From assembly GCF_000764305.2 (NCBI RefSeq), contig NW_025940959.1:62001-126000 (forward strand): a stretch of 64,000 bases of DNA, read 5' to 3'. The DNA comes from Hyalella azteca. Lineage: Eukaryota > Arthropoda > Malacostraca > Amphipoda > Hyalellidae. The position numbers and the translations under genes were made by a program. This document shows positions 1 through 64,000 of the stretch, one piece after another; within the stretch, counting starts at the first letter, position 1, and each line of letters opens with the position of its first letter. A model generated the notes under the pieces. That model was not told the origin of the DNA. It made no database searches and saw only the letters and a program-made list of their open reading frames with translations.

Positions 1-60
1 GCATTAGATCACCAGTTATATTTGTCGCGCAACTCGAACACATAAGCGTTAGGAAACCAG
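1..60 (+). repeat. Solitary copy of the 45-bp minisatellite monomer found at 8.1 kb
   Basis: The bases ccagttatatttgtcgcgca and the following aactcgaacacataagcgtta match, with a few changes, the monomer arrayed at 8114-8378. This is a dispersed single unit in the next Akt intron. Confidence 0.7.
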
Positions 61-184
61 TTAAATACATTGTAGTTATATTCATAATGGATACTTGTGC
101 AACTAACAGCAACATATTTGTGAACATTGAGACTTCCAGCAAATGTACACTAATATTGTTAACATTTGTAGCACGAGTGCGTAC

Positions 185-322
185 CTCCTCATATACGATT
201 TGCTGGAAGAGCTTCTCGTGATCCTTGTCAAAGAAAGGCAGCCTTCCAACCATCATTTCGTAGAGACACACGCCATACCCCCACCAGTCGACCGTACGAC
301 CGTAGTCGTTCTCCTCCAGCAC
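185..322 (-). CDS. Akt: Akt coding exon 5 as seen here (kinase C-lobe)
   Basis: 46 codons after a ctaaag acceptor: [17 protein letters not shown], then [20 protein letters not shown], ending QIVYEE before the donor GTACGC. This is the segment after the APE motif. The roughly 110 residues that should separate it from the previous exon, including HRD and DFG, are not in the window. Confidence 0.93.
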
Positions 323-2596
323 CTTTAGAATTTATTCTCAGCTAAGTTATGATTTATAACCCAGGCGTTCAGAATGTACTAAGGAAATGGAGTTCTCACT
401 GACCATGAGGAAAGGAAAAGATCTTACTGATCATGAAGGAAGGAAATGGAGTTCTCACTGACCATGAGGAAAGGATGATCAATGCGCTGAAGGACGCGGT
501 TCTCGGTGAGTGTGTGCTCCACTTCATCCTTCTCGAGGATGACATCTTTACGCAGCATCTTGATGGCATAAATGTTACCTGAAGATTTTTCTCTGGCTAG
601 AACAACCTGACCGAACGTTCCTTGACCCAAACCACTGAGTAGTTCAAAGCTGTCAAGGGACTGTAACAAAGCAATGTTAAAAATTTTTCACTTAATATTA
701 TAGAAACAATTTTAGTTTATATTTACAAAATTCATGAAGCTAGGAAAGATGTATAACTAATATAATAGACAAGGAAGGTATATAGAATGTAAATTCTAAT
801 TTAATAATTCTGTAATTATAATTTAACAACTTCCCAGAATAATAATTTCTGACATTCTAACCACAAGATAAATAGCGTCAAACCTTGTTCTACTTAAACA
901 TGTTAATTTTGGTCGCCAAGCAAGTAGATATGAATAACATTGATAACAGGTATATAAAGTATCATTAGACAACGAGTTGACATAGGATATTATTTAATTT
1001 GAATCAATTTAATGCTAATATTTCAGCCACCAATTTTGGATAACATTCTTGTCTAAAATGAAGGCAGAATTCAATTTTGTACCGTTCCCAAAAGAAAAAA
1101 AACATCCATTAAAAGATATGTTTGCCACCAAGACTTCAAGATATCCTCCGCAATCCAGGGAGGAATTCTAGTGACGGCACTTAATACATTCCATTTCAAT
1201 CTAGCCTAGTTACTTGACCAGTTCCAAAATATTACATAAACATAAAAGATAAATCTAATGTCTGGCTTTTTGATCCAATATACTTAAATTGTTTCATATA
1301 TTACCCCTTTTGAATTCCTTTCTAATGCATGCCAAACTTTCCTAAAGATAAAGATACTTGCCAATTTCTTCTTCTTCTTGTAAGGCCCCATGGCAGTGGT
1401 ACCCTGAGGCGCAGGCAGGTACTCCACTCCGCTGTTGGCATCAGGGTCACCCGAGTCATCGTTCTCCCTGTCCCCCTCCTCAGTAGAACGAACTCCACCA
1501 AGTGCTAGGCCGCCATCACCGTCCTCCATTAAACTCTCCTTCACTCTCTCTATGGCCTCCACCCATCCATTTCTGCATGATCAGAACTATAGTTACTCAT
1601 GTCATTTGACTGAACAGACTTGGAAAAATGTTAATTAATGTAAAGACTCTTGATAGATATAATTTAGGAGGCACTTTCCACACTGAAGCATTAGAGACAG
1701 AGAAGGCAAACAATAATTTTTAAAAATCAGCATTACATGCGGATACTTTTTCCCCGTCAATGCCGAAGCATTCCTGAGTTAATAAATTTCCAAAAATATA
1801 ACTGATAGGCAATTATTTAGGCACACAAAATCCTTTCAAACAAAGAAAAAATAAAAATCCAGAAGCACATTTGAAGCTGTGAAGGCATTTGAGTGCTAAC
1901 CTTTCATCTTTGCTTTCGGCATTAAATTTACGTTCAATAACAGAAGTCCAGCGCAGCCCTCGAATAATGAATGTGTTGGCTTTAGGGATGTCCGTAGTTA
2001 ATGTCTGGCATCTCTGCAACAACAGAGTTACATTAGCATACTGCAGCACATCACTATGGCAGTAATTTCCCTTGCAAAGAATTTTTTCCCTTAATTTCCA
2101 TATTGATGACACAACTACCACACCCTGGGCAGTTATTAATTAATATAGAACATCATCAAGCCTCAATCTGCAAATTTGTTCCAATAGCTCCAATAAAAAT
2201 TCTATTATTAAGGAAATATAGTAAACATCCAAATTATTGGTATCTTTAACATGGAAATAAATTGCTGGAGCACAAGCTCTCAAAATCACAATTGCTAATA
2301 ATGAAAAAAGCCTAAATTATTGAAGGAAATAAGACTGGTTTTACTGCATTATTGCTTGCAAAATTGCAATAAATCATAACAAATTTAATGCATGTTCTTG
2401 CCTTAACTGTGAAAGTATTCAAAGGGTCAGTTAGATCTTGAGGAATTGTCTTGAATCCTAGAAGCATGCCATCGTCAAGGAGGTAAAAGTAGCGCTGCCG
2501 CCAGTTCCTGATGTACTCCCCTTGTTTGGAGAGCCAGCCTTGCTTCACTATGTGCTGGTCAGGAAGGAGAGATAATCTAGGACGACCCTCAGCCAT
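185..2596 (-). CDS. Akt: Akt (RAC serine/threonine kinase), partial gene, five coding exons
   Basis: Encodes the PI3K-pathway kinase that binds phosphoinositides at the plasma membrane through its PH domain and phosphorylates growth and metabolic targets. Exons on the minus strand: 2596-2402, 2013-1901, 1572-1362, 660-463, 322-185. The PH domain spans roughly residues 15-120, with [17 protein letters not shown] holding the basic residues K24, R33 and R35 that match lipid-contact positions of human Akt. A linker follows, then the kinase N-lobe with GQGTFG (about 185-190), AIK lysine about 207 and HTLTENRVL. The last visible exon holds [14 protein letters not shown] of the C-lobe. The exons for the activation loop, HRD and DFG are absent: only 140 bp separate 463 from 322. 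The C-terminus lies beyond position 1. A splice acceptor (ttttcag) 13 bases before the ATG shows an upstream 5' UTR exon. Family assignment is certain; the broken middle is either assembly loss or a real deletion. Confidence 0.95.
381..475. repeat. Triplicated Akt exon-4 donor junction
   Basis: The last bases of Akt exon 4 plus its donor (on the plus strand cactgaccatgaggaaagg, 457-475) recur almost exactly at 398-416 and in decayed form at 425-443. The first copy is 35 bases identical, spaced 59 bp away. The copies fill most of the 140-bp space between the two kinase exons. Confidence 0.85.
463..660 (-). CDS. Akt: Akt coding exon 4 (kinase N-lobe)
   Basis: 66 codons after the acceptor gttacag: glycine loop GQGTFG, catalytic lysine in YAIKMLRK, and [14 protein letters not shown] with the helix-C glutamate, ending at HPFLM before GTCAGT. 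The donor and last exon bases are repeated twice just downstream (see the entry at 381-475). Confidence 0.95.
1362..1572 (-). CDS. Akt: Akt coding exon 3 (end of PH domain and linker)
   Basis: Begins after catgcag with [10 protein letters not shown], the C-terminal helix of the PH domain. An acidic, low-complexity linker of about 50 residues follows, ending in a KKKKK run. It ends TTG|GCAAGT, a strong GC donor. This gives phase 0 and the junction [10 protein letters not shown], which lines up with the start of the kinase domain. The GT four bases later gives an immediate stop in the next exon. Confidence 0.9.
1901..2013 (-). CDS. Akt: Akt coding exon 2 (PH domain, second half)
   Basis: Acceptor gttgcag, then [20 protein letters not shown] and [17 protein letters not shown], the conserved second half of the Akt PH domain. 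The donor is AAAG|GTTAGC, phase 2, and the split Arg codon is completed by the first base of the exon at 1572. Confidence 0.93.
2402..2596 (-). CDS. Akt: Akt coding exon 1 (PH domain, first half)
   Basis: 65 codons from the ATG at 2596-2594 to NTFTVK, ending phase 0. The next bases are GCAAGA, a GC donor. The only nearby GT (GTTAAG, five bases earlier) would delete two residues that Akt proteins keep before the RCQ of the next exon, so the GC donor is preferred. The start is supported by homology: the lipid-binding segment begins at residue 17. Confidence 0.93.
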
Positions 2597-2950
2597 ACTT
2601 GTTTGCTTCCTGAAAATATGGAAACATAATTTTGCTGCATGCTCAATGAGTCAGAGTGGCCAAGTGGGTAGGAGCAGCAAAATTAAAATAGCATGTCAGA
2701 CATTTGAAACTGGCAGCTAGTTGTGAAACTTTTGGCCAAAATGGCAAGGTGCATGGCAAATTTGAAATATTGGGTAGTTTTCAATAATATTGTTTAAAAA
2801 CAAGCACTTCATGCGGGATTTTCAAAACAACTGGGCAATTATAACTACTTTTCTCATTTTTTACTAATGAATTTGGAAAAAGACCATTGAAACAGGAAAT
2901 TGACCAGATTAATTACATTTTTGTCTGATTCATGGGTGGCTTCTGCTCAA

Positions 2951-3345
2951 TTAACCACTCAAGATGCCCAAGGATGGATGGGTCATGGCTTGTTGAGATT
3001 TAGCAACAGGCCAAGATTGCCTAATCAAAGCTAACACAAGTAAATTATTATCAATTAGAATAGAATAGAAGTGTTGGCATTGACAAAAGCCACTTCTTGA
3101 ACTTTTCATGACTTGATTCACAAAGGTCCGGCCTTTGGAACCTGATCTTTCCATCTGACAATTGATTGAGATAGCTGCTGCACTTATTTCCTGGTCAGTA
3201 ACTTGCAAGGCATTTTAAGACTGAACATATGCTCCTGCATAGCTTCATCTAGTTTGTTCTTGAAGGTTTTCATACTCGGAGCATCAATGATGCTATCAGG
3301 GAGGCAAAAAGAAATGTTATTGCATGGATGTGTTACAACGCAGGT
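2951..3345 (-). mobile_element. Non-LTR retrotransposon remnant, C-terminal tail of ORF2
   Basis: On the minus strand from about 3345 the frame reads SFCLPDSIIDAPSMKTFKNK, then LDEAMQEHMFSLKMP. This resembles the tail found after the reverse transcriptase in jockey/CR1/RTE-like elements (LPDSIIDAPS followed by FKNKLD). Only the tail remains. A related copy lies on the plus strand at 54020-54350. Family level is inference. Confidence 0.6.
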
Positions 3346-6300
3346 TTTTTAGTTTATAGCCATGGTCCATGGTGTTGGTTCTTGCTTCAAATTCAATGAC
3401 AGAAAAAATATTTATTGCAAATCAGAAAATTATTACCTTTCAACAAATTAAATAATTAAATTACAATAATTTCATAAGTGTGAAGACCAGCCTACTTCTA
3501 AGAAAAAATTCAACAGTAAATAGCAAAATTGACAAGAAGCACTGGCATTTTTGTCTCATTCTCAAATAGCTTCTGCCAAATAGCCTAATGGGAAACCTAC
3601 CAAAGTACTAATCATAGTTGTGACGAAAGTAAATGCAGTGACTTACTGAGTTGCCATTTGGTTAGTTAATAAACAGTAGGTAGCCACTGCACATAATCAT
3701 AGTGAAGGCAATATTATAATATATTATATTCCACAGTCCACTCCTGAATTAAGATAACAGACAAATGAGGCAATTTTTGAGACAAAGCAGACATGAAGAA
3801 ATCAAGATCATTAAATTGATTAATGCATGATGCATTGCTTTTCTTCTTAAATTATGTTCATGTTCATACTTCATAGTTCATTGAATTAAATTTTTTTAGC
3901 TTCAATCTTGTTTTTCATGAGTAAAATTACATGAGTAACATGATTCCCATTGAAATTTCATCTCATGGCCAAACAGCAAATTCTAAAGACAAAACTGAAG
4001 GCAAATCTAAGGAACCTACTGTAATGTAATGTGGTAAGATAGGTATATTGTATTCTCAATTTATAAAACAATATAGGTAGCCTGACTACTTCTTATCGAA
4101 ACAGCATATTAAAAACAAGCCTAGGAAAACTACTTCTTACCGAAACAGCATAATTAAACATTAATTGGGCGTTAAAACTATGAAAGGTGAAAAAATAATT
4201 TCAACTTCAGCAGGCTTGGCCGCTTACGCTTAGGTAATCCAGATGTTATTAATTAGGTCTTTCGGTCTCGGTGAAAAAATAACAAAAATGAAAGAAAACG
4301 AGGAACAGGCTCAAGCTTGTACGAGAGCATGCACAGTTCTAGAACGAAGTCATTAGGCCTAACTATTTAAAGCCCATAACTTAGTTGTATAAAACTAACC
4401 TCAGAGTAGACGTCTAAAGTGTTCAGCCACAACCACCAGGTCCGCCAGAACGTCAAGGAAAACAAATATGATAAAACGCACTGTAAATCAGTGAATAAAC
4501 TTTAACTACCGCTTTAACTTAGGTTCCTATAATCTTATGACAATATCACAAATCACTAAGAACAACAATTGATCATTGGCTGCAGGCGCGCGGATTACGT
4601 TTAGTGTACAAAGCGTTTTAGAAAACTCCTCTAACCCGGTGCAATAATTTACTTAACAAAGAAAACACAAAAATTTTAAAAAGTAAATATTAATTCGGAA
4701 AAACATTCTCCTTTCATTGTCTTGTATGTTTAATTATCATTGAAATGTTAGATTGATAACAGTCGACAATATTGGAACATGGACATAGATTGGATTCGAT
4801 ACCTATATATTACAAAAATTGAAATGTTGATTACGATGCTAACTCAGGAAATTTTTGTGCAAAATAGTTACAATATGCCTCAATCGAATTAGGTTTAATC
4901 TAAAACCAACATGAATGAGAACTTTAATTCAGGCTATTGCTGGCAATGGTTACTTTGGTTTTACGTAAAATTTACTTGTTTTATACATAAACCTACTCAT
5001 ACTTGTGTTATATGAACTAACATAAGCAACTTGTTTAAAGTAATTTGCACTTAATCGTGTTCACCCCAAACTAAAATATACTTGCGTTATACATATACTT
5101 GCACTTTCCGTGTTCAACACAACCTTACGACCAATTTTATTACACGTAACCTTACACTTGCCACCAAACTAATACGTAGTTTCGATCTCCTTAAACTTTC
5201 ATATACATGTCTTATGTGTAGACTTGCAGTTTCTTAGATTATGCATAAAATTGTCTCTACTTTTGTTGTACAGAACCCTCCACTTTGCACGTGCTACGGT
5301 GCTACCTTGGTAAACGTAAACTTACAATCACTTGCAAGTATTTATTTGCGTTATGCATAAACTTATTCTAACTTGTGTTTTATGTTAACTTACAATTATC
5401 TGTGTTTTACGAAAAATTATAATTATTTGTGTTATGGGGCAATCTACACTTACTTGTATTATACATGAAGTTTTTTTGTTATTCGTATTATTCGTATACA
5501 TGTGAATCGTTTAAATTCTTTGTAAAGAGGAGCTCACATTGTTTAACTGAGTATATCAATTAATTATAATTCTCCCACCATAAACCACTGAAGCAAATTA
5601 CCTTAAATAATTCGCAAATAAGAGTATCACCCATAAGTTAACTCCTTCAACTCAGGCTAAAGTTGAAGTTGAAATCTAATTTCAACTTCACAAGAAGCAA
5701 GTTTTTTAAAGGAAACATAAACTGAATTAAGCATTTCAAAGTAATTTTAGCTACAATCGTGGATAACATATTTATACGTATGAGAGATAATATTTCCTAA
5801 TAAATAACCACGTGATTCGAAACAAATTGTTATCGGTAACTCTGTACACACGGCCGTTGTGTTTTTAAGACTGCCATGGGCTTCCCAGTTGAAGCTATTT
5901 ACTCCCATTGTTTACACGATAATAGATAACTTGAAATTCGACTAGTAGGCCTAGTCTAAGTCCATGAAAACAATGTATCTGAAGACGACTGGATAGGAAA
6001 ATTCATGAACCATATGAAATTAGTTTGTTAGGACCAGAGATGATATGTGTGGAATATTTTCACATAAATTCACAGAGAATCAATTTTCAAGTTAAAATAG
6101 ACAATACAGTTTGTGATTCTGCTATAAATAAAAAATCTTAGAAACCATTAATCAAACTTGTATCTTTGCACCAGTACGACAATTTTATTAACCTCATCAC
6201 GATTTATTTTAAAACAACAAACAATCCACCGTCATGTTACCTATAACATTAGTAATAGCAATTGATATAAAATTGGTGATCACGGTCCATTATTATTTAA

Positions 6301-6635
6301 CGCGAAATTGTCGTTTAACTGGTATTTCATGGATTCTTGTAATTATTATAATTTGATAATCTATATCGGCGCGCGAGTGTGTCTCGCTAAATATATGACA
6401 TTAAACTAAATTAATATTCATGTAAATTTCATTTACTGTGAAAGAATTGAAAGATTTATAATAACTTAATACAAAATTTGATAAATATTAAACGAAAACT
6501 TTTTTGTTTATAGCTTAGTGAGGAATACACCTTCGAAATCATTACCAAGTTTTCCAAATTGTACAAAGTTATCGGCAAAACCGTTAAGTCCAGTAACTCT
6601 ACAACACAGTGGATAAATGTTATAACAAAGTTACC
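3346..6635. other. Intergenic AT-rich flank between Akt and AMD1
   Basis: No coding frame with recognisable content. A possible noncoding first exon of Akt could end on the minus strand at about 4401, where GAG|GTTAGT resembles a donor, but nothing else supports it. Confidence 0.5.
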
Positions 6636-6808
6636 AGACGTCTCGGACAAATTTACGGCCGGATCCGCGGCCAGTCTCGCGGCCGGACTCCAGATTCAGT
6701 GTACCTGGAATATCTCCCAAAGTACTGAACGTAGCCCGATGAAACTTGGTACACATATTAATCTGGAGTCCGGCCGCGAGATCGGCCGTAAATTTGTCCG
6801 AGACGTAG
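6636..6808. mobile_element. Fold-back (MITE-like) element with long inverted ends
   Basis: The left end gtctcggacaaatttacggc is repeated as its reverse complement at the right end (about 6785-6805). The inner parts of the arms also pair: ccggactccagatt against aatctggagtccgg. No coding capacity. The same terminal motif occurs at 53755-53808, so this is a dispersed family. Confidence 0.75.
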
Positions 6809-7261
6809 TTACCCGGCAGAAGCGTAAATGGGCACCATCGTCATATATGATATATGTAATTTAAAAAATATATATTATGGACATTACGTCACATCAGAGA
6901 TGCCTTCAGGGTTAACGTAGCCATGTTAGAACTAATACAGTGCGAGTTCAACCATGAACATAACGAAGTAGACATGTGCGGGTAAAATACGGTGCAACCA
7001 TTGCTGTTGATCTACCGAAGCAAAATTTTGGCACGTAAACTTCAGTTTGCTGAGGAATGTTTGGGATGTTCAACCATGGTTCACTGTGTGTGATAAAAAC
7101 AGAAAGTCATAACATAACATAACATAATGATGTCGGCGCTGAAATGTAGGCCTGATGTGGCCTGTCGCCGATTCTTTTCCTTTTCGTGCCTTGTTCATAG
7201 ATCTAAACTCGTATCATTTGATTGGATCTTTTGATCTGTCATTTTGATCGTATCATTTGAT

Positions 7262-7600
7262 CTGTCATCTAAAGCCTTTGAAAGAAACTCGTATTTTTAT
7301 TTAAAGTAGCTGTTAGAGAATGAAACATGGTTATGTCAGTAGAAAGGTGAATATGTCGTTCAATTGTATCTATGAACATAGATACTTTGATTAAAATTCT
7401 TTTTGCCCTATGTCACAAATCTAAATGAAAATCATTGTTTAGTTTCTACATTGGATTGGGGGGCCAGAGGGCAAAACAGATTATTGTTATAAAATGTTCG
7501 AAAAGATAGAACGTTATGAACGTTTACATACATGTGTCTGGCAACTATTACCAGCTGCAGCGACAGCTGCGGCAGCACCTGCTGTCTCGTTCCGGCCTCA
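7262..7600. repeat. Duplicated segment A, first copy
   Basis: 339 bp almost identical (about three substitutions) to 10404-10742, which begins immediately after the N at 10403. The copies diverge abruptly after 7600 and 10742. The second copy lies directly upstream of AMD1 exon 1. Confidence 0.9.
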
Positions 7601-7796
7601 GGAGAAAGTCAGTTGCGTTTGCCGTGGTAGCACGTGTGTGAATTGCGATCTCTAAACGTCTAAAGTAACCGGTAAATTTGTGACTCAAAGTTTCTTATAA
7701 GTTATAAGTATTCAAAACCTTAATTATTTGATTTGTTTACTCATTAACTTAAACCCGACTGGCTTTCTCCCTCAGAGGTTTGCCGGTCCGCCTTGT

Positions 7797-7945
7797 TATT
7801 TTTATTTTTTCTTTATTTTATTTTTATTTTGTTTATTTATTTTTTCTTTTCTTGCTCTTCTACTTTATTTATTTTTTGTCTTGCTATATATATATTTTTT
7901 TTTATTTATTATTATTATTATTTTTTTGTTTGTTTGTTTGTTTTC
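7797..7945. repeat. T-rich low-complexity tract
   Basis: Long runs of TTTATT, TATATA, (ATT)n and (TTTG)n. Open frames here are compositional. Confidence 0.8.
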
Positions 7946-8113
7946 TAACTTCTGTTTTGTCTGTTCCACATGGATGATCTTAGTTGCCTTACGGGGTCTG
8001 GTTTTGGCCCACCTGTGGTGCTTGGAGCGGCAGGGGCTTGTGTTGGGGTCCTCGTAGCATGTCGCGCGCGTCTGCTGATATCGTGCGTGGGAAACGCGCC
8101 TGTATAACATAAG

Positions 8114-8378
8114 AGTTGTGTCACCAGTTATATTCCTCACACAACTTAATTACAAAAGCGCTATATCGCCAGTTATATTCGTCACGCAACTCAAACACAG
8201 AAGCGTTATATCGCCAGTTATATTCGTCACGCACACAAAATCGTTATATCGCCAGTTATATTCGTCACGCAACTCAAACACAGAAGCGTTATATTGCCGC
8301 TTGTATTCATACCACAACTTAAATATGGAAGCGTAGTTTTGCCACTTACAATCGTCACGCAACTTCAACACAAAAAAT
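8114..8378. repeat. 45-bp minisatellite
   Basis: About six diverged monomers built around cgccagttatattcgtcacg followed by caactcaaacacagaagcgtt. One degenerate extra unit lies near 8526 and one at the left edge of the window. Confidence 0.85.
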
Positions 8379-8618
8379 ATAAGTCAGTACTCACTGCTGT
8401 GAGTGACAGAGAGCGCATTTTATCGTCGACGAAAACATGAAGTCACGGACGGACGGACAGACGGACATGGCGAGCACAATAGTGCATTTTTTTCATAAAT
8501 GAGAAAATGCGCTAAAAATAGTTAAATCTCCAGTTACATTCGTCATGCAACTCAACACGTTGACTACGATTACTTCATCTTGTACTATTATTTCATTTTT
8601 TGTACTGTTTTTAAACAG

Positions 8619-8836
8619 GGTTGCCAGACGGTAATTTTTCCGGACAAATTCCGTGATTTAGTTCTTCTCAATTGCGTTGGCCGGCTAAAATTTACGATAA
8701 GGGTACTTCCTAATTGAATTTTAAATACTGCCAAAAGAAACTAAATGGAATTTTTATAGCGGAACCTACAAATAAACTAGTATATATTGAGTTATCGGCC
8801 TTTTTAGTTCTCGGATTCGGCCGATTTTAGGCAACC
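8619..8836 (+). mobile_element. Dispersed short element with ggttgcc ends
   Basis: Begins ggttgccagacgg and ends taggcaacc, a short inverted end pair. A full inverted copy lies at 40194-40408 in an SVOP intron. The element at 13492-13760 has similar ends. Noncoding, probably a MITE. Confidence 0.65.
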
Positions 8837-8940
8837 TTAATTATGATAATAAAGTTTATTGGTAAACTGCAGTATACATTGTATAATATTATGTTAATAA
8901 TTCATACTTACAGTTAATAATTTGTAAAATAATTTTTCAG

Positions 8941-9027
8941 GGACCAACTGCAGCAGCTGATGGATGTTGTCAAGTGCGAGATCATCTCTAAAACATCGTC
9001 GGACGACATGGACGCCTACGTGCTCAG
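8941..9027 (+). CDS. AMD1: AMD1 coding exon 2
   Basis: After atttttcag, the first G completes the Arg codon of exon 1, then [16 protein letters not shown] and DDMDAYVL; it ends CTCAG before GTGACT, phase 2. Exon 3 supplies the C that makes the Ser preceding the Glu-Ser cleavage pair. It lies upstream of exon 1 in this assembly. Confidence 0.93.
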
Positions 9028-12000
9028 GTGACTTGATGTGTGACTTGATGTGGGACTTGACGATGTGTCAGTGTGACTTGATGTGTGACTTGATGTGTAA
9101 CTTGACGATGTGTCAGTGTGACTTGATGTGTGACTTGATGTGTGACTTGATGTGTGACTTGATGTGTGACTTGGTGTGTGACTTGATGCGTGACTTGTTT
9201 TGTGATTTGTTGTGTGACTTGATGCGTGGTTTGTTGCGTGACTTGATGTGTGACTTGTGTGACTTGTTGCGTGACTTGTTGTGTGACTTGTTGTGTGACT
9301 TGTTGCGTGACTTGTTGCGTGACTTGTTGTGTGACTTGATGTGCGGCTTGCTGTGTGACTTGATGCGTGTCTTGTTGCGTGTCTTGTTGCGTGTCTTGTT
9401 GTGTGACTTGATGTGTGACTTGATGTGTGACTTGATGTGTGACTTGATGTGTGATTTGATGCGTGACTTGCTGTGTGACCTGATGATTGACTTCATGCGT
9501 GTCTTGTTGCGTGACTTGATATGTGACTGATGTATTACTCTATGTATTACTTGTTGCGTGACGTTGTGTGACTTGAATTGCATTGTACCTCACGAGTCTG
9601 CGTTGATGGTCGGAATTTGATTGTTGGAAAATGCGGCAATACAGTAAAGCTGCTCGCGTCTCCTCATACCGGAACTCGCGCTGAAATATGTCCTATAAAG
9701 ATGTACGAAAATTACAGGAAAATCGCGCAAATAATGTAAAGCGGTTAGCTGTTCCTAAAGTTCAACGATGGAATATCCCCGCATGGTCGCTGTGCTGTAT
9801 TCATCGCGTCTGTATTTATAGTCATTTTCATTCATTGCGCCTGTATTTATAGTCAATTTTGTATGAATGACGCACTCGAAGGTGCTACTCGTACTTGTAG
9901 CTAAGAAAGCGTGTCATCGGGACAATGCGAACCGGTCATTTTTCCGAGTGCTTCCTTCGAGTCGTGTGCTGCACTTGCGATCGCACGAAAAGATTTTCCA
10001 AAACTGCACATGCATGATTTTTCTGTAGCTACCTTGCGTTGAAAAATTGCATTTTTTCTAGGAAATACCGAATAGTTCAGTGCATTTTAAATTTTTATTC
10101 TTTCCTATTGTGAATGAACGACCATTGAGTAACGGATATGTGTGATCCCCCACCCAGCGTCTTATCCACCACCTCCACCTTTCGTTCTCCCCCTACTCAT
10201 CCCCCTCCACCTCCACCACACCCTCCCACTCTCCCAGCAAGATCAATGCTGTGCCATGTGCCGCATTGCACCGATCATCCCGTGTATGAGGTGCTGTCAT
10301 TCATGAGGCTTTGTCATTCACGAGTGTTCGTCATTCATGAACTCTTATATTAAATCACGAAGAAGACCCCGCTGAATTATTGCAGACTCGAGTTCCTATA
10401 TTNCTGTCATCTAAAGCCTTTGAAAGAAACTCGTATTTTTATTTAAAGTAGCTGTTAGAGAATGAAACATGGTTATGTCAGTAGAAAGGTGAATATGTCG
10501 TTCAATTGTATCTATGAACATAGATACTTTGATTAAAATTCTTTTTGCCCTATGTCACAAATCTAGATGAAAATCATTGTTTAGTTTCTACATTGGATTG
10601 GGGAGCCAGAGGGCAAAACAGATTATTGTTATAAAATGTTCGAAAAGATAGAACGTTAGGAACGTTTACATACATGTGTCTGGCAACTATTACCAGCTGC
10701 AGCGACAGCTGCGGCAGCACCTGCTGTCTCGTTCCGGCCTCAAGGCTCGAAGTCTCGAACTCAGTTGAGCGCTGGCGGTCGCTGACGGTGGTTATAGAAG
10801 TGATCTTAGTGATATGTCCAAGAGCTTAGCCGAGATGGTCAATTCAGAAAATGATTTCTTTGAAGGTGTCGAAAAACTTTTGGAGGTTTGGTTCGTGCGT
10901 AAAGATGGCAAAACTTCGAATTGTGATCTACGTAGAATTTCAAGGTAAGATATACTAACAAGCTAAATTCTTTTGTTGAAGCAATTTTACTTCACCGCTC
11001 CCGGCTTACCCTGGCCTGAGCTCATGCCTCATGCTCGTGTGATGCGACTGCCTACACCGGTTTTTTTCTTGGATCATGTTACTTTTTATTCTCTCTACAC
11101 GATTTATGGACTGATTGTGAGATATTTACATTGATGGATTTAAGAGTTTAATCTATATTCATCTAATAATATTTTTTCGGCCTCGATTGGACCAAGCAAA
11201 CACGTGGCTGAGCCATGGCAATTTCATTTCTGTATCTTGTTGGATGTTGCCATTCGCCTGTCTGCCTCTAATCAGAGGAATAGGAAGCCGGCAGAAGGCA
11301 ACGTCTGTCTGGGCTCTGGCGCCTGCCTCCACTTGGTGATAAATCTCAAGTGTATCGAATTCTGGGCTGATATTTTTTTCTGAAAAATTGTCGGTTTAGT
11401 TTATTAAAAATTTTCTATGTAAAGAATTTGGGGTTGATATTGTTTTATATAAGACTTTTATCTCATTGTTTTTATTCAATATATTTTAACTTGATTCTTA
11501 TGCTCAAGTTTTAGGCTCTATTGTTTAATTGTGATTTATGAGCATTAAAATTTATGAGGTTCTTTAATTAAATTTTTAAGTTTAAGACTTTAAAAGTTCT
11601 GTCAATTAATGAGTGATCATTACTTTCTTCATTCTTCCCATATTTTTATGTTTGTTTTTAACAATCAAATTCTACTGCCATTACACTATAAATTCACTAT
11701 AGTATACAAGCTGTCGAAAAAAAAATAAAAGAAGCTCTGCTGACATTGCTTGATTCGGAAGCTTTTTCATGCGGCTTTTAGCATAAATTTGAATAAGTAA
11801 TCAAAGGCGCAGGAATCTGTAGGAAAGTTTTCCAAAGATGAACAATAAGTACTTGTGTAAGCTTCAGCTGTGTCAAGGACACGACGGTTTTGGTGATGGT
11901 GCGACCACCTAACGCGTGCAGTGGTTACCAACTTGCGTGCTGTACGTGGGTGACACTGACCGGCAAGGCAATGCGAGGTGCTAAAAGCTTCGCCTAATTA

Positions 12001-15000
12001 TCCACGGTTCGGATTATCGAAAAAATCACGAAGTGGTAAGCCGGGAGCCAATACCTGATAACGTTTCAAGCCAAACCATCGATCCAATCGCATTACAGAC
12101 AGATTTGTTACTCAACACGCCAGCCGCTGGCCGCACTCAAGCTGTTGTGGCAATATTGTTTGAAACTTAGCCGCACGTATAGTATAGTATATTATCTTCG
12201 GCATTGAAGAATAGGCCTAGATAGGCCTGTCGCCGATTCTAGTATTTTTCTTGACTAGACTGGCCTTTTGATCAAATCTTTTCAACGGACGGTAGGTTTA
12301 AAATCGTTTCTAGATTTCAGTTGTTCCGTATGATACGAGGCATTTCAAGACTAAACTTATATATAAAGCACGCATTTTCATTTTTATTTAACTTTATTTT
12401 AAAAAAGCTAACTACCTTCAACAGTTCAACTGCACCTACGATGGGATGATACTCACCGTATCATAGAATCCAGTCTCATCTAGTGTTGCCTGTATATCAT
12501 CTTAGCGTACCAGTGTGGAAATTGATTGTGCGAGCGGTCGATGCGAACAGCATGCTGAACGAACATGTCTCTTCTTGCTTCACTGAGACCTGAATTTTGA
12601 TAATAGTGCATGCCGGAGTTATGAGTCATCAATTTCGTATTTATTTTTCTTGAGACGACATTCTGAAGTATAAAGTCCTGAACACAGGTTATTATTTTTT
12701 TTTGACACCCATATTCTTCATGCGTCCAAGTCTTGAGCAAGAAGAATTGGTGGCGAGATGTAATCTATGGCTGTCGTTAGCAAACTCTGTGGGAGCCCTT
12801 CAGAGGCTCGATATAAAACACGATAATGCCTAGCACTTAGATCCTACTAGTGTGGTGGAAGTTTGCTGGTAAATATCCATCATGTAAATGTCCGACCAGT
12901 TATAATCCATAGGTAGTTGTTGAATCATGAACGCTATTAAGTCTTACATCAAACTCGTAAATAACAGCCACGTGTAAACTTGTTGGAGGAACGGTGGTCG
13001 TCAGGCTTAATTTTATTCACAACATAAACTTCGTTGTCAGTACAAAAGTTCGTTGAAAAATAACCCCGGTAATTTTCTATACCTACTTGACTAATTTCGA
13101 TTTCTATTGGCTTCATTTCTTTCGGAACGCTCGCGGCTGGCCGCATTCATGTTTAGGAAATCTTGCCATTGCGCCAATATCCATTTAAAATCTTCTAAAT
13201 TCCGATTTCTCGGAACATCTGTGGACATCGCATGTCTTGGAAATATGACCAGAAACATAGCATCCATTTTAGTAGTATACGATAGATCTCTTCAATTTCT
13301 ATTTCTCGGAAATTTGTCATCATCGAATGTTTTGGAAATATGACCATAATCATAGTTTCCATTTAAGTACAAGATCCTTTCAGTTTAGATTTCTTGGAAA
13401 ACTTTCTGCATCGCGTTTCCCGGAAATGGCGTCGACGCAAAGACGAATAGGTGTGGCCTCGTCCTAGTCGGTCGTGGTGCTCCGCTGTCCGGACCAAGGT
13501 TGCCAGGTGTGCCTTTTTTCGGCCAAATTCGCAGATTTCTGCCTTTTTCTATTTGAATTGGCTGGCTATAACGCATGTTGGCCTTAAATTTCAAGCAATT
13601 TTCAAGATTTTCGTGCAATTTCAAGATTAAAATTGAATAGTTGCAAAACAAATTGCAAAGTTCCCGATAAACATTGAATTATGTCTGTTTTTTTTTTTGT
13701 CATTTTTTGTAAGCTGCTTTGGCCGTTTTCTCCAACTACTAGCTGGCTACCTTCCTTGGTCCGCAGTAAAACGCGCGGCGCATTTCCGGTTCCGTCGTTT
13801 GTGTCATCGTTGTGAAATGCAGGCGGCCTACGTCACCTAAATTCTGACGCTCGTCGTTCACTCAGAAAAAGGAATGGGTCATATTGTCAAAATAGTGACA
13901 CTTTCTTACCGTCAGCGCAAGTAGAAGAGCGGACACTGATAAGCTCTTTTTTCCGGTCTAAACTGGTTCACGATGACTCACACAAGGGCAAAAAGTGCAT
14001 CACTCTTTGGACAAAATTTTAATCATTTCTCTTAGTGTTTCTTCTCCGAAGCTATCACACTTCTAACCTGAAAATTCCAGACGAAAGTTCTCCTACGAAA
14101 ATATTTATGAGCTCTTCATCGCGACTTAGAATTTTTTTGAGCTGATCGTGTCTTCTTTACACGTCAATTCACCGAGGTTAATTTATTTATTCTTGGAAAC
14201 TATTACGTTCGTCATGAGTTTGGCGATGCTTTTCATAGAGGTTATGCATCCTTATATAGTAAGTAATTTCTGATCACATCAGAATGGCTATAGGCTTTTC
14301 TATTTATGAAATATATAAATAATACCTTTCTCGTCACCTGATCATCTGGCATTGTTGCTAATAAATCACATGTTATTGCACAAGCACTATAACATGCTTG
14401 CGCAATCTTCCAAGACATTGTTGCTAAAATCACATGTTATTGTATATTTTCAAACTGTGCTCTTCGACAGGCTTCTGCAATCTTCCAAAGTTCCAAGACC
14501 TTGTTACTAAAAATTTCATGTTATTTCATATTTTCAAAGTGTACTTTGCAACAGGCTTGTGCAGTCTTTCAAGATGTTGCAAAAAAATTACATGTTGTAT
14601 ATTTTCAAACTCTGCTCTGCAAAAAGCTTGTGCAATCTTGCAAGATGTCGTTACCACCACGAGTTTTGTTGTGAAAGCCGCATTGGTTGTCATTAAAATA
14701 TACGGGGTCGAGAAATGCGACGAGCATCGCAATAGCTTTCTTTAGAAAACATTTCCCTGTGTATTTTTCCTATGTCATCATTTCGCAAGGGAAAATGAGG
14801 TCACTCATGTTGAGTGGTATTAACGTGGGTGTAGGTCTATTATTTGAGTCTACTGGCGACCCTTTTGTATTTGTGTGTAATTCTACTTACTATCTAATGG
14901 ATATGTAAACAATTGAGGATGTGAATTTAGTATGAATGGTAATTGGAATATTTAGTGGACGGGAAGAAGTAGAAGTCATCAAGATTTAGCCTCCGCAGCC

Positions 15001-18000
15001 TATATGAAAACCCGGCTCATATTCAAGGTCTACGTATACTTATATTAAATCTGTATACTTCCCGTTCGTATGTGAATTATACTCGCCTTGTTACTCGTTA
15101 TCAATGTGTATCTTTAGCTGCAATTACACTTTCAATCGCCTTTTTTCTCATGGGAAATTTGATTGAATTCTCTTCCCTATCAATATTCTGGTGAACCCAC
15201 AGGCAAGGAAACATATATGCATAAACTCTAATGAATTAGTATGAATGTACTTTTCCTATAATATCCAAATGATTTTCTAAAAAATTGAATAATGTCGTGT
15301 TGAATTACATAAGGTATCGTAGATTTCACTTCAGGTGGTTACTTAATGAATAGCAATTTACGAAGAGGTTTTGAACTCTGCATTGCATGAGACTCTNGTG
15401 TGACTTGATGTGTGATTTGATGCGTGACTTGCTGTGTGACCTGATGATTGACTTCATGCGTGTCTTGTTGCGTGACTTGATATGTGACTGATGTATTACT
15501 CTATGTATTACTTGTTGCGTGACGTTGTGTGACTTGAATTGCATTGTACCTCACGAGTCTGCGTTGATGGTCGGAATTTGATTGTTGGAAAATGCGGCAA
15601 TACAGTTAAGCTGCTCGCGTCTCCTCATACCGGAACTCGCGCTGAAATATGTCCTGTAAGACTGTACAAAATTAAATGAAAATCCCGCAAATGCCATAAA
15701 GCGGTTAGCTGAATTTCAACGATGGAATATCCCCTCATAGTCACTGTGTTGTATTCATTGCGCCTGTATTCATAGTCATTTTCATTCATTGCGCCTGTAT
15801 TTATAGTCATTTTCATTCATTGCGCCTGTATCTATAGTCATTTTTGTATGAATGACGCACTCAAAGAAATAATAGGGTCATTGCCCTAATGGCGAGGCTT
15901 TTTTGCACTTGCGTGCTTCATCCTGACCCAGTTCGGTTCTGCAAAAGGTCGTAACGGTGCTACTTGTACTGTAGGTAAGAAAGCGTGTCATTATCGGGAC
16001 AATGCGACCCGGTCATTTTTCCGAGTGCTCGTGTCACGTCTTCCTTCGAGTCATGCGCTGCACTTGCGATCGCACGAAAAGATTTTCCAAAACCGCACTT
16101 GACTGGTTTTTCTGTAATTACCTTGCATTGAAAAATTACATTTTTCTAGGAAATACCAAATAATTAACTGTTCGGTGCATTTAAAATTTTTATTGTTTCC
16201 TATTGTGAATGAACGACCATTGAGTAACGGATATGTGAGATCCCCCACCCAGCGTCTTATCCCCCCACCTTCCCCTTTCGTCATCCCTCTCAACCACCAA
16301 CCCCCCCCCCTCACCCAACAAGATCGATGCTGTGCCATGTGCCGCATTGCACCGATCATCCCGTGTATGAGGCGCCGTCATTCACGAGGCTTTGTCATTC
16401 ACGAGTCTTTGACACTCACGAGTCTCCGTCATTCACGAGTCTGCTTCATTCACGAGTCTTCGTCATTCACGAGTCTTCGTCATTCAAAAGGTTTTTGTCA
16501 TTCATTAACTCTTTAAGAGTAAATCGCGATGAACAACCCTGAAGGATTATTGCAGACTCGAGTTCCTATACTACAGACTCTCATCCCGCCTGCATACCTA
16601 TTGCATTATATATAGTCAGCATCCCTTACATGCAACCTATTCACTAAACGCGATTTTTAACTAGAAAATGAATTGCAAGAAATGTGAGTATGTGACCGAT
16701 ATATCTTGCCATTAAAACAATTGTTTTTCTCGCTCTGCCACATTTACATGAAACGATGCCACACTCACATGCTACGCTATGCCACACTCACATTGAGTGT
16801 GGTTTTTTGCCACACGCCCATGCCGCGCTCACACTGAGTGTAGTTTTTGCCTCACTCACACTGAGTGTAGTTTTTGCCACACTCACACTGAGTGTAGTTT
16901 TTGCCGCGCTCACACTGAGTGTAGTTTTTGCCTCACTCACACTGAGTGTAGTTTTTGCCTCACTCACACTGAGTGTAGTTTTTGCCTCACTCACACTGAG
17001 TGTAGTTTTTGCCTCACTCACACTGAGTGTAGTTTTTGCCACACTCACACTGAGTGTGATTTTTGCCACATTATCCCAAGCCACGCTCACACTGACGAGA
17101 CGCTCGTAAGGGCTAGACAATGTCTGCCAAGTTCTGTCTGCAGCCTTCAACCTTGGTCTTCCTGAAGCGACTATAGTGAGCTTCTGATTGATCGTCGTGT
17201 CTTCCCGGCGCTATGGTGAAAAATCCCCATCCTACGGTGATAAATCCCCGTCCTATGGTGATTAATCCCCATTATATGGTAATAAATTCCCGTCCTATGG
17301 TGATTAATCCCCATCATATGGTAATAAATCCCCATCCTATGGTGATAAATCCCCATCCTATGGTGATTAATCCCCATCCTATGGTGATAAATCCCCATCC
17401 TATGGTGATAAATCTCCATCCTATGGTAACAAATCCCCATCCTATGGTGATAAATTCAAATCCTATGGTGATAAATTCAAATCCTATGGTGATAAATCCA
17501 AATTCTATGGTAGTAAATCCCCATCCTATAGTTATAAATCCCCGTGTCCAATGTTCATGAAATTGTGTATACGTGAAACACGTCGTGTATCGTGTCTTAG
17601 GCGATATAAACGTCTGTTATCGTGTCGTAGATACTTAATTGATACACGTCGTGTCGTTGACTTGACACGCGTCGTGTGTTCGACTGCTTGTGCCCGCCAC
17701 TTTCACAATCAGTGTAGGCAATCTCTCAGTGTACGCAATCTCTCAGTGTACGCAATCTCTCAGTGTACGCAATCTCTCAGTGTACGCAATCTCTCAGTGT
17801 ACGCAATCTCTCAGTGTACGCAATCTCTCAGTGTAGGCAATCTCTCAGTGTACGCAATCTCTCAGTGTAGGCAATCTCTCAGTGTAGGCAATCTCTCAGT
17901 GTACGCAATCTCTCAGTGTACGCAATCTCTCAGTGTACGCAATCTCTCAGTATAGGCAATCTGCTTCGTTGCTACACTGTAGGCGCATGAGGCTGGATCG

Positions 18001-21000
18001 TTGCTACGGATGCTGTATAAATCATAATTAATAAGCATACGCGAACGGTTGAACACATAAATATATCTTATTTTCCACAAGATTTAGAGGTTTTCACAAC
18101 GTCTTGGTACACACAGAAAAACTAATGGGTCATATAACAAAAAAGTGACAAACTTTCCGCACTGACATACCAAACCTGAGTAAGGATGACCCACATAAGG
18201 ACAAAAGTGCACTGTAATTTAGGGCTTTAGGCTACACACAATTTGTCATCAAATTAAATTCATATCACTCATCAAAATTAGCGAGTTTTATCCAAATAGC
18301 GATACACTTTAGCTTTAATGTGGGTCATCTTGACCCAGTTTGGCCCGGAAAAAGGATGTAATCAGTGCAACACGCCTCAAGTGTGCCACTATTTCGACAC
18401 TATGACCCATATATTTCTCTGAAGTTAACAATAAAGCTCTGCCATTGTTCTATGCGAAGACTGTAAGGGAGCTTATCAACCTTTACAACGTTTTTATTTT
18501 TGCTATTTTACTCTTTAATGTGGCACCGTCGAATTACTTTCCTGCATTAATTTCCTACCACAATAAATGAAAAGTCGAATATGTATATAAAAATTTTTTT
18601 CAATGTGAAGCTTTTTCTCGTGCTATCGGGGTAACCACTTTTCTTCAATAAAAAATGAAAAATAGATAATATATCATTAGCCTGCTTCTATTGCAAGCTC
18701 ACCAAGAACTTGAATGCTTCGAAAACGCGTAGTTATGGAGCATTTGCTAGGAGAGAGTTTCCTTTGCATTTTTGAGTAACTTAGTCTCATAGAAATAAAG
18801 ATTTATATTTTAAAAGTCTGATAGATTGTTTAAAAATTTAAAAATTGTTTCGGGACCGCTAGAATGGGTGCACTTCTAAATTATAACCGGGGATTCTTCT
18901 TTATTATTTTCGATGTGCGGTGCATTCTTTCTTTTGGGAGAACTCTGCGGAACTTGAAATGAGGTCATGAAAATGCCTACAAATACAAGCGGGTGTTTGT
19001 ATAATATTACTATGTATTTTTTTGTGTGAAGTGTGGTTTTTATGATTTTAAATATTAATTTTAAGTTAAACTATATTAATAATTTATTTTTAATGTAGTC
19101 TCGTTCCATAAATTTCGGTGTCCGTAAATGCAGTAATACCACCAGGGTACTTACCATAATTTGTGGTAAACTCAAAAGTTCATCCTGAGTTTAAGAGCAT
19201 AAAAAACGCCAAGTGAATTGAATAAAGTAAAAGATTATAAATTAATAAAGTACATAATTCGCTTCGCAGCAAAATTCTTTTCTCGTTTCTTAGCTTCTAA
19301 ATTCATTTCTATGTATTTAAATGCAATATTGCCATGGAGGCAATATTGCATTTAGCCGAGGTAAATATTCTAGTCGAGGTAAATATATATTTAAATATTG
19401 CCATGACAATATTTAATTGAAGTGTATTGAAGTGTTTGCCTTTTACTCAGAAAATGAATTGGTCATATTGTCCAAATAATGATACACTACCTGCACCTAG
19501 CGCTGATGCGTCCTTTAGCTGGGCAAAACTATTAGATGGCCCTCACAAGGGCAAGAAATGCAATAATATTTGGATAAAGTCATTGAATTGATTAAAAGTC
19601 ATTAAATTGATTAAAAGCCATTAAATTGATAAAACATCATTAAATTGATTAAAAGTCATTAAATTAATTAAAAGTCATTAAATTAATTAAAAGTCATTAA
19701 ATTGATTAAATAACCGACGGTATCTGTGCAGCGAGTCAAGCATGTTCGTGTCGCCGCGTCGCTTCATCCTGAAGACTTGCGGTACGACCACACCTCTCGC
19801 CTGCCTCCCTCTCCTCGTGTCCTTTGCCTTCCAGTCCTCGGGACACGACGCCGTGCAGGTCAGTTACACGGACGCCGTGCAGGTCAGTTATACGGACGCC
19901 GTGCAGGTCAGTTATACGGACGCCGTGCAGGTCAGTTATACGGACGTCGTGCAGGTCAGTTCACGGGACAAGCAGGACGTCTGCAAGTAAGGCAGGACGT
20001 CAGGTATTTTACGATGTCTAACGGAAGCGACGGACGAACGCAATGCTTCCTAAATTATACAGTAGAATATTTCTTTATTATTTTCTTCGTGCATCGTAAT
20101 TGTTTATATTGAATAATTGTGCAGAACTTGAAATGTGGTAGCGAAAATACCTACGATAAAGATAATTCTTTGATGTTATTTGAAACTCGCCCTGTTTCAA
20201 GATGTCCAATCACGTACACGCTATAATCAGGTTTTTAAGCTCGACCTGATTATGGTCGTGCAAGTTGCTTGCGAAATGTGACTCCAATTTGCAGTTTAAT
20301 CCTAAACTTGTTTAAAACCGTTAGTAGAAATTTATTAGATATATGTATCGATGTATTGATTTAGATAATAATCCTAAACTTGTTTATAACCGTTAGTAAA
20401 AATTTAATAGCTACGGTATATGTATCGATGCATTGATTTCAATATTAAAAGATCACACAAATGCAGGTAAAGATCTAAGACCTTATATAAATCTAAAATT
20501 GATTGTGAATATTTTTCTCATTTTTCTGACTTTGATTTTTATGATTGTGAGTTAATAGCTTGTTCGCATTCTGGACACGAAGAAAAATATGTGGGTTCAT
20601 AGCTTGTTCGCATTCTGGACACGAAGAAAAATATGTGGGTTAATAGCTTGTTCGCATTTTGGACACGAAGAAAAATAGAAGCTTTTCTATTTTTCTATCA
20701 GAAGCGCGTATTGACATAGAGCTGCGTTACGAATCAGCTGCCTTACTAATCATCTACTTCACTAATCGATCGTGCTGCCTCACTAATCGATCGTGCTGAT
20801 TATAATTAGCACGTTTGAGTTGCTTGCAACCTATGAAAGGAGTCTTTACAAACCCCTAGATCATATAGCAACCTTGCTAGCCTCTGCATTAGCTTTTTTG
20901 TAATGAGGTCTTGCCAGCACCGGCGAAACTGGGTTAAGATGACCCAGACAATGACACGAAGTACTTATCTGCTTGACAAAGTGTCACTCATATCTCTGGG

Positions 21001-24000
21001 TCACTCATATCTCTGCTTGGTCATATCTCTGGGTCAAATGACACAGAGTGTTTTCCTACTTAACAAAGTATCACTCATATCTCTGGGTCACGGTGCTCGT
21101 TTTTTGGTGCTGTGGACATTCGCTAAGCACCACTCCTACGTCAGTATTTTGCCGGTTAACTTTAGTGATGAACGAATTATATACCCTCAATTTACAATAG
21201 TTTATTTAGTAAGGTATCGTGCGATTCCATAAGAATTCATATATGAAATTCAAGAATTAATCCTATTCTAGAAACTCGTTGCTGTTTAGGTCATGCGTTT
21301 CTCGTTTTGAACTACGGCAAAGATGTCGTCGATGTATTTGCAGTTTTGGTCCGCGTATTTATAATGACAAGCGGTTTTCGAGTTTGCATTTGCAGAATTC
21401 GGCCAATATTGAATCACAGTGGCCCATGGCAACGCTAGTGTTTAGTCAATAAATATTTTTATCGGGAGTACAGAATGGTGATTCACACAATAAAAGCGAA
21501 TAAAGGAAAAAGGATCAACCAGAATCGTTTTTTTGTTGGCGTTTGTGTCAAAGGCTTTTGCGAATAATCATGCTTATACAGGGTCCTTCAAAAACAGTAT
21601 CTGATTTCAATAGGCTTTTGCGAAACTCATACGATACATACAGAACAAGTAATTTTATTTGTGAATAGCTTATTTGATGCCATTTTATATCACTTAGTAC
21701 ACTTTACTTGGTTTTGAAAATTATGTTTGATAAATGATGTCCCCCATTGTTAAGACATTCAATGGGTTAAGATGACCCAGAAAAGGACACGAAGTACTTA
21801 TCTGCTTGACAAAGTGTCACTCATATCTCTGGGTCATGGTGGTCGTTTTGTGGTGCTGTGGTCATTCGCTATAAGCACCTTTCCAACGATAGTATTTTGC
21901 CGGATAACTTTTGTGATGAACGAATTACCCTCAATTTACAATAGTTTATCTAATAAGGTAACGTGCGAGTCCATCAGAATTCATATATAAAATTCATGAA
22001 ATCATATTCTAGAACCTCTTGCAGTTCCGTCATGCGTTTCTCGTTTTGAACAATGGCAAAGATGTCGGCGTGTGTGCAGATTTGGTCCGCGTATTTATAA
22101 TAACAAGCGATTTTCGAGTCTGCATTTGCAGAATTCGGTAAATATTGGAAACAGTGGCCCAAGGCTACGCTATTGTTTACTCAATAAATATTTTTTATCA
22201 GGAGTACAGATTGGTGATTTACACAACAAAGGCGAAAAAAATTAACTAGAATAGTTTTCTTTTAATTTTTGTATGTGTCAAGGCCTCATGCGAATAATCA
22301 TGCTTAGTACTTATTTCTAAGGTTTCTATACTTCTGCATGGATCCCTAGTAAACATATTTTCCCACAAAAATGTCCCTGACCTGTCAGAGGGTTTAATAC
22401 ATGTATGTAGGATAAATTTTTGTGATAGACATTCACTGTAAAAACTGAAATTAAATTAAAATATGTTAGTTTGATGCGGAGTTGGTTATTATGTAGGAAA
22501 GTTTCAACATTTATAGTGAGATAGCCTAGATAATAGCTCCCAATAATCAAAGTTTTTTTGTAAACAAACCTTGGACTTAGCTATAATGAGCAATTTATTA
22601 CTTTCTTCTGTTCATTCGGGTCTCCTTGTCTATGGAATGACAAGAAGTATTGTCAGAAAATATAAAAAATATTACTGGTATCTGGGTTTCGTAACACGGA
22701 AATCGTTGCGCTTAGAATCTTGAGGTAAATAAATGCTAGAAATCCCCAAGTAGCAATCCACTAAGAAAAACAATATCGTAAGTTGAATAATGCTTCCATC
22801 TATCAGAAAACCAAAGGACGATATTATAAAACCATACATATGTTCCTAAAGAAAATATTACCTCTGGAATATAGAAGCAACTTCTTTTATATTCTTCAGG
22901 TTTCCCTTCTCCTGGTCTCACGGCTACACTGGATGTCACTGTAAAGTGTCCAAAAAAATGGCCCCGACTTTTCAATTTATTATATCTCCGATTCATATTA
23001 ACGCACTTTTATTCATTTTAGTTTTCAAAATGTATGTTTAAAAAAGAACTATTCTATTTCTACATTGAACCCTCTGACAGCTCTGGGACATTCTTGTGGC
23101 ACGTTTATTTTCTGTTTACCAGTATTTTAACTGTAAAAAGTTGACAGATAGAGACTAAGCCTATTTTTCTCATAAGGCCTTGCCACCTTCACCAATCCAA
23201 GAAATATTCTATTCGATTTTCTCTGCCTTTGTTCTTCTGAATCGCCCACACCTACATTTGATAACAACATTTATCGACTAAACATCGGCATAGCTAAGGA
23301 CAGTCGTCTAGTTCAAATATTTATTGAATTCTGATTGTGCACACACGTTACTTATGCTAAACGAAGACAACCGATCGTCACGAAAGTTTATCGGACATCT
23401 ATTGACTTTGGAAAAGTGCTGAACGAAGTTAGCGAATGTCTACAACGCTACAAATAACAAATGAGGCACCAAACACGCTATCGTGCATGGAGCGTTCAAG
23501 AACTGCGCGTCTATATATAGCGACCCAAAGCAAAACTTCCTAATAAATTTGACCCTCGGCTGTCAAAATCAGATAAAAAGCGATTACATTACAAATTGAC
23601 GAGTCTTATTCAATCGGGCAAAATAACATCATAGGCACAACAGAAACTGTAGCAGGATTTGCAAACTCGAAAAATACTTTGTCCTCGTCACAATACTACT
23701 CGAACTAATACTTTGTCCTCGCCACAATACTACTCGAACTAATACTTTGTCCTCGTCACAATACTACTCGAACTAATACTCTGTCCTCGTCACAATACTA
23801 CTCGAACTAATACTTTGTCCTCTTCACAATACTAGTCAAACTAATACTTTGTCCTCGCCACAATACTACTCGAACTAATACTTTGTCCTCTTCACAATAC
23901 TAGTCAAACTAATACTTTGTCCTCGCCACAATACTACTCGAACTAATACTTGTTCTCGTCACAATACTACTCCTACTAATACTTACCCATATCACAGGAC

Positions 24001-26821
24001 CTGTACTACTCACGCAAGAACTTCAAGCGGCCAGAACTTCAAGTGTCTCCTCATCGCAGCTTCAAGGAGGAGGCCGCCATCTTAGACGCTCTCTTCTCCA
24101 GTTAGTGTTTGAATACATTTAGTTTCCCCTTCTGAATATACAATGTATTCATTGAATTTATTCCGAGCTCATATCCGTTTGTTGATTTTGTTATGCATGC
24201 TATTGTTCTGTAGCTTTCTTTAGCGGGAGATATGGCCTATCATGTCACTCAGATTGTTAGCGTCTTGCACCGTGAGAAAATCAAGTATATTATGCGTTAA
24301 AATGCATTTATGACTTATTTTCCCGTAATGAACGCTACTCTGATGAGAATATTGTTTTGCCAAATGCACGCATAAAAATATAAATATCATGCTTCGTCAC
24401 TATGTTTTGAATAATGTTAAACATGCGGCGGGTACGTGACACAAAATATATCAATTTTATAGTTTCACAAAATTTTACAGTACTTAAAGAAAAATTTACA
24501 GATGGCCGTGGATACTGCAAGGGATGCCTGACCAGAGTAAACTGCTACAAAATAATATATTCGCTGAAATATCCGTTTTATTTCTGCAGTAATAAAATAT
24601 TTGTTTAATTTCTGCACAAATAAAATAGCAAATATATTTTTGCACTGACAAAATATATATTTTATTTCTGCAATAATTTAACTTTCTTGAAGAAAAATTC
24701 CCCGATTGCTGAGCATACTGCATGGGTACTGGACAACCTGATTAGGGGGTGTACTGTTACGACACAATGCTGAAAATTCATCTTATTTTTGAAATGGTAG
24801 AAGATATGTTCCATTTTTGCTATAGATTTAGGTTTAATGAAGACAAACTTGCAGACGGGCGAGCATACTGCATGGGCAGCCTGAACAGAGCAGACTGCTG
24901 GTACCTGTACACAGCCTCCCTCTCTGACGGCACCGCCGCTCCCCTCGCCCTTCGTAACGACCGCGCCAAGAAACACATGGAGTCTGACCAGACACTCGAG
25001 GTCCTCATGACGGATCTGGATAAGGATAAAATGGCACACTTCTTCCAAGTGAACTGTGGCTCTGCTGCTGAGGCTACCAGGGTACGCTGACGCTGAATAT
25101 AATGAGTTTTATTGTTGCACAAAATTTTACAATTTAGGAAAAATTTACAGATGGTCGTGGGTACTGGGACAGCGCTTGTGTTTGGTTTTTCCTCATATTG
25201 TATTATATTATTTTCAGAGAAAAGGTCTCTTCATTCGGGTATATTTGAAAGCTAGAGGAAAATATACAAACATTTTTGTTTATTTATCCATCATTTATTA
25301 TATATGTCCTTCCATTTATTGAACCATTTTATTTGAAAAGAAAAATTGTGTTCAATTTGGGATCTTTGATTGGTAGAGGAAATCACTTTTTTCTACATGT
25401 TGACACATAATTTGTGCATAAGGATATGTTTTGATAAGGAAACAATTAAAATAAAGATAGCTCGTTGACAATTTTGTGTACTTGGGCCAATTTGAGATAG
25501 TTCGTCGAAATTTTTTGTGTACTTAGATAGACCAATTTGACTCGTGTTTCTGTTAATGTTTTCATTATCTCGTTTTTGCAGCGGTCTGGCATCGACAAGC
25601 TGGTCCCTGGGGTCGTGATCGACGACTACCTCTTCGAGCCCTGCGGCTACTCCATGAACGGCGTCATGCGCTCTGTGCCTGTCAGTTGTTTACCCTCCTT
25701 CTTCTGTAGCTTCTTTACCGTCCTCAGCTTAAATCCTCCCGTCTTTTGGCTTCTTTACCGTCCTCAGCAATCCTCCTGTCTTTTGGCGCAAATTTTTGAA
25801 TTTTTCCTCTCGCAAATTCTGAAAATATCTGATTTTTCCTGCAACTCTTCACTAGTTGCATCGTCCGAGTGCGGTTCACCTATTAGGACTGATCTCTTAA
25901 CATCTTCTCATCTAGATTATTTAACCTGGATGAAGGATAAATTACTTCATCAAATAGATATGGTTCTTTCTACAGCAGTTCCCCTACTAGAATCTTATAA
26001 TAATCGGCATACTTGTATCGCATTGCTATGCCATTGTATGATGCTACATGTATTCATTTACTTCTAAGTGATCCGCGTCATGAATATAAAGAATTAAAGA
26101 TTAATGAGAACTATTTCCAGAATAAATAGATTAATGAGAACTATCTTAGAGCTACAAGATTAATGAGAACTATCTTTGTGTACAGGGAGGATATATGACC
26201 ATCCACATCACGCCTGAGCCGGCGTTCTCGTACGTATCCTTCGAGACAAACATCCCACAGAAGTCCTACAAGGACCTCATCCTGCGCGTGATCAAGACCT
26301 TCGGCCCCAAGCAGTTCGTCGTCACCTTCTTCAGCAATAGTGTATGTTAATTACCTCAAATGTGACAGAATATTTCTGTTATGTAATTACTATCAATATA
26401 TGAAATCAGGATACTAAATGTCTCGAGTATATAGTTTCTAATAATTCTATCACTAAATAATATTTGCTAGTGCTGGAAGCAAACCCCTTCGATGTTTTGT
26501 GATTAGTTTAATGGTTTTTAAAGGAACTTTTACGCACGTATTAAAAACAAATATTCTCAGTACATATCACTTGTCCGATCATCTTGTGTATTCGCCATGG
26601 TTATGTCTCATTATCTCAATGAAGATTTTCAACCATGTAAACTAATGTTAGCTTGTTGAAACACTAAATTCATAATTTTTCAGGAGACTGGCACCCGCCT
26701 GGGAGAAGAGGATAAGTGCCAAGTTCCCCTGTGCCACAACTACGATGTGTCAGATGTACAAGTGTGTCAGCTGCCAGGCTACGACCTAACCTACGCGCTC
26801 TACAACAGGACTCCCAGTTAG
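8941..26821 (+). CDS. AMD1: S-adenosylmethionine decarboxylase proenzyme, eight coding exons, exon order disturbed
   Basis: Makes decarboxylated S-adenosylmethionine, the aminopropyl donor for spermidine and spermine synthesis, in the cytosol. Coding exons in protein order: 10814-10944, 8941-9027, 19732-19858, 23998-24100, 24855-25081, 25582-25680, 26186-26341, 26684-26821. All phases agree and give 355 residues (human about 334). Visible features: [13 protein letters not shown] with the active-site glutamates (E17, E20); the self-cleavage site in [11 protein letters not shown], between E74 and S75, where Ser becomes the pyruvoyl group; C89 in LKTCGTT; CGYSMNG with the processing serine (about 249); and HITPEP with the processing histidine (about 265). 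All key residues are present, so the enzyme should be active. Exon 2 precedes exon 1 in the window, best explained by misplaced contig 10404-15396. The stop TAG is followed by a long in-frame open region (next gene entry). Confidence 0.95.
9028..9535. repeat. 12-bp minisatellite starting exactly at the AMD1 exon-2 donor
   Basis: Around 40 units of gtgacttgatgt and variants (gtgacttgttgc, gtgtcttgttgc). The first unit is the donor site itself, so each unit carries a potential GTGACT donor. Long frames on both strands here are repeat artefacts. Confidence 0.9.
9437..10402. repeat. Duplicated segment B, first copy (end of contig)
   Basis: Matches 15398-16571 with substitutions and indels. It ends at the N at 10403, and its partner begins right after the N at 15397. 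Overlapping contig ends or diverged haplotypes explain this better than a true tandem duplication. Confidence 0.85.
10403..10403. other. Assembly join (single N)
   Basis: One N. The sequence to its right restarts at 7262 (segment A). Confidence 0.95.
10404..10742. repeat. Duplicated segment A, second copy; probable AMD1 promoter/5' region
   Basis: Copy of 7262-7600 placed immediately upstream of AMD1 exon 1. It holds three E-box-like hexamers (cagctg twice, cacctg once) within 35 bp near 10694-10728. The regulatory role is inference. Confidence 0.8.
10814..10944 (+). CDS. AMD1: AMD1 coding exon 1
   Basis: Starts ATG at 10814, giving [20 protein letters not shown] and then [12 protein letters not shown]; ends TCAAG before GTAAGA, phase 2. 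A second in-frame ATG (10835) is seven codons later and is nearer the usual length before FFEG, so either start is possible. I see no short upstream reading frame like the vertebrate polyamine-sensing one in the 70 bases before the ATG. Confidence 0.93.
10945..13491. other. AMD1 intron 1 sequence, no gene seen
   Basis: AT-rich, no coding frame with recognisable content and no long array. Confidence 0.5.
13492..13760. mobile_element. MITE-like element with ggaccaagg ends
   Basis: Begins ggaccaaggttgccag and ends ctggctaccttccttggtcc, an imperfect inverted pair. Its interior (tttttcggccaaatt) resembles the elements at 8619 and 40194. Noncoding. Confidence 0.55.
13861..14025 (+). mobile_element. 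Copy of the tgggtcat MITE family (left end)
   Basis: The motif cagaaaaaggaatgggtcat, then cacaagggcaaaaagtgcat, matches the fuller element at 18105-18425. Confidence 0.55.
14350..14648. repeat. About 80-bp minisatellite, four diverged units
   Basis: Units carry ttgttgctaaaatcacatgt, tattttcaaactgtgctct and gcttgtgcaatctt(g/c)caaga. Confidence 0.7.
14649..15396. other. Contig end, nothing recognised
   Basis: AT-rich noncoding sequence up to the second N. Confidence 0.4.
15397..15397. other. Assembly join (single N)
   Basis: The sequence to its right restarts inside segment B, equivalent to position 9437. Confidence 0.95.
15398..16571. repeat. Duplicated segment B, second copy
   Basis: Counterpart of 9437-10402. 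Relative to that copy it has an insertion near 15868-15955 resembling part of the tgggtcat MITE family (tcctgacccagttcggttct), and an expanded short repeat (attcacgagtct) at 16375-16480. Confidence 0.85.
16745..17090. repeat. 27-bp minisatellite with internal dyad
   Basis: About ten units of gcctcactcacactgagtgt plus agttttt. Each unit contains the dyad acactcacactgagtgt, so single strands could form serial hairpins. Confidence 0.9.
17212..17545. repeat. 21-bp minisatellite
   Basis: About sixteen units of atcctatggtgataaatccc with small changes. Confidence 0.9.
17707..17963. repeat. 16-bp minisatellite
   Basis: About sixteen units of gcaatctctcagtgta(c/g), very homogeneous, hence recent. 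Confidence 0.92.
18105..18425. mobile_element. MITE with tgggtcat-type inverted ends
   Basis: The left end cacagaaaaactaatgggtc is answered at the right end by actatgacccatatatttct. Inner arms repeat the theme: gatgacccacat and atgtgggtcatc. Noncoding. Related partial copies lie at 13861, 15868, 19446 and 62609. Confidence 0.7.
18426..19445. other. AMD1 intron 2, no gene seen
   Basis: AT-rich, only short low-complexity runs. Confidence 0.4.
19446..19585 (+). mobile_element. Partial copy of the tgggtcat MITE family
   Basis: actcagaaaatgaattggtc, then cctcacaagggcaagaaatg. Confidence 0.5.
19580..19712. repeat. 18-bp AT-rich minisatellite just before AMD1 exon 3
   Basis: About seven units of attaaaagtcattaaattg, ending 20 bases before the exon acceptor. 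Confidence 0.85.
19732..19858 (+). CDS. AMD1: AMD1 coding exon 3 (pyruvoyl cleavage site)
   Basis: After ctgtgcag, C plus [19 protein letters not shown], ending SSGHDAVQ, phase 0. It contains the Glu-Ser self-cleavage bond and the catalytic Cys. The end is drawn at the first of five equivalent donors; use of a later one would add 8, 16, 24 or 32 residues in frame. Confidence 0.93.
19848..19978 (+). repeat. 24-bp array of the AMD1 exon-3 end and donor, five in-frame donors
   Basis: Unit gacgccgtgcaggtcagtta plus tacg. GTCAGT donors begin at 19859, 19883, 19907, 19931 and 19955. Because 24 is a multiple of three and the frame stays open (DAVQVSYT per unit), every donor gives the same phase. 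Confidence 0.93.
20548..20690. repeat. 43-bp minisatellite, three units
   Basis: Units of gttaatagcttgttcgcatt plus ctggacacgaagaaaaatatgtg. Confidence 0.85.
20931..22304. repeat. Direct duplication of about 0.6 kb in AMD1 intron 3
   Basis: 20931-21578 and 21763-22304 share gggttaagatgacccag at the start, tcgtatttataatgacaagc-like sequence in the middle and gcgaataatcatgctta at the end, with moderate divergence. Inside the first copy a short unit (tcactcatatctctgggtca) is itself repeated. Noncoding. Confidence 0.8.
22305..23679. other. AMD1 intron 3, nothing recognised
   Basis: AT-rich; scattered short frames without recognisable content. Confidence 0.4.
23680..23997. repeat. 35-bp minisatellite ending in the AMD1 exon-4 acceptor
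   Basis: About nine units of cacaatactactcgaactaa plus tactttgtcctcgt. The real junction (tcacag then ACCTGTACTACTCACGC) resembles a diverged unit, so the array seems to derive from the acceptor and first exon bases. Confidence 0.8.
23998..24100 (+). CDS. AMD1: AMD1 coding exon 4
   Basis: [20 protein letters not shown] and [14 protein letters not shown], matching the YSRKNF region of the family. It ends with A before GTTAGT, phase 1, and joins the next exon to make Asn (FSNGRAYCMG). Confidence 0.94.
24481..24746 (+). repeat. Two decayed copies of the AMD1 exon-5 acceptor and exon start
   Basis: 24481-24548 (tttacagatggccgtggata and onward) and 24685-24746 (gattgctgagcatactgcat and onward) resemble the true exon 5 start (gcagACGGGCGAGCATACTG) over about 60 bases. 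Neither keeps a usable frame or donor. A shorter third copy lies at 25138-25175. Confidence 0.75.
24855..25081 (+). CDS. AMD1: AMD1 coding exon 5
   Basis: [20 protein letters not shown], a variable loop rich in Ala and Asp, then [20 protein letters not shown] and EATR. Acceptor cttgcag, donor AGG|GTACGC, phase 0. Confidence 0.95.
25582..25680 (+). CDS. AMD1: AMD1 coding exon 6
   Basis: 33 codons, [20 protein letters not shown] then [13 protein letters not shown], with the processing serine in CGYSMNG. Donor GTCAGT. A 43-bp direct repeat (cttctttaccgtcctcagc) follows at 25709-25790 in the intron. Confidence 0.95.
26090..26185. repeat. About 30-bp tandem repeat ending in the AMD1 exon-7 acceptor
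   Basis: Three units of gattaatgagaactatcttt. The last runs into gtgtacag, the acceptor; the first ends in tttccag, a second acceptor-like site. Confidence 0.8.
26186..26341 (+). CDS. AMD1: AMD1 coding exon 7
   Basis: 52 codons, [20 protein letters not shown] through VVTFFSNS, with the conserved HITPEP histidine. Donor AGT|GTATGT, phase 0. Confidence 0.95.
26684..26821 (+). CDS. AMD1: AMD1 coding exon 8 with stop TAG
   Basis: [20 protein letters not shown], then [16 protein letters not shown] and TAG at 26819-26821 followed by G. Length and motif agree with the family's C-terminus. The next stop in this frame is not until 28283. Confidence 0.92.
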   Translation, partial: ETGTRLGEEDKCQVPLCHNYDVSDVQVCQLPGYDLTYALYNRTPS

Positions 26822-28285
26822 GGACTCGTTCCCGCGGCAGACCCGACCCTCTCTCTCGCCATCATTTTGCTGCTCTGCCCAATGCCATTATCGTGTTTAG
26901 TCGCTAAATTCATCTTCAAGGGTCGCGGTTTTTGCCTGAAAGGAACTCGAATTCTTGTGAAACTTCCGCCTACAATGGAAGATTCTCAAGAAATTGAGGA
27001 AATTCCTGCAGATAGTGATTGCGTAGAAATTAGTTTTTGTTTGAGAAAATTTCGTCTTCCTTCTGCTCATCTTTTGGATTGTATATCTCAGTACGAGCTG
27101 AGCCAAACTATCGCGTGCGAGTCTCTCGACATTCTTTCTCCGACACCTGCTGATCAGCAAGACTTCCAGTTGATCTCCATCTCCAAAAAATCACTGGGTC
27201 TCGCAGACTTCATTGAACCATTGGTTCTATCAAACTTCATTGAACAACTGGGTCTCTCAAACTTTAATGAATCTGTTTGTCTCATGAGTTCCAATAAATG
27301 TCTGGCTCTTTCGGCTGCCAGCGAGTCTCAGGAGGCTGATGGCTCAAATTTGAACGAATCTCTTATTCAAACAGAACCTTCAGCTCCAACTTATAGTGAC
27401 CCAAAAACAACGTCGACGGACTCCACGCGATGTTCGGTGCTCAAGCAAGCCTCAACGAGGCCTAAACAGAGTTATCTCCTCGAGATGCTCATGAAAGAGA
27501 GAGTGGAGAGGAAGACTAGGAAGAAATTTAGTCGCAGAAAACGTGTAATTGTAAAGAAGAAGCAAAAGAAACCGCGCGGTAAACTCAGACGGAAGAAGCG
27601 TCACTTTTTCCATGAGCTATCTAACGAAGAAATGCTAGACGTTTCTGATGCCTTCAAGGCTCAAAGCATCACCAAAAACTTGAATGTCGAAGTTGAAAAT
27701 TTGATCGTTCCCTTAGCAGAGCAGCAAGATGATGGAGCAGAAGTGGGTGAGGAACTCGGAGAGTGTGTGTCGAGTCTGCCGCTGCCTACACAAATTAATC
27801 GCGTGTGTGTAGGCCATGTCGAAGATCTAAGCAATGATTCTTTGTGCGTTGATGTGTCTTGTCCCAAAAATGCAACTCCGTGTTTTGAGAATCGTCCTCG
27901 TAGAGTTTTGGGCGTTCTTAGGAAAGCAGAACACAAAGCAATAAGTTTTTCGGAGCTTCTCGCGATGAGCTTCTTGCTCATTCTAGGCTTGTCTTTTTGT
28001 GACTTGAGCTTGACAGCTTGTTTCAGTATGGTTACCTCCCTGGCTTCAACCTGTGTTTATATTACGGACTTTTCTCGGAACATTTCTTTAAAGAATAAGC
28101 GTAAACAACGCAGGAGCTTGAGTGTGTTCTTCTCAACTTTTGAAAATGACTTTACTCCTCGCTTCTATAAGGAGTGTCTTTTCATGACAGATGTTGAAGA
28201 CTCGAGGCTGCCTGCATTCATTCGCCCATCTCGCCCCTTCTGGAAGAATATTTCCTTCCGTTGGTGGTTGGATGCAATTAGCTGA
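26822..28285 (+). CDS. Unrecognised long open frame, in frame after the AMD1 stop; best start ATG at 26975 (436 codons)
   Basis: I do not recognise this protein. The frame is open for 487 codons from the base after the AMD1 TAG to TGA at 28283-28285, without introns. Starts: ATG 26882, or ATG 26975 in good context (ctacaATGG). From 26975 it is acidic at first (MEDSQEIEEIPADSDCVEIS), then has about five diverged 9-10-residue repeats (SLGLADFIEP, LVLSNFIEQ, LGLSNFNES). A very basic stretch follows (KKFSRRKRVIVKKKQKKPRG and onward) that could be a nuclear signal, then a KAISF motif, two hydrophobic segments (AMSFLLILGLSFCDLSLTAC, then FSMVTSLASTCVYI) and a C-terminus ending WKNISFRWWLDAIS. It could be a readthrough extension of AMD1, an alternatively spliced tail, or a separate single-exon gene. 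AATAAA at about 27294 inside it could end the short AMD1 mRNA. Chance alone is unlikely at this length. Confidence 0.7.
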   Translation, partial: GLVPAADPTLSLAIILLLCPMPLSCLVAKFIFKGRGFCLKGTRILVKLPPTMEDSQEIEEIPADSDCVEISFCLRKFRLPSAHLLDCISQYELSQTIACESLDILSPTPADQQDFQLISISKKSLGLADFIEPLVLSNFIEQLGLSNFNESVCLMSSNKCLALSAASESQEADGSNLNESLIQTEPSAPTYSDPKTTSTDSTRCSVLKQASTRPKQSYLLEMLMKERVERKTRKKFSRRKRVIVKKKQKKPRGKLRRKKRHFFHELSNEEMLDVSDAFKAQSITKNLNVEVENLIVPLAEQQDDGAEVGEELGECVSSLPLPTQINRVCVGHVEDLSNDSLCVDVSCPKNATPCFENRPRRVLGVLRKAEHKAISFSELLAMSFLLILGLSFCDLSLTACFSMVTSLASTCVYITDFSRNISLKNKRKQRRSLSVFFSTFENDFTPRFYKECLFMTDVEDSRLPAFIRPSRPFWKNISFRWWLDAIS

Positions 28286-28941
28286 TAAGGCTTAGTGTTA
28301 CTTGCGCTGACAATTTTATACCATAACTGGCATGGTCATGTCTCGTATACGAGACTTGACTTAACTCAAAGTCGTGACGACTAGCGACTCAAGTCGTCTT
28401 AGGAGATGCAAGTCTCCTGCTGCCAGCTACACGTCATCGGGCAGAGAAAACCAAGGCGACTGCCAACGGCTGCTGTGACCTAGCGCCCATGCAACAAAAC
28501 CTGCGAGTATTTCGGGCTTCTTTGCTCGCGTTGCTGATCCGTCAAAACGACTTCAATCGGCGCCATTTGAAGTTATGAGTTTTCTCAAGTGTAACTTGTT
28601 GAAAAGAATTCGTTTTTAGTATCCTTATAATTTCTGCTAAATTACAATTATGTTGGTATATTGTCATTGTGTTTTTAATATTTGTAATCTGCTCTACTTC
28701 TGGTATTTTTTAGGTATAGACTATAAGCAAAAAACTCCAATTGCTTTGATTTCTTCTAAATGTTTGAATCGTTTCGACTTTTAAATAACAAGTTTCAATT
28801 ATTTGGGTGTTTTAATAACCCGGTGTATCTGGGAGATTCAGTTGGTCCCTTGAAGTAACCGTGCTAGCTGTGCGGGGATTTCTGCTACAGGTTTTTTCGC
28901 CGTGCTTTATTAAGTCATATATAATATATGTGTTTATACAG

Positions 28942-29137
28942 AATGATGAAATATCGGGTTATCTGGAGCATCAAGATGTGGTACTGCTGCTTGTTAGTCA
29001 AGAGACAGAGATTGAAGGATTTTAAAGGGATTTATCTCGCCATCGTCTTCATGATCGCAGGGTTTATAATTCATGCCTGTATTGAAATGAGATCTTGCAG
29101 GAATGTAAATCAAATCGAGACGAAATATTTATTCGAA
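28942..29137 (+). CDS. Candidate first coding exon of a type II membrane protein
   Basis: Acceptor tttatacag, ATG at 28943, 65 codons, then GAA|GTAAGT, a consensus donor at phase 0. It reads as a short basic N-terminus (KRQRLKDFK) followed by the hydrophobic stretch GIYLAIVFMIAGFIIHACI, as in signal-anchored Golgi proteins. No following exon is found before the SVOP gene. It may be chance. Confidence 0.25.
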
Positions 29138-29374
29138 GTAAGTTCCGTGTGACTGTTAGAAGCGAAGGAAATTATGGCATAAGAAAATGGCTGCGAAATT
29201 TTATTTTACGATTTAAATATTAGTCGTAATTGCACTTATAGATTTAATGTTGCACATAAATCGCATTTATCTAATTTTCTTCTCTCATTTGATAACATAG
29301 ATGTGTAGCGATGATAGTGTTGAATAGGTCAAATATGGCGTGTCACCGTTTCTTTACAATGCAGAATTGTAATA

Positions 29375-29460
29375 GCTTGCGGTAGTTTCGAACCCGCAAT
29401 TCACAGCTCAAATACTGATATGCTGAACTACGATAACCTCTTGGCCACTCTGATTATAAC
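29375..29460 (-). mobile_element. tRNA-like sequence, probably a SINE head
   Basis: On the minus strand gtggccaagaggttatcgta looks like an A box and gcgggttcgaaactac like a B box at tRNA spacing. The flanks do not form an acceptor stem, so it is not a working tRNA gene. Confidence 0.35.
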
Positions 29461-32092
29461 GCATAAATTTCTTCCATTCCTCGAAAGTGTAGCTGCTCAC
29501 TTTTATTGTTTTCTTTGATTAATTCATCGTTTTTTGCATTTAGAAAATGCAATATTTAGATAGATTAAAATTACGGATCACATCTGACAAGCAGAATTTC
29601 CACTGATTCCAGCCTTCCAGGCTTCATGCACTCCAGCGCTCTGATTTTTTCTGGCAGATGGCACGTCGTTTGGTTTCATTGAACTTTGACCTTCGGAGTT
29701 TGGACCACTGATAGTGCCTATTGATTTGGTGCGTATCTTTTACTTTTAAAAATTAACTGAAGTGCTCTAAATGTTTAGGTATGATAATGTTATGTTTATG
29801 TCACGAAGATAGACTAATACTATTTACCGCCAGGCGCCCCGCGCCAATGCCGAGGCGATAGCCTTGATAGATGGTAAAGTTTCCAATGCAGTTTAGCTAG
29901 GTACCTAGTCGACTGAGGGCTGAGGCCAGGCTCAAAAACAATCGATCTATTCTATAAACAAAACCGAACCACATTTTTCTAATGCAATTAAAACAGCTAT
30001 TTAGTTTGCATGTGGATGTGCCTGCAGCCTATGATAATGTTGTAACTTTGTAAGTAGTGTCCTATTAACATGATTTTGTACCTACCTAGCACTAGCAGTA
30101 ACCTAGGTAGTACCTAGGTACCTACTTAGCTAGGCCTATGTTAATTGTTAATCAAATTTTCATCACTCAATGCGTCATGTAAGTAGGTAGGTAACCCCGC
30201 TAAGCGGCGCTAACCCGTCAACTTGATAATGAATGATAGGCCTAGGTAGCATTCAAAAATGTTAATGAAATGAAAATGTCCATGACAGTGCATCTGCATA
30301 AAGCAATTTGGTTCAAAATAATTGCCAAATCACTAAAATATAAAGATCAAGAATTGAAGAACCAAAAAATTTTGGTGCTGTAATTCTTGATGATTTTGTA
30401 CTCAGTAGGGTAAACGCGGTATATTCCGACATCGTGGGTAATTCCGTCACCTCTTTAGTTTTTCCTTTATAATTTATATTAAGCTTTGTTTTAGTTCCAT
30501 GCGTTTGTTGATGGTTGAAATGGTGACGTCATACATTTGCGCGTCAAACTAATGCCAAAACACTAGGTCTTGGCCATCTAGTGGGAAAATATTGAGATCC
30601 AAAGAGAGACGATGCACGCTACCCAGTGAAAAAAAAACACCCTTTTTTTGGATGTAGTTAATCTGCAATAATACCAAAAATTTTGGTGCTATAATTCTTG
30701 ATGATTTTGTAATTGAGTTGATGACTGTTGATCCAAATTTCATTGCTTCAATGGCCAATGGCCAATGCATCTGCTGTCTTTGTAAATTACTTTCCCTCAT
30801 AAATTAATTTACAAATTAATTACTCTGTTGGAAATTAATAAAGAATGATTGATACTTTTTATATATTGTTTACTAAATAAAACTATTAGTATACTGGTTT
30901 TTGATTTATGAAATTAGGAGTGCAAACAAAAACAGTGTTTGATATTTTGAAAAAACTAATGATAAAATTGCCAATAGAACAAATTCTTTGGTCTTCCATC
31001 AAACCATAAAATCCAGTCATCCTGAATTTTACCCTGAGAGCAAGAAAAGAAAATTCATACTTTATTTGTTTGTAGTAAAATTCTGATGTTCCATTCTAAA
31101 ATGGAATTTTTTTGCTGAATTTGGAATTCAGTAGATTGATTATGCACTTTAGTAATTTAATTGAGAGTTAGATTGTAGTCAGGACATACCTATTCATTTA
31201 GCCAGAATCATGCAGCTATGAAAATAGCAGGAAGGGTTTTCAAACCTCTATTCCTGGCTTGGAAAGTTAAAATTTTAGAAAGTAGATCCAACCTAATCCA
31301 AATCACTGAAATCAGACTATAAGTTGGCAAATACAAGGTCGAGATTATCAATTAAACATTTTAGGTGCCACTGTGCCATCACAGCATCACTGTGCAGGAT
31401 GTTTTGGTAGAATAAGCATGGCAAGCTAGTGAAGCTACTGAAGTGCAATTGCGCGAATATCAAATTTCATGGAGCGAGTGTCAATGACATATTGGCAAGC
31501 CACAATATTTCTGGTCAAACCAAAATACCTGACTTTAACCCCTTTTTGAGCTGCAAGATTTCATATACACAGAATAAAATGATACAATATTGCAGCCATA
31601 ATATTTCAGAAATGGTAGGATTTTCCCTGTCCTATGACTGTGACATCTGTGAGGCTATTTGTACAGTAGCTTTCCAAATGTTACCCTGGACTTCAACTTG
31701 ATGGTCATTAATAATAATATCAGCTAGAATTTGTTCTGAATTTTAAAGACCAGACTGCAGTGCTAAACTGCCTAATCTTCTGGTTTATATTGCATTTATT
31801 TCTAATAGTTTATTCAATACAATCTTCAATTCAATATTCAATCTTCAATTAATTCAATTCAATCTTCAATTAATAAAATTTCTCCTGGACCCTTAAGTAA
31901 TGAGATATATTATTTTGAATGAGTAGTGTACTTATATACAAATATTAAACCAATTATTAAAGGGTTCTGTGCTTTCTATGAAAATACTGGAAATAATCTC
32001 TGCACACTGCTACAAAGCCAGCTATAGCTATTTACTTTCAGTAGAAGGGAATGTAGAATAAATTTATTTACTCACAACTCTTATTTTTTCAG
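29461..32092. other. Intergenic sequence before SVOP
   Basis: AT-rich, no recognisable gene. A 45-bp direct repeat (accaaaaattttggtgct and onward) sits at 30361-30405 and 30668-30716. A patch of overlapping acctaggt palindromes lies at 30080-30136. A 5' UTR exon of SVOP must lie here, since coding exon 1 begins with an acceptor, but I cannot place it. Confidence 0.4.
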
Positions 32093-32132
32093 ATTGTGCG
32101 TAACTGTCATTGAGCGCCTGGACCTCTTTGCG

Positions 32133-32367
32133 ATGGCAAGCAAAGATCCAACAGAGCAAAGTTTAAGCCAACACAGAAATGAAGCTAATGGTGTGAGATA
32201 CGGTGCAACTTCTGCTCAGAGCCGCAGGCAGTTGAGACACTCCAGTAGCAATGATGGTGGCAGCAGTAGCAGCAGTCCTCCTGTTTCCTTTGGCTCAATG
32301 CCAGCTTCACTTGACCCTGGCCTTCAAATTGAACTGTCAGCTGCTGTGGCTGGGGTAATTCCTGATG
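32133..32367 (+). CDS. SVOP: SVOP coding exon 1
   Basis: The exon begins at 32093 after ttttttcag, with 40 bases of 5' UTR and ATG at 32133 ([20 protein letters not shown]). The N-terminus is hydrophilic and Ser-rich with an SSSSSPP run. Donor G|GTGAGT, phase 1. Confidence 0.88.
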
Positions 32368-35300
32368 GTGAGTCATCATAAGTTTCATCATTTTGACACA
32401 CATTTACTTAGAATCACTAAGTAGTATTCACTTTGTGATACACTAAATAATAGGAGAAAATTTTGTTAAATTTAAGCATCTTTTATTTCAAGGTTGCTGG
32501 AGTACTTGATTTTTTCACATACTTTTTGAGCTTTGCCCCAGTGATGGAGAGTGTGAATGTCAATCAGTGATCTCTACATGTATATTTTAAGCATGTATCA
32601 TTGTACATATATTTGTACATATATTGAGATCATTTAACTAGTTTGAATATCTCTTAATTTTTCAGACACATTCACTGTGGACCAAGCTGTCAATGCTCTG
32701 GGTTTTGGGAAGTTCCAGGTAAGTGAATAGTACGGTATCCTTGGCTATCTCTATTTGGTCTAATGGAATAGAATTGAATTTTTTATTGCTTTTTATCGGT
32801 AATATTGAATTTTTTTATATGAAGCATCTACCTATATTCAGAAAGTGACGAGAAAGGAAACGAGAAAGGAAACGTACCTATTTGTAGTCATTTGTTAATA
32901 TGTAAGAAGTATTTTTACAAGTATTTCTTTTAGCTAGCAATATCTTTGGAAAATCTGTCAATGTAGTTAAGCTGCAAGATGAAATTGAAAATTAATTTTT
33001 AATTGGGAATACAAGTGTCAAAATTGTTCTCTGACAAAATGAAAAGAACTGTACAGTTAGACCATGTACATATCTGTTGACTCAAATGATAAAAGAAAAT
33101 TTAGCCTCTCTCCCAATGAACCACTCTGCTAACTAAGCTTCTGTTCACTCGTGTTATTTTTCATTTGCAATGTCAGTAAATTAAAATTATAGTTTCTCTT
33201 CAATAATAAACCCATATTTTTTTATTAAATTTGCACATGTCAAGGAGAAATCTCTTTTGAGAAATTGAATGATATAAAAAAATGAAAACAATTATTAATA
33301 AAATGCATTTCTGGTTTTCAATCAGTTTCGCATCAGAAAACTACACCTGCTCAGTAATATAAAATGATTTACTAATAGTTGAGTTCAAATGATGCAGGTG
33401 AAGCTCTCTCTCATCACTGGGCTATGTTGGATGGCAGACAGCATGGAGATGATGATACTTGCCATACTCGGGCCATCCCTACGCTGCACATGGCATCTCT
33501 CCGAGTGGCAGCAGGCTGGCTTCACTACAGCTGTCTTTCTAGGTCACTTTTCAGTCCAGAACTTTTATCAGTTACCTATAACTGCTCTTTCCTTAACCAT
33601 TTATCACTGCATAATTTTATTAAGTAATAATTGTAACTATTGTAGGTACAGATACTCTATGCAACTTGAGAAGGGTGAAGTATATCTATACCTACGTAGG
33701 TTGTCACCGAAATCTTGCAAAAGTTTTGGTGCAAATCAAAATAAGAAACTAATTGGCATCATAATTATCATTTTTTTAAGAATACATAGCTTATTATCAT
33801 CGCAATTTGTATATAAATGTCTGGTAAGTAAAGTTGCTGTTAGTAGACAAAAAGTAAATAATTAAATTACTTTTTTATATCATTCATTTAACCTATTTAC
33901 AAAGACACGAGTTTGAATTCACGGTTAAGTGACATGAAATCAATCAAAAACTTAGCACCTTGTTTTAGAAGACAAGTCCATTTTAATATTGCTCTATTAT
34001 GCATTCATATTACCCTTGTCTACAGGCATGATGTTGAGTTCATCATTTTGGGGCACACTGTCAGACAAATATGGCAGACGTCGCTCCCTCGGCCTCGCCA
34101 GCGTCCTGCTGGCGTACTGGGGCCTCATCTGTGCCTTCGCTCCCACCTTCGGATGGCTGCTCCTCCTTAGGGCCCTTGTTGGATTTGCTATTGGCTGCAT
34201 ACCACAATCGTGAGCAACCACATGTATTGCTTATTGTTCTTCATGCCACAATCGTGAGCAACCACATGTATTGCTTATTGTTCTTCATGCCACAATTGTG
34301 ATCATAAACTTGTATTGATTATTATTCTTCATATAACAATAGTGAGCAACCACTTGTATTGCTTATTATTCTTCATAACTTAATAGTAAGCAACCAGTTA
34401 TAGGTATATTATGCTGCATCTTTTCCGTCAAATTGCATGATCTTAGATTAAATTTTGATTTAAGGCCAAAACAAAAATGAGCTTTTTGTTGTTGCTGAAA
34501 GTACAATATTAAAAAAAGAGAAGTGTTGTAAAAAACACTTTAAGCTGGCTTTACGAATAAAGGCTTGTCATGTGAGTGACCCATAGGTATTATTTGTTTC
34601 GATTCTCTTTGCTTATTGTGTGCATTATTGCTTTGATCTTGCAGCTCTGTGGTTGTTTTTTTTGCCTGCTGTGCAGTTACTTTGTGGAATTTTTTATTTA
34701 TACAAATTTAATTTTTATTTATGAATATTTAGCAAATGTTGCCTCTTTACATGCTTGATTATGGAACTAATATTGTTTTACTCTTGCATTATTCACTGAG
34801 CTTTAAAACTGAAAACATTTACTACGCCGCTTTATTTGCCTTTGAAACAGAGTAAAAATGCATTGAACAGATTGTATTTAATACTTACTACCTACACTTA
34901 GTGATCATGAGATTTGTTATTTATTTTTATACGTTTTGCTTTCTATTGATGTGGCGTGCTTTGCTCACTGTGTTACCCTATATGCTGAGTTTACCCTATT
35001 TGTTCACTCAGTTTACCCTATTTGTTCACTCAGTGTTGCCCTATATGCTGAGTTTACCCTATTTGTTCACTCAGTGTTACCCTATATGCTGAGTTTTTGC
35101 CTGCAAAACAACGAGGAAAATGTGTCGTCTTGTTGGATGTGAGTAACGTGCATTTTATTGCATGATTTTATTATTCATCTATTTCTTGTTGAAATGTTTA
35201 CTTCTGTTGATGATCAAGTATACTGCTGTAATAACGTGATTTTTTTATGTTGTACAACTCAATGAGACTAACCACTTGTGATGGCTTTTCTCTAAATTTC

Positions 35301-38300
35301 CATTATGATTACAAATAACTCAAAATCATATGAATGAATTTCTGAAGATAAATGACCTCAATGAACAAACTTGATATTGTTCCCTGATCCTTGCTCCTCC
35401 TAATGGAATAATGTCTTAGTAAGTCAGTCTTATCAATCTTCTTTTCACGATGTTTTTCATTTAAGAGAAGTTTTTATAATTAAAATATGAGATATATATT
35501 GTGATTGATTGGATATTTGTCATTTTAGTACAGATTAACGAAATTTGGTCTTGGTGACGCAACTCAAAACAGGATGAAGGCTCTAGACGTAAAAATGTTT
35601 TGAATTATGATATAGAACCGAATTGCCTGAGAAACAACTTGCTCATTTTCTTTCATTACTGTATAATAATTGAATTGATCAATAAATAACCTGATAATTT
35701 TGTTAGCATTATTGTATAATAATTACGATGCTTGATAAATAATATTTTTTTTAATACATATAATATTTACACATACATTTAACATTTATTTAATAACATT
35801 TAAATTTAAATAAATGAAATTCACATCATTAAATAACTTGCTAATTTTGTTAGAATTATTGTATGGTAATTACATCGCTGGATAAAAAACACGTCTCTAA
35901 TATGTTATTATTATATTAGCATAATAGTTCTGAATTGTTTATTACAATAATTTCAGTATAAAAATTCTAACGTGTTTATTACACTAATATTAGTATAATA
36001 ATTCTGACGTGTTTATTACATTAATATTAGTATAATAATTCTGACGTGTTTCTTACAATAATATTAGTATAATAATTCTGAACTTTATCACAGTTTTTCT
36101 GGGCACTAGGCGCGTGCATGATTTTGATAATTAAAAAATGAGATAGGTATATATTGTGATTGATAGTGTATTTGTTATTTTAGCATAAGTTAAGAAAATT
36201 TGGTCTTGGTGATGCAACTCAAAACAGGATAAAGGCTCAAGACGTAATAATGTTTTGAATTGCCATATAGAGTCTAATTGCTTGAGAAATAATTTGCTCA
36301 TTTCTTTCATTTCTGTATAATAATTGAATTGCTCAATTAATAACCTGCTAATTTTCTCAGTGTTATTGTATGATAATTAGGTTGCTTGATAAATAACATT
36401 TTGATTTTGTTATAATTATTGCATATTGATTGAATATGTCAATAAATAACTTGCTAATTTTGTTGGTGTTATGGTATGATAATTACATTGATTGATAAAT
36501 AGTGTTTTTATCCTGTAATAAATATTGCATAATTATTCAATAGCTCCATTAATAACTTGTTAATTTTGTTAGAATTATTGCCTGGTAATTACATTGCTTG
36601 ATAAAAACTTCATTAATTAGTTACAATATTAGTATAATAATTTTGAACTGTTTATTACAATAATATTAGTAAAATAATTCTGACGTGTTTATTACTGTGT
36701 TTCTGGGCACTAGGCGCTTGCATGTTAGAGTTATTGTCTCTCAATCACATTGCATGATAAAAAACTTCATTAATTAGTAAAATATTAGTATAATGATTCT
36801 GAACAGTTTATTATTACATTAATATTAGTTTAATAATACTGCAATGTTTATTACCATAATATTAGTCTAATAATTGTGAACTTTCTGACAGTGTTTCTGG
36901 GCACTAGGCGCGTGCATGGAGGTGGGGCTGGCTATGCTCGTGATGCCCTCCTTCGGCTGGCCTGGTCTGCTCGCCCTCAGCGCCCTGCCCTCTCTGCTCT
37001 TCGTGCTCGCATGGCATGTGCGTGCAATATTTATACGTGTTATTTATAGAAAATATTAAGGTAGAATATTTATCAATGTTATTTATAGAAATATTAGGGT
37101 AGAATATTTATCAATGTTATTTATAGAAAATATTAGGGTAGAAAATGTATCAATGTTATTTATATAAAATGTTAGGGTAGAAAATTTATCAATGTTATTT
37201 ATAGAAATTGTTAGGGTAGACAATTTATCAATGTTATTTATAGAAAATGTTAGGGTAGACAATTTATCAATGTTATTCGTATAAAATGTTGGTGGAATGT
37301 ATTATTTTAATGTTGCTATTTCTATCCTAAAAGCTATTTCTGTTAAAAGCTAGAAAATGTATCAAATGGATGTTGTTATTTATTTATAATCTGCAAATTG
37401 TGTCATAAATTCTTATATTTCTGTTCAAAATTTAGAATTCCTTTCGAAGTTAGTGAATGTATCATTTATAATTTTTTATTTTTTGTCATGCTATTAATTT
37501 TATCATTCTAATTTATTTATTTCAATTTAAAATTAAAAATTAAGCCTAACAGCATTAAAAAGAAAAAATTTGGGATGATGGGCCACCGCTTGCTTTTGAA
37601 ACTTTTTAATGAGTTATCGTGTTAATGAGTTTTTTAATGGAATGAGTTATCTTAGCAACAAAATGGTGTAATAACTTTAAATGCTGAGTTGAATTTTTTA
37701 TTTTCCATGATTTGTTTCATGAATTCTGAAAGTTTATCTCTGTTGCCCCAGTGGCTCCCTGAGAGCGCCCGCTACGATGCATCGTCCGGGAATTCAGAGA
37801 AAGCTTTAGCTACGCTGCAGAGCATCGCCACGCAAAATGGCAAGTTTTATATTTAATTTATAAATAGTTATTTCCATTATCATTGATTTATTATTGTTAT
37901 TATCTTGGATTTATAGATGATTAATTTAATTATCTTTGATTTATTATGGTCACTGTCTTAATCGTTGTTGACTTCTACAGTGAAAGACTTGATGCAATCA
38001 AATAGTGCTAATAATTATATGATTAGTGCAAATAAATATAATTGTTCTTTGTATTCATATGATAGCATGTCAAACGTAAAAGTCAGCGTCAGCCATAAAG
38101 TGTTAGAATTTGTAGGCAAGACGAAAATTTGTAAATTTAATATAGATACCGACATAATATTTATTGATGATAACAAAGATATTACCGTTGTATAGATACA
38201 TCAGTTCTGTGTGTGGTTGATAAGGTTGCTCTTAGGTCTCGTGCAAGAGAGGGAGAATAACAATAATAATAACAGCTCAAACCCATTGAAATTTTAGTAC

Positions 38301-41300
38301 CTGTATGTTGTACGATAAAAATTCCTTTATTCGCAAGATGGATACTAGCATGTTTTTTTGTTCACCTTAAGGATGTTAGTATGACATTTCATGGTCTAGA
38401 GAGGTGAATGTACGTCCTTTCCAAGAAATAATTACACCTCATATAATAAATATACTAACATGCTAGATTATAGGAATATAACTAATAAATAATAATCCTC
38501 GTTATACAGGACAGCCGATGTTGCTCGGACGTCTCATCGTGGACGACATGGCGCAGATAAGCCGAGGCAGCGTCAGAGACTTGCTCCTACCTCCTCTTCG
38601 CTGGACCACCCTGCTGCTCTGGTTCATCTGGTGCGTGCACAATGGTTCTTTTGCCTGGTGCATTATGGTTCATTTGGCTGGTGCATTATGGTTCATCTGG
38701 TGGGTGCACAATGGTTCATTGGCGTTTATTCAGTGGTTCATTTGGCTGGTGCATCATGGTTAATTTGGTGCGTCCAGAATGGTTCATCTGGCGAGGTCAA
38801 AATGGTTCATTTGGCTGGTGCATTATGGTTCATTTGGTGGGTGCACAGTGGTTCATTTGGCTGGTGTACAATGGTTCAGTTATTTGAGTATTTTGTTGAT
38901 TGAAGCAACAGAAGCATGGATAATTTGATGGGTAAAACATGGCATATAGAGGCAGCGTCAGAGACTTGCTACTACCTCCTCTGCGCTGGACCACTCTGCT
39001 ACTCTGGTTCATCTGGTGCGTGCAACGTGGTTCTTTTGCCTGGTGCATTATGGTTCATTTGGTTGTGCATTATGGTTCACTGGCGTTTATACAGTGGTTC
39101 ATTTGGCTGGTGCATTATGGTTAATTTGGTGTGTGCACAATGGTTCATCTGGCGCAGGTCGCAGTGGTTCATTTGGCTGGTGCACCATGGTTCATCCATT
39201 TGTTGAGTGAAGCATGTATAATCTGATGGGTAAAACATGGCATATGTGCTGGTAGAATAAGCATCAGGTGTGCTGACTCCTGGCTCAACTGGCGGGTAAC
39301 GTGTAGTTCATCAGACTAGTCCACATTTTTCACCTTACATTTTAAAAATATACTAAGAACCAAAATAAATACCATATAATTTTGTAATGTATACGGGCTG
39401 ATGAATTCTGATCTTCAGCCATAGCTTCTGTTGTTCATCACGATGATTTATCGACATGTTTCACTGCAATCTCGTATGATTAAAGTTGTTTAACCTTGTC
39501 GTATTTTGAGGTTATCTCAATATGAGTACACTTTCTTTCGGCATTGGTTGTGAGATTTTGGCTCTGTGTTACTAAACAGTTACAATAAACAGTTAGTACA
39601 GAGTTACTTCTCTATGTTACTATCACAGTTAAGTAAGAGTTCATTGATGCAGTTAAGTAAGACTTCATTACAATACTACAGGTGTTCGTGCACGTTCTGT
39701 TACTACGGCGTGGTGCTGCTGACGACGGAGCTGCTGGAGGCGAGTGGTGATCTTTGTGGCTCCTATGAGGGCCTGGACGACGCGTCCTCCTGCACCGCCG
39801 CCTGCAGGCCTCTCACGCAGGCCGACTACACCGACCTGCTCTGGACTACCTTGGCTGAGTTCCCTGGTCAGTGCTTTATGAAGCGTGAAGAATTAATGAT
39901 CATTAATTAATATGTAATATTTCAAGGTAATATTACATTTTTTTTAATATTTGTAATATTAATTACAAATTTTTGTAATATTAATTAAGCTATTAATGTA
40001 AAGCGAGCATAGCAGGGTGGCTCCAGCCAGGGCTATGTTGCGAAACGTGAAATTTTCGAATCTTCAAACATTCAGCTATTTTTCAACCCTCGCCAGACAG
40101 CATAATTTTTCAACCCCCAAAGAAATAATGATCTCTGGAGCACGTACTAGTGATGGAAAAACTGGGGGATAAGAAATAGGGATATGAAAAACAGGTTGCC
40201 TAAAATCGGTCAAATCCGAGAACAAAAAAGGCCGATAACTCAATATATACTAGTTTTTTTGTAGGTTCGGCTATAAAAATTCCATTCATTTCCTCTTTGT
40301 AGTATTTAAAATATAATTAGGAAGTACCCATATCATAAATTTTAGCCTGCCAACGCAATTGAGAAAAACTAAATCACGGAATTTGTCCGGAAAAATGACC
40401 GTCTGGCTTTTCGTGGACTGCATCGACGGTGTCCTTGGGGAACAGGGCTGGCCCGATCAGTGGGGCCTTCACTGGATCTGATACCAAGTCGGAGGGCTGC
40501 ATGCCCACGGAGACTTCTTCGCGGCATTTAACTTTGTTAACTCCGAGCTCTAATTAGATTGTTTTCGTTCCTCAAACGAAAATATCTCTAGTGTCTTTTT
40601 GATGATAAGTATATCAGCTTACCTCTAGTGTCTTTCTGATTGTTTTTTCACTACTGTCTTGCATGAATACTTCTCACCATATTTTTTGTACTATTTTCCT
40701 CCAGGGATACTGCTCACCATTTTCATCATCGAGCGTTTAGGTCGCAAGAAGACCATGGCTTTAGAGTTCATCATCTTCACGGCTGCCATCGTATTTCTCT
40801 TCTTCTGCGCCTCGGGGTGAGATTGACTTGTCTCCTTCTACATGCTTTGGAATGAAGTGATTGCATGAAAATTTTTTCTTTATGTCTCTAACTATTGCTA
40901 TTCTTTACCATTGCATATTATGCCTCAATGGAAATTTGTGAGTTAAAACATTATTTATATATTGTCGTATTAAGCCAATATTTGAACTATATATTAAAGT
41001 AACTTTTTCTTAGTATGTAACAATTTTTTATGCTAGCCTGAATTTGTACCGTTTCATCTTGATTTAACCGATTAAATGTATTAATAAATACTCGTCTAAT
41101 CAAGCTTTCCTCGTTCCCACCCTTTGCAATAATTACTACGACTAATTATACGCTGCGAGCAGGCGCGGATGGCTGACATTTATTCTGTTCATCGCCCGTG
41201 GCGTCATATCCGGCGTGTTCCAGGCGGCGTACGTCTACACTCCGGAGGTAATTAATAGTACATAAGTGGGAGGTAATTAATAATACATAAATGGAGGTAA

Positions 41301-42148
41301 TTAATAGTACATAAATGGGAGGTAATTAATAGTACATGAATAGGAGGTAATCAATAATATATAAATAGGAGGTAATAATACATAAATGGGAGATAATTAA
41401 TAATATATAAATAGAACGTAATTGGAAACAAAGCTTGAATATTCGACGGAAAAAAGAGCACCATCAAAAATGGTAATAATGAAGTTTTCACAGGGTCTGA
41501 AACACATTTTAAACTTTATCTAAATTTCTAAAGTCTCGGTTAGCATAGCCCCACGCAGTTGCAGTGCACCGCTTTTGAAATTAATTTCAACCTAAAACCG
41601 ATCTCAGGAGTATTTTGTCCTTCAAAATTAATTTATCTTGTTTGGAAATCGGGAAAGATATTTGTACTCGGCTGGCTATACCTGGCTGTAAATGTCTATA
41701 TATTATTTAAATTATTTATATTTCTAAATAATTTATTAAAATTAACCGTACTGCTACAGTTTTACCCTACGGGCTGTCAATGCCTATATATTATTGAACT
41801 TATTTAATATTTCTAAATAATTTGATAAAATTAAACTTACTACCACAGGTGTACCCTACCGGCTGTCAATGCCTACCTATATATTATTTAAATTATTTAA
41901 CATTTTTAAATGATTTATTAAAATTGAACTTACTACTGCAGGTGTACCCCACCTCGCTGCGTGCGGTGGGGGTGGGCACGTGTTCAGGTCTGGCGCGTCT
42001 GGGGGCGATGCTCACGCCCCTTGTAGCGCAGGTGCTACTCAGGTCCTCTGTACACTTCGCCACGGCCATCTACGCTATTGTCGCCATCCTCGCCGCCGTC
42101 GCCGCTCTCTTCTTGCCCATCGAGACCAAGGGCAGGGCCATGACTTGA
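32133..42148 (+). CDS. SVOP: SVOP-like major facilitator transporter, complete, 12 coding exons
   Basis: Synaptic vesicle 2-related protein, a 12-helix major facilitator family member of vesicle membranes; its substrate is not settled. Exons: 32133-32367, 32666-32718, 33398-33542, 34026-34209, 35075-35138, 36892-37017, 37752-37839, 38510-38630, 39682-39866, 40705-40816, 41163-41247, 41942-42148. All phases agree, giving 534 residues (human SVOP about 548). A Ser-rich cytosolic N-terminus is followed by [14 protein letters not shown] and [18 protein letters not shown]. The sugar-porter-type loops are [13 protein letters not shown] after helix 2 and [13 protein letters not shown] after helix 8. 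LPESARYD precedes the central loop, and [11 protein letters not shown] ends the protein. A Cys-rich loop (SGDLCG to CRPL) fits the luminal loop of the family. SVOP is favoured over SV2 by length and the absence of the large SV2 luminal loop. Intron 7 uses a GC donor, and many introns carry arrays copied from their own splice sites. Confidence 0.93.
32666..32718 (+). CDS. SVOP: SVOP coding exon 2
   Basis: [18 protein letters not shown], a signature of SVOP just before helix 1. Donor CAG|GTAAGT, phase 0. Confidence 0.95.
33398..33542 (+). CDS. SVOP: SVOP coding exon 3 (helix 1 and start of helix 2)
   Basis: [20 protein letters not shown], then [20 protein letters not shown] and GFTTAVFLG. Donor G|GTCACT, phase 1. 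Confidence 0.95.
34026..34209 (+). CDS. SVOP: SVOP coding exon 4 (helices 2-4)
   Basis: [20 protein letters not shown] (motif A of the superfamily), then helix 3 and [13 protein letters not shown]. Donor TC|GTGAGC, phase 2. Confidence 0.95.
34199..34400 (+). repeat. 47-bp array copied from the SVOP exon-4 donor
   Basis: The first unit contains the last exon bases and donor (ccacaatcgtgagcaaccac). Three or four further units follow at about 47-bp spacing, progressively diverged. Confidence 0.88.
34970..35090 (+). repeat. Array copied from the SVOP exon-5 acceptor
   Basis: Units of gttaccctatatgctgagtt and accctatttgttcactcag occur before the exon. Acceptor-like cactcag ends at 35011 and 35033 precede the real one at 35074. 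Use of the upstream sites shifts the frame or meets a stop. Confidence 0.88.
35075..35138 (+). CDS. SVOP: SVOP coding exon 5
   Basis: [20 protein letters not shown] then LD, matching the helix 4-5 loop (TLYAEFLP). Acceptor cactcag, donor GAT|GTGAGT, phase 0. Confidence 0.92.
35485..36420. repeat. Direct duplication of about 0.29 kb in SVOP intron 5
   Basis: 35485-35775 and 36125-36420 share aatttggtcttggtgacgca, caactcaaaacaggatgaag and the AT-rich tail. Between and after them, taatattagtataataattctg units form loose arrays (35930-36080, 36630-36880). Confidence 0.8.
36061..36726 (+). repeat. Two decoy copies of the SVOP exon-6 acceptor
   Basis: tttctgggcactaggcgcgt followed by gcatg occurs at 36097-36120 and with one change (gcgcttgcatg) at 36701-36725. 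The real exon begins with the same bases at 36892. Upstream contexts (atcacag, tactgtg) are also similar. Confidence 0.88.
36892..37017 (+). CDS. SVOP: SVOP coding exon 6 (helices 5-6)
   Basis: [20 protein letters not shown], then [20 protein letters not shown] and WH. Acceptor ctgacag, donor CAT|GTGCGT, phase 0. Confidence 0.93.
37018..37300. repeat. 36-bp minisatellite beginning at the SVOP exon-6 donor
   Basis: About seven units of atttatcaatgttatttata plus gaaaatattagggtag, starting within about ten bases of the donor. Confidence 0.88.
37301..37751. other. Rest of SVOP intron 6, nothing recognised
   Basis: AT-rich noncoding sequence. Confidence 0.4.
37752..37839 (+). CDS. SVOP: SVOP coding exon 7
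   Basis: [20 protein letters not shown], then TLQSIATQN, the start of the central cytosolic loop. The donor is G|GCAAGT, a GC donor. Only this site, phase 1, keeps the GQPMLLGRL frame of the next exon; the GT three bases on breaks it. Confidence 0.93.
38510..38630 (+). CDS. SVOP: SVOP coding exon 8
   Basis: [20 protein letters not shown], then [20 protein letters not shown], entering helix 7. Donor TCTG|GTGCGT, phase 2. Confidence 0.95.
38621..38885 (+). repeat. Array copied from the SVOP exon-8 donor, first block
   Basis: Units of about 26-36 bp such as tggttcatctggtgcgtgca and gcattatggttcatttggct. The first is the exon end plus donor. At least seven units. Confidence 0.9.
38940..39013 (+). 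pseudogene. Partial duplicate of SVOP exon 8
   Basis: Repeats the last 65 or so bases of exon 8 ([20 protein letters not shown]) and its GTGCGT donor. The four substitutions against exon 8 (CTC/CTA, CTT/CTG, ACC/ACT, CTG/CTA) are all synonymous. No acceptor places it in frame with exon 7, so it is called a partial duplicate. It is followed by a second repeat block (39004-39195). Confidence 0.75.
39004..39195 (+). repeat. Array copied from the SVOP exon-8 donor, second block
   Basis: Same units as 38621-38885 in nearly the same order, following the duplicate exon. A third partial unit (gatgggtaaaacatggcata) starts at 39226. The whole segment was therefore duplicated after the first array formed. 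Confidence 0.88.
39682..39866 (+). CDS. SVOP: SVOP coding exon 9 (helix 7, luminal loop, start of helix 8)
   Basis: [20 protein letters not shown], then a Cys-rich loop with Asp and Ala, then [13 protein letters not shown]. Donor G|GTCAGT, phase 1. Confidence 0.94.
40194..40408 (-). mobile_element. Inverted copy of the 8619 element
   Basis: Reverse complement of 8619-8836 at high similarity (taaaatcggtcaaatccgag at the start, gaccgtctggc at the end). Confidence 0.75.
40409..40553 (-). other. GC-rich coding-like patch in SVOP intron 9
   Basis: The minus strand is open and reads [40 protein letters not shown] and onward, with composition unlike the surrounding intron. No start, splice sites or family recognised. 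It abuts the transposon copy and may be a captured exon fragment. Confidence 0.3.
40664..40720 (+). repeat. Decoy copy of the SVOP exon-10 start
   Basis: tgaatacttctcaccat at 40664-40680 resembles the true exon start ggatactgctcaccat 40 bp further on. Confidence 0.55.
40705..40816 (+). CDS. SVOP: SVOP coding exon 10 (helices 8-9)
   Basis: [20 protein letters not shown], then [18 protein letters not shown]. It contains the second superfamily loop motif. Donor GG|GTGAGA, phase 2. Confidence 0.95.
41163..41247 (+). CDS. SVOP: SVOP coding exon 11 (helix 10)
   Basis: [20 protein letters not shown], then AAYVYTPE. Donor GAG|GTAATT, phase 0. Confidence 0.95.
41243..41412 (+). repeat. About 27-bp array copied from the SVOP exon-11 donor
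   Basis: Six or so units of ggaggtaattaatagtacat plus aaatgg. The first unit includes the GGAG|GTAATT junction. Confidence 0.9.
41671..41941 (+). repeat. About 90-bp array copied from the SVOP exon-12 acceptor
   Basis: Three units each with an acceptor-like end, then tgtaccctaccggctgtcaa and an AT-rich tail. The middle unit's acceptor (ccacag, 41843-41848) would give an in-frame, stop-free extension of 31 codons into the real exon. Confidence 0.9.
41942..42148 (+). CDS. SVOP: SVOP coding exon 12 (helices 11-12 and C-terminus)
   Basis: [20 protein letters not shown], then [13 protein letters not shown], helix 12 and [11 protein letters not shown] with TGA at 42146-42148. The C-terminus is shorter than in vertebrate SVOP. 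Confidence 0.95.
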
Positions 42149-42467
42149 ACTAAATCAACGATTTTTTTCCCCAAATTTAAGATAACGAAGTTAGTGATAA
42201 GGAAAACAAAATCCACGAAAATTTCCAAAAAGTTAAGATACCGTAACGATGTTAGTGATATGGAAACCGATTTATTGGAAAATAGAATTTAACAAGGTAG
42301 CAAAGGTGTGTTGTAAAGGGAAATATAAAGAAATTGATCGGAATTTTATTGGATTTTTGGCTAGCCGAGACGAAAAATATTTACATCGAGTCCTGGGGAA
42401 TTTAATGTGAATATGGACTTCATAGCGAAATGATCCATGACATGACGGTGGTGTGAAGAAAATATAC

Positions 42468-42547
42468 AATAAATTAAAGTCTATAAAAGTTGTGTAAACC
42501 TGGGTCTAGAATTTCCTCTTTGTCCAGTTGATTGCTCGTAGAATAAA
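42468..42547 (+). terminator. Likely SVOP polyadenylation signals
   Basis: AATAAA at 42468-42473 and 42542-42547, about 320-400 bases after the stop. Another lies near 43408. Which is used cannot be seen. Confidence 0.4.
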
Positions 42548-43756
42548 TACGTTGGAACTTTAGTTCGTTAGAGGACTGAATATATTCGAGTTTTCAATGA
42601 ATTTCCGCTTAGAAATGGTTATGACGTGAAAGCCTAGAATTCCCAAAGATAGAAAAGGGCTGTTAGCTGAATTACGGCTTTCAGTAAATCAATTGCATAA
42701 TATTTTCCAGATGCTATTGATATAAATTTTAACGGTAAAGTAAACATTCAGAGGACAGTTCTTTTATTCGATGAAAAAGTCATGAAGCATTCACAGCTCT
42801 CTTGGTCTATTTTACCACGTTTTTTAATTGAATTTTAAAAGATGTTAATTAGGTTCTGAATTTTATAGGCATTTCCAGGTCACTTTTTTTATTATAATTC
42901 TGATAACTTGATAGATCTGTCCATAAATTTAGGGCACACTTGCATGGTTTAGAGAGTAAGTGAATTAAATTGCTTTTTTTTCTTCTAATTTAATGTAAAT
43001 AATCGCACAAATTTTCCTACCTAAGCCATTTATTATCCGTCCTTTGTTAATTAATTCTTGGCTTTATTTTTTTCATATATCTGCTGGTGTTTTATGTTAA
43101 AGTTTTAAACGTAGTTATACTTTATTGTGTTTGTATAGCGGTAATGAATTTGATTCAGCAATTGTAATACAATGTAGGGAACGAATATTTAATTTAGTGG
43201 TCAACCAACGAGGAGACTATTTATTCCGCTATGTATTTTTTTCTAATTCTTTTAGAATTGTTACTCTATTGAAAGTTTTATACTTTGTATTACATTTGTA
43301 TCTAATAGACTTAGTATTTATTTTATTATGTTAAAAAAGGGAACATTCTATTTAATCTTGAGCTTAGTTAATGTAATTGACTAAGTCTTGCAATATTTTA
43401 TTTGTTGAATAAATATAATTGTGTTCATTATGTAAAGGTACCTATATGAAATTGATTTAAACATTTAAAATCGACGACATTTCTTGGTGTGGGAGGTAAT
43501 TGAAGTCAGATGTGGAAGTCAACAATCGTTTTAGGTCTCGACAAATTTCATTGCTTTTGTCATGACTGATGGAGGCTGTTTTCAGGTACAATTTTTATCA
43601 ACTATGTCCAAATTGATTATTAAATCTTTTTGAACTATAAATGTGATATGTGTGACAGCGTAACTGAATTTGACTCTGTGTTTGTGCTGGTAACCTTGTA
43701 CAAGGTTCGGTTGGGGATTGAAGATAATGAGAGCGGCATGCAACGTGAGAGAACCT
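42548..43756. other. SVOP downstream flank, nothing recognised
   Basis: AT-rich, no convincing gene. Confidence 0.4.
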
Positions 43757-44000
43757 CGGGGTTCACGAAAACATGCCGTTCTGTTTAAGGTTATTTACCC
43801 AGTTGATAAATGAACCTTAGGGTTCAAGAGAACAGGCCTTTATGTTACAGGTTATTTACCCAGTTGGTAAATGAACCTTGGTGTTCAAGAGAATAGGCCG
43901 TTCTGTTTCAGGTTATTTACCCAGTCGGTAAATCAACCTTTGGTTTGGTTTGGCCGTTCTGTTACAGGTTATTTACCAGTTGGTAAATGAACCTCAGGGT
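43757..44000. repeat. About 60-bp minisatellite, four units
   Basis: Units of ggttatttacccagttggta, aatgaaccttggggttcaag and agaacaggccgttctgt. Confidence 0.88.
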
Positions 44001-44029
44001 TCGAGAAAACAGAGTTTTCTATTAGCAAG

Positions 44030-44848
44030 AATCGAAGACGTTTTGTTTCAATAAACGTGTTATACTCAGACGCACGTCTCCATTGCTACTGAAATGGCGT
44101 CTTTTGGAGGGGCACCGTACGACACAAATGGCAGGTTCTGGGTATTGTTTTGTTAATGCTTTGCTGTTCAAATTAGGAAGAGGGAAGGCGTGCGTTTGTT
44201 CTGCAACCTTCGCTTTAAGGGAAATGTCGGATTCATATAACCTCAATCTTTATCCAAAAATCTGCCCACCTTTCGTGGCGTGCCGCTCACTTCATCCATG
44301 TTTCTCAGCAGGACCCTGTATTATCCTGTACTGTAAAACATGATTTCTACCATCTACATTAGAATAAATACATGCTGTTCTTTTTAATTTGTATTTATCG
44401 GCCCCATTGGTATTTCGGCGAGCTCACCAGCGGTCTCGACGGCTTAAAAGATAACTGCAGACTCGAACAGAACTCCAAAGACGTTTCATTTTAATAAACG
44501 TGTTATACTCAATCGCGCGCTCATGTCTCCACTGCTACTGAAATGGCGTCGTTTGATGAGAGGTACAGAGTGGAGTACGACACAAATGGCCGGTTCTGGG
44601 TTATGTTTTGTTAATGCTTTGCGGTTCAAGTTAGGAAAAGGAAGTCGCTCGTTTGTTCTGCAAGCTTCAAAGGAAATGTCGGATTCATATAACCCCAAAG
44701 TCCCCAATCTTTATCCTGTAATGTAAACCATGATTTCTACCATCTATATAAGAATAAATAAATGCTGTTTTTTTTTAATTTGATTTGTCGGCCCTCATAA
44801 ACCTAATCGGTTTTTCGGCGAGCTCACCAGCGGTCTCGACGGCTTAGT
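44030..44848. repeat. Direct duplication of about 0.4 kb
   Basis: 44030-44443 and 44478-44848 share ttcaataaacgtgttatact at the start, gaaatgtcggattcatataa in the middle and cgagctcaccagcggtctcg at the end. Frames inside both copies are broken differently; no gene recognised. Confidence 0.85.
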
Positions 44849-45039
44849 CGAACCTCCACTTTGCGCATGTTTCTGTGAAGATTTAGAATAATTCTGATTT
44901 TATTTTTAAGGTCGCAAACATCGACTTTAAATTTCACGTTACTCGACCCTTATTTTGACTAATGGGTCTGGGTCGAGGTCGATTGGTAAAAACGTCTGGA
45001 TTATCAGAGCTACTCCGAAAAAAAACTTAAAGCAACAAA

Positions 45040-45310
45040 TGGATAATAACTCGTAGTAATTATAAAGATAATAACGAACTAATTATAAAAATTATTCTGA
45101 AGTAATTATAAAGATAATAACGAAGTAATTAACGATGGTAACTTGAAATAATTTTAGAGATAGCAACCTGAAGTAATTATAAAAATAGTAACTTGAAATA
45201 AGTATAAAAATATCAACTTGAAGTAAGTATAAAGATGGTAACTTGAAGTAATTATAAAGGTAGCAACTTGAAGTAATTATAAATAAAATAACTTGAAGCA
45301 ATTAAAACGA
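45040..45310. repeat. About 30-bp AT-rich minisatellite
   Basis: About nine units of gtaattataaagatagtaac plus ttgaa. Confidence 0.85.
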
Positions 45311-46166
45311 CAATTTGATCGATACCTAAATATGGTCCAATAGTTGCGCTACTGCGAAGCATCCTCGATGAATTGCTGCTTGTGTGGGGTAACGGTCTAG
45401 GTAATCGAAACAGAAACTGGTAATTTAGGTGAACAAATGTTAATCTAAGTCAACCGTCTTGGTAATAGAATCAGAAACTTGAAATCAAATTCAACCGAAT
45501 AGGTTATCGAAAAATGATTCGGCAACACCAGTTAATTGGTATAATTTTCATTAAACAACCGAGTGATATTCACATTATATTTGTCAACATAAGACGAGGG
45601 GTTGATTTTTTACAGGAGGGGATTTTTTTTACACGGTTAGTGATTTTTGAGTCCGTGCGGGGCGGTGACACGCTCATGGTAAGGCGCCTTATGGTAGCTC
45701 GCATGGTCGCTTAGCATTTTGATTGATTTTTACGTATAGTCAATTATGGTAGTTGTCCCAAAATACTCATTGAAACTTGAACGTTATTCCATACATTCTC
45801 GTTTTTCACCCATAACATATGTAAACTTCCTTTGATTGCCAGCGTAGGTTCATCCCACGTTCAAACATTTCCAAAAATTCATGTTCTTTGGCTTATGTTA
45901 CCAATAAACATGGTTGAACCCTTGGATAAACTCATATTCTTTCATCGAGGTTGTCAGTAATCCTTGTCGGTCTGTATAGGTACAACTGTACCCACACTTA
46001 TTTGGTACGACGGTAGCGTTATAAAATAATGCAGTCTGGTGGGAGTTCGAAATGGTTGAACGCTTGAGGACTCGTAAATTACATGTTTCTCAACATCGCC
46101 CATACATTCTAGTCACAACTTAGGAACAAGAAGCTGCAATCGCCGCTATTCTTCTATTTTTACGGC

Positions 46167-46314
46167 GCTGTCCAACACCAGGAAGCGCCTCATAGTTCTC
46201 TTGCCCACATCAATTTCCCCCTCCTCCTCTTTATACCCTAGCTGTCCAACACCAGGAAGCGCCTCATAGTTCTCTTGCCCACATCAATTTCCCCCTCCTC
46301 CTCTTTACCCCCTT
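46167..46314. repeat. 74-bp direct repeat, two units
   Basis: gctgtccaacaccaggaagc and following, at 46167 and 46241, nearly identical. Confidence 0.9.
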
Positions 46315-46690
46315 CTTCTCCCCTACCTCCTCTTTATCCCCTTCTTCTTCCCCTAACTCCCCTTTACCCTCTTATTCTTCCCCCTCTTCCTCTTTGCTCC
46401 CTTCTTCTTCCACGTACGACTTCTTAACCCTCTCCTTCTTCTCCCTAACTCTTCCTTGCTCAATCTTCTTCCCTTACCTCCTCTTTTTACCCTCTTCTTC
46501 TTCCCCCTCCTCCTCTTTGCTCCCTTCTTCTTCCCCCTACCTTCTCTTTACCCTCTTCTTCTTCCAACTTTTCCTCTTTACCTCCTTTTTCTTTCCCCTA
46601 CCTCCTCTTTACCAACTTCTTCCCTACCTCCTCCCCCCCTACTCCTCTTTAACCCTTCTTCTTCCCCTACCTCCTTTATACCCATTGTCA
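46285..46690. repeat. 400-base pyrimidine tract
   Basis: Almost pure C and T on the plus strand, with units like cccttcttcttcccctacct. Such strand asymmetry can form triplex DNA. Open frames here are compositional. Confidence 0.9.
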
Positions 46691-46699
46691 TATCACAAT

Positions 46700-49600
46700 A
46701 TATTACCTTATTTACGTGCAGATTAAGTACAAATCGTTGCCCATGTATTTATTCTTGCAAATATTTTTTTTAAGAAACAAGTGTAATCAAACACGGGTAC
46801 TCAACCAAATAACAGGAAAAAAACTCAATTAATCTTCTATTTAACTCGAAAGTACGCATTCCGGAAGCTGACATTATTTTAAGTACTTAATAAATATATA
46901 TTGCGTGTGACATCTAACTTCTGTTTCCTGTACATTTTGACTTGATTGTGAACTGAGTTAATTGCCCATGATTTTAATTATATTCTATGAGAAATTAACA
47001 CGATATTGCATATACAAGTTCTTGAGAAGCCTCAAGTACAGATCAAACCTTAACCACGTTCTGCAGAAGAATTCTACTTGAAGTGGGGCGTTCTTTTTCT
47101 TTGTTCCTATTTTTCTCCACTAATTTTTAATATTTTTGTTCGTCGATATGTTCCGTTACATAATTATCCTAGCAATATTCAGTAATTTTTCGCGTAAAAG
47201 ATTAATTAGATGGCAGAAGGAACCTTGACTGGTGCCACGCTGTCTTCCGTCTCCCTCGGGCACCACAAAAAATAGAAGTTAATGCCGACACAACATGACT
47301 GAACAGTTGTGTCTTCTCGCAACTTCAATTTCTTCATGTACACCAAAACGCTTTATGAATTAGAATTGATCTAGTATTAATATTCACTTCTTGTGTCGCG
47401 TAGGAATATCTGTTTTACGTTTTATGCATCCACATGCACGTTTAAGTTGTACATGTACGTAGGTTAGTTTCACCAAGTTTCGCGACATTAACAGTTGGGG
47501 CAGCATAACATAGTTGAATATTGAATAATACTTAATATACTTAATAATACTTAATACTTAATAAATAGCATACTTGAATAATCGTAATAGATAGGATGAT
47601 TGTAAATTCCGTTATAATATTTTTATTGAAATTTATAAGCAAAGATCGAGACAATACTGATTTGGTTTTGTTATTCTGGTCATTAATAAATATTGTTTAC
47701 TAAGAGAGTTTATTATAAAATATTTATAATACAGTTAAATAGACCAAGTATTTTATCAGCAACGTACCCTATTGAAGGATATCGAACAATAAATCTCCCA
47801 GTTTCAAACATTCCGTCGACATATATATGTAGGTATATGTCTCAACATCTGTTTAAATATAGTCTGCACGTTTAACTTTTTGCAATTTTTTACAGATTTT
47901 CTAAAATTGTACCTCTCTCAAACGTTACCTTGTACTAGAGTCGCTATTTACAGTGAAGGTCAGACCGATTTAAGTATGCATATATATTAACTGTATTACC
48001 AAACGTCTGCCCAGGTACTGTTTCTTACAGCTGTAAACGTCTGCCCAGACACAGACACAGCTGTAAAAACATTCCGTTAGCCACGGTTGATTCGATGAAT
48101 TTCTCGATCTCGAACCTTCCGCGCTGTCCTTGAGACGCCCATTCAAACTTTGGTGTCCGAAAAAGGCGAGCTTGCCGCATTTCCAGACTTAGATTGTTGA
48201 GCGTATATACATCAGTAATAATAAATATGAGTGACTACTTTATTAAAATTCGTGTCAACTTTTTTAGATCGAAAAGGAAATAATCGTAATCACAGTATAA
48301 AGTTTTTGAATGAATTTAGGATGAGCATTTTTGTTTTTTTTTTTCGAATGAATTTAGGAAATGCATATATGAATTTTTGCAAGCTGATACAGACGCTCAG
48401 ATTAAGAACGATTTATATATATAATCGACACGTCATGGTTCATTGTTAGGTACTGTCAAAAATTATGTTGAATTTTGATGATAGTGGTGTGAGATTCGAC
48501 AGATAAAAATAGAGTAAATATGAGATGAGAACGCATGTGTGATAATTGTTCGGTGTACTCTAATCGATTTATCCCGACGCATTTTTAGATTTTTTTTTTG
48601 TGATGGCGTCCTTTGCATATTTTTGCGACGCTATCCTTCATTGTCATAGTGTACGTCGCGGCACACTTAATCATTGCAATCCCCAAAAAAGAGCGAGCAC
48701 CGTATTAGTAGGCAACGATTAATAACTGTTCGGTCGCCGAAATTTAATTTACCATCGCAATGCAAACTCCAAATCCAAAACTACAAAATTACTACGATCA
48801 TCAAATTCGATTAATTCTAACTATTAACAGGAGAAATATTGAGCTCGATTCTTCTCGTGTGACGTCATCTCCTAATTTTAGAGCTCACTCCTTTTTTCCT
48901 ACGTCGGTTTAGGCATCTGACGTAACTTTTACGACGTTAGGGAGCCTCGTTAACGTTGTTACGCAAGCGTTGTTATGGCAGACGTTACACAAGGATTTTG
49001 ATGAACGACTACCGTTTTTCTATCTTGGATAATAACAGTAGTTTATGAAGCTGCCATGATGTATATATAATGAAGGGAGTTTTAAGAAACATTGCAGTTG
49101 TGATAGTGTTTCTCCAGCTATCGGACATTGCACTCCCATAAATATGAATAGTTTATAAGTTGAATTGCTTCCGGAAAATCCCACAGGTAGTTTCGGGATA
49201 GTTTTCAGCCCTGAAAACCACAAACTTTTGCATATTTGCAAACTTTCGAAAGTTTTCGCATCCTCGAAATACTTGAAAAAGTTTCAAAATTTGCCTAAAT
49301 CTAGAAGTACAAAATTCATCTCAATTTTAAAATACTTGAACTCTTAACATTAAGCTGAATGTGTGCACACATTTTTTCGTAATAATTAACGTTCACCAGG
49401 TTGGTAATAATTTTATATTAAAAATTACAAGAGGGGCTCCAGCATCACAGGTGAGACAGGTTTGCGAACTTTTCGTTTTTTCAGCGTTTGCAACTGACAA
49501 AATAATGAATATATTACTGTGAATTACATCCGTCTTGCTTTCACTTTATATTTCAAAGTTGATAAAGAGTGATTGCATCTCAAAATAATTAATGCATATC

Positions 49601-50940
49601 TTTAATTTTCCCCTCAGATTTCAATGTTCATATAACAGAGAATAATTAGAAAAATATTGAATTTTGCTTTCTTCTTTTACGTAAGTCGATCGTACTTGAG
49701 ACAATTTTCTTTTCTCTTATCCAATCCCTGATGCTTGTTATTAGTAATTTTAGATATCAATCTAAATTAACCTTATTAATCTTAACCTTGCACTCAAGTC
49801 ATGGATTACTCGAAGTCTTAAATTAAACATCTGAAGCAACATAACGGTTAACGGTGAGGCAGGCGTACGCCGTTAAAGGTTATAGCTAGTAAATGGCGAG
49901 CGAAACTTTTCTACTATACTTTTAATAAAGTTATCAATATAGATTTTATTACAATTATTATTGTTTTGAAATTTAATAAGAATTCTTCAGAAAAAGACTT
50001 AAATAATACATACTCGCGTTAGTCGCTTAAGAATACGAAAATTTTATGGACATTATGGTAGTTGTACATCATTATGCTACTCTTAAATGTAACAATTCTT
50101 CTTAAATTACAAGAAAATAACATTTAAATTGCATCATATTCGAAAGGTTAAGCTTTCTACCATGACCGCAATCTTGACCTGCGCGTACGCTGTTTGCAGA
50201 TGTCGTTGCGTTCACACTACGCTGTCCACGCGTTCACGTTGCGTCTTATCAAACGCAGATCCTATAAGACGACAGTAATGCAATCTTTCGCTTCCTGCTG
50301 TTCATTTGTAAACTCAGCAATATAGTGGCCAATCAATAGAAGAGTTTTTTACCTTAATGAATAAACATACAATATTTCGTTTTCAAACAGTTTAATAGAT
50401 TCCTTTAGCCTCCCAAAGTATAAGGCAGGTCATTATTGAAGGAGAAAAAATCCGTTGGCTCATCTCGTTTTGCTTTGAAATTTTATCTCAGTTTAACACA
50501 CGGGAACGAATTTTTTGGCGTCAATATTGAATATACTCTTGAATTTTCTCGTGTGTAACTCAAATAAAGTTTAAAATCTTTATGGCCTACGCATATTGAA
50601 CTCATCTCTTTGTTCCGTGTAAATCAAAGTCTTATCCAAAATCAAATCATCCAAAGGATTGAAAGATTTAAGTAAAAATTTTCGCGTTGTTTAACGCTAG
50701 AAGCATCATTTGGAGATATAAACCAAAGAGCGAATCAGTTAAGCCTTGCGTAATCTATTTATGGATATTCAATGCCCATATTTTGTAGACGAGTCCACGA
50801 TCGCAAGAGCCATAAATATTCAGTGCAGACATTTGTAACGACCATCCAGTTACGTGTATTTAGAGGCACTGACTTCCGCGTGTACACTCTGTACAGCTCC
50901 AGTACTCGCGCATCAGTTCCGTATCCACATGACATGCCGC
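46700..50940. other. Intergenic, nothing recognised
   Basis: AT-rich with short frames only. A small repeated motif (cttaataatactt) lies at 47523-47570 and a duplicated phrase (acgtctgcccag) at 48003-48050. Confidence 0.4.
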
Positions 50941-50943
50941 GCG

Positions 50944-50980
50944 TATATATAAAGGCCCGGCTTAGCAGACGTCACCATTA
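50944..50980 (+). promoter_or_regulatory. TATA promoter of the small secreted-peptide gene
   Basis: TATATAAAG at 50946-50954 in a GC-richer setting (cgcgtatatataaaggcccg), with an initiator-like tcaccattag about 28-31 bases on. A CRE-like gacgtca lies at 50969-50975. Strong spacing for an arthropod TATA/Inr promoter; start near 50974-50977. Confidence 0.65.
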
Positions 50981-51712
50981 GTTGCTCTCGTGCTGTACAA
51001 GACGTACAACTTCCCAGCTTGCGATCTGTTCTGGTGGGTTATGCCACTCTATTACTCTCTCAGTTACTATTAACATGCACTTAATACAGTATATATATAT
51101 AATAAAGCGTGTTTAAAATGAACTTGTTTTCAACGAAGTTAAAATGTTGTTTATGATTGAATACCTAAAATTTACATTCATCTCATTCTAACCCTGTTTG
51201 TTGATTAGTTGTCTCCTTAACATGAATGCTATTTCTTTTTTTAATAACTGTCAATTTTTATTTGCGTCTGTAATACAACACAGTTTCAGTTTTTAATCTC
51301 TCAATTTTATTACTCATTATTTTATTTTACATGAGATGAAGCTTAAGAAAGGTCAATTATATGCCATTTAAATGAAATGGAGACTAACGCAATGCGGATA
51401 TCTTTATTTCCGAAGGACGAACTGCTTTTTAAAAGCTCGAATTATGCTTTACATTGCAACTTTGTGCATACGATGACAATTGCGCCTATTGTGTGCATGT
51501 AAAAGAATACTAATTATCTTGTGTTTTATTTCTACTAAATACATGTGTGGAGCCGATAAGATAACGTCATTTGATTATGATCCACCACTATCTCAGAATC
51601 CTTTACACTCATATGACACGAAGTTATAGGTTTCAATCAGAGTAAGTTGCTGAATAACCAACCGACTTCTCTTTTACAGATTCTCACCGTAGCTCCCAAA
51701 ACCATAGCAAAA

Positions 51713-51955
51713 ATGTCCGCTCTTCGCTCCTACTTCGCCGTCTTGCTGGTCGTGATCTTGGCTCTACTCTGCACCGTGGAGTCGAGACCGAGATTTAACG
51801 GCCTTTTAAGCCTGGACTTCTCCTCCTTGGAGCAAGGATATAGCAGCAAAGGTGCTAAAGGCTGCCATGTAATTTCAAACGCCTTGGATGGAGCCAGCGC
51901 CGAACTATCGGTGGAGGAGCAAACTATGCAATTCTTGCGATGTGATTGGGAGTGA
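51713..51955 (+). CDS. Small secreted peptide precursor, 80 residues, unrecognised
   Basis: Not recognised. Exon 1 is noncoding, about 50977-51033, ending CTG|GTGGGT. Exon 2 starts at 51680 after cttttacag, with ATG at 51713 in good context (gcaaaaATG). The protein begins MSALRSYFAVLLVVILALLC TVES, a clear signal peptide of about 24 residues. The remaining 56 residues start RPRFNGLLSLDFSSLEQGYS, contain two cysteines (in KGCHVI and FLRCDWE) that could make one disulfide, and end with WE before TGA. No dibasic cleavage site or amidation glycine is visible, so it is not a typical multi-peptide neuropeptide precursor; a secreted single-peptide hormone or defence peptide is possible. An upstream in-frame Met (51647) lies in the intron and is not used if the splice is right. 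Confidence 0.65.
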   Translation: MSALRSYFAVLLVVILALLCTVESRPRFNGLLSLDFSSLEQGYSSKGAKGCHVISNALDGASAELSVEEQTMQFLRCDWE

Positions 51956-52925
51956 TTTTTTGACGCCAGAATGGAGGTGTGAATGCATCTCTTTGCTGCG
52001 ACTAGAAATCATTTCGAACCACGAAGAGATCAAGTTCGATTTAGGCTTGTCCAAAGACTTTTGAGAGGTTAATACCTACAACAATGTTCTTGGAAGATGC
52101 CCATCGCTCTGTGAAATCTTGAAACTAGCTTTGACCCAGCGCCAATCTTCATTGCAACAAACCTCAAGTTACTCAATCCTGTCTTCGGTATGGGAGAATC
52201 GAGCATAAAAGCTGACCTGGAAAGAAATCGAGTAACGTTGCGAAGAACATTGAGTTTCATGAGAGCACATATACACGGACCTCGCAAGCTGTGTCTGCCG
52301 TGGAGAACTTCCAGCTAGCAAAAGCTCTGTACGAGCGTTGTACGCGGAAGCTGCCATACTGTTATTTTTCTTCATCGCATCTTCTGAAGACCGTTGAGAG
52401 CAAAGGTCTACAAAGTTGCTTAAGTATTTCTTAGGATGATTTTCCTGCAAACAATTCTTAACAGATTTTGACTTCCAGAGTCAGTTTCTGAAGCCGAGAG
52501 CTTGCGTCGCATTATTCGAGAAACTGAAATTATCACAGTGCCAGAAATCTGTTTTCGTTTAGGTTCTCTTAAATACCGATTTGAAGGTCAATATTGTACT
52601 GTTCAGTTAATGCTCTAGAAGGGGACTGCATTATAAATTGACTATGCTTACAACATATGATTTCTGAACTTCTTAGCATCTGGGTCACCTTGGCCAGAGA
52701 TTAGGAGGGAAATCTCTCCGGGAGTTGCCCTAACCTAATGAAATCACTCTCGGCCCGTTGCGACGCTGATTCTATTGTACCGCCACCAGCATTTTATTGA
52801 AAATTAAAAAAAATATATATGTCAATCAAGAGATTATGATTGAAATTTCACTTGAAGTGTGACTTCAATTTCACTAAAATTGTTACAAAAATTAGACTAA
52901 AATTGTCATGGGAAATAAAATAAAA
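51956..52925 (+). terminator. 3' UTR and likely poly(A) signal of the peptide gene
   Basis: The first AATAAA downstream is at 52914-52919 (ggaaataaaataaaaat), implying a 3' UTR of about 960 bases. No other gene recognised in it. Confidence 0.4.
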
Positions 52926-53754
52926 ATATTCATAGTTTCATTCTCTGTTCTTCTCCTAATAGTTAAGTGACTGCTTATGTATGCAAAAAGTATGACTGCT
53001 CTGAAAGCATGATAAAATATTTACCTCTTATTTAGGAGAAAGAGAACTAAAGAATACCTCATTCGAATGCTTCAAAATGATGTGACATGGATTAGCGTTG
53101 GCTTAATTGCCAATGAGGCTAGTTTCACTCAACACTCAACAGGTGTCTCGTCTGATGCCTCTCACATTAGTTTCCCCCTGAATTCAATTTGAAAGTAGAA
53201 AAAATATGTCGGTGTAATTTGAGGACGGACTGAAAAATATTACTTATAAAGTTTTGGAGCACTCCACGTATTTTTTTTCATTGAAAATAATATTTTTGAT
53301 AAACTGAATCTGAAATGACTATTAAGCATGAAGCTACACATTATGCATGAATTGAAAAATTTACCAATCTGTTATGAACTTTTCTAAAAATGCAAACTCT
53401 CATAAAGTTCTTAGAGTATCAAGTAATCAAGAATGACGGTAAAATGAAAAAAAAACTCGCAAACAAAGGTAAAATCGAAAAAAAAATTATAAGCTACAAA
53501 ATCACCGTTTGATAGTTAGGAATGTATATCCAAAATTTCGTTCAAATTTGTTCAATAGTTTGGAAGAAATTCTTTGATCACTGCGAATTTCGGCCTATTT
53601 CGCAACATACGCGTAACTCACAAATGAAGGTGAAATTCAAAAAAATTTACGAGCTAAACATCACCGTTAGGTTCTGATGAATACGTCTTCCAAGTTTTAT
53701 TGAGCTGCGTGCATTGGTTTTGGAGATATTACTTGATAATTGAATTTGGAGATT
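52926..53754. other. AT-rich, nothing recognised
   Basis: Includes two similar phrases (acaaaggtaaaatcgaaaaa near 53463 and a relative near 53630) that may be the body of the element ending at 53808. Confidence 0.35.
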
Positions 53755-53808
53755 GGTCGTGAGACCGGCCACGAGTCCGGCCGTAAATTCGCCCGCGACG
53801 TCTTAGGT
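53755..53808 (+). mobile_element. Terminal sequence related to the 6636 fold-back element
   Basis: gagaccggccacgagtccgg, then ccgtaaattcgcccgcgacg, matches in inverse orientation the left end at 6636 (same spacing of ggccgg and gtaaatt). Confidence 0.65.
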
Positions 53809-53934
53809 TTCTAGTGCGGAAACAGTTAAAACAGCTGAAAAACATATTGGTTCACTAAATGGGGTTCTATTTGTGAAATACACATTTGTGTTTAACCTTT
53901 ATCTTTTAAAATTGCATCGTAATAAAATTCAGGA

Positions 53935-54018
53935 AAGAGGCGTATGTCTGTGAGGGGCGCTAGAAATTCACTAATGAGCCAAAGGGGGCGCCAGCCTGAA
54001 AAAGTTTGGGAACCACTG
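53935..54018 (-). mobile_element. hAT-type transposon end
   Basis: The sequence aaaagtttgggaaccactgg is the typical inverted terminus of hAT elements (reverse complement CAGTGGTTCCCAAAC). It directly abuts the non-LTR remnant. Only the end is recognised. Confidence 0.5.
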
Positions 54019-54019
54019 G

Positions 54020-54350
54020 ACTAGACGAAGCTATGCAGGAGCATATGTTCAGTCTTAAAATGCCTAGCAAATTACGGACCAGGCAATAAGTCCAGACGAA
54101 GCAATGCAGGAGCATATGTTCAGTCTTAAAATGCCTAGCATCTTACGGACCAGGCAATAAGTCCAGCAGCTGTTACTTTCAATCAATCGTCAGTTATGGA
54201 AAGATCGGGTTCAAAAGGCCGGATCCCTTGTGGAATTGGGTCACGAAAAGTACATGAATCGGCAACAGGCCATGGGCCCATTTCATCAGTGCAGACACTC
54301 CAATTCTATTCTATTTTAAGTATGTTTTATAATTTAGAGCTCAGGAGGTT
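54020..54350 (+). mobile_element. Non-LTR retrotransposon tail, second copy
   Basis: Same sequence as 2951-3250 in opposite orientation (gacgaagctatgcaggagca, then tatgttcagtcttaaaatgc), including MERSGSKGR. An internal 71-bp tandem duplication (54023 and 54094) is absent from the other copy. Confidence 0.65.
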
Positions 54351-54439
54351 AGGTAAGAATTTATTCGTCCAAAATTGCCAATCGTAATTTCGCACACCCC
54401 AGAACATTCAATGTAATTAGTCCATTCGATGTAATTAGT

Positions 54440-54500
54440 CCAGGGCAGGGCGGCTCAGTGGTTAAAGTTCAGAGTACCAAGATTGGTGAAACGCTATTGA
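54440..54500 (+). mobile_element. tRNA-derived SINE-like fragment
   Basis: ggcggctcagtggttaaagt resembles the A-box head of tRNA-derived SINEs. An (ATT)n run follows at 54536-54566. Confidence 0.35.
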
Positions 54501-54692
54501 TATATAGTGGTGAAACGCTATTATTATTTATATTTTAATATTATTATTATTATTATTATTATTATCTCGGACATCAGTCACGTTATTCAACATCATCGGC
54601 TAAACTATGTCATGATCGTAGTAATTCATATGGTGTTTATTTTAAAAAATTTTTCTTTAATGTATTTGTTTGTTCGAAGCAAAGTCGTGTTC

Positions 54693-54839
54693 CAGGTCGT
54701 GTTCGAATATAAAGGGGCTGTTAGTATGCAGGACACTTATCGTATCGCCATATTACCTGGACCTGACATTGTATTCTTCTTGAGAACTGATAATGATAGT
54801 GAGGTTGAATTGAAACTTGGAGAAGAGAAGCTGGATTAA
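54693..54839 (+). other. Possible terminal exon or element fragment
   Basis: After gttccag the frame reads VVFEYKGAVSMQDTYRIAIL, then PGPDIVFFLRTDNDSEVELK to TAA at 54837. It reads like protein but no family is recognised and no preceding exon is seen. Confidence 0.25.
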
Positions 54840-54897
54840 ATACTGAACTGTAATTCGGTGCTGTTTACTTAATTCTCAAATAAGAAATTACGCTTCC

Positions 54898-54980
54898 CTC
54901 GAATACGAGAACACGGACCTCGAATACGAGAACACGGACCTCGAATACGAGAGCACGGACCTCGAATACGAGAGCACGAG
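54898..54980. repeat. 21-bp minisatellite, four units
   Basis: ctcgaatacgagaacacggac, nearly perfect; ctcgaatacgag carries a short dyad. Confidence 0.9.
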
Positions 54981-54984
54981 TGAG

Positions 54985-56930
54985 TCTCTTTCATTTATCA
55001 CCATTTACTGCTGTTAAAATTGTAATGAAACGGCAATTTTCTACTACTTACCTTACTTTAGTATTAATATTTCTTTACTGGGTTAAAGAAAAACGGATTT
55101 GGAGGGATTCTGGATGACAAATATCGGATTTCAAGGTAGGTATAGCGGAATTCTCACATTTCAAGGCTTGCATATTCAGACCAACGCCGGGTAATCCTTT
55201 ACGGTTTACGCTGTTCATAGTAGCAAAACGTAAATTTGTTTTGTATCTTACTCATTTTACAACACTTCTCTTCAACTTCACTTCTTGTTTGTCTACTACA
55301 AATCTTATAATCGAATTAACACACTGCTACCTATACAATCTATCTAAAATTTAACACAGCACACCTGCACTAAGTCGGAGAAAATGCATGAATCAATTGA
55401 CAAAATAAATAATTACAAAAAATTATGTATTCCAAAGATTGAAAAAAATATATTTTTTTCAAATATTTGAAAATAAATAAGAAATTCATTGCACACGTGG
55501 AAACACCAGAGACACTGGCCTCTTTAGAAGTGTTGTCTTTGAAAAGTAATTTTTAAACGCATATTATTTACTTTATTAACTGTGTGGGGGTCAAGGCGGA
55601 CAAGCAAATGAGCAAAAATATTTCGAATACTATTATAAAGACATCTAAAATAAGTATTGGATATAGAATTGAAATAAAATAATTGGTAAAATATCTTGAA
55701 CAAAGAAGCTTCTAAGGTTACGAGTGAACTCATCAGTCGTTAGGAGCAGCAGTACCCGAAGGTCGTCCGGGTGGCGCGCCACATTCAAGTCAGTAGTTAA
55801 GCAGCAGTCGTTGGGTGAGGTTGTATCTTTGAAATTCTCCAGTATTGTACTGTGAACTCCTCCCACCCCTCGTACGTTATAAGTAACTTCACGCGAACAG
55901 TTCTTGTGGTTCTGTTGCCTAGGTCACGAGTATAAATGGGAACGTAAACATAGAAAAGGCGCACTTTGGCCAACGTTCTGTCTTTGTGATGATTAGGTTT
56001 ACGTAGTTGCAAATTTCTAGTACTCCAATTTATTCTGGATGAAATATAATTAGGTTCAAGATTTGAATTTAATTTGTATAAAATTTTCCTTGCTTTAAAG
56101 GTTTCCTTATTGGTTTTCAGAAGTAGATTAGGAGTGCATATCAGTGACAGAAAAGATCAATTTCACAACCGACTGGAGTACGAGTCTGAAGCGCCGAACT
56201 ACTTGTTGGAGCGTCTTTTTTTGGCGGTTGGCGAACTTAGTCGTGCCCTCGGGTGGTGCTACGCAGACGCTTTCTGACGCTTGAGTGCGGTGAGTGCCCG
56301 CATGGATCTCTGTTTTTTTTTCTTTTAAAGCTAGCTACACGCAGTACTCGCATGGATATCAAAATAAACATAAATTGTCATAAGCTGTACTCCCATGGCT
56401 CTCTATTTAAAGGAAAAACTATCTACATATTATACTCGTTTTGTTCTCTATTTAAAAAATGTAGTATGCGCGTTACTCGTGTGTATCTCCATTAAAAAAA
56501 TTAGCCTCACTCTCTGACTCGCATAGCTGTCTATTAAAAAAGAACACGTACTATGATTGCTGGCTCTAATCTGGTACGGTAGTCGTATTTGGTTTTTCTG
56601 GTTCTGTGATTGTGGTAGTGCATTGGGTTGCTAGTCCTGTAGTTTTAGCGATAAATTCCATACGCAGTAGATTTAAATTATAATTGACTCACCCGGTGGT
56701 ACTGAAAGATTAAAATTTACACAAGTTTACTGTTATACAAGTTGGAAGATTATATACTACATTTATATAATGGTGGGTGTTCGATACGGCGGTTTTTATT
56801 TAATCGAAATGCTAACTTCTATTATGAAACACAATCATTCTGAATAAAGTGACGTTATACGACGAAAATCCAATCCAAAAACTATTTTCAAATTTCAAAT
56901 CTTTTTCGGCGTTCAACATTTAACAACTGT
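54985..56930. other. Intergenic, nothing recognised
   Basis: AT-rich. Short minus-strand frames at 55645-56012 (NVARHPDDLRVLLLL) could be transposon debris; not assignable. Confidence 0.35.
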
Positions 56931-57290
56931 GCCGACTGATGATGACATTATTGTGATGTTGGCATGATTGAGTCAATCGACTGTACCGACTGTTGGTGAC
57001 ATGATTGTGATGTTGACATGATTGAGTCAATTGACTGTGCCGACTGATGGTGACATGATTGAGTCAGTCGATTGTACCGACTGATGGTGACATGATTGAG
57101 TCTATCGACTGTACCGACTGATGGTGACATGATTGTGATGTTGACATGATTGAGTCAATCGACTGTACCGACTGTTGGTGACATGATTGTGATGTTGACA
57201 TGATTGAGTCAATTGACTGTACCGACTGATGGTGACATGATTAGTCAGTCGACTGTACCGACTGATGGTGACATGATTGAGTCAGTCGTT
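56931..57290. repeat. Compound minisatellite, units of about 35-60 bp
   Basis: Units of ccgactgatggtgacatgat, tgagtcaatcgactgta and tgtgatgttgacatgat in a higher-order pattern. Confidence 0.88.
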
Positions 57291-58264
57291 GCTACTGAGG
57301 GTGAATGGCATCCAATTCCATTGCTATTCTCAAGAGCACACAGGAGGGCTTGAGTAATACGTTGATGTGTACTGCGTATCAATTATTTATATTATTGCAT
57401 CGGTGGTGAGCTTTTTATTTTAATGCCCGTTTTCAGCCTTGATCAACTTAAATGCTCAGAATAGCTGCGCAATAATTAGCATATCTTTTTATATTGTCAA
57501 TCAAATTTGTATAAATTGAACATCTCTTTTTACCTACAAAACTTTTAAAGTATAATTTAAAAACTATTTTCCAAACTGTTCCGGAATCTTTCAATGAAAT
57601 TTTAGTTTCATAAATATAATTGTTTGCCGCTTCGACGGCAGTTCATGGGAATGAAATCTATCGTTCAAGAAAGCACGTTTCTTGAAGAGAGCAATAGAAA
57701 GTTCTGATTTTCTCTACGTGTCTTGAGATGAACATCTGGATGGTGACAATAGTGAAGATTCACGAGCAAACAGACTTGTAAGTTAGGGAGCAAGTTTAAA
57801 TTATCAACGGTTCAGAAATTCTTTTTACGAACTTTAATTTGGAAATTGGTCGCAAACCGCTTACAAGCTGGAACATGCAACTGTTTTGAAACTTACAAAC
57901 CAGGCGAAATTTATCAGGAAACTTACATTTTGAATTTGCTGAAATTTATTAAAAGTTGGAATTCGTCAATCTTTCAGGAGTTGAAATACACAAAAAAAGT
58001 TCTAATTCCGAATGAGTTGCTATGCACAAAAAACTTACATGTACAATCGAGGTGCAACCCATGCATTGAGTATTGTGTAACTTGCTGAATCTCACAAATA
58101 TTTTCTAAAGGATAATATCTCAATTTTTCAGAATAGTAGCAGATATTTTCATCCAGTTGCGGTGAGCTTCATCCTCTTAACGTGGTTGTGAATCTGCAAA
58201 CGATCTGTATTCCTGCTTCATAACCACACATCACATGTAATTTCTTATGGATACGCTGGAAAAA
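57291..58264. other. Intergenic, nothing recognised
   Basis: Short frame at 57846-58088 without recognisable content. Confidence 0.35.
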
Positions 58265-58385
58265 CGAAACTTATATCGATAATCCATGCGCCAATCTCCA
58301 TGAGCCAATCTCCATAGGCCAATCTAGAATCCAGGTGCCAATCTCCATGAACCAATCTACAGTAGAATCCATGAGCCGATCTTCA
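58265..58385. repeat. About 22-bp diverged repeat
   Basis: Five or six units of gccaatctccatgagccaat. Confidence 0.75.
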
Positions 58386-58564
58386 CAGTCACTGACGTTT
58401 CGAACCTAACCCCAAAACGCATACGTGAAGCCAGGCCCTCTAACTCCTCGAAAGATTTGAGACCCACTGGAAGTTTTGCTGCGAATGCGTATATTGTTTG
58501 TTTATTATTTTAATCATATAACCATGTGTCTTGGGCGTCTTGATGACGTTGCTACTGTAAATTT

Positions 58565-58738
58565 CATCTCTGAAGTGGTGCTGTGATGAGACGAGGATGT
58601 CGCTGTGATGAGACGAGGATGTCGCTGTGATGAGACGAGGATGTCCATGTGATGAGACGAGGATGTCGCTGTGATGAGACGATCGAGGATGTTGCTGTGA
58701 TGAGGCGATCGAGGATGATGCTGTGATGAGGCGAAGGA
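58565..58738. repeat. About 23-bp minisatellite
   Basis: Seven or so units of gatgtcgctgtgatgagacg plus ag; later units carry an extra atcg. Confidence 0.88.
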
Positions 58739-59599
58739 GACCGACAATAAAACAGGCGACTTGATTTGAATCTGACGATATCACAGTCCGAAATTATATT
58801 CAGTTAAGATCCTAACCAGAATTCATATGGTATGAGTCTTTTCATTCATCAACTTCTAGGCGGTGCCTGTTACTTTAAAAATATTTGTATTGCTACACAT
58901 ATTTGTATTTATTGTGCTTGTGATGTCTGTGTTCGTGATGTATGTTTGTTGCATTGATTAAATGTATGTTGGTCACTTGTATTTATGGAATTTTTTTCAA
59001 CTGAGAAGATGCCTTAATGCTTAATACCTAATATATCTGGATGTTGAGTAATTTTTCCTGGCTGAAGAACGGTCAAAGTTTATTCGGAAAACCAGTTAGC
59101 TTTTGAAAAAGCTTTTTGAAAAAGCTATCTTTTTCCGGTTGATTGACGTCAATTACGTGACCTGTACCGTTATATGTATTTCTTCAGCAGAGCGTGCCTT
59201 TGGAGACGATATTTCTACATAAACTAAAAGTTCAAAAATTAAATTAACAATTAAATGAAAAATATATTACATAGTGTGTTTTACGTAATTTAATTTTTAC
59301 TTGTAATCTAATTTAGAATGTTGTAGAAAATTTCACCCTGAAAGATAAATCTATGCATTTGTAATCCAATTAAACCAGTTAATTTATACTTGAAAAATCC
59401 ACACTCTCGTATCACGTTCTAGATGACGATGCGTTAACCGATGTAATCAGTTGAAATTGAAAGTAAAATTCTATCGGGGATTTAAGGGAGTTTAATATGA
59501 TCCTTTCATCTCGCAATATTTTCAATAAGTTCTTTCATCTGGCAGATCTTGCAGTATAATCTGTTATCGCATGCGGTTCGTGTTAAGATTTTTTTTATA
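58739..59599. other. Intergenic, nothing recognised
   Basis: AT-rich noncoding sequence. Confidence 0.35.
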
Positions 59600-60012
59600 C
59601 TGAAGTTTTCGTCCTTAGATCATTTATCTTGCAAGGGTTTCCTATAGGATCTTTTATCGCGTACGGTTCATCCTATAGGATCTTTTATTGCGTACGGTTT
59701 CTCCTAAGATTATTTTTCGCGCAGGGTTTGCCTATAGAATCTTTTATCGCGTACGGGTCACCCTAGGATCGTTAATCGCTGCAGACGATCTTTAGATCGT
59801 TTATCGCGCTCGGTTCTCCCTATAGGATCTTTTATCGCAGACTACAGTATTCGCCCTAGGATCTTTTATCGCAGACTACAGTATTCGCCCTAGGATCTTT
59901 TATCGCAGATTACAGTATTCGTCCTAGGATCTTTTATCGCAGACTACAGTATTCGCCCTAGGATCTTTTATCGCAGATTACAGTATTCGTCCTAGGATCT
60001 TTTATCGCGCAG
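59600..60012. repeat. About 35-bp minisatellite
   Basis: Ten or so units of aggatcttttatcgcagact plus acagtattcgccct; units nearer 59950 are the most alike. Each unit carries an acceptor-like atcgcag. Confidence 0.88.
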
Positions 60013-60212
60013 GGTTCGCGATACGATACACCTGAGGATGAACTGCGCCGCCATCACCCGACACAGTAAGTCGTGTCGGCGGGTCAGGTCGTCAGCCAAT
60101 ATCTCTTGCTTTGTCCGGGGCACAAAAGGAGGAGACGTCGGGAAAGGCGTCCTTTTGCAGGCGGGCGGCGTTAACCGCAGACGAGCGTGGCCATTCAGCG
60201 CAGGCGACGTGA
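60013..60212 (+). other. Candidate pair of GC-rich exons after the 59.6-kb array
   Basis: After tttatcgcgcag the frame reads GSRYDTPEDELRRHHPT and ends CA|GTAAGT, a consensus donor at 60066 (exon 60013-60065). A second acceptor (ccttttgcag, 60151-60160) continues in phase as RAALTADERGHSAQAT and stops at 60210-60212. Composition differs from the surroundings. No family recognised and no upstream exon seen. Confidence 0.2.
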
Positions 60213-60224
60213 GAAATGCTTGTT

Positions 60225-60400
60225 AGGTTGCAGGGTGATTAATTAATCATAAACAACTAAACAGGAGGAGAGTAATAAGGGTTAGGTTACAGGGTGATTA
60301 ATGAATCATAAACAACTAAATAGGAGGAAAGTAAAAAGAGTTAGGTTGCATTGTCATTAGGGTTAGGTTGCGTGGTGATTAGGGTTAGGTTGCAGGGTGA
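60225..60400. repeat. Short tandem repeat region
   Basis: gttaggttgcagggtgatta units, two with a 60-base tail (aatcataaacaactaaacag). Confidence 0.8.
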
Positions 60401-60568
60401 TTATAGGGGGCAATTAAGCCAGTAAAACAGAGCTGGATGCGAATTTGAAACTTGTAGCGTAAGTGTATATCGTTGCGAAATAGTCTCATTGGGCACGTTA
60501 ATGATTCTCATTAATAATGATTCTCTCAACTCATTGGGCACGTTAATGATTCTCTCGTCTCATTGGGC

Positions 60569-60600
60569 ACATTATCTTCAATGATAATTGAAGATAATGT
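60569..60600. other. Perfect hairpin
   Basis: acattatcttcaat and attgaagataatgt are exact inverted copies around a gata loop: a 14-bp stem with a 4-base loop, inside a repeated ctcattgggcac region. No poly-T follows. Confidence 0.7.
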
Positions 60601-60644
60601 TAATTAGATCACGCATTAGTGCCTTCCACTTATCAGCGCCGCAC

Positions 60645-60745
60645 GTGAGTGTCATTCACACCCATCAGTGTCATTCACACCCATCAGTGTCATTCACACC
60701 CATCAGTGTCATTTACACACATGAGTGTCATGCACCACACTGCCC
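60645..60745. repeat. 17-bp minisatellite
   Basis: Five or so units of tcagtgtcattcacaccca. Confidence 0.85.
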
Positions 60746-60759
60746 ACCCATGAGTGTCA

Positions 60760-61420
60760 CACATTAGTATCATGTATCTCTGGCCATGAAGTGTTACCAG
60801 CTTTCACTATTAAAACTCGTGATCTCAGCAGCACAGTTCACTGTCAACAACTAAACGCGTCAGAACTGACGCTGCTATTTTCTGCTGGCCATCTATAAAT
60901 GAACAATGCAAAGTTGTATTCTTTCTTCTGAATAATAGTCTGACTTGATGCTCGAAAATGTTTCGTTGCTGATCGATATGAGATTTCATTTAGCATTCGC
61001 TACTGATTACAATTAACATCTTGAGGTCTGTTATTGTTAATCTTGATATTTAACGTTACCCATCCTTATGTAATATCAAATATATCGTCATTTCGGCTAC
61101 TGATTCGATGAAGATAATTGCCGTTAAATTACTTTAACTCAAAACTTATTGCAGTGCATTGGGAACAACGGTCAGAGTTCTTATAAGTAACTGCCCCGTC
61201 AACAAAGGAGCTAGGTAGAAATTTTAATTCGATGTCTTGGAAATAACATTTCTGTGCCTCGACCCAGCCTCGCCTTAGGTCGAGAGTGAATCGCTTCGGT
61301 CGGTCGTTACAACTCGTAACGCTGCTTGCGTTACTCCAGTTTGTGACATTTAACTTGTGACCTCTCACGTCTCGGTCATTCGACCTCACTATACGTCGCT
61401 TTCTTGTGCCCTGTGGAAAT
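60760..61420. other. Intergenic, nothing recognised
   Basis: No convincing gene. Confidence 0.35.
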
Positions 61421-61424
61421 TATG

Positions 61425-61740
61425 GCGAACCTTCCATGTGGCATTCATGGCATGATGGTGTGCCACACCATGGCATAACGTTATGTCATGCCACACCATG
61501 GCATAGCATCATGTCATGCCAAACCATGGCATAATGTCATGTCATGCCACACCATGGCATAACGTCATGTCATGCCACACCATGGCATAATGTCATGTCA
61601 TGCCACAATATGACATAACGTTATGTCATGCCTCGCCATAACACAGCATCATGTCATGCCACACCATGGCATAACGTCATGTCATGCCTGACCATGACAT
61701 AACATCATGTCATACCTCACCATAACGTAGGGTGATAGGG
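61425..61740. repeat. About 28-bp minisatellite rich in CATG
   Basis: About eleven units of catgtcatgccacaccatgg plus cataacgt. Units are dense in short palindromes (catg, ccatgg, acgt). Confidence 0.9.
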
Positions 61741-61973
61741 TGTCATGCTGACCGTGACCTGGAGACTGCCGCTAAAAATATCCTGTTCAGTAAGTGGATC
61801 TGTTTAACGGTCCTTAATTAGGACGTTAATTTGAAGCGCTTCGTATCCCACACGTACTTCACACGTGCGTTCTAAGATAAACATAGTATAGTTGGAGACA
61901 GAATAAATAGTTTAAGGTAGAGCAGCTCTTTCAAGATAATGCTAGTAGTTTAAGATTCCCAGTCTTTGGGACC

Positions 61974-62250
61974 GAGAGATTCAATTGGTCACACGCTACC
62001 ATGCTATTCCTACGTGTATTCAGATTCAATTGGTCACATGCTACCATGCTATTCCTACGTGTATTTAGATTCAATTAGTCACACGCTACCATGCTATTCC
62101 TACGTGTATTCAGATTCAATTGGTCACATGCTACCATGCTATTCCTACGTGTATTTAGATTCAATTAGTCACACGCTACCATGCTATTCCTACGTGTATT
62201 TAGATTCAATTGGTCACACGCTACTATGCTATTCCTACGTGTACGTATTT
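61974..62250. repeat. 45-bp minisatellite with two alternating unit types
   Basis: Six units of agattcaattggtcacacgc plus taccatgctattcctacgtgtattt. Units differing at caattgg/caattag and cacacg/cacatg alternate, so a 90-bp dimer was amplified. Confidence 0.92.
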
Positions 62251-62608
62251 AGATTAGCTGCATTGCGGCCACCATAGTGAGATGATACGAGCAACCCTGG
62301 ACGCTGGCGTGGCTCTAATCTTGAGAGTCTGATACTTTAATAACATTACGTCCTATAAGACGTACAGCGTCGTTCATCCAGAATCCAGTGATAGTCGAAT
62401 AACTTTCAGCGCTGTAGATTCATCATTAAATGTTACTCAACTGATGTCTTACCCTGATTAACAATTAATTTTTATAATATAATATATTTTTTATTCATAT
62501 TATGTTCACAATATATTTAATATATAATCTATATATAATATTATAAATAAATGCAATTCGCGATGGTCTCACTCACGTTCAAGAACGTCATATCTTCACA
62601 CTAAGCCT

Positions 62609-62812
62609 GTGACGGCAGCCGAAGCACGCAGAGAAATAAGGGAGATTTTTCCAAGTATCAATGCACTTTTTGCCCCTGTGTGGGTGATTATGACCCAGTT
62701 TGGCCAGGCAAAGGGTCGTATCAGTCAAAGCCCGCACTCCGCAAGTTATAGGCAAGAAAGTGTATCACAATTTGGGCAATATGATCAACTCATACTTCTG
62801 GGTGCATGATTG
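62609..62812 (-). mobile_element. Copy of the tgggtcat MITE family
   Basis: gcactttttgcccctgtgtg, ttatgacccagtttggcca and aagaaagtgtatcacaatt match, in inverse orientation, the ends at 13861 and 19446. Confidence 0.55.
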
Positions 62813-62979
62813 CCAGTAATTACCCTTAGAAAAATAAAGTCGTATTATAGCAGGCCAGCCGCAAGACTGCTTTAATTTGTTCTTTATTTAGACTTAATAA
62901 GTGTTCTGCCAGACGCTCGCATGCTCCGGGGGCACAGAAATAAACTTGTTATTGTGAACTGCTAGACGAAACAATGCCT

Positions 62980-63135
62980 GTTATTACGGCTGTTATTATA
63001 GCTGTTTTAGAGTTGTTATTATAGCTGTTATTACGGATGTTATTACAGCTGTTATTGAAGCTGTTTATTGCTGTTATCACGGCTGTTTTTGTAGCTGTTA
63101 TTACAGTTGTTATTGAAGCTGTTTAAAGCGGTTTT
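62980..63135. repeat. Short tandem repeat (about 15 bp)
   Basis: gctgttattacggctgttat and variants, ten or so units. Confidence 0.85.
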
Positions 63136-63479
63136 TAAGGCTGCAATCAAAGGACATGAAAGCGGCAGGCTGTGCGTGACGACGCGCTCAGACGGAATAG
63201 TGATAACCGCTGAACGCTTCCTTGAGATGGTGAGTGTGGTGACAAGGATTAGGCTCGAAGTGATGTGGGTGCGATAAAGTGTAGTTATGGTGAAGGTTCC
63301 CTAACAAAATTCGGGGACTGCCATGGCTTCGGCCAAAATTATCACTACACTCGGCGCAAAGTTATTCTGGGTCTGCTTGGCCACCCGATCGATATCAGTT
63401 TCTGGTCAGAATCTCATATCCGGCTTTATAGCCGCCTGAGAGTATGACAAGGGTTGGCCGAGCCGAGTCATACCGAGCT

Positions 63480-63610
63480 AGCAAGCTGCCCAGAGGCTGC
63501 CCTTCGAACCCTTAGCCGAAGCGGACATAGACCGAGAAGCTGATTTACTAGCTCGCTCCCCGAGTCCTAGGCGGCCCCATATACGTAATGCAGGACCGCG
63601 CACAACTCTA
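63480..63610 (+). mobile_element. Possible retrotransposon fragment, RNase H-like
   Basis: A plus-strand frame reads AEADIDREADLLARSPSPRR, reminiscent of the EAD-x-LAR end of retroelement RNase H. The GC-rich patch contrasts with its flanks. Weak. Confidence 0.25.
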
Positions 63611-64000
63611 AATTCTGTTAGGGTTGTGGGTGTTATGGTGAAGATAAGGTCTGGGTGAAACGGAGTTGTGATGATGTATGTTGGTGTTATGTGGTGGTGA
63701 TGAAGGTAGTGGCAGTGCATGAGTGCGGTTGTAATGATGAATATAGTGGTGATTGGGTTTGATGTGCAATCATCATACTAATATTTATGGTATCATCATT
63801 TTAATATAACTAATAATATTAAAATTATCCTCACAATTATACCATTGTATGTCCAATGATATTAATCACACTAATATTACTTAAAAAAATTAATTTGAAT
63901 GTCGATGATACCAAATCATCTCTAGTCTCACTGCCGTAACGTTGATAATTAGCTATTAATTATTATTAATAATCTTTGAGAAGACCATAATTATCATTAG

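Follow-up and report, generated by a model that had tools for sequence, protein, structure and literature searches.

Gene content and splice junctions of the window

The window analyzed in this study, a stretch of 64,000 nucleotides of the Hyalella azteca genome (contig NW_025940959.1, positions 62,001 to 126,000), contains parts or all of three multi-exon genes, AKT, AMD1, and SVOP, from which a set of 44 splice junctions was mapped. AKT lies at the left edge of the window, in minus-strand orientation, and is represented by five exon pieces, which were placed by spliced alignment with two edges read by eye; one of its acceptor coordinates, 325, is approximately 3 nt off. The AMD1 draft shares 99% identity over 86% of its length with the annotated H. 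azteca protein P0001, and the SVOP draft is 96% identical to the annotated H. azteca protein P0121; both proteins are annotated on one 257,019-bp contig. AMD1 comprises eight exons, of which exon 1 is out of order at 10814-10944 and is missing from P0001, and the exon-2 acceptor was read at 8940. SVOP comprises 12 exons, as determined by spliced alignment to P0121, the species' own protein. The homologous-protein search did not find an AKT protein of H. azteca and returned only P0241 and P0242, and Pfam searches with 10 open reading frames of the window gave only matches below the cut-off.

The assembly is irregular at several positions. Two joins made by a single N, at 10403 and 15397, are bordered by duplicated sequence (7262-7600/10404-10742, 99.1% identity; 9437-9860/15398-15813, 93.6% identity), and these joins, together with the placement of AMD1 exon 1 after exon 2, represent a scaffold misjoin or an unmerged haplotype. 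The AKT codons for residues 216 to 322 of P0241 have no tblastn match in the window, though the flanking exons adjoin (179-466), and an AKT fragment for residues 370 to 386 is found at 8049-8099, approximately 8 kb away and beyond the gene start. Directly after the AMD1 stop codon lies an open frame of 487 amino acids (26822-28282), the last 437 of which have no Pfam match, and which includes a 27-bp minisatellite (27193-27271) that keeps the frame. An inverted interspersed repeat (8623-8837/40193-40407, 91.6% identity) and 1.9 copies of a 74-bp unit (46167-46307, 100% identical, adjoining a CT-rich array) were also observed.

Tandem arrays at exon-intron junctions

A preliminary description of the window, made by reading the sequence, had listed 14 junctions at which tandem arrays start or end exactly at the exon edge with a splice site in their unit. 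Ten of the 14 hold, eight as arrays detected by TRF and two as dispersed copies; two others are weak and two fail. The intron side of 8 of the 44 junctions lies inside a TRF array, i.e., at the donors of AKT exon 4, AMD1 exons 2 and 3, and SVOP exons 4, 8, and 11 and at the acceptors of SVOP exons 5 and 12. At 7 of the 44, exonic as well as intronic bases are covered (3 exonic and 6 intronic bases of the mapped junction), which makes each of them a tandem repeat at an exon-intron boundary. The arrays consist of head-to-tail copies with units of at least 10 bp, as expected of minisatellites, and the copies at the eight junctions bear the donor or the acceptor when read by eye. The word "exactly" has to be relaxed: the arrays are at the junctions, but their reach into the exon according to TRF ranges from 0 to 22 nt in the window (34 nt at a GRIN2 donor described below). 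The overlap with the exon is always less than one unit.

At the exon-4 donor of AKT (array 381..475, minus strand; exon 463-660), the unit of approximately 31 bp contains CTCATG/GTCAGTGAG, where the slash marks the boundary, and the 24-mer around the donor has an exact second copy. All of the following features are on the plus strand. The array at the AMD1 exon-2 donor (9028..9576) starts at the donor and is formed by approximately 47 copies of the 12-bp unit GTGACTTGATGT; it includes 0 exonic nt by TRF, and a second assembled version of it begins at 15398. At the AMD1 exon-3 donor (19847..19961), 4.8 copies of the 24-bp unit GACGCCGTGCAG/GTCAGTTATACG are found. The SVOP donor arrays have a 44-bp unit with CCACAATC/GTGAGC at exon 4 (34198..34396), the 23-bp unit TGGTTCATCTG/GTGCGTGCACAA at exon 8 (38620..39195), where the 3' part of the exon is copied again at approximately 38940-39015, and a unit of approximately 25 bp with GGAG/GTAATTAATAATACATAAAT at exon 11 (41244..41423). 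The two SVOP acceptor arrays have a 41/22-bp unit with TTCACTCAG/TGTTACCC at exon 5 (34988..35096) and three copies of an approximately 93-bp unit with CTACTGCAG/GTGTACCC at exon 12 (41679..41953).

The dispersed copies belong to two further acceptors. Around AMD1 exon 5 (24481..25175; exon 24855-25081), diverged copies of the acceptor and exon start are located at approximately 24502 and 25151, matching at 17 of 24 positions in the scan with the likeness extending into the exon, and no TRF array is present. Upstream of SVOP exon 6 (36061..36918; exon start 36892), two decoys at approximately 36094 and 36698 carry approximately 25 to 30 nt of exon; these copies are dispersed and diverged, and no TRF array lies over the junction. 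The weak cases are the SVOP exon-10 acceptor, with a single copy matching at 17 of 24 positions, and the AMD1 exon-7 acceptor, where the array stops 9 nt before the acceptor and exonic bases are not copied. At the SVOP exon-6 donor, the array begins 20 nt inside the intron and no donor copy was found; at the AMD1 exon-4 acceptor, the array stops 13 nt short and the exon start is matched only by short stretches. Derivation of the latter array from the exon start was considered and is unproven, given these short matches.

Real misjoins in the window (the two N joins, the misplaced AMD1 exon 1, and the displaced AKT fragment) raise the question of whether the arrays and duplicated junctions are artifacts of short-read assembly, which we consider very improbable. 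The copies in the junction arrays are mostly 74 to 98% alike rather than identical, with one exact copy in the AKT array, and the AMD1 exon-2 array region was in part assembled a second time, in a version 93.6% identical to the first; these differences therefore argue against assembly stutter. Like copies are also seen in a separately assembled second species.

The preliminary description was borne out in that array units contain splice junctions in unrelated genes, and the pattern recurs outside the window in an NMDA receptor 2 gene, an AMP-binding ligase gene, and two SLC9B2-like copies. For this second set (set 2), 13 H. azteca stretches were chosen by contig number before inspection, and three stretches were extended and two contigs added after codon scores showed genes and, in L001, arrays beside exons. 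Arrays cover about 11% of the 13 stretches. The NMDA receptor 2 subunit, the AMP-binding ligase, and SLC9B2 were identified by PDB sequence matches, and two further genes, which had no Pfam match, are presumably METTL24-like (L020) and aminopeptidase-like (L010). The latter two contribute 4 of the 45 set-2 junctions, including the weakest match (the METTL24-like donor, 19 of 24 positions, approximately 690 nt away). The clearest case is the GRIN2 donor array, with 4.1 copies of a 55-bp unit, 98% matches, and 34 nt of exon; the others include an acceptor and a donor of the AMP-binding gene and two SLC9B2 acceptors with two copies each. Several SLC9B2 junctions whose positions could not be fixed were dropped before counting (the exon-3 donor of copy A; the exon-3 donor, exon-4 donor, and exon 5 of copy B), and the position of the exon-c donor of the AMP-binding gene is uncertain. 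The two SLC9B2-like genes are adjacent on the minus strand (L006, L015, and L017; G000 C100 1-30000) and probably result from tandem gene duplication. Pfam searches with 10 open reading frames of the fetched loci gave one further piece, a zf-met match in L004, which was not used.

Background rates and the excess at junctions

In the window, 15.6% of the sequence lies in TRF arrays; the corresponding figures are 21% for introns (26,909 nt) and 2.5% for exons. Judged by raw coverage, the junctions are not special: 8 of 44 (18%) lie in arrays, against the 21% of intron, and in set 2 the figures are 6 of 45 against 14% intron coverage. This agreement is what would be seen if arrays arose everywhere and only exon edges were recognizable to a reader, with zero excess at junctions, an alternative that the preliminary description had itself raised and that is a serious rival. 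However, raw coverage misleads because a 47-copy array comes from one 12-bp seed, and it was rejected as a null since every copy within an array then enters as a chance of its own, which overstates the expected junction rate five- to sixfold. When seeds were placed uniformly in a simulation that rejects wholly exonic copies, the junction rate was 0.16 to 0.20 of raw coverage and 0.64 to 0.76 of the intron rate obtained after collapsing each array. The collapsed test is therefore fairer and slightly conservative, because the simulated junctions fall below the collapsed background.

With each array counted once, an excess of 2.4- to 3.6-fold appeared across the settings tried. In the window, the 37 arrays predict 2.1 to 3.1 junctions by seed counting, and an intron background weighted by inverse copy number predicts 1.9 to 3.3, compared with 6 to 10 observed, over 14 settings; a GC-matched background predicts 2.7 of 44, compared with 8. 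Letter-shuffled sequence gave 0 to 0.13%. For the window and fetched loci together, 14 of 89 junctions are duplicated within 700 bp, whereas 5.1 are expected (Poisson P = 0.0009), and the ratio is 2.5 to 3.6 at identity thresholds of 17 to 23 of 24 and 1.3 to 1.4 for exact copies (24/24). Young copies still show the excess (7 observed versus 2.7 expected at 22/24 identity), although it drops to 2 versus 1.5 at full identity. Persistence of arrays anchored on a conserved copy was rejected as the sole cause, as the excess remains at 22 to 23 of 24, though hardly at 24. Against this collapsed background, with its 2.5- to 3.6-fold excess at 17 to 23 of 24, pure ascertainment is unlikely. The enrichment over background that had been proposed is thus absent by raw coverage and present, among the 89 junctions sampled, once each array is counted a single time.

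Set 2 alone gives a borderline excess. Within 700 bp, 6 of 45 junctions are copied versus 2.2 expected (P = 0.023), and within 150 bp, 4 of 45 versus 1.3 (P = 0.045); P ranges from 0.012 to 0.077 across eight settings. Without the two weakly identified genes, a hand calculation gives 5 of 41 versus approximately 2.0 (P approximately 0.05). In a calibrated simulation, the mean for the window was 1.6, compared with 8 of 42 observed, and 0 of 400 runs reached 8. The corresponding count for set 2 is 4 of 40, or 2 of 40 versus a mean of 1.2 without two two-copy duplications unlisted by TRF; this simulation, whose null has uniform base composition, favors enrichment in set 2 through those two hits absent from the TRF list.

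These results bear on the possibility that exon-intron junctions are preferred seeds, i.e., that a property of the exon edge raises local duplication so that arrays start there repeatedly. The candidate properties are a step in base composition, a nucleosome edge, paused transcription or an R-loop, and self-similarity of the splice motif. The pooled count, set 2 taken by itself, and the calibrated runs for the window speak for such seeding, as does the comparison with splice look-alikes inside introns, of which 4 to 9% are duplicated after collapsing, whereas 12 of 71 true sites are (76 junctions minus 5 whose coordinates showed no GT/GC or AG). Two SVOP donors are, in addition, affected in both Hyalella and the amphipod Trinorchestia. 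On the other hand, the window was picked because of the pattern, the set-2 excess weakens without the two weakly identified genes, and stricter motif matching in the window raises the look-alikes to 8 to 16% (collapsed, strata of at least 9 sites), compared with 18% of junctions. Because look-alike sites are duplicated more than average, part of the excess may be due to motif composition.

The distribution by distance from the exon edge does not single out the junction either. On the exon side, none of the 635 positions located 60 to 120 nt inside the exon are duplicated by raw count, compared with 13% of those in the last 12 nt; on the intron side the raw figure is 14% at 0 to 12 nt, 25% at 30 to 60 nt, and 23% at 60 to 100 nt, followed by 15 to 18% at 100 to 400 nt, 25% at 400 to 700 nt (8 introns), and 20% beyond. 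No peak exactly at the junction was found in these bins, and the junction excess appears only with arrays counted once. Junctions were left unweighted in that count because each is a single ancestral point; when the inverse-copy weight is applied to them too, the 0- to 12-nt bin is at 5.0%, like the other bins (4.0 to 9.9%). An excess limited to the first approximately 100 nt of introns was reduced to a mere possibility, as the 400- to 700-nt bin is equally high. Preferred seeding at junctions is consequently a doubtful reading, and the systematic link to junctions that had been suggested shrinks to a modest excess over a seed-based null, drawn partly from the window that prompted it.

Decoy sites, related systems, and interpretation

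The explanation that we regard as probable is a highly active, largely neutral growth of minisatellites that splicing tolerates, with a modest and unproven preference for exon edges. Segments of 12 to 90 bp would be tandemly duplicated throughout Hyalella introns and then expand. A seed lying over an exon edge would be tolerated while the outermost copy (the first donor or the last acceptor) still splices, so that surplus copies may accumulate on the intron side as decoys and exon-ward growth would be removed by selection. Junctions would then end up in arrays at a rate close to the intron coverage, and with only the intron side free to grow, an exon overlap of less than one unit is as expected. 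The 2.4- to 3.6-fold excess may stem from splice-like motif composition together with arrays that stay visible for longer when anchored on a conserved master copy; increased duplication toward intron ends is a third possible contributor, a weak one given that duplication is again 25% at 400 to 700 nt. The near-equality of junction and intron coverage, the flat profile at the junction, the duplicated look-alike sites, and the retained decoy bases agree with this tolerance explanation. The uniform-seeding simulation, which predicts junction rates well below those observed, speaks against it, as do the excess among young copies, the low GC-matched expectation, and the recurrence of the two SVOP donors in Trinorchestia with different implied unit lengths.

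The arrays appear to create decoy splice sites, as the preliminary description had proposed: their copies carry donors or acceptors, and the GT/AG bases are mostly intact. In imperfect copies, 110 of 118 decoy GT/AG bases are kept, compared with 905 of 1,056 bases at other positions; the decoys are therefore not purged. Relocation of intron boundaries, which had also been proposed, was not seen in Hyalella. P0001 and P0121 splice at the outermost, exon-proximal copy at all seven array junctions that they cover. It is extremely improbable that selection retains the extra splice sites for splicing regulation or for protein length variants. The slightly better preservation of decoy GT/AG and the AMD1 exon-3 array, whose four decoy donors are identical at CAG/GTCAGT, in frame, and open with 8 amino acids each, agree with such selection, but 10 of the 11 decoys checked at SVOP exons 4, 8, and 11 lead to a stop codon or frame shift, and the copies are not independent of one another.

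The SVOP prediction of Trinorchestia longiramus (P0122) doubles the end peptides of exon 8 (WFIW) and exon 11 (YTPE) and is alone in this among 120 listed SVOP proteins. At the exon 8/9 junction, the prediction includes the extra copy as an in-frame insert of 11 amino acids, which is a further point in favor of selected length variants. The doubled ends correspond to two of the three SVOP donors with arrays in Hyalella. The Trinorchestia units implied by the peptides are 33 and 36 nt, compared with 23 and approximately 25 bp in Hyalella, and this difference in unit length suggests that the exon-8 and exon-11 arrays arose separately in the two amphipods. The T. longiramus genome was assembled from Illumina data, and its tandem repeats are reported at 6.18% (PMC7062882). 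Exon edges might be recurrent birthplaces of minisatellites in amphipods, with the conserved junction as a permanent master copy that repeatedly sheds tandem copies into the intron and with arrays born independently at the same donors across families, a reading that we advance only tentatively. If it were true, a sizeable share of introns would start or finish with a series of nearly identical decoys, and the spliceosome would have to select the outermost one.

In human genes located in segmental duplications (PMC2812944), boundary minisatellites with approximately 30-bp units and approximately 4 copies are able to change splicing. The Hyalella minisatellites likewise sit on exon-intron boundaries, where in-frame decoys would have the potential for alternative splicing; unlike the human arrays, which belong to recent, primate-specific paralogues and vary between them, they occur in conserved genes, at 14 of 89 junctions, and their surplus copies extend into the intron. 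Intron gain by tandem duplication of an AGGT segment (the Rogers model; PMC4974935, PMC2891723) similarly copies a segment bearing a splice site. In Hyalella, by contrast, junctions already in place have been duplicated into introns that were also already there, and no novel intron was seen among the mapped array junctions, which connect exons of conserved proteins. Dual-specific splice sites (PMC10809524) also involve repeat units with a splice motif, and genes with tandem repeats have more introns of this kind than expected; in UBC, each unit is a coding monomer and a single AGGT acts as donor and acceptor alike, whereas the Hyalella arrays copy one site type. To judge from the mapped models, each array junction would serve as a donor alone or as an acceptor alone. 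Duplicated sites could also let a boundary move, as in intron sliding between nearby sites (PMC2891723), but the annotated Hyalella proteins retain the outermost boundary. A literature search found no report of junction-seeded arrays in amphipods.

In the genes sampled, approximately every sixth or seventh exon edge has been copied into the adjoining intron, which places decoys beside working sites. If a sixth to a seventh of junctions bear such near-identical extras, they would form a natural library for studying spliceosomal choice between equal sites, in which the required donor adjoins the exon and intact rivals follow at 12- to 55-nt steps inside the intron. Shifted boundaries and new introns may also arise from the arrays. 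They are a warning for gene annotation as well, as the Trinorchestia SVOP model already contains an extra copy. In the AMD1 prediction of Chionoecetes opilio (P0003), peptides are repeated 52 residues apart, which likely reflects an exon duplication or a model error.
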